DNA from: Clavelina lepadiformis
Lineage: Eukaryota > Chordata > Ascidiacea > Aplousobranchia > Clavelinidae
NCBI RefSeq assembly: GCF_947623445.1
Contig: NC_135243.1
Location: 22,142,479-22,206,478, forward strand
DNA length: 64,000 bases
Direction of reading: 5' to 3'
Positions 1 to 64,000 of this stretch are shown one piece after another. The position numbers and the translations under genes were made by a program. The notes beneath the pieces were generated by a model, which saw nothing but the letters and a program-made list of their open reading frames with translations, did not search any database and had not been told where the DNA came from. How positions within the stretch are numbered: the first letter of the stretch is position 1; each line of letters begins with the position of its first letter.

Positions 1-1214
1 GAAGTACTAGCAAGTCCTGAAGGGACAAGCCCTTGCAGAGACTCGCCGGCCCGAGCATCCAGAGCATAACGATTTGAACCAAGCTTAACGTTTTATATCA
101 TACACGTCAGCCAATCAGCTAACGCCATGTTCATTTATCGTTGCTACGTGTATGTGTGTAATATCTATTATTCTACGAATCTACGTCATCCAAACATTTC
201 ATCAAGTACACTTCAAACTTTACGCCGTAAAACAACGCTACTTGAAACACTTCAATCTACGTCAGCCCGCTACAAGCTTTGCACATTATTATCTGCCTGG
301 AGAGAAATCAAAACTTTATGCAATGCCAATAAATATAACTAATTGCAATTTCTACATGATCCCCACAGCGGGTTGAATCGTCCGTAGGTTGACTCGTCCG
401 GGGTTGAATCGTCCGTGGGTAGGCCTATACGTTTTCCGATACGCAAGTAAACGGATACGGGCATTCCGCATACGATACCTATCAGAAATCTACCATTTAT
501 TCAGAATACGCACGTACCAAGCGGACAAAAACGCTTCCGCATTTTACATACGAAACCGAGTAGAACATTGCTATACTTTTGTCCGCTAAACGTAATAAGC
601 CTACCGGTATATGCTGTGGGCTTGGTCCGCAGTCGCCATAGTATTTACAGTACTTTAGATTAAATTATTATCAGTGTCGTTACATTTCTGTAATGTAACG
701 TAAAAATCCTGTACCGCTGCTAATTTAAGCAACGTAGTAGTTTTTCATTAATGTGGTAGTTTGTCAGCTTTAGTTCTGTAGTACGCTCCCGGTAGCCTAG
801 ACCTGTATAGTGTAGGCCTATAGGTTATACTTCTCAGTACCCTATTGCATTAAAGTGCCGTAAAAGTATCGTAGCCTATGCAGGATCTGTAATTTGTTCA
901 TCTCCAGACCATAGCATAATTTCTATTTTTGTACTTATGTCATCTTCAGTAATTTGCGATGTTACTGTTTTCTGGCTAGGGCGCTAGGCCTATATACAAA
1001 ACAATACACTCACTAACCCTAACTGCTTGTAGGCTTATAGCTTCATAATTTACTGTAGCAGTAACAGTATTAGGTCTACACCACACACGTATAGAATATT
1101 TATCAGTAAAGTGATGTAAATTGTTAATGGTTCTAAACTTTAGAAAACATAGCCTATTCTGTCATTGTAATGTAACCATTTTATGTGTAGATTTATGTTA
1201 GTGGTAGTACCGGT
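1..1214. other. Non-coding left flank, no gene seen
   Basis: No supportable gene lies here. The short ORFs at 127-589 overlap in different frames and show no recognisable domain or splice context. The only ordered structure is a short tandem repeat at 371-418, listed separately. Motifs of the TAGGCCTA type recur, as they do across the whole window. Confidence 0.6.
371..418. repeat. Short tandem repeat, about 16-bp period, three units
   Basis: Three consecutive units of the form GGTTGAATCGTCCGTG can be read at about 371-386, 387-402 and 402-417. The second unit has GACTCG in place of GAATCG. No function is suggested. It lies about 800 bases left of the start of duplicated unit A. Confidence 0.7.
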
Positions 1215-4200
1215 AATTGGGTAGTTAGTAATAATAGACATTGAAAAGCTTGTTCAATTAGTAAGAGCCTCTTTTGTCCATATCTAAGTAAAACTTTGCA
1301 GCCTGCTTGTATTTCATACATCTGAAATTTCGAAACATGCATATTTTGGCTTACAGGAGTGTTGTGGTAATCTTGAATTTTAAGTAGGATGTTGTTACTC
1401 TTTTCAGCTGATTATGTAAAAAAGTGTAGGTTTGTAAGAGACCAGTACATAAAATAGAAAAAACTTGTGTCATCCTCAAAAAGAAGTAATGCTGGGGTAA
1501 AAGATGATACCACAAATAAATGCTGGAAGTTATTCAATGAATTGCGTTGGCTAAATGACACGCTCCAACATCAGCTGTATGCAATTTATTTAAGAAAAGG
1601 TTGAATGTAATGCTCAACTATACTTAAGATTACACACTTTACAGTATAACTAAAGGTTCGCTGAATTTATAGTGGTTGTTTTATGTTGTCTTTGTAGAAC
1701 TGACCGCAATTTCGACAATATTGTTGGCAAAGATCGTCTTGATGTCATAATTTATGATAATGAGCTGCAGTATATAATGTTGCTTTCAACCAATCATAAC
1801 TTGAAGAAAGTTTATGAATACTGGTATGACCACTAACATCTGCATTCGTTGCATGTGCTTTGAAATTTAATTTATTATCCATTCTCTACCACTAAAAAAG
1901 TGCTCTGTATTTTTAAAGTTAGTGGTAAGTCCAAAAACGATTTGGCCTTAATAAAAACACATTTGGTTGTAAGTAAGTATATTGGATAAAGGTTTTTACT
2001 TCTAAAATTTTCCGGTTAAGTATTTTTGCGTTATATGTGTACCATAAACAACCCATATTTATCACTTGATTAGGACAGAATTGGCCAGTCGGTGGTGGCG
2101 GCCAGTATGATGTTACAGTGAAAAAGCAATTCTCAGGACTTAAGTGTTTGGATCACGTATGAATAGACTGTTTCATGTGGCCGACAACAAATAGGTATAA
2201 TTGAATGCAAATTTCAGTGCATAACAGAAATATCTTGTGTAATTAAGCATAATCTAGCTTACTGTTGCTGTATTTGTATAAGTGAATGTAGATACTAAGC
2301 TACAGCTTACTGAGCTCAATCTTTGCTATTGGCATTAGCCTAGACCTGTACTCGTAACTGCCGTAAAGACAAGAATGCTTCACGATTATATGTACTGTCA
2401 TATCTGTAACATTTCTATGAAAAGTTCATTCATTTTGTAAATAATGTTGCATGCTGGCTGGTACTAGTTGCTTACGTTCTATCCAAAACACGTTACTGAC
2501 CTATTACTACTATCATACCTAATTTAACCCCAGTCGTCAAGTATATTATTTTTACGTTGTTACTTCATACTAGCCACCAACTCTGTTATAATTTGCGATA
2601 AAAGTTTGGCAATAACTGCCTAACCACTAGATATTATTAAATATTCTTTCTCTAATATGTTTACTGACAACTTCACTTTGATGTAAGGCCAACTTGTTTC
2701 TGGACTTACCTCTCACTTTAAGTTGTATTTGTCAATTTTATGTGACCTTCCTGCTTTCACAACAGGAAAAGATGAAGACACCCATCTTTTCCAGCTAAAT
2801 TTGAAACCAGCTGAATCAGACTCTGGGAGTTTTCTGGAAACAATTGTCTCTTCCAGAAAACACTTTGTTAATCCTGAAATCGTCATGCCTACAATTTCAA
2901 AGTGAATGCACTCTTCAAACAAACAAATTCTTCCCTTGGAATGAGAAAATGCAGGCACCATTTCCAAGTATTGCATCTTAATGATTGCAATTAAAAGAAA
3001 GGACCAACATATACTGCTGTATGTACATAAAGTACTTGAGCTGTACGTTTTCAATAATTAGATATATATGCACTTATGCAGCAATTTGTACACTGGATTT
3101 AAAGCAAGGTGCCATTAATACACATCCAGCAACAATTATTAATTTTTATTGTGTCTATTATTACCACTACTCTGGTTTTTCTACAGATTTTGTCGTCACT
3201 GCTGTACCACAGTACTGTACTTGAGTATGTCTGTGGCATGCTATGTGCCTGTATCTTCCCCTGACTACTATATTGACAATTCTACTTCTTATACTTTGGC
3301 TGTTTCATCGCTCACAGCTTCCTTTGTTGATCTCACGCGACTCGATTCACTGTGTCCACAGTCGTCTTCCTCACCTCAACTACCACTAATCAGACCGGGT
3401 GTACAAGGCTGTAGTTACTTCATGCCTCGACGCACTGATCTGGCTGAATGGCAACGAAGGGTGATTGGCTCTGTGTAAAAGCAATTTTAGCCGTTAGGGA
3501 AAACAATTTTTGGTGCCATTTCTTGATTTTTCTGCTCCAACAACCACTTTGGCTGCAGATCTTCTACCTCCATTTCATCGACTGGAGGAAACATTTTGGC
3601 TTGTTGCACAATTTCCTTCACTGGCAAAAATCTACACTAATAATAGTGGCAACATCTGCTGTCTATATTGCTCACTTGCAGCAGTTTCTTGACTTACTCA
3701 CGTGTCAAGTTCCCAACGACAATCTGCCATATGACCAGTACAAACAGTAGGCTATTTGCAAAACATGTTGCACTTGCAGTTTCCATACATAATGTAACTG
3801 TATTATCTTCTGTGATTATTCCTTCAGTCATCCATAACTTCATTAATTGAATGTTGTTTTTTTCATGCTCACTTTTGTTATCACCAGTATGTTTCAGCAG
3901 CATTGCTAACTTTTTCCTTCCTACCGAGAGAGATATGGAGCGGCCTGGGTGGTGTTTTTGATACTGTACCATTACATTATTTCTTGTAAAAGTGTTTAGT
4001 TATTAATTGAAATTTATGAATCTGTTTTTACATGAACACTTCAACTGTCGATTGATATTTGGAAACATGCTCTGAGTAAATTCGTGTTAACAACCTTTCA
4101 ATTTCAACCTTTCCTTTTAGTCTTAGTGGGTTCCCACCTTGTTTTCCGGCATCTATTTTGATAAGAAGTCTTTATCGGAAATGCCCGCTTCAGAACTTTA

Positions 4201-4325
4201 ACACTAGTTATTTATTCTTGTCTTCACGTGTCAGCTTTAGCTATATGTATCTCCCATTGTGTAAACATTCTTATGCTCATTGCACCAGAAAAACACGCAG
4301 GGTTTTTCATATCGAACAGTTTAAC

Positions 4326-6750
4326 CAGAGGTTCCCAACCGCGGCTCTTAGAGCCGCATGCGGCTCCAAGCTAGCCTTCCTGCGGCTCTCATTGACCCCT
4401 GAAAATCCCACAAAAAATATAAAAAATCTATTTATGATAATTAGGGCGATTATTTCTTGACTTGTCAAAAAAAGTCAAAACTTATAGCGTTAGGTCAAAA
4501 TTTTTACAAAGTCAAAATTGTTTACAAACTTCATTGTCATGGGGTTGTAGAGGTTGCACTGTCAGTGAACTTTTCATTTTTCTTTTCATCCATTGTAGCC
4601 TACTTTATTCTGTTTTGAATGGCCCATTGTCTACTTATAGTGAATCATAAACGATTAATGGAATTAATTAGGTTGATATGGTGTGACGGTCAACACACCA
4701 CGAAACGTGTAAAATTTCTAGTAAGTCCTATAAAACAGACTGAAAAAAGCAGTTATTGCGGCTATAAAACTATAATAGGATAATCAGCCATTTGCATAAG
4801 TTTTAGTATATTCAGCCTAAAATTATGTCAGATCAGCCTTCAAAAAAAGCACGTACTCTTCAGCAGGAGAATCGGGTCTTTCAAAGCGCTTGGGAAGAAA
4901 AGTATTTTCAAATTGAGGTAGACAACAAAGCACATTGCCTTCTATGTCCTGCGGTGATAAGTAGTGTAAAATCTTTTAACATTGAGAGGCACTACAAAAC
5001 TCATTCTTCAAAATATGATTGTTACCAAGGAAAAGAAAGTTGGAATCTCTTAAGTCAGCATGGAATAAGCAAACAAATATGTTCAAGGTTAGTAATGAAT
5101 CTGGATGTATTACCAAAACATCATACAAGTTGAGCTATCTACTTGCTCGCAATATGAAACCATATTCGGATGGTGAAATTATGAAGCAGGCGATAGTTAG
5201 GTTTGCAACAGATTGCTGTTCAAGTGCCATACAACAAAAGGCAAAAAAGTTGCAGCTGAGTAATACTACAGTAACTCGGCGCATTGAAAGTATATCAAAC
5301 GACCAACACGATCAGCTTCTTGAGAAATCAAAAAATTTTGTATACTACTCTTTTGCACTTGACAGCTCAAAAGACTTCACTGGCACAGAGCAATTAGCCG
5401 TGTTTATTAGGGGAGTTATGCCGGATTTTACGATTTATGAAGAATATCTCACTTTGCGTTCTCTCCATGGCACAACTAAAGGAACAGATATTTTTCGTGA
5501 ATTTCATGCTACTCTTGAAGAAGCACATTTGGACTCCACAAAGTTGTTTGGAGTGGCAACGGATGGTTGCCCTTCCATGATTGGAGCAAATCGAGGACTT
5601 CAAGGGCTCATCAATAAATGGCGAGAGGAAGATCATCTTGCTCCTGTGACATGGCATCATTGCATTTTACAACAAGAGAGTCTTATTGCTAAGTCACTCA
5701 ACATGTCTAATGTGATGGATGTGGTAACAACAACCGTAAACTGGATTAGAGTCAATGCACTTAACCATCGGAGGTTGAAGAAGTTTCTAGCAGATACTGA
5801 CGCTGAGTATGGTGATCTAATCATGTTCACAGCTGTGCGATGGCTAAGCCGCGCGACATGTGTCAAAAGATTCTATGACCTTCTTCCTGAGATTAAAACG
5901 TTTGCTGAAGGAAAGATAGATATCCCTCAGCTTGACGATGAAGTTTGGATTGCTGATTTGGCGTTTTTTGTTGATATCACTACACACCTTTCCACTCTAA
6001 ATCGAACTCTACAAGGCAATAGCAAGTTTTGTCACAATTTGTACAGCACAGCAATTGCTTTTGTTAACAAGCTTTGTCTTTGGAAAACGCAGCTTGCAGG
6101 TGGTGTTACAATACATTTTCCAACGTTATCTGACCATCGAACCAATGGATCATTTGAAGCATACAGCAGACTTATCAGTAACTTGATTGATGAGTTCAAC
6201 CGCCGCATTAACGGAATGAGTTTATTTTTGCCAATGATGAACATGTTCGCAAATCCTATTGCAGTTAATGTGGCCACAGCTTCTGATAGTTTTCAATTGG
6301 AGTTGCTGGACATGCAGTCAGATATCGAGCTCAAGCAATTATTTCGAAGTGAAGACCTACTTGAATTTTGGAGTCGAGTTCCAGAGGGAAAGTATCCCAA
6401 CTTGAAAACAAATGCCCAGAAATACGCCTCTGTATTCGGATCAACTTTTCAGCAAAATGATCAGAATCAAAAATAAATATCGCAGTCGGTTGACCGATGA
6501 CCACCTCAAGCAGCTACTGCATACTGCATCCTCTGCAATTGCGCCGCGCTTTGACAAACTTGTTAAAGCCCAAAGCCAATGCCAAGTTGGACATTAAATT
6601 GTATTGTGTTATTTTTCTTGTTTGTGTTGCTATTCGTTGGTACATGCTTTAAAATTTTCGTTATAATTTCTTGAGTGTTTTCATGCGGCTCCATACGTAC
6701 TCTGAAGTTTGAAATTCGGCCCCAACACCAAAAAAGGTTGGGAACCACTG
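4326..6750 (+). mobile_element. hAT-superfamily DNA transposon, nearly complete
   Basis: The 2425-bp element has terminal inverted repeats: CAGAGGTTCCCAACC at the left and GGTTGGGAACCACTG at the right end. It is flanked by GTTTAAC on both sides, a 7-bp match or 8 bp with one mismatch, as expected for hAT integration. The matching site in unit B, near 41690-41715, runs uninterrupted through the TTTAACTCTC context and serves as an empty site. The interior carries one BED-finger/hAT transposase with two frame disruptions. Subterminal GCGGCTC repeats lie at both ends, as is common in Charlie-like hATs. It inserted after units A and B separated. Confidence 0.93.
4825..6597 (+). pseudogene. hAT transposase with N-terminal BED zinc finger, two frameshifts
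   Basis: Related to the GTF2IRD2/ZBED-like hAT transposases that bind element ends and carry out cut-and-paste transposition. Frame 1 from ATG 4825 gives a BED-type finger (CLLCPAVI, then HYKTH) within the first 65 codons. The catalytic and dimerisation core is in frame 3 from about 5030. It includes FALDSSKDFTG, ATDGCPSMIG, HHCILQQESL, VRWLSR and FANPIAV, typical of this clade. The C-terminal hAT dimerisation motif (KNKYRSRLTDDHLKQLL) is back in frame 1 and ends at 6597. Frame changes near 5030 and near 6445 therefore break one gene of about 590 codons. There are no introns. The transposon carrying it may still be mobilised in trans because its ends look whole. Confidence 0.9.
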
Positions 6751-7084
6751 GTTTAACTCTCTTCACGTTATAAGCTCGCACTTCTACCAGCCAAGCAGAG
6801 TTGGCGGAGTGAAACACCAAGATCAACAGATGAGTCATCTAAGTTGGACATGGTGATTGCAATTTAATACACATCTTATAAGCGTTATTATCGCCTATTT
6901 ATTCTTGTAAACTATTTCTGTTTTAATATTAAAACATTTCGGAAGAAAAAAGGTTAAAATATTCTAACCTACGCAACCATATACTATAGTCAGATAATTC
7001 AACAGGTAAATTGAGTTAAGATAAGTGAAGACACCCTCATAAGTTAAGATACCGGTACTCATAAGATAAGCCCAATGCTTTTCA

Positions 7085-7560
7085 AAGTAAGCCTTTGTCG
7101 AGGCAGCAGACGGCCATTTCAGCAACTTTAAAAATAAAACAGCGATCGTGAAGGTCATAACAGATTTGCAACTCTTTCGTAATATTACTACAAGGGAATG
7201 GCCGTGGATGTGGAGGAGCAACTGAGGAAGAATATTGACACGTGTAAACGCCTTTTCCTTAAAGTTGATTAGTCGACTGAATGTTGGTAGTAGAGTATGA
7301 ATTTTGAAGTTATGAGCGCCAAGGAAGAACTGCTCACCATTTTACCATTAAAAGGACACACACACCAGAGGCGACGGTATCTTTAATAATTTCATACGAA
7401 TTGTTAACGAGAGAAAAATTCCGCTTTTCAAGCTCATCTCCATCACAACTGATGCGGCACCTGCTATACGATTGGCCGCACCAGTGGGTTCATTACACTG
7501 TGCAAAGAAAGTGTAAGTGAGCGTTTCTTAGATATGCTGAATTATTTCTGTATCATTCAT
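7085..7560 (+). pseudogene. Old hAT transposase relic, unit A copy
   Basis: Decayed fragment of a second, older hAT transposase of the GTF2IRD2/ZBED-like clade. It is recognisable by comparison with the better-preserved copy at 42067-42640. The readable parts correspond to FKNKTAIVKV, QLFRNITT, VDVEEQLRKNIDTCKRLF, AKEELLTILPLKGHT and LISITTDAAP. Frames are interrupted several times and internal bases are missing relative to unit B. It belongs to the duplicated block and is unrelated to the younger hAT insertion at 4326-6750. Confidence 0.75.
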
Positions 7561-7809
7561 CAACAACCGTTGTGTTGAAAGATTGTAACTGACAGTAATA
7601 ACTGATACCACCTGGCAGACTGCCAACGCTTAGAAACAAGCTCCTACATTCCTCATTATGAGAAGTTAGTTTCCTCTTCCCAGTTCCAGGTCTCCCACTA
7701 AGGTTGGAAATGATTTCCTTATTTGAAATTCAGCGACCCCTGTTTTGTGTCCGGTTTATTTTTGAGTTAAGTTCATAGAAAGTTCAGTTACGGTTATTGG
7801 ACGTATTGG

Positions 7810-10800
7810 TCACCATACAGATTGGAAAGATAAAGGAGCAGGAAGAGCTGGTATCCACCACAGCACAATGTGCAAACTGAAGCTGTTTGAAAGAAATTTT
7901 TGTTGTCCTTGTTTGGACCGTTCTTCGAATTTTATTGAAGGTGTATTCTGCAATGAAATTAAATTAACACTACTATGAATTCATTTGAAAGAAGTTGTGT
8001 ATGTACTGCTAGATTTTTCATTACATCTAAACTTGTAGAATTGGTTTATAGCTATATACTGGAAAAAGCGTAAACTGGCATTGTTAAATAGTTTTTTTGT
8101 CATTCAGTTGACATAAATACGAAACAGCAAAGTAGTTTTTATGCGCAGTAATTATACTTTATACAGTAGTGATAGTAGTAGGCCTACTTATGATTCTGAT
8201 TACAAATTTTGACATTTCAATGATACCTCGAAATGTTTGAACCACTTTTCTGCCACTGTTTCAGCTGCGTTTTCCAAATAACGATGTTCTACTTGCCCCT
8301 GTTTGAATGCACATGTGCGTGTATTGAGTACACGAGCTTAAACAACGACGGGAAAATAAAATGTTTTAGGTTTAGAATTAAGAGTTACCTTCATTGATTT
8401 GAACATTGACATTATTTCCTTTTTTAACTTGTTCAATGCTGTAGCTAAGCTATTATCGTTCATCTTGATATGATTAGCTTTGAGACGATTTTCAGCGTTT
8501 TCTTTTTCATTAGAATGGACTTTCAGGAATTCTTCAACGCCTGAGAAATCTTTTTTCTGCAGAAATACTTTGCTAGTAGTTGGCAGGAATAACGAAAATT
8601 AACAGTAAATTACAATTTATAAGGCTTACCATATGCATTCTGTACATTTCAACACATTCTTCTAAAAGGGCGTTGTTTTTTTCTTTTTTTTGTTCTAAAA
8701 GCTGTACAAACAGCATTTAAAAACCAAGATGCAATATTGCGAGATACTTTGTTTAAAAATTTTAGTAACTGGAAATTAAAATGCACATAATAAATTTCTA
8801 CTTTACTTTAATAGGCATTTGGACCGAGACCACATAAAATATTATAGTTGACCTTATAATGGTTTGAATATACTGAGTAAAAAATAAACATCATTTGTAT
8901 CTTGTAGTAACAATATACGTTAAAAATGATCCGATCAAACTATTTTTGAAAGCATTGATTGTTGAAAACATATATGTAACATCAAACAGATACAACTCGA
9001 TTTTAAAAATTTAAATGATGGTTATTTAGTCTAGGAATTGAAACAATAACAATACATATATATTTTCAATTTCTTGCAGCAAATTCTCTTGGCCCTTTAT
9101 CCTGAGGTCTTTGTTACCATGTTTCGATTTTTCTTGAAACTCATTGAGAGCTTTTTTCAAACCACGTTCATGACGCTCGTTGAGTGGTTCATTGCCAAAA
9201 TTCTGTAAACAGAAACTAGGTTTACTGTGAGCGACCAATCGTTTGATAATTATTAACTCTCATTAATTTCAGTTATTGGGTAATTTTCAGTTGGTAGCGT
9301 TCTTACCTGCAAGCACAATCTGTAGATGTCAACACAATCGCGGAAGATAAGTTCTATTTTAGCTGCTTTTCCCGCCTGTAGCGATTGATACATATATGTA
9401 AGAATGAAGCATACATGAAGTTAATTTCTGCTCAATTTTAGATTATAACTTTCCTCAAAATATGATTCTACTGTATCGATTGATCCTTGGTTGATGACAT
9501 CAGCAAAATGACTTGCGAATTCATATAGTTTCTTGCAATTAAGCTCTTCTGCGCCTTCCCGCTTCACCATGAGATTCTCATTCTTATTCTCAAAGCAGAG
9601 ATAATGGAAAAACTCAGTCGCTTTCTTCATAAAGACAAGGCCGACATCTGACAACAACGTTGCAATACTATTTTTAAGAACGAGATTTTGAAAATAGTTT
9701 TTGAAATATAAACCTGACTGTTAATAATAAAACTATTTACTATAAAGTTTTAAGGCAACGCAAAGAAAGAGCATGGGTTTTCATTAATTTAAGGTATTAT
9801 TACCTTTCATATCACAAACTTTGGAGTTTTTCCCCATTTCTTCGATTTTGGGAGCTGGAGAGGGCCAAAGATAACATGAAAGCTCCGAAAAGTTTTCTTT
9901 GAGGAATTTGTTGGTTTTGACGTTTTCATCTGCCCCGTCATCTCCGTCAAGAACAGTCTTGAGATAGCATTTTCCACCATACAAACCGTGCTTGTGATCT
10001 TCTATTGTTTTCCAGTCACGAATAAGGAACATGAAGTTCTGTTCCATAAAAAACCAAAATAAAGTGTAAAAAGAATTATCTTGTAACTATTGAAAACAGA
10101 AATACTCAATTACACTAAAATTATAGGTTTGTATTAAAATGAGTTTACGGTATGCCTTAAGTCCAAGTAACGGAATTGAATAGCTAGTTACTAACCTGGA
10201 CTAAAAAGCTAGACTTTGTATCTCTAACATTTTGTGCATACTCTGCAAAGTTCTGAAAAAGCGTGTAAAATTTTACTTAATGCGAAATTTCATAGCAATG
10301 CTATAAATCAATGCTAGTTTTTAGGTTGTTTTGTGTAAATAAACGTAAAATAAATCTTAATGCAATTTACCCCCAAAGCTTGAAGATGAAGGCTATCGAT
10401 GTTGGTTTTCAAGTTAAAGAATTGGTAGGAACTGAGTAACAGACTTAAGGCGAATAAAATTGAGCCTTCCTTTATACTGGACTTTTGATCAAATGCACCT
10501 TGTGTGTCCATAAGAAATAGAGCAACCTGCGTAGGAAACGATGAATCAAAGTTGGAAATAATGTTTAGTACTTTGATATTTTTAATCATACCTTTTTTTT
10601 GGTCTTGGTGGAGATTATAAATGGTTCCTTTGTAATCCATATTCCCTCCGTGCAGCCTTCACTGACTCCACCTTGGAACTTAAAAGGTCCAGTGAGAGGC
10701 TCTTTGTCGTTTGGGTCAAGTGGTGGTGGAACACTTTTTGTGGTCTTTTTACATAAAAGATTTATCGTGTTTGTCAAATTGAAACTTGTCGGTTAATGGA

Positions 10801-11253
10801 AGAAAAAAGTATCTTAATTAAAAGAAAACTTAACTTAAAACTTAAAAAAAACTTTTAATTGGGTATATATTCAAAATTAAATTTACATTACCTCTCTTCG
10901 TTCTAAATAACGAACAAACAAATTGAACAAAAAAGATTTTCCAGTTCGAAATGGACCTGCCACAGAATAAATTGCAACAGGATACTTTGCCACTTTCGGA
11001 TTTCCAAGAACCTTTTCAAGAACGCTTTTATCTAAGTTAATCTTTCCATTCTCTCTTTTGGTAATCTTTATCGCCTCAGTCTCGTTTACTGCAAAATATA
11101 TTGCACTTTTTTTAACGACGTAAATTGTTATTACTGCAAAAAATGAAGACAAATCAAGAAAGGTAATAATGATTTTAATCCTTTTTACTTACAGGATGTT
11201 GTAGAATAAAAATCTTCGTCTTCGTTTGAAAATTTTAACACATCAAAGTCCAT
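7810..11253 (-). CDS. Atlastin-like GTPase, locus 1, 3' end lost, chimeric tail
   Basis: Dynamin-superfamily GTPase most like atlastins, which fuse endoplasmic reticulum membranes; its role here is unknown. Exons (high to low coordinate): 11193-11253, 10892-11133, 10592-10744, 10371-10526, 10196-10252, 9804-10038, 9454-9647, 9307-9375, 9056-9202, 8630-8701, 8389-8556, 8227-8298, 7810-7947. All are phase-compatible. G1 is SVAGPFRTGKS in exon 2, G3 is LMDTQGAFD in exon 4 and G4 is FLIRDW in exon 6. The donor after exon 7 reads GAG|GAAAGT, so that intron would be GA-AG. A deletion junction at about 7918 cuts exon 13 after ten codons. Reading then continues for 35 novel codons in antisense flank DNA to a stop at 7810, giving about 587 codons. 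The last helical part and the glycine-rich C-terminal tail of its paralogues are absent. It could be a live variant or a pseudogene. Confidence 0.8.
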
Positions 11254-11395
11254 TCTCACGATCTTAAGCAAAGCATCAAAACAAAACTGCCTTTTCGGAA
11301 ACAATATTTGATTTTTATTTACTTTTCTTTCACCGTTAAAGTTCCATACTGTGTATAAGCGTTATAATATTCAATGAGTAACTGAAGTCATGTTT

Positions 11396-12548
11396 AACCT
11401 CATATCCCGTACATCTTGTGTTAAGCATTAGATTACGATACTTATTATGAGAGCACCAAGTTAGCTATGTTGGCAGAGCTTGCAATTTTCAACTACATAG
11501 TTAGTTCAATATGCTTTTAGTGCCGTTGTGGACTTTTTGACCAAGAAAAGTTAAACAATCGAATTTTGCAAGCGCGTTGACCTTTGAGCAAAGCTGACAA
11601 GGATTCTCCTCGAATTTCTTTGTGAATTTCTCCACGTGACGGTCAGAATTCTCATTAAGGTTGAATAAAAATTTGTTTGGTTAATTTGTTAAATTGTTTT
11701 TTTGCAATGAAACACGATGTTTGTAATTCATGGAAAGGAGCAGTTCACAGTGTTTCTGGTTTGTAAAGGAAACACATGAAAAATACGCTGAGAAGCACTG
11801 TTCAAAACTGTCAAATCGCACAACCATTTAAAAATGATGACGTTTCTGCTGAACTGGGCTTGGGTTTGGCATACCCGTAGTGTAAACCATTATATAATGA
11901 TTTAACTGCACTCTCTTACCTTTAATCTCGAAAATTAGTTTCGAATAAGCTCGAAATTTACTAAGCTTTGACCTAAATCAAAATACAAATACAATTTCCA
12001 ATGAACTATCTTACTGTTACATTAAACGGCGTTTAACCAATTTAATTATCGACATGCGACAACTAATTAATGCGACAACTCGCAATTGATAAATATGGCT
12101 CACATATGACCGTTACTCTTATCACTGCAACACATGACAAATGCAAATATAATGTACTCTTTGGCTGTTTTCAGGTTTACCCCTGTAAAGCAGTTGTCAA
12201 ACAAAGTATCATGTTTGGAGTGATTGCAACACTTACCAAAGGCTTGAGAGCTGTATCGTCTCGTTAATTATTAAATCACGTTTAAACGCTTCTTCAGATA
12301 TAGAATTGCAAAGCATGAATGATCGCATGGTTGCAGCTGACGTACAAAATTTTTACACTCAAACAACACTCACAAACGGTTGCAAAATTCAAGTGGCAAG
12401 CAACGGGGACCGTTGTATGTGACTTATTGACATTTTATTTCGTGTCAGTTATAGTTACAATGCAAGAGATAACTTGGCTATACCTATACTCTTTCGTACT
12501 ATTTTGATTGCAATAATCTGATACAGTTTGAAACACATTTTGTATGTG
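11396..12548. other. Upstream region of locus 1, no gene seen
   Basis: No gene is supported. The first bases are the diverged promoter side of locus 1. Its TATA-like stretch near 11361-11370 (ATATTATAAC on the minus strand) lies about 110 bases upstream of the ATG, at the same distance as in loci 3 and 4. The rest is unique AT-rich DNA. Short ORFs at 12070-12267 and 12319-12507 have no recognisable content. Confidence 0.5.
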
Positions 12549-12556
12549 GCATAGAA

Positions 12557-13318
12557 CAGAGGTGTCCACAATTTCTTCACTGAGGGCAATGCACTAACGA
12601 TGCTAACCAGTGGCCGGGCTATTCACTACGTGTGAAGATTGTTGCTTTGCTTACAACGTAATAAAGATTAGGAAGATCATTAACAATGCCATGGGTGGTA
12701 AAATGTATTCTGTATCTGAAAATGCTAAACAGTATGTCGAGGAAACATCACTTAAAGCTTTAAAAAAATTACCCAACCGTAGCGACCCACTTGTCGCTAC
12801 AACTCTAAAAATTGCAACAAACGCAAAGTCTACGCAGCTCAGCGCTATATAAGACAAAGATCTAGAAAAATTATTATTCAAATGATTTTATTCTGAAAAT
12901 GGGCGAATAAAAGACGACAATGCTTCATGGTTCTTTGTGGGTTCAGTGATGTGTTGCGAAAGATGGAACTCTTGTACATGTAACTCATGTACATGTAACT
13001 CATAACAGCACTTAACAGTTAACTTTTAAGGGTCTCGTGGCAGTTAGGACCATATACAATCACAGTTGGATAGGATATTCTTATTGTTTTGCACAAATAC
13101 TAAATTGCTTCGTAATAACGTACCCTAACTTAGTTTATCTTACTGTACAGTTAACGAAATGCAAGTAAAAAATCACAACTCAACGCACGGGAAAATAACT
13201 TGCACCTGAATAACGCAGTTTTATGTCAGATGAAACGTGATGATGGCCGTGGACCATCCAAAAATACTGTAGGTGACAGGACCCAGTTGGCCCGCGGGCC
13301 GTAGCTTGGACAACCCAG
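12557..13318. mobile_element. Non-autonomous hAT-like element
   Basis: The left end CAGAGGTGTCCAC and the right end, TGGACAACCCAG read toward the edge, form imperfect inverted termini. The 8-bp flanks gcatagaa and gcgtaaaa match at 6 of 8 positions, suggesting an aged target duplication. GGCCGGGC-type and GGCCCGCGGGCC segments near the ends are typical of the CAGGGGTGTCC group of hAT elements. An 80-codon ORF at 12610-12852 inside it is not recognisable as transposase. The exact boundaries are less certain than for the other elements here. Confidence 0.55.
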
Positions 13319-13734
13319 GCGTAAAACCATAAAACGTTAAACCCAGGGATGGAAACTCAATTGCGACATCATTTTTGTAACGCTTGAGCGTTGCTTTAGT
13401 TAACGCATTTCTCCGCTTGCAGATAAACTACTGTTGTAAGCTTGTTTTGTCCAGTTCGTCATCACAGTCCAGGTTAAACAGTGCCTTGTCTTCAATGGCG
13501 GTTTTGGTTTAAGTCATTGTAATGTATTATGCCCGTACCCAGCCTATGTTATGTTACCTCTATCTACGTTAAACCTGTGATGTTTAATTTATGTACATGC
13601 GCTACGTGCAAAAAGCAATTTCAGCCGTTAGGAAAAAACATTTTTGGTTCCTGTTCTTGATTTTCCTGCACCACCAACCACTTTGGCTGCAGATCTTCTA
13701 CCGCGATTCCAGCGACTGGAGGAAACTTATAACT

Positions 13735-14030
13735 TATGAAGTTATGAGCGCCAAGGTAGAACAGCTCACCATTTTACCTTCAGAAAGACACAACATACTT
13801 TAGGGACATACTTGAGGAACAACAGACTCTTTAATACTTTCATGCGAATTTTAACGAGAGAAAAATGCCGATTTTCAAGCTCATCTCCATCATAACTGAT
13901 GTATCATTAATTATCATTGGTCCCACCAGTGGGTTCATTACACTGTGTCAAGAAAGTGAACCTTTCCTGGATATGCTGAAATATTTCTGTATCATTCATC
14001 AACAAGCGTTGTGTTGAAAGATTGTAACTG
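13735..14030 (+). pseudogene. Old hAT transposase relic, unit C copy
   Basis: Third copy of the decayed transposase found at 7085-7560 and 42067-42640. Only its downstream part is present, beginning at the equivalent of YEVMSAKVEQLTILP, because the upstream part was lost in the internal deletion of unit C. The reading frame is broken in several places. Confidence 0.65.
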
Positions 14031-15678
14031 ACAGTAATAACTGATACCACCTGGCAGACTGCCAACGCTTAGAAACAAGCTCCTACATTCCTGATTATGA
14101 GAAGTTAGTTTCCTCTTCCCAGTTCCAGGTCTCCCAATAAGGTAGGAAATGATTTCCTTATTCGAAATTCAGCGACACTTGTTTTGTATCTGGTTTATTT
14201 TTGAGTTAAGTTCATAGAAAGGTCAGTTACGGCTATTTCTCATCATACAGATCGGAAGGATAAAGGAGCAGGAGGAGCTGGTATCCACCACAACACAATG
14301 TGCAAACTGAAGCTGTTTGAAAGAAATTTTTGTTGTCCTTGTTTGGGAGAAAGGAAGGTTTGTGATGTTATAGCCTATACAAGTATACAGCATCGTATGA
14401 CAACAAAGAAAATGTTTGCTTACCGCAGGCTTGAAATAGTGTGTGAAGATTTGCGATGCTTGTGGTGGACTTGTAGATCTCGGGAAGTTAGTCACTTAAA
14501 AAGTAGCCCTTCGATCACAATAGGTTAGGCACCCTAGTTTACCCTAAAATCTCTTTCTTACGTTTTTTATGTTTTTATTTGCTTTAATTCGACGTTCTTA
14601 GAAACATGCTCTTTCTCCTATAGGTTTTACTACAAACAGATGTTTGTCTCCAGCTAAAGGGAAGGGTATTAAAAAACATCTCTACAGTAATTTCATCAGT
14701 CAGTCCGCTTTGTAACATTTATAAGTCTTATGGGCCATTCCACTGTGTTTAACAATATTTCTGAACGTAATCAATAAACCACATCGAATTGCTTTGATTA
14801 GATAGGAATTTTATTGTATCAATTTACATTGTTTGCAGATACATTACAATGATCATATTTCAAACAATTTGCTGGTAGGCCTACAGAAGGGAAAATAGTA
14901 CTGTATACAAGCAAAGATTACTACAACAAAAACGATATAATTTCACACGCACAACTACAAACTAGGTTTAAATTAAAGTTATAAATTTCTAAACGGGTTT
15001 CTTTATGCAAATTTTAAACGCATTAACTATTACTTTATTTTTCTATAAAAATTACAATAGTAGCCATCCAATTCTAGCAAGGACAATGTCTTTCACATTG
15101 TGGTTAACAAACTAAATCAACAAGGCGGCCATAACGCTTTTAACTTTAATAGTATTTTAAGCAAACTGTATTTTATTGAAACAGATAAAAACAATATTTA
15201 ATCTGCAGAGCAAAATTTCCAAGTAAAAAAAGTACTAAACATTTCAAAGGGGTTCATTTTGGAGCGTTTAACTGATTGAGTATAAAAACAATATTTGAAA
15301 TATATTTCTCCGCCTTAAAACATCTACTTTTTTACATTAATTTGTATCAAATAAACTTCAGCTTTTTTAACAAAAATTTTCTATTATTAGTAAGTTAGTT
15401 TTGCAACAAGATTTCAAGTTGAAATAAGAACCGAGCTACTGTAAAAATACATTCTACCGATTACCATCAAATTCTCAAGTTAACTTTTAGAATATAGTGC
15501 TTCTAGTTCAAGCAAACATAAAATGTGGGACTTTAAATCCTGGTTTCCCTTCAAAAAAGTTAATAACATGCAAAATTAATTGAAACCCCAAATCATGTTT
15601 CAAATCATCTCGATATTTGAGAGAACCCAAATCCTAACATTCAAACTCAATTGTGAAGCTTTATTGCATATGTCTAAT

Positions 15679-16211
15679 TCACCACCATGATTGTTTTGCT
15701 CCAATGCCATAGAGCGCACTAATTCCTGCTCCAACACCTAGAGCAATTCCAACTGGTGGAACGAAGAATCCCAAACCAACACCTAATGCCCCAACACCTC
15801 CGGCTGCACCAAACCCTGTTTCCATTTTTACCTTCCTATTTCGTTCATTGACCTCTTCATATTTCAAACTTGACTCTTTTTCCACTGACTCGTAGGTAGG
15901 CTTTCCTTTCTCATCATCTAAGTCACAATTCGTACTTTCTTTACTCGCTTTACGAAGATCGATCCTCTTGAGCTGACTTCAAGGAGCTAGGAAGAGTAAA
16001 ATAGCTCACCTATAAACAAATAACGATATTCAAAGTTTTGTCAGTATCAACAACACACATTAATTGCTTTTTCTTCATGTTCTGGTATTTGAAATGGTAC
16101 CTTCTTAGTAAATAAACAACATGAAAAGTTATTGAAATCAGACACCTTTTCAAGTTCGCTTCTGTGTTTTTCTGTTTCTTTATTTTCGATTAATTTGCGT
16201 TTCTTTATTAA
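15679..16211 (-). pseudogene. Atlastin-like GTPase 3' fragment (exons 14 and 15)
   Basis: Exon 14 is at 16146-16211 and encodes 22 residues resembling LIKxRKLIENKETEK. Exon 15 is at 15679-16009. Compared with locus 4, exon 15 carries a 4-bp insertion (gatc) near 15957-15961 that shifts the frame. Downstream of it the tail is well kept: EVNERNRKVKMETG, a glycine-rich stretch, and a final SWW before the stop. AATAAA on the minus strand (15660-15665) lies just after the stop and could be a poly(A) signal. No upstream exons exist, since the duplicated block ends at 16239. This is a solo 3' gene end that cannot make the family protein by itself. Confidence 0.87.
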
Positions 16212-16239
16212 CTGTATACAAGATGAAATGACACCATTA

Positions 16240-16685
16240 GACTACTACTGTACAAGGATTGTAATTTACTAAATTAATTATATTATTAAGAATTCCATTA
16301 TTCATTGATTGTTTAACGCTAAGTTGAAGTTTTGTTTACTTATAGATATTCGGCTATGGCAAATTCAACAGTTTAAGTAAAAGCTGAATTTAAATAAAAT
16401 ATTTTCATGTTCAAGAATTGAGCTATGACTCAGACAAAACAAACTGCCCACTTTTCTGATTAGATCATTTTGTAGCTATCAAGAGCTTTTGAACGCCACT
16501 GTTGATTATACGTATCAGCACTATGTTAAAAATTAAAAGAATTAGTAGAACTTTAAAACCAATCAGAAAGTTATCCTCTGCAAATCTAAGATTATGTTCT
16601 TAATCAAAGTGTGTTAAGGTTAAGCACTTGAATACTTGTATGCTGTAGGAGTGTGTGTTGTTTGCGGAACACACAGAATACTTAC
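16240..16685. other. Region downstream of TMEM198 exon 5
   Basis: The missing C-terminal coding exon of TMEM198 should lie to the left of exon 5, but I could not identify it with confidence. A weak candidate at 16460-16498 has an acceptor (aatcaacag) and a short open stretch. In the phase left by exon 5 it would stop after six codons, so I do not assign it. Confidence 0.4.
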
Positions 16686-19600
16686 TACATAAAGCTGGCC
16701 AGACTGACAGTATAACCCAGGTATACCAGCATACATTGATAGACGGCGCCGCCATCAAGGCCTCCCATATATATCTGTGGAGAAAAGAACAGATAAAAGC
16801 TTGATATGAACCCACAGTGGTGATAAGGCCGAAGCTATATTAAAATGATGCGTTCTTTTGTTTGGTGGTGTAACCTCTCATGATGAGTAGGAACTGGCTT
16901 TCTACCAAAAGAAATTTCCACACTTGTAATAAAATTTCAAAATGAGCCAGTATTGAAAATTTCCCTCGGTGGGATGTGGTGAAAGGATACAGTGTCTCCT
17001 GGGGATTTCATCATATTCATATTTGATACAATACAATGAATGAAACCACTGTCATAGTGTCAGATCATATGACATAGCAATTGACCATAATATTTAATAT
17101 TAAATGTGTAAAGGGTACATACTACACAATGTAAAACATAGAATCTGGTGACTGGCCTTCAAGGCAGCATTCGAAAGGGCTAAGCTTACAAAACGTGTTT
17201 GCCATGATAATACAACTCCTTTATTCACCATTCCTGTGTTGCTGTGTTGATATGGCTTATGGTTGAAAACAATATTTTGACTGTTCAAATAATATTTCAA
17301 ATACAATTAGCTTCAACGAAACTACAATTTAAGTGAACTTTCCATATTAAAATGCAAATTTAGTCCTTCACAACCCAAAATCTTATCAGCTCAGGATATG
17401 GCGGAAGATGATAGGATAATTTCACATCTTCAAATAGATAATAATATAAACGCAAACTTATCTTAAAAGAAGAAATTGTTCCATGAAGTAATCGATGCAA
17501 ACAGTTATTAGCGCGCTGCCCAAAACAGCTGTGCTGAAGAGCACGCAGTTCCTCTGAAACTTAAGAGTGAGCACAGAGCATACCACCCCAGTCCCGAAGA
17601 TTATACTGACCGGGATCCAAGCAGTTGATGGGTGGTAAACAGACTGCAACGCTATCATACCTGTAGATATGTACATAGTAAAATACATAGGAAAAAAAGC
17701 ATACATAGGATGGTGCTCTAAGGTTAACTTTTATTTTTAATCGCTCTTTACAAGCTTTCGCAAGCATCAGCTTGCTTCATCAGGTGTACTAACAGATGCC
17801 AATAAATAGAATATATAAATGTAAATACGTAAAAACATATTACTGCTGTGTCATTTGTTTCCAGAAGAACCCATTTGCTTGACGAAAAGAAATAGACAAA
17901 TGTGTATAATCATTAATGTCAGTAAGAACACTATGAGATTACATTAATTTATTGACATGAATTATTAATGTGGAGAAGCAAAAAAGATAAGAATACTTCA
18001 GGTGCTGTGCTGTAAAAATATTTCAGACAAGAAAATAGAACACAAGGTAACAAGTAAAAAAAGTTTTACAACACTAATTAAACTTTAAAGAACTATGCTT
18101 AGAATTGAAGCTGCCTAATATAGGGCTTTTTCTGTAAGAACAAATGAAACCCATCAACCAGAAGAAACCCATCAACCATTTTATATTGGAATGTTCCAAA
18201 TAATCAATATCAATGTACACAACAGCCTGTTGAGATTTACTTCGATTTAAAAGCTCTGAAATGGATTATGCAATTTATGAAGCATGGATTGAAGACAAAG
18301 TGATCGCATAAGAACTAATAAAAAGAAATTCAGTGTGAATTCATCAGTGAAGTGCAAAAGTAAACATTATTTGTTAAAACTATGACACTTTGTTTTGATA
18401 CAAGTCCTGAAGTACTGCCATGTAAGTAGAAGTCATGAGATACTTTGAAGTCATGTGTTTTGGTACTTTAGTCATTTTTAATGCATCTAGTTATACACAT
18501 CCTATGCTGCTGCACGCTCTTTTGTTTTACTTTTAACACACATTTTAAAATCTCTTATCTTGTCCCATATTTGCCATGTGTTTACAACTCGCAACAGAAT
18601 CTAACAAGACATCAAGAGTCAAGACACCAATTGACCTGGTTCTACGGCAGTAAATACTTAGTTGTAATTGTTAATTGGCAATAGTGATGCCTTTAAAAAA
18701 TTGCATACAACATAAAAATGTTAACACACACGCAGTCATATATTCAGTTAATATTTTAAAACATGAAACACTGTCAAAAGTAAACATTTTATTAGAAATG
18801 ATAAAGATACTATGTTGTGACAAGGAAACCTATTAAACCTAGATATGTTGTTACCAGCTATTGCCAGGAGGGTCCCCAGGAAAAAACCTTGCAAGAAGAG
18901 GCCAGCATATAAAATGAGTAGTGTTATGAGTCCACAGAGTATCCCTATACCAGCTGCTATGCCTGCAATAACATAAATCAATTATTCATTGTCGTGTGAA
19001 GCATTTTCTAAACTGTACTGTAGGTCTATATATCTAACAAATTAGTGGTTTGTCCAGGCTCACTACTCATATTAATAATAATTGACAGAAAACAGCACTG
19101 GCACTGTCCAAAGATATTCTTGTTATTATATAATGTGTATCAGTGACCGAGAATTATATTAGGAAGTCTGTAAGTGTGAGAAGGATTAAAAAATGGAATT
19201 TCTCTGCTTTTTATACTTGCTGCTAAAATATTAAAGGATTTTTCTCCAAAAACACCAAACAATGTTTTTCCAATCATGCGATCAAGTTAACACAACAGTT
19301 TGTAACACAATTAAAAGAAAAAATCACTATATTTCTACATAAAAAAGCCTGCGTAATAATTTTATTTGATCTCAAATTGGTCTCGTTATGGCTGGTTCAG
19401 CTTCACTTAACATGATAGTTAGTTTATGGCAAAGGTGGGTAAATTGCCGGCATGTTTTAGTGGCTTTCTAGCTGAACAATAATATCCATCATGGTTCATT
19501 ATCCAAGCATTGTTTACCGTATTTGTATTGACACTACTGATCTCGCTGTTTGTAGCATCCACAAGTGACTCTTTCATTGAACAAGTTTGCCCAACCCTGG

Positions 19601-20058
19601 TCTATGGCATACTATTATTTTAAACATACTTTACAAAAATATGAATAATCACTAAGTGTAAAGACAGAGCCAGTAAATCGTCACCTGTCGCCATCTCCAT
19701 AGAAATCTCCTGCTGAAACAGTCTCTCTTCTCGACACAAGAGGAAGACTGTGGCAGATCCAAAAATGAGTCCACTTAAAAACATCACGCCTTTGAAGCAG
19801 CGATAACCTAAATTATATGAGTAAAAACTTGTCAAAAAATGCTATCACAGAAAACTTGGTAAATAACAGATACGTAAAAGTGACTATACAACTATAATCG
19901 TCTTGTACGGTTTGCCAATATGCTAGCCTACCAAAAAAGCAGTAAACGAGACCCAGCAAACCCAGTGTCCCACTGACGATTGAGACGACCACATCATACT
20001 CCGATACTTGTATTTCATCACATACAACAGTGATATTTGACGCAGTTAATCTGCTCAT
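16686..20058 (-). CDS. TMEM198: TMEM198 homologue, multi-pass membrane protein (C-terminal exon not found)
   Basis: TMEM198 is a seven-pass membrane protein implicated in Wnt/LRP6 signalling in vertebrates. Exons: 19932-20058 (ATG start), 19685-19807, 18855-18962, 17462-17660, 16686-16774. The joined reading matches the family along its length. Exon 1 ends GLVYCFFG and exon 2 starts YRCFKGVMFLSGLIFGS. Exon 3 has GIAAGIGILCGLITLLI. Exon 4 has VYHPSTAWIPVSIIFG and CIDYFMEQFLLL. Exon 5 has CWYTWVILSVWPAL. Hydrophobic, glycine-rich membrane segments occur in exons 1 to 5. Intron phases are consistent throughout. The donor of exon 4 reads AAG|ATAAGT instead of GTAAGT, while the phase-2 join to exon 5 (acceptor ctccacag) restores the family sequence. 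Either an AT-AG intron, an allele or a sequence error is involved. The cytoplasmic C-terminus after exon 5 is not located. Confidence 0.85.
17751..17784 (-). other. Hammerhead-like hairpin motif, retroelement remnant
   Basis: On the minus strand CTGATGA (17777-17783) is followed by a perfect 6-bp stem GCAAGC/GCTTGC with loop TGAT and then GAAA (17756-17759). This is the layout of the hammerhead ribozyme core, CUGANGA, stem II, GAAA. One extra A lies before the stem, and I could not find a convincing cleavage-site strand. Such motifs occur in Penelope-like and related retroelements. It sits in intron 3 of TMEM198 and is probably a remnant. Confidence 0.5.
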
Positions 20059-22006
20059 TGTTTTCTAAAAAATAGATAAATAACATCATTGTAGTAAATA
20101 GGCATATAGCGCTCAGATGTTAAAGCCTATATCCCTGCCTTAGCTGCCTATAAAGGGACGAGTACAGCCTGTGTATGAAAATAATCCTATCTTGTTCATT
20201 AAAACCTAAATTCTCGAAAATATGCAGAACACACAGCAACAAATTTTATAGAGTTTAACGAATTTAATCTAAGTCGGCTCATTGGTCGGAGAGGTTGGTT
20301 GTGTCTGGCTCGTATATATGCAAGCTAGGTTCCCAGTTGGATTAACAAGTTGTAACATATTGAAAAATACGGTACTTGCACCGTTGCAAGCACAACGTTC
20401 ATTAAAAAGTATGTACATGTGCACACAAAGCTTTTTTATCTCCATGCAAGTTCATAAGAATTAAACAAAGAGTTGAGTGCATGCCATCAACCCAAAATTT
20501 ACACCTTTGCACAAAAAACTTCTCTTATGTACAAACAAAATTTCCGTGTTCAAATGCGCAAGGAAGGAGCTCAACTAGTGACTCAAGCACACCTGGAGTT
20601 AGTGGTATCCAAGGTGCCGCTTTATATAGCCTAGTAGAAAACGGAGCAAAAAGTAGAGTCGCCTTTTTGCAAAGAGATGGTTCTTTTCCCGGTGGTCAAC
20701 GCCATTTCGGCCGAATAATTCCGGGTGTGCTACTGCCATACTGAATACTATTGACTGTTGGAGCCAGACAGCAAGATTTGGGGTATAGGGTAGTATAAAA
20801 GTGCAAAACCACAGGATGCTTTTGTATACTAAAGTAACTAAACCCCAGTTACTCAAATTGTGACGTCATATGGTTGTGCACTTGTATACTAAACCTGGCA
20901 AGTTAGCATTCTGAGTACTTTTGCTTATTTACGGCTATACGGCAAAAATAATGGCGAAAAATAGACGATACGGTACGATTCGTACCGTACGAATAATCAG
21001 TAATAAACCTCCAGCCATTTACTGCGCAGTTTTTTTGTTCAGAAGTTGGAAACTTTTTCACTCTTACACAGACATCTTTAAAATGCATCTGCCCTAGTAT
21101 GTTTCATTAAATTAAAAAGCTTATTGTCAGGAGTAAATGAGAGAACAAATCAAAAAGTAGCTTAATGATGCTCATAAACTCATAAATGTTACAAAATGAC
21201 TTTTATTAGAAAAATTTTTAAACCCAGAAAGGCCAAATATTATTTTAGTAAAACTTTGCAAATAGTGATAATATATTTTCTAATCTTTGTACAGTATTTG
21301 AAAAGGAAAACAATGTCAAGCGTTAGATATTGTTTATAGACAGATTTTTTCAGACTCTGTTAAAGGACTTATCAGAAAGCTTGAAAACTAAATGTGTTTT
21401 TTAATTTTAGTAGAGTCGTAGGTTGTAATACGTGATTTTTGCATAACAACATTTGCTAAAGTAAATCTGACTTCTAGTTGTCCTCCAACATGGCGGCAAG
21501 CAAAACTGTCTCTTCATTTGCAACTTACAAATACCAAGCTGAGAATAATATTACACCAAACACAGCAACAATTATTTATTGCCCATCTTGAGTAAAACAA
21601 AAGTGACTTAGTAACAACAATTAATAGCTTGCGAAAAAACGAATGAAAATACAGGTTGCGGTTGGCGTCCTAGGCAGCATCCACCACCAGAACAAAAGCA
21701 AATATGACGTTACATAAATGTGACATTGCACGCGGCAGACAGGAGCAGAAAATACGGACATTCGCTTTTAGCTGCAGACGGTAACAGAATTCCTTGACCA
21801 TTATTCTATGCATAGCTACTGCTGTCTGACTGTTCTTGACCTACCCGCTATATGTTTTTGCGTGTCAGTTTGTGTCCTTTATACGCGTTGTACAAATACA
21901 CTTCAATTGTTTCTTTATTGCTTAATTATTTAGTCTCCATGGTGTAAACTGATTTAAAATTTTCAATGAGGTAATTTTAACAGAAATCATAGTGCACAGT
22001 CAGTAA
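20059..22006. other. Upstream region of TMEM198, no gene seen
   Basis: This is the promoter side of TMEM198 and the space toward locus 2. A CRE-type palindrome TGACGTCA occurs at 20861-20868. A 21-bp perfect inverted repeat is at 20969-20989. A 33-codon ORF at 21490-21591 starts in a strong context (aacATGGCGG) but ends without a donor or a recognisable domain. The ORF at 20481-20744 is also unrecognised. Confidence 0.45.
20969..20989. repeat. Perfect 21-bp inverted repeat
   Basis: The arms TACGGTACGA and TCGTACCGTA are exact reverse complements separated by a single T. It may be a cruciform or protein-binding site, or chance. No element ends are seen around it. Confidence 0.6.
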
Positions 22007-22014
22007 GTCTAAAC

Positions 22015-22189
22015 CAGGGATGTCCAACCTTTTGTTAAAGTGGGCCGCATTGTCAATTGAAATAATTCACTGGGCCGCAGAACTTTTAAATTTCAAGAAA
22101 AATGGGTACATAAAGTACATACTTTTGGAGTGAAAATGACTAACGGGCCGCACAAAAATCTCAGGCGGGCCGCAAGTTAGACATCCCTG
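22015..22189. mobile_element. 175-bp hAT MITE with perfect 8-bp target duplication
   Basis: The left end CAGGGATGTCCAACC and the right end GACATCCCTG form inverted termini, with GGGCCGC repeats just inside both ends. The flanks are GTCTAAAC at 22007-22014 and GTCTAAAC at 22190-22197, an exact 8-bp duplication, so the insertion is fairly young. No coding capacity. It belongs to the same broad terminal-repeat group as the element at 12557-13318. Confidence 0.93.
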
Positions 22190-22550
22190 GTCTAAACAAT
22201 CTCTAAACATTAGACAATATTATCAAAAAGTTCAGTACATTGGCGAATGAAAATATTGCACAGCGTCGGCTAAATTGCTAAACCAATCTAACTTGGCTTG
22301 GTTTCTAAAATTTCAAACTATGCATACATGTTTGCTATACAACACAAAATAAAGTCAATGGTCAATTACACACAGTTTTTCGAAATTGAACTTCGTAGAA
22401 AATATTATTTTAAGTTTAAAAGGCTTATTGTAGTACTGCCAAAGCATTGAACACTTTTTGAGCTACTAAAGAAATTCGTTTACCACAGTGCTCATTGGAC
22501 ACAATAAGTTTCATGAACAAGTTTAGCATCATTTTTCCAATTACAAAATT

Positions 22551-25500
22551 TCACCACCAATACTTTTTCGCACCCAACGCGTATAGACCACCTCCAACCA
22601 CACCAGCAGCAGCTATTATTCCTAGCGGTGGCAACAGTATAGAACCAAGTCCTAAAGCACCACCAACGCCGGCTACTACGCCTCCGGTTACCATCTTAAA
22701 CTTCTTATTTTTCTTTTTCATCTCTTCGTATGTAGATTCTGAGGTTTCTTTTAAACTGGACAGAGTTGCAATTGCGTTCTCGTCGTCAAGCTTAGCATGT
22801 GTACGTATGCGGCTCCTTTTAAGTAGTTTCTGCTGTTTCTTTTTCAAGGACTTTGGAGAAGTGAAACGATTCATCTGGAAAGTACGGTTTGGTGACACTT
22901 AATCACTAGGACATTTAATCACGCGACTCTTAATTACGCGACATATAATCACTAGGACATTTAATCACGCGACATTTAATCACACATTTACAGTATCGGC
23001 TACCGTACACACTAGGTAATAATGTCATGCATGGGAAATGTAAGCAACTGCACGAAGATAACTAAAATCTCGCTTGACAGATAACGGTCAACTGTGTCAA
23101 CACGATGACTGTCATCGTGTTGGTGATATTTCTGGCTAAATATCAAAGAGTTTCTAGCTGGTGGAAGTCAACTTTAAACCAATGTTTTCTGAATTTGACA
23201 GTTTAATTTAAATTATCATTAGAATTGTCGCGATACCCATCTATGCGTATATGTGGTGTACTTCGCTTTTGCAAAACTTTGTTTTAAGAAAAGTAATAGG
23301 TAAAAAGTTTTTTTTTCACGTCAGAACCGTTTAGATGGTACTTTGATCAAGAGCTTCGGTGACAATAGAATAATGTTACATATTACATAGGTTATACGTA
23401 GCAATGCAAAATGACATGTTATTTCCTGATTGGCTAATGTGTTTGTATAAAAACTTAAGGTTTGGTTAAAATCTCCCCTTCTTGTCTCTACACATAATAT
23501 CAGTTTTACCTTCTGGACTGTTCATTACTGAATTGGAGTTATAGTTTTGTTTAAATGTGAAAGGATGATGAAAATGTTTCTAATGTGATACAACTTACTT
23601 CGGACAATATAACAATTTGACTTTATGAAGCTGGTGTTGATTTAAAGAAACATTATAGAGAAAGCCGGCGCAACGCAGTCAAAGACAACTGTCGGGGAGT
23701 TCTAAAAGAAAGACTAATAACCTTTGGCTTTAGGCCAACCTTAAAAGCAATCCACATCGCCATCCCCACAGAGAGATGCACATGAGCTTGAATTACTGAA
23801 TTTTCCTCACGCTTTTCCGACATCCAAGTGATTATGTGTCGCGTGATTAAATGTCGCGTGAATAAGTATCCAAGTCGCGTGATTAAATGTCATAGTGATT
23901 ATGTGTCGCGTGATTAATTGTCCTAGTGATTATGTGTCGCGTGATTAAATGTCCTAGTGATTATGTGTCGGTGATTAAGCGTCGCGTGATTAAGTATCGC
24001 GTGATTAAGTGTCGGTACACCGGAAAGTACGTCTTAAGTTATGTTCAAACTTTAAATTTCTACATAGTATTGTTTCATAGGTTTCGTTGGTTACTTTCCG
24101 AGCTGCTTTAAACAGAGGTTATCAAATTTTTATCAATGGAGCCAATAACGAATAGCTTTGTGCAAATCTTTACCTTTTTTAGCTTCTCCTTGTGTTTTTT
24201 AGACTCCTCTTCCAAAATTGCTTTAGGTTCTTCTGCTAACTATGAAAAAGATGATTATTGTTTATAGGATATAACGTTACTCTTTTTTTACAGCAACAGT
24301 CACAATGTTTTTTGAATAATTGCGTAGAAGAAATATATTTTTTAATATTGTATCAATAAAGAGCATCGCATTGAAATGTCTTTATCGTAAAACATTGTGC
24401 CTACAGTTTATCACTTCAAGTTATATATATGGTTACATATTTTTCAACTTCTTTATCGATTTTTATTTTTAGTTGCATTCTGCCATCTTCGTGTAAATTT
24501 TCATCAATATTTTCTATTTCTTTGTTAAATTCTTGAAATAATCCATCTTGAACTTGACTATTATGCTCTTCAAAATTTTCCGAGTGTGGTTTCTAGGTAA
24601 CAAGCAAAAATGATTAACTCCAAAATATTTTTATTCACAGATCCTTTTTGAATAATTTTATATTAAAAAGTATGTGGCAACAAAGAGCAAAACATTCCTA
24701 ATCGTTAATTGCTCTTTTAAATGATATTCAGTAATACTGTACAAGAAAACATGTCCGAAATTTATCAAAGGAATGAAACGTTGTAAGAAATTGAAAAATA
24801 AATTACCTGAGATAAAAGCACGTACAAGATTGCTCATACGTTGTAAATTATTTTTTTACCTTGATCCTTATCAACCATGAATGAGCTAATCTATTCGATA
24901 CTTTCTCCAAATGACGTTGATCAACTTGAGTCTGTTTAATGGGAAAGTTAAAGGTCAGCACTTTGCAATCACTCACATAAGGTTGCAAACGCCCACAAAA
25001 ATGTTTCAAACTTTCCCAAAGTTACCTTCATCGCTTTAAAAATTAAGAGTACATTTTTTGTTAAATTGCTTTTTGCTTTAATCAGGCTTTGACTGTCAAT
25101 TTCCACAAGATTAGTTTCAAGATAAGAGTTGACTTTTTCTTGCATTTCGTCATGTTTCTTTTGGAACTTTGAAAGGTCAGTGAAGTTCTTCCCCTATAAA
25201 ATCACAAGTGGCGTCGGATATATGGATATGGAATTTAAACAAGTAATAAAGAAAGAAAGAGAAAGAATGTAGTTGAAACAAAGAGGGTGAAGCTCAAAGA
25301 AAAACAAAGTCAAAAAAAGGAAGCGGGGGAGAGAGAGAAAGTTGAAAGTGGAAGTAAAATAGAATAAAGCTACATTACCATGCCAGTTAGATACATTTTG
25401 ATGCATTCTTCAGCAAGCTTATCATTTTTTTCTTTGTTTTGTTCCATAACCTGAAAACACAGAATCCGGGATGAAGTTTAGGAAAGCGAAAAGTTACAGT

Positions 25501-28354
25501 ATGTTGTAGTTTAATATTATGTTTTAAGAATGAATCAGTTGAATTCTCAGATACTGCTTTGTACTTAATAAGTATTTTAAAGTTATGCGTTCAAATATTA
25601 AAGAAAGACAACGAAAATGGTAACAACTTCGGTTAAGTTTCAACGTAACATTGTAATGGAGTTAAATTACATAGATTTTATGAATTTCTTCTTGCAATTT
25701 CTTTTGTCCTTTTATTCTTATTTTTTCTTTGCTGTATTTTGATTTATCTCGAAACGCATCAAAAGCTTCCTTTCCACTCTTTTCATGACGGTATTCGAGA
25801 GAAGTTTCGTGACATTTCTATGTGAGTAAGTAATTGAGTTCTTTACAAAGCAATAATAACCATTAAAACTCCTTCAGGTGACTTGAAAACGCAAATACCT
25901 GCAAATGTTTTGTATAGATATCTACGCATTTGAAGACAAGAAGTTCCATTTTAGCTGCCTTGCCTGCCTATAACAATATGACATACATTTAAAGTTTTTT
26001 ATTAAATTTGATTTTCAATTTAATTACGTTTGCGTGGAGTTGACACCATAAGGGTAAATGTCGATACTTCTGTAAAAAGAACAAAAAACTAGTTTATCAG
26101 TAAATATTTCATTCTGCAAAACTGTAATTCAAAAGAAAAAGTCTTTGTATGCATTGAATACCGTACTAGATATTGAACACTGTTGACATGAACGCATTTT
26201 TACAGAGTTATGCAGAGTTGTTGAAACGGAGTATGGTTACCTCAAGATACGATTCTACAGACTCGGTTGATTCACTGTTGATGACGTCAGCGAATTCAAT
26301 TGCAAATTTATGTAACTGCTCACAAGTTACTACTTCATTGTTTATCTTCTTAACATTCCCCAAACCAAGACTGTTCTTATTGTGAAAGGTGGAAAAAAAA
26401 TTTACTGCAGTCTTCAAAAATTCAGCATCAATCTCTAACAAAATACAAGGTGTTTTTCATAATTGACTATTGACATAAAAAACACTGTTAAATATTTCTT
26501 AGCTTTTTAAAAATTGTTTATGTATTATTGATTGAACGTCTCTAATAAAGTAAAAACAGCTCGTAAACACTAATACGATCGCAAAATGCAACGAATTATT
26601 AAATTGTATTTCACAAGAAAAGATTGTTACCATGAACAGAACATGCTTTTAATTTTGATCCCATTCTTTTTATGTTAAGGCCTGGAGAAGGCCAAAGAAA
26701 ACACGAGATTCCAGAAAACGTTTCTTCCAGTAAAGTTTTGGTGTCAATATGCTCTTGGGCCCCATTTCCGTGCAACACTGTTTTGAGATAAGAATTGCCT
26801 CCTTCGACACCGTGAGAATGGTCGTCAACCATCTCCCAATCTCGAATCAAAAACATAAAATCCTGGCAACCAGAGCTAAAGTAAGGTTTCTAAGATTTTG
26901 TCGTTGCGAGATAATCATAACAACGTGTTGTTTTATTACATGCACGAATGTCAGTAAAGATATTATGTTCGTCATACTATGAATTCAATTTACAGCGCGC
27001 CTTCCTGCGGTTTTTATTCTAGAGTTAGGTGAAAAAAAGTAAAATAAACATTTTACCAACCTGAAACGGACAACTGTATTTTGTATCTTTAACTTTGGTC
27101 GCATACTCTGCAAATTTCTATGAAAATATATCAAAAAATTATCTTATCTGTGGCTAGACATATACTCAAACAGATATAGGCTTTTAATTAAATACAACAC
27201 AAACTATACTAACGCTCAAAGCTTGAAGATAAAGGCTGTCAATTTTATCTTTAAGATTAAAGAATTGATAGGAGCTGAGTAGGAGACTAAGAGCGAGTAA
27301 AATGGCACTTTCTTCAGTGCTAGACATGTGATCGAATGAACCTTGCGTGTCCATAAGGAATAGAGCCACCTGTGCCAAAACAAAGAAAATTAAAGTTACT
27401 GGATAAAGAAGTAATGAGCAGAGAACAGTTTTCATAAAACTATAAGGTTTCAAACTTACTAAAACAAATTTTGTAACGGATTAACATAAGACACTAAACA
27501 TTATAAGTTCGGGCTTTCCAGTTAACAAAATCGTAAAAGGTTTCACATTTGTTCTGTAGCCATGAGTATAAGGTGTCAAACTATAAGATTAAGGTTTTAT
27601 CAAAATCACCTCTCCGTTTTGTTGGGTAGAGATTATGTAAGGCTCCGTGGTGATCCATATTCCTTCCGTGCAACGCTCGCTTGCTCCTCCTCGAAATTTA
27701 AAGGGTCCTAATATTTGATCTTTGTCGTTGGGATTAAGCTGAAGTGAAACGCGTATAGTTGTAGAGGATCATTTAATGAGCATTTCATAACTTCTAAGTT
27801 ACACCGACTGCATTATTGGCACTGCAGTTGTACGAAATTATCTATAGTGCATATCAGTACAAGTATCACGAAAGTATCATTCATATGTTTTTAAGAATAA
27901 AGCAAGGTTTTTTCAGGTTGTAGAAATAAACATACGCTTTTTCCTTCCAAATAGCGAACAAACAAATTAAACAAGAAAGATTTTCCTGTTCGAAAAGGTC
28001 CCGCTACCGAATAAACCGCAACTGGATACTTTGCCACGGTTGGATTTCCCAGCACTCGCTCAAGAGCGTCTTTATTTAATGTGGTTTTCCCGTTTTCTTT
28101 TTTGATGATATTAATTACTTCAGAAGACGTTGCTGCTGAAACATGTAAATTTTAAACAATCCTTCTTATATTGTACCGTGCTTAAAATTAAAAGAATGAA
28201 TGCACTCATTTTAGTATTGATTAGAAAGTTTTCTAATTTACTCACCAAAAGCAGTTTTCAACATTTTTGTTCCTGCGTCTACTCCATCTGATATTTGACC
28301 GATCAACCGCGACGCTGCCTGTTCGTACACATGCGATCCTAGCGGAATACTCAT
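22551..28354 (-). CDS. Atlastin-like GTPase, locus 2, divergent and intact
   Basis: About 716 codons in 15 exons: 28246-28354, 27936-28135, 27610-27738, 27214-27369, 27061-27117, 26631-26862, 26241-26434, 25899-25967, 25671-25817, 25379-25450, 25026-25193, 24860-24931, 24437-24592, 24174-24239, 22551-22874. All donors are GT, all acceptors AG, and the phases agree. The GTPase part runs to about residue 330: G1 GPFRTGKS at 82-89, G3 DTQG at 153-156, and RDW at 224-226. Exons 8 to 14 encode charged, helical, coiled-coil-like sequence. The last exon ends in a glycine-rich hydrophobic stretch with LLPPLG in the middle, closing with KKYWW. Exon 1 is longer than in loci 1, 3 and 4. The last intron is enlarged by a foldback element beside its acceptor. 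The atlastin likeness is clear for the GTPase domain only; the cellular role is unknown. Confidence 0.88.
22886..24021. mobile_element. Foldback DNA element with tandem-repeat arms
   Basis: A 1136-bp insertion flanked by an exact 9-bp duplication GGAAAGTAC (22877-22885 and 24022-24030). Both termini begin GGT and share GACACTTAATCAC in inverted orientation. The arms consist of degenerate tandem units of about 16 bp (GTGATTAAATGTCGCG). The right arm (about 23828-24021) is longer than the left (about 22886-22990). A 9-bp duplication and long inverted arms suggest a Mutator-like non-autonomous element, but this is inference. An interior open stretch at about 23623-23780 (reading VDLKKHYRESRRNAVKDNC) may be a relic of coding sequence. 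It lies in the last intron of locus 2, immediately upstream of the exon 15 acceptor. Confidence 0.87.
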
Positions 28355-30009
28355 TCTAATTGTGTTGTTTAAACTGACTGCTGGAGATATGTGAGAGTCT
28401 TAATTATTCTCATACACTCAATTTTGACTAATCCCCAAACTGTAAAGTTGATAAAGATTAAATTAAAAAATATCTTTGAAGCAAAATATAACACGATTCC
28501 CGAAATTATGTGGAGTATCCACGCATTTAAACAAAACAAGATATAACACAACCTTCAGTATTGATGGCGTATCTGTTGCGTTAAAAGCATATCACATAGA
28601 AATCAAGAAAAGCTACGTTGCCGTGATTGCAACCTTTGTTTGTCTTGTGTAGTGCGCTTAATTACCTTTGCAAAAGGTACAGTTTATACACCAGAGCTGG
28701 TTACATATAGACACAAATCACCAATTATTAAACGGACGTCAGAGCAAAAGTAAACAAATAAGTGAAAAATAACAGCGAAATAGAGCGTTTTGGCAGATTA
28801 AGAGTCTAAACCTCTAAGATGCAAGCTCCACTTTTTAAACAAAGTGTTTTAACGCCATGGCATAAGCTACCTGTATAATGTTGGCTGGCAGGTCAAAACA
28901 GTATAAAATCGTATTCTATGACAAACTACGGCTGATAGCAGAGTTTACTTTGTTCATAATATCACACTCAAGTCGTTTTCTGAGCTTAAATTTTAACCCA
29001 ATACAAACAGTATCACGCAGTGACTTCAATTAACCTTTGTCCGGCACAAAACGAAAATCCTAAGCTATAGCCTTTAATCTTTTTCGCGTCTTTTGTCAAA
29101 CAGAATTTCGCAAACTATCAAAAATCGTTTTATTTTCAAAAACTAATTCAGAAAAACGATTTATTTTAGAAAAATATATTACACCTGCCGATGATAAAAT
29201 TGTCCCCTCTTTGAACATACAAATAAGCAAATTACAAAAAATAGGGTCATTGGAAAATATAATGTTGCTTGAGGCTTTTTTGAGGTTTGTTGCTTGAGGC
29301 TCTTTTTTAGTGAGGATTATACGATAGGAAGCGCTTTGCCCAAATCAGCTTTGTTGGTTTATTTGATCGATTTTTTGAATCTAAAAACAGCGACAGAGTT
29401 GCGTCCAATCCTTCTTGTCTAGTTCACTTATTTCCGTTCATTTATGAATGGCAAAATCGCTATGACGTAACCAACGTTCAATACTCGATCGTTATGTAGA
29501 CGCCCATAGACCCAATTAGGCTGTTAGTACAAGCATGATTTAGAATTAGAATCACATCAAAAAGTAAGCAAGTAATTTAACCATATAAAAATGTAGATTT
29601 TCCAAAGCAATTCAAAAGATTGAAGACGTTTTCTCGATTCAAAACAAAAAGTCAAAATTTTAGATTTGTAAATATCAAATACATCATCTTTATAACAAAA
29701 AAGAAATTAGCAAGTACTTTTTAGAGCAAATAAAGTTTTAATAATACATAATAATCAAGTTTCTCTATTTTTAACTCTCACAAGAATAGGTTTTGAAGGT
29801 ATTACAACATAGGCTACAATTATACATATATCATATAAAACATCTACTCGAAAACTTCATTTTGTCAACAAGAAGGCATCGGTTTAAAAAACTTTGTTTC
29901 TTGATTGTAACTTCCTAAAACGGTTTACAATAAGATCAAGAAACTTAAATTATTCAAAAAAGTGAAACATTGTAGACTGGCTAATTGTATAATTGAGTGA
30001 CAAAAAGTG
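28355..30009. other. Upstream region of locus 2, no gene seen
   Basis: Promoter side of locus 2 and downstream side of locus 3. I see no gene, RNA or element with clear ends. An imperfect direct repeat (TTGCTTGAGGCTxTTTTT, twice) occurs at about 29268-29312. Confidence 0.5.
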
Positions 30010-31142
30010 GGGCACCCTAGTCTGCGCTAAGTCCCTGTCTTACGTTTCTTATATTGTTATTTGCTTTAGTTTGACGTTCTAAGAAACATGCTCGTTCTCC
30101 TAGGTTTTATTACAAACAAATTTTTGTTTCCAACTAAAGGGAAGCGTATTAAAAAACATCTCTACAATAATTTTGTCAGTCAGTTACAGGTTTGTAACTT
30201 TTAGCCTTATTCTACTGTGTTTAATAATATTTCTGAACGTAATCAATCAACCAGATCGAATTGCTTTGATTAGATAGAAATTTTATTGTATCCATTTACA
30301 TTGTTTGCAGATACATCACAATGATCATATTTCAAAGAATATGCTGGTAGGCTTTCAGAAGGGAAAATAGCACTGTATACAAGCGAATACCACTAAAAAA
30401 ACGATATAATTTCACACGCACAACTACAAACTAGGTTAAATTAAAGTTATGAATTTCTAAACGGGTTTCTTTATGGAAATTTTAAATGCATTAACCATTA
30501 CTTCATTTTTCTACTAAAAATTCAATAGTAGCCATCCAATCCTAGCAAGTACAACGTCTTTTATATTGTGGTTAACAAATTAAATTAACAAGGCGGCCAT
30601 AACGCTTTTAACTTTAATAGTAATTTAAGCAAACTGCATTTTATTGAACAGACAAAAAATATTTAATCTGCAAGGCAAAATTTCCAGGTAAAAAACGTAC
30701 TAAACATTTGGAAGGGGTTCATTTTGGAGCATTTAATTGATTCGGTGTAAAAGCATTATTTGAAATATATTTCTCCGCCTACAAACATATATTTTTTTAC
30801 ATTAATTTGTATCAAATTAACTTCAGCTTTTTAAACAAAGATTCTCTAATGTTAGTAAGTTAGTTTTGCAGCAAGATTTGAAGTTGAAATAAAAACTGAG
30901 CTACTGTAAAAATACATTCTACCGATTACCATCAAAACCTCAAGTTAACTTTCAGAATATAGTGGTTCTAGTTCAAGCAAACATAGAATCTGGGACTTTA
31001 AATCCTGGTTTCCCTTCAAAATGTTAATAAAATGCAAAATTAATTAAAACCCCAAATCATGTTTCAAATCATCTCGATATTTGATAGAACCCAAATTCTA
31101 ACATTCAAACCCAATTGTGAAGTTTTACTGCATATATCTATT

Positions 31143-34100
31143 TCACCACCATGAATTTTTTGCTCCAAAGCCGTAGAGTGCACTAATTCCTGCTACAACA
31201 CCTAGAGCAATTCCAACTGGTTTAAAGACGATTCCCACACCAACACCTATTACCACACCACCTCCGGCTGTACCAAACCCTGTTCCCATTTTTACCATCC
31301 TATTTCGTTCATTGACCTCTTCATACTTCAAATTTGACTCTTTTTCCACCAAAGTGTAGGTATTATTTCCATTCATAACATCTAAGTCAACATCCGTACG
31401 TTTTTTACTCGCTTTAAGAAGATCCACTTGAGTCGACTTCAAGGAGCTAGGAGGAGTAAAATAGCTCACCTATAAACAAGTAACGATATTCAAAGTTTTG
31501 TCAGTATCAACAACACACATTACTTACTTTTTCTTCAAGTGCTAGTATTTGAAATGCTACTTTTTTGGTAAATAAACAACATGAAAATGTATTGAAATTA
31601 GATACCTTTTCAAGTTCTTTTTTGTGCTTTTCTGTTTCTTTATTTTCGATTAATTTGCGATTCTTTATTAACTGTGAAATTAATAAAATGAAATGACACC
31701 ATTCAAAAGTTTGAATGAATCTTATGAAAACAGTTATATTGAAGTTGCTTTTGTATTTAACAAAGAAAAGTTTTGAATAAACGTTTCGTTAAAGAATAAA
31801 ATTTTCATTTAAACTTTTTTTTAAATTGACGTTAAAAGTAAAGCATTCTTACGTAATTTTTCATGAAATTGTTGATCCTTTTTATGAGAATGCTTTGTCC
31901 CTTTTCATTCAAACTTTTATCAAAGTCTTTTGTTTCCTCATCAAAACACTTCAATAATTCACTTTGTACTTGATCACACCGTTCTTCGAATTTTATTGAA
32001 GGTGTATTCTGCAATGAAATTAGATTAACACTACTGTACTATGATTTCTTTTGAAACAATTTGTTTATGTACTGCTAGGTCTTCATTACATCTAAGTTTA
32101 AAATAAGTACTTGTAGAATTGCTTTATAGCTATATACTGGAAAAAATGTAAGCGTAAACTGGCATTGTTAAATAACATTCGTGGTATTCAGTTGACATCA
32201 ATACGAAACAGCAAAGTAGTTTTTATGCGCATTAATTATACTTTATACAGTAATGATAGTAGTAGGCCTACTCATAATTCTGATTACAAACTTTGGCATT
32301 TCAGTGATACCTCGAAATGATTGAACCACTTTTCTGCCACTGTTTCAGCTGCGTTTTCCAAATAACGATGTTCTACTTGCCCCTGTTTGGATGCACATGT
32401 TCGTGTATGGAGTACATGAGCTTAAACAACGACAGGAAAATAAAATGTTTCAGGTTTATAATTAAGAGTTACCTTCATTGATTTGAACATTAACATTATG
32501 TCCTTTTTTAACTTGTTTAATGCAGTAGCTTCGCTATGATCGTTTATCTTGATATGATTAGCTTTGAGACGATTTTCAGCGTTTTCTTTTTCATTAGAAT
32601 GGCCATTCAGGAATTCTTCAATGCCCGAGAAATCTTTTTTCTGCAGAAATACTTGCTAGTAGTTGGCAGGAAGTAAGGAATAACGAAAATGAACAGTAAA
32701 TTACAATTTATAAGGCTTACCATACGCATTCTGTACATCTTAACACATTTTTCTAAAAGGGTGTTGTTTTTTTCTTTTTTTTGTTCCAAACGCTGTACAA
32801 ACAGCATTTCAAAATCAAGATGCAATATTGCGAAAAACGTTGTTTAAAAATTTATATAATTGGCAATTAAAATGAACATAATATATTGCTACTTTACTGT
32901 AGTAGGCATTTGGACCGAAACCACATAAAATATTATATTTGACCTTATAATAGTTTGAAAATACTGAGTAAAAAAAAAACATCATTTGTATCTTGTAGTA
33001 ACAATATACTTTAAAAATGAGTTGATAAAATCATTTTCGAAAGCATTGATTGTTGAAAACATATATGTAACATCAAACAAATACAACTCGATTTTAAAAA
33101 TTCAGATGATGGTTATTTAGTTTAGAAATTGAAACAATAACAATACATATATCTTATCAATTTCTTGCTGCAAATTCTCTCGGCCCTTTATCCTGAGGTC
33201 TTTGTTACTATGCTTCGATTTTTCTTGAAACTCATTGAGAGCTTTTTTCATACCTCGTTCATGACGCTCGTCGACTGGTTCGTTGCCAAAATTCTATAAA
33301 CAGAAACTACTTGAGCGACCAATCGTTTGATTATTAACTCTAGTTAATTCCGGTTATTGGGTAATTTTCAGTTGGTAGCGTTCTTACCAGCAAGCACATT
33401 CTGTAGATCTCAACGCAATCGCGGAAGATAATTTCCATTTTAGCTGCTTTTCCCGCCTGTAGCGATTGATACATATATGTAAGAATGAAGTTAATTTCTG
33501 CTCAATTTTAGATTATAACTTTCCTCAAAATATGATTCTACTGTATCGATTGATCCTTGGCTGATGACATCAGCAAAATGACTTGCGAATTCATATAGTT
33601 TCCTGCAATTAAGCTCTTCTGCGCCTTCCCGCTTCACCATAAGATTCTCATTCTCAAAGCAGAGATATTCGAAAAACTCAGACGCTTTCTTCATAAACTC
33701 AGTGCCGACATCTGACAACAACGTTGCAATAATATTTTTAAGAACAAGAGTTTGAAAATAGTTTTTGAAGTATAAATCTGACTGCTATTAGTAAAACTAT
33801 TTACTAAATAGTTTTAAGTTAACGCAAAGAAAGGGCATGGGTTTGCATTTATTTATGGTATTATACCTTTCATATCACAAACTTTGGAGTTTTTCCCCAT
33901 TCCTTCGATTTTGGGATCTGGAGAGGGCCAAAGATAACATGAAAGTTCAGAAAAGTTTTCCTTGAGGAATTTGTTAGTTTTGACGTTTTCATCTGCCCCG
34001 TTATCTCCGTCAAGAACAGTATTGAGATAGCATTTTCCACCATACAAACCGTGTTGGTGATCTTCTATTGTCTTCCAGTCACGAATAAGGAACATAAAGT

Positions 34101-35333
34101 TCTGTTCCATAAAAAACCAAAATAAACTTGTAAAAAGAATTATCTTGTAACTATTGAATACAGAAACACTCAATTACACTAAAAATATAGGTTTGTATTA
34201 AAATGAGTTTACGGTATGTCTTAAGTTCAAGTAATGGAATTGAATAGCTAGTTACTAACCTGGATTAAAAAGCTAGACTTTGTATCTCTAACATTTTGTG
34301 CATACTCTGCAAAGTTCTGAAAAATCGTGGAAAATTTTAGGTAATGCGAAATTTCATAGCAATGTTATAAATCAATGCTAGTTTGTAGGTTGTTTTGTGA
34401 AAATAAACGTAAAATAAATCTTTATGAAATTTACCCCCAAAGCTTGAAGATGAAGGCTATCGATGTTGGTTTTCAAGTTAAAGAATTGGTAGGAACTGAG
34501 CAACAGGCTTAAGGCGAATAAAATTGAGCCTTCCTTTATACTAGACTTTTGATCAAATGCACCTTGTGTGTCCATAAGAAATAGAGCAACCTGTGTACGA
34601 TATGATGAAGCAAAGTTGGAAAGAATTTTTAGTACTTTGATATTTTTAATCATACCTTTTTTTTGGTCTTGGTGGAGATTATAAATGGTTCCTTTGTAAT
34701 CCATATTCCTTCTGTGCAACCTTCACTGACTCCACCTTGGAACTTGAAAGGTCCTGCTAGTGGCTCTTTGTCGTTTGGTTCAAGGGGTGGTGGAACGCTT
34801 TTTGTGGTCTTTTTACATAAAAGATTTATCGTGTTTGTCAAATTGAAACTTGTCGGTTAATGGAAGAAAAAAGTCTCTTAATTAAAAGAAAACTTAATTT
34901 AAAACTTAAAGAAAACTCTTAAATGGGTATCTCAAGATTATCTCAAGATCTCAAAATTTAATTTACATTACCTCTCTTCGTTCTAAATAGCGAACAAACA
35001 AATTGAGCAAAAATGATTTTCCAGTTCGAAATGGACCTGCCACAGAATAAATTGCAACAGGATACTTTGCCACTTTTGGATTTCCAAGAACCTTTTCAAG
35101 AACGCTTTTATCTAAGTTAATCTTTCCATTCTCTCTTTTGGTAATGTTTATCGCCTCAGTCTTGTTTACTGCAAAATATATTGCACTTTTTTTGACGATG
35201 TAAATTGTTATTACTGCAAAAAATGAAGACAAATCAATAAACGTAATAAAGATTTTAATCCTTTTTACTTACAGGATGTTGTAGAACAAAGTTTTTCGTC
35301 TTTTTTTAAAAATTCTAACACATCATTGTCCAT
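31143..35333 (-). CDS. Atlastin-like GTPase, locus 3
   Basis: About 722 codons in 15 exons: 35273-35333, 34972-35213, 34656-34808, 34435-34590, 34260-34316, 33867-34101, 33524-33711, 33388-33456, 33147-33293, 32721-32792, 32473-32640, 32311-32382, 31853-32008, 31606-31671, 31143-31469. Exon sizes equal those of locus 4 except exon 1 and a 6-bp shorter exon 7. Motifs: GPFRTGKS at 80-87, DTQG at 159-162, RDW at 230-232. Residues from about 370 to 615 are helical and rich in E, K and N. The tail ends in a glycine-rich hydrophobic segment with KPVG in its middle and final KNSWW. All splice sites are canonical except the donor after exon 7 (GAG|GAAAGT). No frame break was seen. A TATATAAA lies 109 bases upstream of the ATG. 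The substrate is presumably GTP; the partner membrane is unknown. Confidence 0.87.
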
Positions 35334-35441
35334 TCTCACGATTTTATGCAAAGCTTCAAAACAAAACTGCGTTTTCGGAAACAATATTTGATTTTTGATT
35401 AGTTTTCTTACACTGGTAAAATACCACATTGTGTACAAGTA

Positions 35442-35449
35442 TTTATATA
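35442..35449 (-). promoter_or_regulatory. TATA box of locus 3
   Basis: TATATAAA on the minus strand, about 109 bases upstream of the start codon at 35331-35333. A similar AT-rich box lies at almost the same distance upstream of locus 4 and, in degraded form, locus 1. A CRE-type TGACGTCA lies further upstream at 35590-35597, outside the duplicated block. Confidence 0.55.
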
Positions 35450-35480
35450 TTTAATGACTAACTGAAGTCATTTTTAAAAA

Positions 35481-38037
35481 AGAATCAAAATACGCTGATT
35501 CCTAAAATTGTAAACAAACTGTTTCTATCTTTGTTCATTTACGAGTTATTGGCAAAGCCATTTTTATAAAATTGTGCAGGGAGCGTATGTGACGTCACGG
35601 TTTTGATTGGATGGTCAAGCGCATATTGTCTAAATGAGCAAATATCTATGTATGGAAAATAGAGATCATTTGGATTTGAAGTTTTCTAAGATACAATGAA
35701 TTGTGCAATTTTAATTTCGTTGTTTTTACGGTATCTCACAATATCAGCCAAATACAAATAAATTCTTTTTTACTGTTATTACAACGCGTTTGCGTGTCTC
35801 AGTTAAACAGTACTTGTTTTGGGTTACGAAAGTGATTGATAATAATTACTACATTTCCACTAAAACTTTGGCAATCATGCTGCGGCAGTTCCTGAAGGAG
35901 AATAACCTAACAACTGCAGCTCAGTGAAGTAGAAAGTGCTTCAATTTACGACGCAATAAACTTCAAAAACACAATGTCCCTTTTTTATCTGTAAATAGTA
36001 ATCACAAGTTGCGTTAAGCTTAAAAGCCTCGTAAAGTAAAGTAGTTATGATGAAATTAATCATTAAAGGTAACTTTGAAGTACTTTTGCTATGTAGCCAA
36101 ACATGATAAATCGTTTTTCACATTTGACGAGATTATTGCCCCGCAAAGAATGCTGGTGTTTTCGAAAAGCACGGGTTGTAAAATGACGATCAAAAGGTTT
36201 GAGATTAATAGCAACGATAAAAAATTGGGTGAATACATTTTTCAAGATGATCGTAACAAGAAGTACAACCCATAATGTAATTGTCTAGGCTCATTTACAG
36301 CTTAAACATGGAAAATTCCATTATTTATTACCTGGTGCTTCGCAATCTAACCTAGTGGTTAGAAACTTGGATGTCGTAATCTAATTTAAGAACCAGTTTT
36401 CATTTTCCAGTAGCCTAAATGTAAACATATAAATACTGGTGTAATTTTATTTCACGTCAAGAAAAGTGCTTGGTTGACTCGAGCACAGAAGTTAATTTAG
36501 TAAAACGGCTGTATTCGGAAATCACTAAATCAATTTTAATAAAATTAGGTTCGTTTTTCATGAAAAGACTTGCACTTCCATCCTACGACGTTTCATGAAA
36601 ATATGAGATGGCGGCTGACAAATGTTGAAATTCTGGTCTGGACGACATGAAATGACCCCAAATGCAACTAAACAAATATAAATTACCCAACCAACTTATG
36701 AACACTACTTGAATTTAACTAACATCATAGAAAACAATCGGCACATTTTCCACTACTTGAAAACTAAGTTACATCGTGTAAACGTTGCCTAAGGTTGTTA
36801 CCTCTGCCCTACTTGTGCTAAATAGTATAAGAATGTAACGTAAATGAAGTTGGTTTACCTACGAACGCAAACAGGGGCCTCAAAACGTAGCAACTTGTAG
36901 ACAGAAACAGATTTTTGTATGTTTTGGCTTCAGATATCAATTTGACCTTACTCGACCTAAGTTTTAAATTACTTCCCTTTGCGAAAATAAGTAGGCCTAT
37001 GCTGACACCATAAACAAAACTTTACAAAAATGTCGAAAAAAATCGCTTTAGTAACAATTTTTGATCTTCAATCAGCTACAAAAATGTAAATCTCGCGGTA
37101 TACCTTCGATTGAAAGTATGAATTTTTTTAATTTTTTTATTGATAATCTGATTTTGAAATGCTTTTAATTTTCAGTGCCGACTACACCATATTGAAATAG
37201 GCTAGCTATCTAAAAATATTATTCATTCTCTGGGCAGTTAGCCTAACGGTGAGCATCTCGGCTAAACGCTTCGTAATTCCTTGGAAGGCTACACAACTAC
37301 TCTGCTACAGTTAAGCTTCCAAAAATATTCGATTCTTCGGCCTCATTTGTCTGTTTACGCCGGAAACATTCTGTTATAGCGGTTGTTTTAAATTCGCAGG
37401 ATGTATTCGGAGCATTTCTGAAGACCAGACGCCAATAAGGTTGTAGTAAAACATTGTCGAGCTAGACTGTGATACTGCTGCAGTACCGGTAGTCTCCCCA
37501 ACCCTTAAACGCCTCTGTGGGTCTCTAGTGACCCGAGCTGTCTTTTTTCCTCCATGTCTTTTGGGGCGTCCTGCAGTGTGTGTCACTTCCAGTATTGTCA
37601 AAGCATTTAATTTTCTCTCATTTCACATTTATTGTTTTAAAAATAATCCACTAGTAAAACAGTGACTGGGTTTTTAGAAGAAAAAGCCTATAGGGCATTA
37701 GGCACTATATAGGCCTACTGCCCTACTCCCTCTGAAGACCCATGTTAGGTAAAAGTAACTTTTTTTGAATAGCAACTTTTTTTTTCAGAAGTAACTTTGG
37801 AAGTACCAGAAATATTAACTTTAATTCGTATTAAATAAAAACGCAAACTCAGTCTCTTCTGAATTATTGTATAGCTTTCTATTTCAAACAAGATGGCAAG
37901 AAGGCCATTGGATGCCTCAGCACCATAGATATCTTATCAGCACCCGCAACACAACTGGCAGCTTGGTCAGGATTTGGCGGAGAACAATTGTGACTTGTGA
38001 GGCACCGGGTAAAAGCTGGACACGACGCAATCCGCGG
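35481..38037. other. Unique intergenic DNA, no gene assigned
   Basis: No gene is supported. A 66-codon ORF at 36075-36275 (+) is unrecognised and lacks neighbouring exons. The stretch around 37374-37601 has a basic ORF on the minus strand that resembles nothing I can name. TGACGTCA at 35590-35597 is the only regulatory-looking word. Confidence 0.45.
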
Positions 38038-38354
38038 ATCGTCCATCGACGGTTGAAAATGGACGACTTTGTGTAAGCGTCCATTGGCGGTTGTTAAAAA
38101 AGGTTTGAATCAGTTGTTTTGGGTAAAAGCGTCCATGGGCGGGTTGAAAACCGACGTTTTCGCTTAATCGCCCATGGACGGTTGTTGAAATAGGCTTAAA
38201 TCGGTATGGACACTTAAAAACGGAAGATTTTTGCATAAGCGTCCATAGACTGTTTTCGGATATGCTTAAATAGTGGGTATGATGAAAGCGTCCATGGACA
38301 GTTTTAGGATAGGCTTAAATAGTGTATATGATGAAAGTGTCCATGGACACTTTG
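38038..38354. repeat. Degenerate tandem repeat with palindromic cores
   Basis: Seven recurrences of GCGTCCATGGACGGTT-like sequence at about 38040, 38078, 38129, 38169, 38239, 38289 and 38338, spaced about 38 to 70 bases. Each is followed by a relaxed GTTGAAATAGGCTTAAAT-like stretch. The core CGTCCATGGACG is self-complementary. The array ends about 260 bases left of duplicated unit B. It could be a minisatellite or the arm of an unrecognised element. Confidence 0.75.
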
Positions 38355-41300
38355 GATATTGTAAGTGTAGGTTATTTCAGATAATTTTTACTTGCTAATG
38401 GCAAATGTTTTCGTGGTAGTTGGGATAAAAGGATGTTTCAGCATAGAAAACACAAAAGGCAACAAGACAGTTTGAATTGGAATTGTGGCTGACTTGCTTT
38501 AAAGGTATTTTTAGAAAGGATGTATCAAAATTTGTGAAGATTAAGGATATAGGACTTCATTATTATCATTATCACAGTTTCAAACTATTTGGCATCATTC
38601 TCTACCACTAAAAGAATTGGGTAGTTAGTAATAATAGACATAGAAAAGCTCGTTCAATTAGTAAGGGCCTCTTTTGTACATGTCAAAGTAAAACTTTGCA
38701 GCTTGCTTGCATTTCTTACATCTGAAATTTCAACACGTGTATATTTTGGCTTACAGGAGTGTGGTGGTAATCTTGAATTTTAAGTAGGATGGTGTTACTG
38801 TATTCATCTGATTATGTAAAAAAGTGTAGGTTTGCAAGAGATCAGTACATAAAATAGAAAAAAACTTATATGATCCTCAAAAAGAAGTAATGCTGGGGTA
38901 AAAGATGATACCACAAATAAATGCTGGAAGTTATTCAATGAATTGCGTTGGCTAAATGACACGCTCCAATATAAGCTGTATGCAATTTGTTTAAGAAAAG
39001 GTTGAATGTAATGCTCAACTATACTTAAGATTACACACTTAACAGTATAACTAAAGGTTCGCTGAATTTATAGTGGTTGTTTTATGTTGTCTTTGTAGAA
39101 CTGACCACAATTTCGACAATATTGCTGGCAAAGATCGTCTTGATGTCATAATTTATGATAATGAGCTGCAGTATATAATGTTGCTTTCAACCAATCATCA
39201 CTTGAAGAAAGTTTATAAATGCTGGTATGACCACTAACATCTGCATTCATTGCACGTGCTTTTAAGTTTAATTTATTATCCATTCTCTGACACTAAAATG
39301 TGCTCTGTACTTTTAAAATTAGTGGTAAGTCCAAAAACGATTTGGCTTTAAATAAAAACACATTTGCTTGTAAGTAAGTATATTGGATAAAGATTTTTAC
39401 TTTTGAAATATATTGGTGAAGCATTTTTTCCTAATATGTGTACAATAAACAAAAAACAACCCATATTTACCACTTGATTATGACAGAATTGACCAGTCGG
39501 TGGTGGCGGCCACTCTGCCAGTATGATGTTACAGTGGAAAAACAATTCTCAGGACTTAAGTGCTTGGATCACGTATGAATAGAGTGTTTCATGTGGCCGA
39601 CAACAAATAGGTATAATTGAATGCTTACTTCAGTGTATAACAGAAATATCTTGTGTAATTAAGCGTAATCTAGCTTACTGTTGCTGTATTTGTATAAGTG
39701 AATGTAGATACTAAGCTACAGCTTACTGAGCTCAATCTTTGCTGTTGGCATTAGCCTAGACCAGTACTCGTAACTGCCGTAAAGACAAGAATGCTTCACT
39801 ATTATATGTACTGTCATATCTGTAACATTTCTATGAAAAGTTCATTCATTTTGTGAATAACGTTGCATGCTGACTGGTACTAGTTGCTTATGTTCTATCC
39901 AGAACAGGTTACTGGATAGAACACGTATTACTACTATCATACCTGATTTAACCCCAGTCATCAAGTATATTATTTTTTCGTTTTGAATTCATACTAGCCA
40001 CCAACTCTGTTATAATTTGCGATAAAAGTTTGGCAATAACTGCCTAACCACTAGATATTATTAAATATTCTTTCTCCGGTATATAACACATTCATTGATT
40101 ATGACCGACTTGTTTTTGGACTTGCTCCTCACTTTCAGTTGTATGTGTCAAACATATGTGACTTTCCTACTTTCACAACAGGAAAAGAGGAAAACACCCA
40201 TGTTTTCCAGCTAAATTTGAAACCAGCTGAAGCAGACTCTGGGAGTTTTCTGGAAACAATTGTCTCTTCCAGAATACAGTTTGTTAATCCTGAAGTCGTC
40301 ATGCCTACAATTTCAAAGTGAATGCACTCTTCAAACAAACATATTCTTCCCTTGGAATGAGAAAATGCTGGCACCATTTCCAGGTAGTCCATCTTAATGA
40401 TTGCAATTAAAAGAAAGGACCAACATATACTGCTGTATGTACAGTATATAAAGTACTTGAGTTGTACGTTTTCTATAATTAGATATATATGCAACAATTC
40501 GTACACTGGATTTAAAGCAAGGAGCCATTAATACACAACCAGCAACAATTATTAATTTTTATTGTGCCTATTATTACCACCCCATCTGGTTTTTCTACAG
40601 ATTTTGTCGTCACTACTGTACCACAGTACTTGAGTATGTCTGTGGCATACTATGTGCCTATGTCTTCCCCTGACTTCTATATTGACGATACTACTTCTTA
40701 TACTTCAGCTGTCGCATCGCTCACAGCTTCTTTGGTAGATCTCACGTGACTCGATTCACCGTTTCCACAGTCGCCTTCCTCACCTACCTCTAATCAGACC
40801 AGGTTTACAAGGCTGTAGTTACTTCATACCTCGACGCACTGTTGTGGATGAATGGCAACGAAGGGTGATTAGTCCCGTGCAAAAGCAATTTCAGCCGTTA
40901 CGAAAAAACATTTTTGGTGCCAGTCCTTGATTTTCCTGCGCCACCAACCACTTTGGCTGCAGATCTTCCACCTCGGTTCCAGCGACTGGAGGAAAAGTTT
41001 CAGCTGGTTCCACAAATTCCTTCACCGGAAAAAGCTACACTATAATTGCGACAACATCTATTATATCTATATTGCTCACTTGCAGCAGTTTCATGGCTTA
41101 CTCGCATATCGAGTTCTCGACGAAAATCTGCAATATGACCAGTACGAACAGTATTTGCAAAACATGTTGCACTTGGGGTTTCCCTCCATAATGTAATTGT
41201 ATTATCATCTGTAATTATTCATTCATTTGTCCATAACATCATTAATTGACTGTTGTTTTTTCATACTCACGTTTGTTATCACCAGTATGTTATATTGAAA

Positions 41301-42066
41301 TTGTTAACTTTTTCCTTTCTAGCGTTGGAGGAATGCAGCGGCCTGGGTGGTATCCTTGATACCATTATGTTAGTTCTTGTGAAAGTGTTTAGTTATTAAT
41401 TGAAGTTTATGAATCTGTTTTTACATGAACACTTCAACCGTCGATTGATATTTGGAACCTTGCTTTGAGTAAATTCGTGTGAACAACTCCTTTTCGTGGT
41501 TTCCCGCCTTGTTTTCCGGCATCTATTGTTATAAGAAGTCTTTATCGGAAATGCCCGCTTCAGAACTTTAACACTAATTATTTATTCATGTCTTGATGTT
41601 TCAGCTTTAGCTACATGTATCTCCCATTGTCTAAACTCTAAACATTCTTATGTCCGATGCACCAGAAAAACACACAGGGTTTTTTATGTCGAACATTTTA
41701 ACTCTCTTCATGTTATAAGCTCGCACTTCTACCAGTCAAGCAGAGTTGGCCGAGTGAAACACCAAGATCAACAGATGAGTTATCTAAGTCGGACATGGTG
41801 ATTGCAATTCAATAGACATCTTGTAAGCGTTACCATCGTCTATGTTTTCTTGTAAACTATTTCTGTTGTAATATTAAAACATTTCGACCGACAAAAGGTT
41901 AAAGTATTCTAACCACACGTAACCATATAGTCAGATAATTCAACAGGTAAATTAAGTTAAGACAAGTGAAGTTATTAAGTAATTATTAGGTTATATAATT
42001 GTTAATAGTTATTAAGTAAAGCTACCCTTATAAGTCAAAAAGTCCTCTTCAGACCCTTGGTAAAAC

Positions 42067-42640
42067 AGCGAACAAAATATTGATTCGTATCGCGTCAGTT
42101 TCGTACTTAACAAACAAAAGAAGCCGTTCAGAGACCGCGATATTGTGAAGGATGCCTTTCTCGACGCAGCAGACAACCCTTCAAACGAATTCAAAAATAA
42201 AACAGCGATCGTGAAGGTCATAAAAGAAATGCAACTCTTCCGTAATATTACTACAAGGCAATGTGAGGGAATGGCGGTGGATATGGAGGAGCAACTGAGG
42301 AAGAATATTGACACGTGTAAACGACTTTTCCTTAAAGTTGATGAGTCGACTGATACGTTAGTAGTAGAGTATGATTTTTGAAGCTATGAGCGCCAAGGAA
42401 GAACTGCTCACCATTTTACCATTAAAAGGACACACCAGAGGTGACGGTATCTTTAATACTTTCATGCGAATTGTTAACGAGAGAAAAATGCCAATTTTCA
42501 AGCTGATTTCCATCACAACTGATGCGGCTCCTGCTTTATCATTGGCCGCACCAGTGGATTTATTACACTGTGCAAAGAAAGTGAGCCTTTCCAAGATATG
42601 CTGAATTATTTCTGTATAATTCATTAACAAGTGTTGTGTG
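42067..42640 (+). pseudogene. Old hAT transposase relic, best-preserved copy
   Basis: Internal fragment of a GTF2IRD2/ZBED-like hAT transposase. The frame is open over about 42067-42381 and gives SYRVSFVLNKQKKPFRDRD, FKNKTAIVKVIKEMQLFRN, QCEGMAVDMEEQLRKNIDTC and LKVDESTD, matching the start of the transposase core. A frame change follows. The next part reads AKEELLTILPLKGHTRGDG, IFKLISITTDAAPA and LLHCAKKVSL. The BED finger and the C-terminal dimerisation region are missing. It differs from the younger transposase at 4825-6597, where the corresponding parts are only distantly similar. Confidence 0.83.
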
Positions 42641-44338
42641 GAAAGATTTTAAACGACAGCTATGACTGATACCACCTTGTAGAGTGCAGACTGCCCACGC
42701 TTTGTAACAAGCTCCTACATTCCTGATTATGAGAAGTTAGTTTCTTCTTCCCAGTTTAAGGTCCCCCACTAAAGTTGGAAATGATTTCCTTATTTGAAAT
42801 TCTGCGACCCCTGTTTTGTATCCACAGTAGTTTATTTTTGCGTTAAGTTCATCGAAACGTCTGTTACGGCTATTGCTCATCATACAGATTTGGAAGATAA
42901 AGGAGCTGCAGGAGCTGGTATCCACTACAGCAAAATGTGCAAACTGAAGCTGCGTGAAAGAATTTTTTTGTGTACCTTGTTTGGAAGAAAGCAGGTTTGG
43001 GATGTAATATACAGCATCGTATGACAACAAAGAAAATGTTTGCTTACCGCGGTAGATACGGTACGGTACAGCAGGCTGGAAATTGTAAGTGTAGATTTGC
43101 GATGCTTATGGTGGACTTATAGATCTGGGGAAGTTAGCTACTTAAAAAGTAGACCTTGGATCACAAAAGGTTAGGCACCCTCGTTTACGCTAAAATCCTT
43201 TTCTTACGTTTTTTATGTTTTTATTTGCTTTAGTTCGACGTTCTTAGAAACATGCTCGTTCTCCTAGGTTTTATTACAAACAGATGTTTGTCTCCAGCTA
43301 AAGGGAAGCATATTCAAAAATATCTTTATATTAATTTCGTCAGTCAATCATCTTTGTAACTTTCAGCCGTATGGGGCATTTTACTCTGTTTAATATTATT
43401 TCTGAACAGTATCAATAAAACAGATCGAATTGCTTTGGTTAGATAGGTTTTTTATTAGGCTATATCAATTTACATTGTTTGCAGATACATTACAAAAATC
43501 ATATTTCAAAGAATTTGCTGGTAGGCCTACAGAAGGGAAAATAGTACTGTATACAAGCGAAGATCGCTACAACAAAAACAATATAATTTCACACGTACAG
43601 CTACAAACTAGGTTTAAATTAAAACTAATACAGCTATAAATGTCTAAACGGGTTTCTTTATGCAAATTATAAATGCATTAACCATTACTTCATTTTTCTA
43701 CAAAAAATACAATAGTAGCCGTACAATCCTAGCAAGGACAATGTCTTTCACATTGTGGTTAACAAACTAAATCAACAAGGCGGCCATAACGCTTTTAACT
43801 TTAATAGTATTTTAAGCAAACTGTTTTTTACTGAAACAGATAAAAAAATATTTAATCTTCAAAGCAAAATTTCCAGGTAAAAAACAGTAGCCTACTACAC
43901 ATTTGGAAGGTGTTCATTTTGGAGCGTTTAACTGATTCAGTATAAAAGCAATACTTGAAATATATTTCTCCGTCTAAAAACATATATTTTTTACATTTAT
44001 TTGTATCAAATAAGCTTCAGCTTTTTAAACAAAAATTTTCAATTGTTATTAAGTTAGCTTTGCAACAAGATTTAAAGTTGACATAAGAACGGAGCTACTG
44101 TAAAAATACATTCTACCGATTACCATCAAATTCTCCAGTTAACTTTCAGAATATAGTGGTTCTAGTTCAAGCAAACATAGAATCTGGGACTTTAAATCTT
44201 GGTTTCCTTTCAAAAAAGTTAATAACATGCAAAACTAATTGAAACCCCAAATCATGTTTCAAATCATCTCGATATTTGAGAGAACCCAAATTCTAACATT
44301 CAAACTCAATTGTGAAGATTTAATTGCATATGTCTAAT

Positions 44339-47300
44339 TCACCACCATGATATTTTTGCTCCAATGCCGTACAGTGCACTAATTCCTGCTCCAACACCTA
44401 GAGAAATTCCAACTGGTGGAGCGAAGAATCCCACAACAACAGCTAATGCCACACCACCTTTGGCTGCACCAAACCCTGTTTCCATTTTTACCTGCCTATT
44501 TCGTTCATTGACCTCTTCATATTTCGAATTTGACTCCTCTTTCACGGACTCGTAGGTGGGCTTTCCTTTCTCATCATCTAAGTCACAATCTGTACGTTCT
44601 TTACTCGCTTTAAGAAGATCCTCTTGAGCTGACTTCAAGGAGCTAGGAAGAGTAAAATAGCTCACCTATAAACAAATAACGATATTCAAAGTTTTGTCAG
44701 TATCAACAACACACATTACTTGCTTTTTCTTCGAGTGCTGGTATTTGAAATGGTACCTTCTTGGTAAATAAACAGCATGTAAAGTTATTGAAATGAGATA
44801 CCTTTTCAAGTTCGTTTTTGTGATTTTCTGTTTCTTCATTTTCGATTAATTTCTGGTTCTTTATTAACTGTATACAAGATGAAATGACACCATTTTAAAG
44901 TTTGAATAAATCTTATAAAAACAGTTATATTGAAGTTGCTTTTGTATTTCACAAATTAAATGTTTGAATCAACTTTTCGTTGAAACTTTTTTTTAAATTG
45001 ACGTTAAAAGTAAAGCATTCTTACGTAATCTTCCATGGAATTATTGATCCTTTTTATGAGCATGCGTTGTCCGTTTTCATTCAAACTTTCATCAAAGTCT
45101 TTTGTTGCCTCATCAAAACACTCCAATAATTCACTTTGTACTTGATCACACCGTATTTGAAATTTTATTGAACGTTTCTTCTGCAATGAAATTAAATTAA
45201 CACTATTATGAATGCATTTGAAACGATTTGTTTATGTACTGCTAGATCTTCATTACATCTAAGTTTAAAATAAGTACTTGTAAAATTGGTTTATAGCTAT
45301 ACACTGGAAAAAATGTTAGCGTATTATGGAATTGTTAAATAACATTCGTGGCATTCAGTTGACATCAATACGAAACAGCAAAGTAGTTTTTATGCGCCTT
45401 AGTTATACTTTATACAGTAATCATGGTAGTAGGCTAGCTTACTCATAATTCTGATTACAAACTTTGGCATTTCAATGATACCTCGAAACGTTTAAACCAA
45501 TGTGCTGCCACTGTTTCAGCTGCCTTTTCCAAATAACGATGTTCTACTTGAACCTGTTTGGATGCACATGTGCGTGTATTGAGTACACGAGCTTAAACAA
45601 CGACCGGAAAATAAAATGTTTTAGGTTTAGAATTAAGAGTTACCCTCATTGATTTGAACATTAACATTATGTCCTTTTTTAACTTGTTTAATGCAGTAGC
45701 TAAGCTATGATCGTTCATCTTGATATGACGATCTTTGAGACAATTTTCAGCGTTTTCTTTTTCATCAGCATGGACATTCATGAATTCTGCAAGGCCCGAG
45801 AAATCTTTTTTCTGCAGAAATACTTTGCTAATAGTTGGCAAGAAGTAAGGAAAAACGAAAATGAACAGTAAATTACAATTTTTAAGGCTTACCATACGCA
45901 TTCTGTACATCTCAATACATTCTTCTGAAAGAGCGTTGTTTTTTTCTTTGTTTTGCTCTAAACCCTGTACAAAAAGCATTTCAAAATCAAGATGCAATTG
46001 CGAAAGACTTTGTTTAAGAATTTATGTAATTGGCAATTGAAATGCACATAATATATTGCTACTTTACTTTATTAGGCATTTCGACTGAGACCACATAAAA
46101 TATTATAGTTGACCTCAGGGTTTTTTTAAGGTTTGGTTTGGGTGACCGCTAAGTAGTTCTAAGAGTTGCAAGTTTTAACAGTTTTAACAGTTTTTAGTTG
46201 CAAGTTCAAATTTTGGAAAACCGCTGGAGAAATTTGGGGGACCGTTTCGGTCTCCCAAAACACCTTAAAATAAACACTGGTTGACCTTATAATAGTTTGA
46301 ATATACCGAGTAAAAATAAACATCATTTGTATCTTGTAGTAACAATATACGTTAAAAATGAGCTGATAAAATCATTTACTAAAGCATTGATTGTTGAAAA
46401 CACATATGTAACATCAAACAAATACAACTCGATTTAAAAAATTTAGATTATGGTTTTTTAGTTTAGAAATTGAAACAATAGCAGTACATATATCTTATCA
46501 ATTTCTTGCTGCAAATTCCCTTGGCCCTTTATCCTGAGGTCTTTGTTGCTATGCTTCGATTTTACTTGAAACTGATTGAGAGCTTTTTTCCTACTTCGTT
46601 CATGACGCTCGTTTAGTCGTTCGTTGCCAAAATTCTGTAAATAGAAACAACTTTTAATGTGAGCGACCGATCGTTTGATTATTAACTCTCATTAATTCCA
46701 GTTTTTTGTGTAATTTTCAGTTGATAACGTTCTTACCTGCAAGCACATTCTGTAGATGTCAACGCAATCGAGAAAGATAAGTTCCATTTTAGCTGCTTTT
46801 CCCGCCTGTAGCGATTAATACGAATATGTAAGAATGAAACATACATGAAGTTAATTTCTGCACAATTTTAGATTATAACTTTCCTCAAAATATGATTCCA
46901 CTGTATCGATTGATCCTTGGTTGATGACATCAGCAAAATGACTTGCGAATTCATATAGTTTCCTGCAATTAAGCTCTTCTGCGCCTTCTCGCTTCACCAT
47001 AAGATTCTTATTCTCATTCTCAAAGCAGAGATAATGGAAAAACTCAGACGCTTTCTTCAAAAACTCAAAGCCGACATCTGACAACAACGTTGCAATATTA
47101 TTTTTAAGAAAAAGATTTTGAAAATAGTTTTTTGAAGTATAAATCTGACTGTTAATAATAAAACTATTTACTATAAAGTTTTAAGGCAACGCAAAGAAAG
47201 AGCATGGGTTTGCAGTTATTTATGGTATTATACCTTTCATATGACAAACTTTGGAGGTTTTCCCCATTCCTTCGATTTTGGGAGCTGGAGAGGGCCAAAG

Positions 47301-49247
47301 ATAACATAAAAGTTCAGAAAAGTTTTCTTTGAGGAATTTGTTGGTTTTAACGTTTTCATCTGCCCCGTCATCTCCGTCAAGAACAGTATTGAGATAGCGT
47401 TTTCCACCATACAAACCGTGCTTGTGATCTTCTATCATTTTCCAGTCACGAATAAGGAACATGAATTTCTGTTCCATAAAAAAACCATAATAAACTTGTT
47501 AAAAGAATTATCTTGTAACTATTGAAAACAGAAATACTCAATTACAGTAAAACTATAGATTTGTATTAAAATGAGATAACGGTATGCCTTAGGTCTAAGA
47601 AACGGAATTGAATTGCTAGTTACTAACCTGAAATAAAAAGCCAGACTTTGTATCTCTAACATTTTGTGCATACTCTGCAAAGTTCTGAAAAAGCGTGTAA
47701 AATTTTTGTTAATGAGCAATTTCAAAGCAATGCTATAAATCATTGTTAGTTTCGAGGTTGTTTTGTGAAAATAAACATGAAATAAATCTTAATGCAATTT
47801 ACCCCCAAAGCTTGAAGATGAAGACTGTCGATGCTGGTTTTCAAGTTAAAGAATTGGTAGGAACTGAGTAACAGACTTAAGGCGAATAAAATTGAGCTTT
47901 CTTTTATACTGGCCTTATGATCAAATGCACCTTGTGTGTCCATAAGAAATAGAGCAACCTGCATAGGAAACGATGAATCAAAGTTGGAAAGAATTTTTGG
48001 GAACTTTGATATTTTTAATCATACCGTTTTTTTGTTCTTGGTGGAGATTATAAATGGCTCCTTTGTAATCCATATTCCCTCTGTGCAACCTTCACTAGCT
48101 CCACCTTTGAACTTAAAAGGTCCTGTGAGCGGCTCTTCGTCGTTTGGGTCAAGGGGTGGTGGAACGCTTTCTATGGTCTTTTAACATAAAAGATTTATCG
48201 CGTTTGTCAGATTGAAGCTTAACCCTATTCTCACTAGGTGTGGCTTCTCCTGCACACAGTCACAGCAAACCGTTGCGTATTGTTGCATTGTTTGCTGTAG
48301 AAACCTGAAATTTGGTGACTTTTCCTAAAAAATGTTCAGCTATCTGTCCATGTTCATTTTATAAAGTTGGAGTTTGTAATTTTTGAGATATTGTCATATT
48401 TTCATAATTTTGCTCTCTCTCCGCATTTAAGCGTGTTGTTTTCGTTCACTCATTTACGCACCACTAATTCGACTAACTATTCTCTTGCGTTCTCTTCTCG
48501 CGGTCAGCTGGTTTTCGGCACAGCGGGGGCGCGGCGTAATAAGAAAACATTCTAGAAATGTATCACTTTTAAAAATACTTAATTTACACTAAATTCACTT
48601 TCTTTAATTTTGTAATTATGGTGTATACAGGAAGCCAGATGTTTTTGCTACTAACCTGTAAAAATCTGATCAGTTTACGACGTATAGTTTTCAAGTAATT
48701 AACGATTGAAAATGTGTGTGCAGTGTCGGCCACACCTAGTAAAAATAGTTAAGTCGCGAGCCCGGTATGAATAGGGTTAACTGTCGGTTAATGGAAGAAA
48801 AAAATCTCTTAATTAAAAGAAAACTTAACTTAAAACTTAACTTAAAACTTAAAGAAAACTTTTAATTGGGTATATCTTAAAATTTAATTTACTATACCCC
48901 TCTTCGTTCGAAATAACGAACAAACAAATTGAGCAAAAACGATTTTCCAGTTCGAAATGGACCTGCCACAGAATAAATTGCAACAGGATACTCTGCCACT
49001 TTCTCATTTCCAAGAACTTTTTCAAGAGCATTTTTATCTAAGTTAATCTTTCCATTCTCTCTTTTGGTAATGTTTATTGCTTCAGTCTTGTTTACTGCAA
49101 AATACATTGCACTTTTTTTAACGATGTAAATTGTTATTACTGCAAAAAATGAAAACAAATCAAAAAAAAGGTAATAAAGATTTTAATCCTTTGGTACTTA
49201 CAGGATGTTGTAGATTCGCTTAAAAATTTTGACACAATTGATTTCAT
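44339..49247 (-). CDS. Atlastin-like GTPase, locus 4
   Basis: About 719 codons in 15 exons: 49202-49247, 48898-49139, 48025-48177, 47803-47958, 47628-47684, 47234-47468, 46884-47077, 46737-46805, 46488-46634, 45893-45964, 45644-45811, 45482-45553, 45025-45180, 44802-44867, 44339-44665. Motifs: GPFRTGKS at 75-82, DTQG at 154-157, RDW at 225-227. The middle region is helical and charged. The last exon gives a glycine-rich hydrophobic stretch broken by APPVG and ends KISWW. The donor after exon 7 is GAG|GAAAGT, as in loci 1 and 3; the others are canonical. Introns 2 and 9 contain private MITEs (48223-48776 and 46116-46279). ATTAAA on the minus strand at 44319-44324, about 15 bases past the stop, may serve polyadenylation. 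No frame break was seen. Confidence 0.87.
46116..46279. mobile_element. 164-bp hAT MITE in intron 9 of locus 4
   Basis: Termini CAGGGTTTTTTTAAGG and CCTTAAAATAAACACTG are inverted repeats. The element is flanked by an exact 8-bp duplication GTTGACCT (46108-46115 and 46280-46287). Units A and the locus 3 unit have the uninterrupted GTTGACCTTATAAT sequence at this place (or a close variant), confirming insertion after duplication. Confidence 0.93.
48223..48776. mobile_element. 554-bp TTAA-flanked MITE (piggyBac-like) in intron 2 of locus 4
   Basis: It is bounded by TTAA at 48219-48222 and 48777-48780. The ends are CCCTATTC and GAATAGGG, with the longer word CTAGGTGTGGC repeated in inverted orientation further inside. 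TTAA targets and CCC/GGG ends are piggyBac traits. Loci 1 and 3 lack the insertion at the same intron position. The ORF at 48367-48555 inside is not recognisable. Confidence 0.9.
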
Positions 49248-49356
49248 TCTAACGATCTTATGCAAAACTTTAAAACAAAACTGCGTTTTCGCAAACAAAA
49301 TTTGATTGTTACTTAGTTTTATTTCACCGTTAAAAAACCATCCTGTGCATAAGCAA

Positions 49357-49366
49357 CTATATATTT
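49357..49366 (-). promoter_or_regulatory. TATA-like box of locus 4
   Basis: AAATATATAG on the minus strand, about 110 bases upstream of the ATG at 49245-49247. Its spacing matches the TATATAAA of locus 3. Confidence 0.45.
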
Positions 49367-49390
49367 AAAGAGTATCTAAAGTCATTTTCT

Positions 49391-51409
49391 ATTTAAACAA
49401 AGTGTTTTGTGTGACCTTAGCTCTAGATAATCTTGGATTTTATAGTAAAACATAAGGAAGTTAACCGTGACTTAACTAACTTAACAACTATTGCATCAAA
49501 TCGCTCCGATTGGAAAAGGCGGTGAATGTACGTGCAACGTATGTCAACAGTTTTGTGTTTAAACGTTTGAACGCAAGGGTCATTTGTTTAGGTAACCATG
49601 CATTTAAATTCTTGATAAAGTTTTAGTAACTCGGTACTTAAAATATGTAACACCTTTAAGTATTCAAATTTGCAAACAAAAATGAAACAAAATCATCAAT
49701 CAATCATTTAAATAACAATTTTAAAATAGCTTACTAAATTACTTTATTAACCAATTTACGTTACTATGAAAAACTATTTTTCAAAGAATAAAAAGGATTG
49801 TTAGGCCCAGTTGATAACAATAAAAAAATATGCTTAAGCCTTTTTAACATGGAAGCCTAAATTGTGACAAAAATACTTATGAAATGTAGCTTATCTGTTT
49901 TTAACGCAAAAGAGAAATAGACAAAAAATTACCTGAACGCAATACACATTTCTCGAAACTAATAAATATTTAATTGTTAATTGCAATAAATTATTCTGAT
50001 ATTTTTGTGTGGTGCTTTCCAAATATTTTCTCAATTTTCCCCAAAGCGTTGTATTTGATATTTCTTTACTGTCTGTCTTTTTGTATTTGATATTTACTAA
50101 GTAACTATTCAAAGCTGCAGATCTGTGCGCTTGTTGCAATTAAAACTCAAATATTGTAGGCCGGTATGTTTATCACAAATTAACTTCCTGCAGTTTTAAC
50201 TATGGTGTATTAGTTGTTATGTGGCCTTGTTATGTATACATTTTCACAAGCTTTAAAAGCGAGCACTAGCTATATATATACAAATCATTTCAGATGTCCT
50301 TCTAAAAAGAATTAAAACAAAATCTTCATCCATTACAATTTACACTCGTTTGATATAGGAGGCCATTATATAACACAAAAGCCACATACAGTACCAGGTC
50401 GTTTGACAAAGGAATTTTTTTACAACCTTTCACAAAACAATGCGACAACTATCTTATTGTCACGAAAGTTTTATGTTGAGCGTTTCTAAAGACATTGAAT
50501 CAATTGTTGAATTCTTAAACACGTCATAGTCATAAATGTTTGACATTTATATTTTAAAATATGTTTTAACATAGATTTACTATTCAAGCTTTTATAGTTT
50601 CCAAAATATCATCTTTCGTTTTCCAGAATAAACTATTCAGGAAGAAAACAAATTTAACAGCTCAAAAATTTGTTGCTGTTTACATTATTTTAAGCGAACT
50701 TGCAACTAACTATAAGCGTCGTTTGCCTTGGAACCTTTAGCCAGCTACAGTAACCTAATCCAAAATCTTGGTCGTGATCAGTCCATTGCATTGGAAGCAA
50801 TATATAAAAACATTGCACTAGCTTTAGGCGTTATTAGCGCGGGAGCTTGCAATATTTTGCTTTTAAAATAAGAAACATGCGGCTATGCTGGCCTTACTTC
50901 ATTGTTATCACTGTGTCAACAACATTTAACACAGACAAAAGACTGGCGATATACAGAGTTACACAGTATTCGCATCTCTTATGGCTGCAAGAATTTTTAA
51001 CGTTTTGCCGATGCAATGTTTACAATATTCTTATTTATAACGACTCACTATACAGTATATCGTTTATTTTGACTTTTATCAAAGAACTAAACATAAATGT
51101 TATGTTCAGACCCACTCTTATTTGACCTTCTTAGACAAACTCTCTCGTTAAACGCAGCTAGCATAGTTAATCCAAAAAATTATTCCTTACTACACATTGT
51201 CACAATATGCTAGATTTTGATGAAGGCAGGTACACAGGTTCGAAACTCGGGGAATGTTACACCATGGAGAATTCAGGTGTACAGTAAAATGGGGTGCCTC
51301 AAAACCAGTTTGTACAAACACCATACATGGTTCATACAACAAAAAGGTACGGATTATATCATCTTTAAAAACGTTACAATACAACATATCAGTGCAACGC
51401 AGTGTTTAA
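49391..51409. other. Unique spacer between locus 4 and the tandem array
   Basis: AT-rich unique sequence. ORFs at 49891-50139 (-), 50847-51125 (+) and 51190-51429 on both strands show no recognisable domain and overlap each other. I see no RNA gene or element ends. Confidence 0.5.
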
Positions 51410-51525
51410 GGGCTCACTTCCCAATATAAAGACAATTTTGAGCCGGCAAAACATTGATTATTACGTGGTCGTACTCAATGCGTCATATTAAAAAAAGTAA
51501 GAAATTTTCCGGTCCAATGCGCATG

Positions 51526-51533
51526 TGACGTCA
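51526..51533. promoter_or_regulatory. CRE-type palindrome TGACGTCA, once per tandem unit
   Basis: TGACGTCA, the binding word of CREB/ATF factors in animals, lies in the first part of each 2491-bp unit. It is about 1.1 kb upstream of the exon-like ORFs and about 170 bases upstream of an ATG at 51701. That ATG opens 22 codons and ends at a possible donor (CAGT|GTAGGT). Whether this is a promoter is inference. Confidence 0.35.
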
Positions 51534-52604
51534 CTGTGAACAAGTTTTGTTGTTGTTTTGGCGGTAGCTGGTCGCAGGTCTAGGCTAAGTTGTACATTTT
51601 TTGTGGGTTTGAGTTTTTGCTTTTTTGGAGAATTTGTGCTAAATTTTTAAGTTCAAAAGTTGCTGTAAAGTTTAGGTAGCTGTTATAGAAAACTGAGTAC
51701 ATGGATTTTGTCCAAATTAAGACTGGAGACAGTCCTGACCTAGATGTCGTTGCAAGCCAAAATTCAGTGTAGGTTTATGACGTGAATTTGCGACAGTAGC
51801 GTCTTGATTTAATGTACTTTGCATTGAAAAGCCTATCTCTTTGAAAAGGGTGGGGACCCCTTAAGCCAAATATTTATTATGAATGTAAAACTCAGTTTTT
51901 AGGCTTACTTAACTTGCTAGCTTGTCTTTGGGCTAGGCTATTAACTAAAATTTGATTGCACACTTTCCAGAAATACTTTTGGCTGGCTTTTTTGTATTTA
52001 ACGGCGTTTAGTTCTTTGTTTATTCATTTTATTTGCAAAACTGGTAGGACAGTTATTGTTTTCGTGCTATAATGAAGTGTACGTATTTTTCTGACAGAAT
52101 GGATGCGTTTTAAGTTAATAAAAGCATAAAGCACTAATATTTTATTAAAATGTACGCAGACAAACGATGAAAAAGCTGATAGAAAATTTAACAAAGGAGT
52201 GAAAGGACATGGTTCGGCTGGCTTCTAACGAGTCTTGTCTCTCTGGATTAGCACAATGACCGATAACGGAATGGTAGCATCAACTTTGACGGCCAGGGGC
52301 TGGACGATCATTGACTGACATATATGTTAGTAGTACATAAATCAATTTTACCGCTTGCATGTGATTTGCAAGTAAGTCATTTCCGGCTTTGCGTCGATCC
52401 ATATCGCCTCATTTAAAGCCAGCCGACGTGGACATTTCAAGTTAGTGATGCAACCATCATCAATACTGTTTTGGCCATGATGTTTGAAAAATTGCTTTTA
52501 CAGGCTCTGAGCATTAGGTACTAAAATAGTTGCTATGGTTATTTTTGTAAGTTTCTACTACTTTTCCGCCTAAATCATGCTATTTCAATGGCCCTTTATT
52601 TCAG

Positions 52605-53254
52605 AATTTCCGTCTTCGACGAGCGACTGCATCCATTTTGTTGCTGGGAAGCCTGACTGTAAACGAAAGCCCTATGCATCGCAAGCTATTGGTACTGCTG
52701 GGGGCGCTACCAAAACCATTGTTTCGACATAAAGCTGCAAGCTGCAATCGACCAGGTATTGTGTTTTCAAAATGGCTGCCTGTCGGCAGCGTTTTCGAAA
52801 ATGTATCGTTTACACTTTTGCATTTTTGGTGTTTTTACCTCAACATATTACACCCAAAATTCATTGATTGAAGTATTTGGCAACGGTCTGTTTGCAAAGC
52901 AATTATGATTTGTCATTTAGTACAAGAAGTATTTTGTTGTTGTTCCATAACAGTGGTCGCGATTTACCACGGCGAACGAAAGAAAACCGTCGACATTCAT
53001 TCGCTGTGATCATCTTGCAGGCCGGCTAAGACAGCTTCTGTTGCGTTGTTTAGCAGACTTGTCACAGTTGTCACAGTTTGAAGATCCTTTTCAAGTGATT
53101 TTCGATGCAGGCTTCGTACTGAGCAAACAACCTCGACTGGAAATGAATGGCAAAGTTTTTTCGCGAACGTGCTTTCATCGCGCTGCTAGTGTCTTCTTTT
53201 GTAAAGAACTTACCTATGCAAAGCTTTCGAAAACGCCGACCAAGGAATTGAAAG
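52605..53254 (+). CDS. Two exon-like ORFs of an unrecognised gene, repeated in each tandem unit
   Basis: Exon A 52605-52755 follows an acceptor (tttatttcag) and ends at CCAG|GTATTG. Exon B 53021-53254 follows catcttgcag and ends at AAAG|GTATGA. Exon A left in phase 1 joins exon B with the frame kept open, giving about 128 codons with no internal stop. The start and end of the gene are not identified. A possible first exon with ATG at 51701 has a phase that does not fit directly. The protein contains LTVNESPMHRKLLVLLGALP and EDPFQVIFDAGFVLSKQ, neither of which I recognise. In another frame, exon A has CIHFVAGKP, resembling the end of a THAP domain, but no other half exists. Copies lie at 55096-55745, 57587-58236, 60078-60727 and 62569-63218. 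An antisense ORF of 99 codons overlaps exon B. Confidence 0.4.
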
Positions 53255-56200
53255 GTATGAACACAGCTTGTCTCACGTGTTACTGGTTGTTCTTGAGTTG
53301 ATTGCATTTGCTTGGAAAAGCCGTTAAAAACCTTTAAATCGTGGTCAGTTGTGAGAACGTTAACGACCAAGCCATCCCTTGCAAATCTTTGGCAAGCTTC
53401 TCCCCTAGGTCGCGCGCCATGTTGGTTTACAAAACGGAAATAAATACGATCGCAGTTTTTATGTTATCAGTAGGTGTGTCTTGTCTATATTACTGCTAGA
53501 CGTCGTCTTCCTACGACTTTCCTGCGAGCGCTCCTAAGATAATCTGGCAACACATGAAATCGCCTTTTTGCCAGATCCTGCTAGCGTATTGTTGAATTAT
53601 AATCTTGTTCCAGGCTAACTGCGTTTCGCCATGTCGTACACAACGCATAGATTTTCAATGGGACCAAATTACTTGTAATTGGTCCAGAACTTTAACCTTA
53701 ATTGATGTCTTTTGACCAATTAAGGATGTCTGTGCTCTAATCGCCATCTAGCGGATAGTGTAAATTTGATCTATTTGATAAACATTCAAGCTCTTTTCGA
53801 TAGAGATGGCCAATCTTTCGCGCACGTTGGACTTTCAGTTGGTATGTTCTAATGCAAGCGTCTTTAACCTTAGACAGTCGGATTAAAAAATTCCCTTATA
53901 GGGCTCACTTCCCAATATAAAGACAATTTTGAGCCGGCAAAACATTGATTATTACGTGGTCGTACTCAATGCGTCATATTAAAAAAAGTAAGAAATTTTC
54001 CGGTCCAATGCGCATGTGACGTCACTGTGAACAAGTTTTGTTGTTGTTTTGGCGGTAGCTGGTCGCAGGTCTAGGCTAAGTTGTACATTTTTTGTGGGTT
54101 TGAGTTTTTGCTTTTTTGGAGAATTTGTGCTAAATTTTTAAGTTCAAAAGTTGCTGTAAAGTTTAGGTAGCTGTTATAGAAAACTGAGTACATGGATTTT
54201 GTCCAAATTAAGACTGGAGACAGTCCTGACCTAGATGTCGTTGCAAGCCAAAATTCAGTGTAGGTTTATGACGTGAATTTGCGACAGTAGCGTCTTGATT
54301 TAATGTACTTTGCATTGAAAAGCCTATCTCTTTGAAAAGGGTGGGGACCCCTTAAGCCAAATATTTATTATGAATGTAAAACTCAGTTTTTAGGCTTACT
54401 TAACTTGCTAGCTTGTCTTTGGGCTAGGCTATTAACTAAAATTTGATTGCACACTTTCCAGAAATACTTTTGGCTGGCTTTTTTGTATTTAACGGCGTTT
54501 AGTTCTTTGTTTATTCATTTTATTTGCAAAACTGGTAGGACAGTTATTGTTTTCGTGCTATAATGAAGTGTACGTATTTTTCTGACAGAATGGATGCGTT
54601 TTAAGTTAATAAAAGCATAAAGCACTAATATTTTATTAAAATGTACGCAGACAAACGATGAAAAAGCTGATAGAAAATTTAACAAAGGAGTGAAAGGACA
54701 TGGTTCGGCTGGCTTCTAACGAGTCTTGTCTCTCTGGATTAGCACAATGACCGATAACGGAATGGTAGCATCAACTTTGACGGCCAGGGGCTGGACGATC
54801 ATTGACTGACATATATGTTAGTAGTACATAAATCAATTTTACCGCTTGCATGTGATTTGCAAGTAAGTCATTTCCGGCTTTGCGTCGATCCATATCGCCT
54901 CATTTAAAGCCAGCCGACGTGGACATTTCAAGTTAGTGATGCAACCATCATCAATACTGTTTTGGCCATGATGTTTGAAAAATTGCTTTTACAGGCTCTG
55001 AGCATTAGGTACTAAAATAGTTGCTATGGTTATTTTTGTAAGTTTCTACTACTTTTCCGCCTAAATCATGCTATTTCAATGGCCCTTTATTTCAGAATTT
55101 CCGTCTTCGACGAGCGACTGCATCCATTTTGTTGCTGGGAAGCCTGACTGTAAACGAAAGCCCTATGCATCGCAAGCTATTGGTACTGCTGGGGGCGCTA
55201 CCAAAACCATTGTTTCGACATAAAGCTGCAAGCTGCAATCGACCAGGTATTGTGTTTTCAAAATGGCTGCCTGTCGGCAGCGTTTTCGAAAATGTATCGT
55301 TTACACTTTTGCATTTTTGGTGTTTTTACCTCAACATATTACACCCAAAATTCATTGATTGAAGTATTTGGCAACGGTCTGTTTGCAAAGCAATTATGAT
55401 TTGTCATTTAGTACAAGAAGTATTTTGTTGTTGTTCCATAACAGTGGTCGCGATTTACCACGGCGAACGAAAGAAAACCGTCGACATTCATTCGCTGTGA
55501 TCATCTTGCAGGCCGGCTAAGACAGCTTCTGTTGCGTTGTTTAGCAGACTTGTCACAGTTGTCACAGTTTGAAGATCCTTTTCAAGTGATTTTCGATGCA
55601 GGCTTCGTACTGAGCAAACAACCTCGACTGGAAATGAATGGCAAAGTTTTTTCGCGAACGTGCTTTCATCGCGCTGCTAGTGTCTTCTTTTGTAAAGAAC
55701 TTACCTATGCAAAGCTTTCGAAAACGCCGACCAAGGAATTGAAAGGTATGAACACAGCTTGTCTCACGTGTTACTGGTTGTTCTTGAGTTGATTGCATTT
55801 GCTTGGAAAAGCCGTTAAAAACCTTTAAATCGTGGTCAGTTGTGAGAACGTTAACGACCAAGCCATCCCTTGCAAATCTTTGGCAAGCTTCTCCCCTAGG
55901 TCGCGCGCCATGTTGGTTTACAAAACGGAAATAAATACGATCGCAGTTTTTATGTTATCAGTAGGTGTGTCTTGTCTATATTACTGCTAGACGTCGTCTT
56001 CCTACGACTTTCCTGCGAGCGCTCCTAAGATAATCTGGCAACACATGAAATCGCCTTTTTGCCAGATCCTGCTAGCGTATTGTTGAATTATAATCTTGTT
56101 CCAGGCTAACTGCGTTTCGCCATGTCGTACACAACGCATAGATTTTCAATGGGACCAAATTACTTGTAATTGGTCCAGAACTTTAACCTTAATTGATGTC

Positions 56201-59200
56201 TTTTGACCAATTAAGGATGTCTGTGCTCTAATCGCCATCTAGCGGATAGTGTAAATTTGATCTATTTGATAAACATTCAAGCTCTTTTCGATAGAGATGG
56301 CCAATCTTTCGCGCACGTTGGACTTTCAGTTGGTATGTTCTAATGCAAGCGTCTTTAACCTTAGACAGTCGGATTAAAAAATTCCCTTATAGGGCTCACT
56401 TCCCAATATAAAGACAATTTTGAGCCGGCAAAACATTGATTATTACGTGGTCGTACTCAATGCGTCATATTAAAAAAAGTAAGAAATTTTCCGGTCCAAT
56501 GCGCATGTGACGTCACTGTGAACAAGTTTTGTTGTTGTTTTGGCGGTAGCTGGTCGCAGGTCTAGGCTAAGTTGTACATTTTTTGTGGGTTTGAGTTTTT
56601 GCTTTTTTGGAGAATTTGTGCTAAATTTTTAAGTTCAAAAGTTGCTGTAAAGTTTAGGTAGCTGTTATAGAAAACTGAGTACATGGATTTTGTCCAAATT
56701 AAGACTGGAGACAGTCCTGACCTAGATGTCGTTGCAAGCCAAAATTCAGTGTAGGTTTATGACGTGAATTTGCGACAGTAGCGTCTTGATTTAATGTACT
56801 TTGCATTGAAAAGCCTATCTCTTTGAAAAGGGTGGGGACCCCTTAAGCCAAATATTTATTATGAATGTAAAACTCAGTTTTTAGGCTTACTTAACTTGCT
56901 AGCTTGTCTTTGGGCTAGGCTATTAACTAAAATTTGATTGCACACTTTCCAGAAATACTTTTGGCTGGCTTTTTTGTATTTAACGGCGTTTAGTTCTTTG
57001 TTTATTCATTTTATTTGCAAAACTGGTAGGACAGTTATTGTTTTCGTGCTATAATGAAGTGTACGTATTTTTCTGACAGAATGGATGCGTTTTAAGTTAA
57101 TAAAAGCATAAAGCACTAATATTTTATTAAAATGTACGCAGACAAACGATGAAAAAGCTGATAGAAAATTTAACAAAGGAGTGAAAGGACATGGTTCGGC
57201 TGGCTTCTAACGAGTCTTGTCTCTCTGGATTAGCACAATGACCGATAACGGAATGGTAGCATCAACTTTGACGGCCAGGGGCTGGACGATCATTGACTGA
57301 CATATATGTTAGTAGTACATAAATCAATTTTACCGCTTGCATGTGATTTGCAAGTAAGTCATTTCCGGCTTTGCGTCGATCCATATCGCCTCATTTAAAG
57401 CCAGCCGACGTGGACATTTCAAGTTAGTGATGCAACCATCATCAATACTGTTTTGGCCATGATGTTTGAAAAATTGCTTTTACAGGCTCTGAGCATTAGG
57501 TACTAAAATAGTTGCTATGGTTATTTTTGTAAGTTTCTACTACTTTTCCGCCTAAATCATGCTATTTCAATGGCCCTTTATTTCAGAATTTCCGTCTTCG
57601 ACGAGCGACTGCATCCATTTTGTTGCTGGGAAGCCTGACTGTAAACGAAAGCCCTATGCATCGCAAGCTATTGGTACTGCTGGGGGCGCTACCAAAACCA
57701 TTGTTTCGACATAAAGCTGCAAGCTGCAATCGACCAGGTATTGTGTTTTCAAAATGGCTGCCTGTCGGCAGCGTTTTCGAAAATGTATCGTTTACACTTT
57801 TGCATTTTTGGTGTTTTTACCTCAACATATTACACCCAAAATTCATTGATTGAAGTATTTGGCAACGGTCTGTTTGCAAAGCAATTATGATTTGTCATTT
57901 AGTACAAGAAGTATTTTGTTGTTGTTCCATAACAGTGGTCGCGATTTACCACGGCGAACGAAAGAAAACCGTCGACATTCATTCGCTGTGATCATCTTGC
58001 AGGCCGGCTAAGACAGCTTCTGTTGCGTTGTTTAGCAGACTTGTCACAGTTGTCACAGTTTGAAGATCCTTTTCAAGTGATTTTCGATGCAGGCTTCGTA
58101 CTGAGCAAACAACCTCGACTGGAAATGAATGGCAAAGTTTTTTCGCGAACGTGCTTTCATCGCGCTGCTAGTGTCTTCTTTTGTAAAGAACTTACCTATG
58201 CAAAGCTTTCGAAAACGCCGACCAAGGAATTGAAAGGTATGAACACAGCTTGTCTCACGTGTTACTGGTTGTTCTTGAGTTGATTGCATTTGCTTGGAAA
58301 AGCCGTTAAAAACCTTTAAATCGTGGTCAGTTGTGAGAACGTTAACGACCAAGCCATCCCTTGCAAATCTTTGGCAAGCTTCTCCCCTAGGTCGCGCGCC
58401 ATGTTGGTTTACAAAACGGAAATAAATACGATCGCAGTTTTTATGTTATCAGTAGGTGTGTCTTGTCTATATTACTGCTAGACGTCGTCTTCCTACGACT
58501 TTCCTGCGAGCGCTCCTAAGATAATCTGGCAACACATGAAATCGCCTTTTTGCCAGATCCTGCTAGCGTATTGTTGAATTATAATCTTGTTCCAGGCTAA
58601 CTGCGTTTCGCCATGTCGTACACAACGCATAGATTTTCAATGGGACCAAATTACTTGTAATTGGTCCAGAACTTTAACCTTAATTGATGTCTTTTGACCA
58701 ATTAAGGATGTCTGTGCTCTAATCGCCATCTAGCGGATAGTGTAAATTTGATCTATTTGATAAACATTCAAGCTCTTTTCGATAGAGATGGCCAATCTTT
58801 CGCGCACGTTGGACTTTCAGTTGGTATGTTCTAATGCAAGCGTCTTTAACCTTAGACAGTCGGATTAAAAAATTCCCTTATAGGGCTCACTTCCCAATAT
58901 AAAGACAATTTTGAGCCGGCAAAACATTGATTATTACGTGGTCGTACTCAATGCGTCATATTAAAAAAAGTAAGAAATTTTCCGGTCCAATGCGCATGTG
59001 ACGTCACTGTGAACAAGTTTTGTTGTTGTTTTGGCGGTAGCTGGTCGCAGGTCTAGGCTAAGTTGTACATTTTTTGTGGGTTTGAGTTTTTGCTTTTTTG
59101 GAGAATTTGTGCTAAATTTTTAAGTTCAAAAGTTGCTGTAAAGTTTAGGTAGCTGTTATAGAAAACTGAGTACATGGATTTTGTCCAAATTAAGACTGGA

Positions 59201-62200
59201 GACAGTCCTGACCTAGATGTCGTTGCAAGCCAAAATTCAGTGTAGGTTTATGACGTGAATTTGCGACAGTAGCGTCTTGATTTAATGTACTTTGCATTGA
59301 AAAGCCTATCTCTTTGAAAAGGGTGGGGACCCCTTAAGCCAAATATTTATTATGAATGTAAAACTCAGTTTTTAGGCTTACTTAACTTGCTAGCTTGTCT
59401 TTGGGCTAGGCTATTAACTAAAATTTGATTGCACACTTTCCAGAAATACTTTTGGCTGGCTTTTTTGTATTTAACGGCGTTTAGTTCTTTGTTTATTCAT
59501 TTTATTTGCAAAACTGGTAGGACAGTTATTGTTTTCGTGCTATAATGAAGTGTACGTATTTTTCTGACAGAATGGATGCGTTTTAAGTTAATAAAAGCAT
59601 AAAGCACTAATATTTTATTAAAATGTACGCAGACAAACGATGAAAAAGCTGATAGAAAATTTAACAAAGGAGTGAAAGGACATGGTTCGGCTGGCTTCTA
59701 ACGAGTCTTGTCTCTCTGGATTAGCACAATGACCGATAACGGAATGGTAGCATCAACTTTGACGGCCAGGGGCTGGACGATCATTGACTGACATATATGT
59801 TAGTAGTACATAAATCAATTTTACCGCTTGCATGTGATTTGCAAGTAAGTCATTTCCGGCTTTGCGTCGATCCATATCGCCTCATTTAAAGCCAGCCGAC
59901 GTGGACATTTCAAGTTAGTGATGCAACCATCATCAATACTGTTTTGGCCATGATGTTTGAAAAATTGCTTTTACAGGCTCTGAGCATTAGGTACTAAAAT
60001 AGTTGCTATGGTTATTTTTGTAAGTTTCTACTACTTTTCCGCCTAAATCATGCTATTTCAATGGCCCTTTATTTCAGAATTTCCGTCTTCGACGAGCGAC
60101 TGCATCCATTTTGTTGCTGGGAAGCCTGACTGTAAACGAAAGCCCTATGCATCGCAAGCTATTGGTACTGCTGGGGGCGCTACCAAAACCATTGTTTCGA
60201 CATAAAGCTGCAAGCTGCAATCGACCAGGTATTGTGTTTTCAAAATGGCTGCCTGTCGGCAGCGTTTTCGAAAATGTATCGTTTACACTTTTGCATTTTT
60301 GGTGTTTTTACCTCAACATATTACACCCAAAATTCATTGATTGAAGTATTTGGCAACGGTCTGTTTGCAAAGCAATTATGATTTGTCATTTAGTACAAGA
60401 AGTATTTTGTTGTTGTTCCATAACAGTGGTCGCGATTTACCACGGCGAACGAAAGAAAACCGTCGACATTCATTCGCTGTGATCATCTTGCAGGCCGGCT
60501 AAGACAGCTTCTGTTGCGTTGTTTAGCAGACTTGTCACAGTTGTCACAGTTTGAAGATCCTTTTCAAGTGATTTTCGATGCAGGCTTCGTACTGAGCAAA
60601 CAACCTCGACTGGAAATGAATGGCAAAGTTTTTTCGCGAACGTGCTTTCATCGCGCTGCTAGTGTCTTCTTTTGTAAAGAACTTACCTATGCAAAGCTTT
60701 CGAAAACGCCGACCAAGGAATTGAAAGGTATGAACACAGCTTGTCTCACGTGTTACTGGTTGTTCTTGAGTTGATTGCATTTGCTTGGAAAAGCCGTTAA
60801 AAACCTTTAAATCGTGGTCAGTTGTGAGAACGTTAACGACCAAGCCATCCCTTGCAAATCTTTGGCAAGCTTCTCCCCTAGGTCGCGCGCCATGTTGGTT
60901 TACAAAACGGAAATAAATACGATCGCAGTTTTTATGTTATCAGTAGGTGTGTCTTGTCTATATTACTGCTAGACGTCGTCTTCCTACGACTTTCCTGCGA
61001 GCGCTCCTAAGATAATCTGGCAACACATGAAATCGCCTTTTTGCCAGATCCTGCTAGCGTATTGTTGAATTATAATCTTGTTCCAGGCTAACTGCGTTTC
61101 GCCATGTCGTACACAACGCATAGATTTTCAATGGGACCAAATTACTTGTAATTGGTCCAGAACTTTAACCTTAATTGATGTCTTTTGACCAATTAAGGAT
61201 GTCTGTGCTCTAATCGCCATCTAGCGGATAGTGTAAATTTGATCTATTTGATAAACATTCAAGCTCTTTTCGATAGAGATGGCCAATCTTTCGCGCACGT
61301 TGGACTTTCAGTTGGTATGTTCTAATGCAAGCGTCTTTAACCTTAGACAGTCGGATTAAAAAATTCCCTTATAGGGCTCACTTCCCAATATAAAGACAAT
61401 TTTGAGCCGGCAAAACATTGATTATTACGTGGTCGTACTCAATGCGTCATATTAAAAAAAGTAAGAAATTTTCCGGTCCAATGCGCATGTGACGTCACTG
61501 TGAACAAGTTTTGTTGTTGTTTTGGCGGTAGCTGGTCGCAGGTCTAGGCTAAGTTGTACATTTTTTGTGGGTTTGAGTTTTTGCTTTTTTGGAGAATTTG
61601 TGCTAAATTTTTAAGTTCAAAAGTTGCTGTAAAGTTTAGGTAGCTGTTATAGAAAACTGAGTACATGGATTTTGTCCAAATTAAGACTGGAGACAGTCCT
61701 GACCTAGATGTCGTTGCAAGCCAAAATTCAGTGTAGGTTTATGACGTGAATTTGCGACAGTAGCGTCTTGATTTAATGTACTTTGCATTGAAAAGCCTAT
61801 CTCTTTGAAAAGGGTGGGGACCCCTTAAGCCAAATATTTATTATGAATGTAAAACTCAGTTTTTAGGCTTACTTAACTTGCTAGCTTGTCTTTGGGCTAG
61901 GCTATTAACTAAAATTTGATTGCACACTTTCCAGAAATACTTTTGGCTGGCTTTTTTGTATTTAACGGCGTTTAGTTCTTTGTTTATTCATTTTATTTGC
62001 AAAACTGGTAGGACAGTTATTGTTTTCGTGCTATAATGAAGTGTACGTATTTTTCTGACAGAATGGATGCGTTTTAAGTTAATAAAAGCATAAAGCACTA
62101 ATATTTTATTAAAATGTACGCAGACAAACGATGAAAAAGCTGATAGAAAATTTAACAAAGGAGTGAAAGGACATGGTTCGGCTGGCTTCTAACGAGTCTT

Positions 62201-64000
62201 GTCTCTCTGGATTAGCACAATGACCGATAACGGAATGGTAGCATCAACTTTGACGGCCAGGGGCTGGACGATCATTGACTGACATATATGTTAGTAGTAC
62301 ATAAATCAATTTTACCGCTTGCATGTGATTTGCAAGTAAGTCATTTCCGGCTTTGCGTCGATCCATATCGCCTCATTTAAAGCCAGCCGACGTGGACATT
62401 TCAAGTTAGTGATGCAACCATCATCAATACTGTTTTGGCCATGATGTTTGAAAAATTGCTTTTACAGGCTCTGAGCATTAGGTACTAAAATAGTTGCTAT
62501 GGTTATTTTTGTAAGTTTCTACTACTTTTCCGCCTAAATCATGCTATTTCAATGGCCCTTTATTTCAGAATTTCCGTCTTCGACGAGCGACTGCATCCAT
62601 TTTGTTGCTGGGAAGCCTGACTGTAAACGAAAGCCCTATGCATCGCAAGCTATTGGTACTGCTGGGGGCGCTACCAAAACCATTGTTTCGACATAAAGCT
62701 GCAAGCTGCAATCGACCAGGTATTGTGTTTTCAAAATGGCTGCCTGTCGGCAGCGTTTTCGAAAATGTATCGTTTACACTTTTGCATTTTTGGTGTTTTT
62801 ACCTCAACATATTACACCCAAAATTCATTGATTGAAGTATTTGGCAACGGTCTGTTTGCAAAGCAATTATGATTTGTCATTTAGTACAAGAAGTATTTTG
62901 TTGTTGTTCCATAACAGTGGTCGCGATTTACCACGGCGAACGAAAGAAAACCGTCGACATTCATTCGCTGTGATCATCTTGCAGGCCGGCTAAGACAGCT
63001 TCTGTTGCGTTGTTTAGCAGACTTGTCACAGTTGTCACAGTTTGAAGATCCTTTTCAAGTGATTTTCGATGCAGGCTTCGTACTGAGCAAACAACCTCGA
63101 CTGGAAATGAATGGCAAAGTTTTTTCGCGAACGTGCTTTCATCGCGCTGCTAGTGTCTTCTTTTGTAAAGAACTTACCTATGCAAAGCTTTCGAAAACGC
63201 CGACCAAGGAATTGAAAGGTATGAACACAGCTTGTCTCACGTGTTACTGGTTGTTCTTGAGTTGATTGCATTTGCTTGGAAAAGCCGTTAAAAACCTTTA
63301 AATCGTGGTCAGTTGTGAGAACGTTAACGACCAAGCCATCCCTTGCAAATCTTTGGCAAGCTTCTCCCCTAGGTCGCGCGCCATGTTGGTTTACAAAACG
63401 GAAATAAATACGATCGCAGTTTTTATGTTATCAGTAGGTGTGTCTTGTCTATATTACTGCTAGACGTCGTCTTCCTACGACTTTCCTGCGAGCGCTCCTA
63501 AGATAATCTGGCAACACATGAAATCGCCTTTTTGCCAGATCCTGCTAGCGTATTGTTGAATTATAATCTTGTTCCAGGCTAACTGCGTTTCGCCATGTCG
63601 TACACAACGCATAGATTTTCAATGGGACCAAATTACTTGTAATTGGTCCAGAACTTTAACCTTAATTGATGTCTTTTGACCAATTAAGGATGTCTGTGCT
63701 CTAATCGCCATCTAGCGGATAGTGTAAATTTGATCTATTTGATAAACATTCAAGCTCTTTTCGATAGAGATGGCCAATCTTTCGCGCACGTTGGACTTTC
63801 AGTTGGTATGTTCTAATGCAAGCGTCTTTAACCTTAGACAGTCGGATTAAAAAATTCCCTTATAGGGCTCACTTCCCAATATAAAGACAATTTTGAGCCG
63901 GCAAAACATTGATTATTACGTGGTCGTACTCAATGCGTCATATTAAAAAAAGTAAGAAATTTTCCGGTCCAATGCGCATGTGACGTCACTGTGAACAAGT

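Follow-up and report, generated by a model that had tools for sequence, protein, structure and literature searches.

Background

Atlastins and RNF112 remodel endomembranes (PMC12012479). RNF112 (PDB entry 9JJU; PMC12012479) resembles the genes described here in that the GTPase domains are related and that it has one three-helix domain in the middle. In GBPs, the middle domain is composed of two three-helix bundles, and a review of these proteins raises the question whether atlastins assumed defence roles in invertebrates without GBPs (PMC9005921). Overexpression of the silkworm protein BmAtlastin-n inhibits a baculovirus, and the same source states that no GBPs are reported in Ciona (PMC4926086). 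BmAtlastin-n resembles our genes in being a divergent atlastin paralog present beside canonical atlastins and, with 770 aa, in length; it is reported to be devoid of transmembrane segments (PMC4926086). The likeness is drawn from its published description.

Our present results describe a 64,000-nucleotide stretch of the genome of the sea squirt Clavelina lepadiformis, further called the window. It contains part of a tandem array of predicted atlastin-derived GTPases of the dynamin superfamily.

Results and discussion

Array layout and duplications

The minus strand of the window carries three complete 15-exon genes of 707-721 aa: gene D (49247-44339, 713 aa), coding for an atlastin-like GTPase whose helical region is extended and whose tail is hydrophobic, and genes C (35333-31143, 721 aa) and B (28354-22551, 707 aa; last intron 1.3 kb), which follow the same plan. 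Identity of B to C and D is 47-49%. They are accompanied on this strand by copy A (11253-8227), in which exons 1-12 were modelled and the 3' exons are deleted, and by a solo 3' end (16238-15682) homologous to exons 14-15, with an apparent frameshift in exon 15. The models, which are sequence-based predictions without transcript backing, thus bear out the layout of three full-length loci, one truncated locus and one solo 3' end that the sequence-only reading had described. Exon 7 ends with GAG|GT in B and in the upstream gene L029 and with GAG|GA in A, C and D; this junction is uncertain for A, C, D and L031, because the models there take a weaker upstream GT. The array runs on upstream of the window, where L029, L030 and L031 bring it to seven genes plus the solo 3' end. 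An Rfam scan of the window gave 0 matches, and COX1, sought to establish the mitochondrial code, found no match in the assembly.

Genes A, C and D share 85-92% identity over kilobases and B is 72-78% identical to them in its best exons, which marks the window copies as real duplications. Homology of A to D stops at 7903 (corresponding to 45136 in D), and positions 7085-7917 match the downstream flank of D (42148-42985); about 2 kb are therefore deleted in A, with the loss of exons 14-15 and the greater part of exon 13. A stub of exon 13 is still visible at 7947-7891. With L031, which lies upstream of the window, A shares 99% identity over 515 aligned residues. Flanking sequence was copied as well by segmental duplication (1215-4325 and 38615-41702), and one match on C1 contains three stops within its G3 exon.

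Such duplicated flanks, together with truncated A, the frameshifted solo 3' end and the C1 match, are what passive turnover would leave behind: a duplication-prone region would keep producing copies, many of them decaying, and the copies would have gained no particular role that one or two ancestors did not already have. We consider this improbable. Open frames of 13-15 exons are kept in B, C, D and L029-L031, and omega of the G domain is low in both recent (0.17-0.45) and old (0.12-0.20) pairs of copies.

GTPase domain and relation to known families

The GTPase domain of gene D is encoded by exons 2-6 (47235-49139, minus strand) and contains G1 GPFRTGKS, switch-I CTEGI, G3 DTQG and G4 RDW. 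The motifs GPFRTGKS, DTQG and RDW, already recognized from the sequence alone, are present in 4/4 window genes. An atlastin-type GTPase domain, as defined by PF02263, DTQG and RDW, was found in 7/7 array proteins, with PF02263 matched in C (E 5e-41) and D (E 6e-43). Alignment revealed that the P-loop arginine is absent in five sampled paralogs (L012, L013, L014, L017 and L028), so some paralogs may not be active GTPases.

A search against PDB placed gene D closest to Atlastin-3 (1e-45) and Atlastin-1 (2e-41), followed by RNF112 (2e-22) and GBPs (1e-7 or weaker). Genome-wide, PF02263 locates 43 G3-exon places, namely canonical atlastin on C7 and 42 divergent loci on seven chromosomes, the latter being a hand count out of 101 PF02263 matches. 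The window array is one among several clusters. The earlier reading, that a divergent family of atlastin-like genes has expanded locally, is therefore upheld by the PF02263 E-values, the PDB ranking and the tree, and the expansion extends over the genome.

The array is distinct from the gene for canonical atlastin, L001, which matches fly atlastin at E 2e-188. In the trees L001 clusters with human ATL1 and ATL3 with support 100, and all 31 sampled divergent paralogs, window genes included, fall outside. These two results rule out that the window genes are one-to-one atlastin orthologues. Close homologues described as a named family with known function were not found within the searchable scope, and a literature search, for which most subscription journals were beyond reach, returned no description of a tunicate expansion of this kind. 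Common to the array genes and canonical atlastins (human ATL1/ATL3, fly atlastin and L001) are the GTPase motifs, the first three-helix bundle and a hydrophobic stretch near the C-terminus. The array genes differ in having 15 exons, as opposed to one in canonical atlastin, in forming a multigene family and in their position outside the orthologue clan.

RNF112 is matched by the array genes much more weakly than atlastin. A scan of C and D detected no RING domain, which in RNF112 is N-terminal, and RNF112 identity was rejected. Modelled first exons comprise 15-36 codons.

With vertebrate GBPs, the array genes share the PF02263 domain, a long helical region and organization as a clustered multigene family. 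The helical region could mean that the array genes belong, as divergent members, to the family of vertebrate GBPs and that canonical atlastin is the derived lineage, and a tree drawn from GBP1 nests canonical atlastins among divergent sea-squirt lineages. That nesting is weak (29.5/42), however, and the branch leading to GBP1 has a length of 2.3. In the first tree GBP1 was represented only by a 144-residue piece, which landed among C6 loci with support 41; in the second a longer piece was used with the branch length still 2.3, so that the rooting, and any grouping of the divergent loci as one clade, is tentative. PDB E-values favour atlastin over GBPs by about 38 orders of magnitude. Neither C nor D matched the GBP_C domain (PF02841) at E<=1, and its only genome-wide match in an exon-wise search, at 19.8 bits, is under the 24.3 cut-off and lies within L001. 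The C-terminal CaaX box of some GBPs occurs in 0/7 array proteins, A being truncated. GBP1 has DTEG and RDF where the array has DTQG and RDW, and the array proteins possess a hydrophobic tail. Absent GBP_C and CaaX and the DTQG/RDW motifs rule out a GBP of vertebrate type, and we regard the descent from the GBP family as very unlikely.

Helical region and hydrophobic tail

Residues 39-428 of D align to ATL3 over the GTPase domain and the first three-helix bundle. This bundle corresponds to module m1, encoded by exons 8-9 (46488-46805, minus strand as all parts of D; 69 + 147 bp). About 240 further residues separate m1 from the hydrophobic stretch, contrary to atlastin with its single-bundle middle domain. 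We propose that exons 10-11 (m2, 45644-45964; 72 + 168 bp) and 12-13 (m3, 45025-45553; 72 + 156 bp) are diverged copies of m1. In comparisons based on shallow profiles, the atlastin bundle scored 30.7 with m1, and m1 scored 29.2 with m2 and 25.4 with m3, each reached by 0/100 shuffles; reversed m3 against m1 as a control scored 19.0. Comparisons of m2 with m3 and of atlastin with m2 and m3 did not rise above shuffles (5, 8 and 7 of 100, respectively). An HMM built from the first module only did not recover exons 11 of the window genes, m2 of D being missed, and matched exon 13 of D at E 0.028, worse than the best reversed-sequence match (0.012). The profile comparisons weakly suggest that m1 is followed by two diverged copies of a two-exon module. 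The view that the roughly 350-residue helical region differs from known atlastins holds in part: the region opens with a portion that can be aligned to the atlastin bundle, and some of what comes after resembles copies of it. The second bundle and tail of GBP1 were rejected as a source of m2 and m3: neither they nor the GBP1 middle domain as a whole resemble these modules above shuffles, which also counts against GBP descent. The score of the first GBP1 bundle was reached by 1/40 shuffles with m1 and by 2/40 with m2.

A clearer case is locus L014, where a 478-bp unit is repeated in tandem in 5.0 copies with 97% identity. Each unit contains two exons, of 69 bp and 171 bp; the 171-bp exon is in phase 0-0 in 5/5. 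Its sisters L012 and L013 possess a single module copy each, so stalks can grow by exon-pair duplication. At E<=0.006, the first-module HMM found at least two matches in L014 (5), L025 (2), L026 (3, one spanning 19 residues only), L032 (2) and L033 (2).

A Gly/Ala-rich hydrophobic stretch of 32-41 residues is present in 6/6 full-length array genes. It stops 5-13 residues before the C-terminus, compared with about 50 in canonical atlastin, where a transmembrane hairpin and an amphipathic C-terminal tail are found. In D it is encoded by exon 15 (44339-44665; residues 669-700), ending GAKISWW. Homologues of exon 15 are confined to seven places, all within the array. Pfam gave nothing above cut-off for this exon, and its fold model is of low confidence (pLDDT 51).

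Rates of amino-acid change

Compared with the GTPase domain, stalk and tail accumulate amino-acid changes more rapidly, significantly so in 5/6 recent pairs tested; omega between C and D is 1.20 for the stalk and 1.45 for the tail. Fisher p values are 3e-4 (C-D), 0.001 (C-L031), 0.006 (A-C), 0.019 (D-L031) and 0.035 (B-L029); they are uncorrected and not independent, as the tests share branches. Pair A-D lacks the contrast (p 0.42), and A-L031 was left out as too similar. Omega near 1 can alternatively mean relaxed constraint.

Relaxation after duplication is central to a housekeeping explanation, in which the paralogs would be membrane tethers or fusogens for particular tissues or stages (budding, tunic, secretion) in this colonial species. 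An atlastin-type GTPase domain with a hydrophobic tail fits such work, as does the endomembrane remodelling by RNF112 and atlastin (PMC12012479), and overall omega of 0.18-0.26 in old pairs indicates proteins under purifying selection. We nevertheless find it rather unlikely, because 42 divergent loci, with remnants left by deletion and frameshift and with recent copies in tandem, exceed the usual needs of tissue specialisation, and because of the N/S excess of stalk and tail in those five pairs.

Conclusions

We propose, with a probability of about one half, that the array proteins are GTPases derived from atlastin which act on membranes and are under diversifying pressure, with cell-autonomous defence as a plausible role. 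By analogy with atlastin, RNF112 and GBP1, dimerisation of G domains on GTP would swing the helical arm, during which the tail would insert in or grip the membrane, and membranes would be tethered, coated or remodelled. Extra modules would make the arm longer than that of atlastin, and its length would evolve by tandem exon-pair duplication, as seen directly in L014. The large number of loci, the wide range of copy ages, the remnants of deletion and the faster change of stalk and tail suggest birth-and-death evolution against changing targets. Defence is the most likely role, at about even odds, and the proteins would then be a chordate counterpart of vertebrate GBPs; this putative link to immunity draws on clustering, turnover of copies, the more rapid change of stalk and tail and the BmAtlastin-n precedent. 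More tentatively, and at odds clearly below even, a chordate without recognisable GBPs may have built a GBP-like arsenal of clustered and rapidly evolving membrane GTPases from atlastin, with arm length set by duplication of a two-exon helix-bundle module (1-5 copies) and, in a sister cluster, membrane-segment length set by a coding minisatellite.

Because this tunicate has a single ordinary atlastin beside 42 divergent atlastin-like loci, the question of atlastins in defence becomes directly testable. L014 and its sisters, with five helical modules versus one, present a natural series for the effect of arm length in the dynamin family.

Gene array and its surroundings

The sequence-only reading had described three complete 15-exon atlastin-like GTPase genes, a truncated copy and a solo 3' end, all on the minus strand, and modelling reproduced this arrangement. 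Genes B (28354-22551), C (35333-31143) and D (49247-44339) code for 707, 721 and 713 amino acids, respectively. All modelled introns of these three genes are of GT-AG type, and their phase is 0 with the exception of two introns, located after exons 1 and 6. In gene A (11253-8227), exons 14-15 and the greater part of exon 13 are missing; at 7903, gene homology jumps to sequence matching the downstream flank of D. The solo 3' end (16238-15682) carries an apparent frameshift in exon 15. Exon 7 ends with GAG followed by GT in B (26241) and by GA in C (33542), D (46902) and A (9472). As GA takes the place of the GT donor in the latter three, their exon-7 end is uncertain, and the VESYFEE reading found there may be skipped or spliced via a non-canonical donor.

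A 3-kb flanking block is present in two copies (1215-4325 and 38615-41702, 88%), and the duplication units are thus larger than the genes alone. An open frame of 485 amino acids on the plus strand (5019-6476), lying between array copies, looks by eye like a transposase of hAT type; a Pfam search of this frame gave no match above cut-off (best DUF2205, E 0.076). From 51409 to 64000 and past the window end, a 2491-bp unit is repeated head-to-tail in at least five copies with 100% identity. Its relatives (95-98%; four scored of 601 candidates) are found on chromosome C1, at three places spaced exactly 62,675 bp, and on C4 at 21.36 Mb. No match to the unit was found in Pfam or Rfam.

The array continues upstream of the window with three further genes: L029 and L030 share 95% and 52% identity with B, respectively, and L031 shares 99% with A. 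Exon 15 of D as protein query hits exactly seven places at E<=0.01 (D, solo end, L031, C, L029, B and L030), all within the C4 array at 22.118-22.187 Mb.

Genome-wide family and its relationship to atlastins

The GTPase-domain profile PF02263, applied genome-wide at exon level, gave at least 101 matches. By hand count, at least 43 of them cover the exon with the DTQG motif (G3 exon): the canonical atlastin and at least 42 others, distributed over C1 (2), C2 (10), C3 (13), C4 (8), C5 (1), C6 (3) and C9 (5). Stops lie inside at least one divergent match (C1:27793522). Sequences retrieved for further analysis cover part of these clusters. Three G3-exon matches of equal score, spaced 10.4 kb (G000:C3:2585280, 2595723 and 2606152), are a recent tandem triplication. 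The canonical atlastin, L001, is intronless and 536 amino acids long counted from the Met used; it matches fly atlastin with E 2e-188 and contains a 50-residue hydrophobic stretch followed by about 50 residues.

Assignment of the window genes to a divergent atlastin-like family was right: atlastins are the best matches of D (ATL3 1.2e-45, ATL1 1.9e-41, fly atlastin 3.6e-38), ahead of RNF112 (2.1e-22) and GBP5 (1.1e-7). An exon-wise search of the Clavelina genome, of hence limited sensitivity, gave no GBP_C match above cut-off. Two trees place the window genes outside the canonical atlastin group. In the first (35 sequences: 31 divergent of at least 42 loci, three canonical atlastins and GBP1), the canonical atlastins are set apart with support 100; in the second (34 sequences, 30 divergent), they are set apart at 100/100 and the C4 array forms a clan (98.8/100). 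That the window genes are the atlastin orthologue is ruled out by this separation. Drawn from GBP1, the canonical atlastins nest among divergent lineages with weak support (29.5/42; GBP1 branch 2.3), so the trees do not establish a single origin for all divergent loci.

Modules of the helical region

The alignment of D with ATL3 covers residues 39-428 of D and extends through the three-helix bundle of ATL3; exons 8 and 9, termed module m1, encode this atlastin-type bundle. The short-long exon plan of m1 (69+147 bp in D) recurs in m2 (exons 10-11, 72+168 bp) and m3 (exons 12-13, 72+156 bp). Module profiles were compared against 100 column shuffles and a reversed control. The atlastin bundle matches m1 with a score of 30.7 (shuffle maximum 17.3, reversed 10.9), and m1 matches m2 with 29.2 (16.6 and 8.2) and m3 with 25.4 (19.3 and 19.0). 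The m2-m3 score of 14.6 is reached by 5 of 100 shuffles, and the scores of atlastin with m2 and m3 by 8 and 7 of 100. Given these profile and shuffle scores, derivation of m2, and less so of m3, as copies of m1 is suggestive. An HMM built from seven first-module sequences did not recover exon 11 in the window and found exon 13 in D only, at E 0.028, worse than the best reversed-sequence match (0.012).

L014 (C2:1.4245-1.4344 Mb) shows directly that the middle-domain module has been duplicated as an exon pair: a 478-bp unit is repeated there 5.0 times with 97% identity. Each unit contains a 69-bp exon of VEIEIVVQKCQEWFISNFTNSVK type (five tblastn matches, 91-100%) and a 171-bp exon (five, 93-100%); the exons were read in units 1, 2 and 5. 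Its cluster neighbours L012 and L013 have one exon of each length. The same duplication is probable in L025, L026, L032 and L033, four more of 29 loci searched, since the HMM finds at least two modules in each at E<=0.006. Of 30 second-exon matches at other loci, 22 are best spliced in phase 0-0 and 28 allow at least one 0-0 solution (raw counts).

Hydrophobic tail and selection

All six full-length array genes are closed by a hydrophobic stretch rich in Gly and Ala. It is 32-41 residues long, has a Pro near its middle and ends 5-13 residues before the C-terminus. Structure prediction from the four window copies gave a mean pLDDT of 51, which leaves helicity and topology of the tail unproven. 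The last exon of the C2 sister cluster codes for an Ala/Gly-rich hydrophobic domain lengthened by coding minisatellites: 24 bp x 10.7 in L014 (8617-8873, AGSTVAAA), 24 bp x 4.3 in L013 (1643-1763), and 30- and 42-bp units in L012 (682-851).

Nei-Gojobori estimates for pairs of paralogs gave an overall omega (dN/dS) of 0.18-0.26 in old pairs, with dS near saturation. In recent pairs, omega is 0.17-0.45 for the G domain, 0.54-1.20 for the stalk and 0.51-1.45 for the tail (absent from A); pair A-L031 differs by nine changes in all, none in the stalk. Nonsynonymous excess in stalk plus tail over the G domain has p values, uncorrected and from pairs with branches in common, of 3e-4 (C-D), 0.001 (C-L031), 0.006 (A-C), 0.019 (D-L031), 0.035 (B-L029) and 0.42 (A-D). 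This excess fits diversifying selection or relaxed constraint.

Functional considerations

Two residues that are catalytic in GBP1 and atlastin, an arginine in the P-loop and a threonine in switch I, are retained by the array genes. We infer that the array proteins dimerise in a GTP-driven manner and have a role at membranes. In the first-tree alignment the arginine is missing from L012, L013, L014, L017 and L028, which may be impaired or regulatory GTPases; in the P-loop of L013, GKS is replaced by RKS.

Overexpression of BmAtlastin-n, a silkworm atlastin paralog, inhibits a baculovirus (PMC4926086). The Clavelina proteome was used in PMC12373286, which discusses GIMAP GTPases. Because the family is multigene, turns over, shows the stalk and tail pattern described above and resembles the clusters of GBPs (PMC9005921), and because of the silkworm precedent, we favour an immune or defence purpose as plausible but unproven. 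What is new is the genome-wide scale of this family alongside a normal atlastin, together with the lengthening of the helical arm through duplicated exon pairs.
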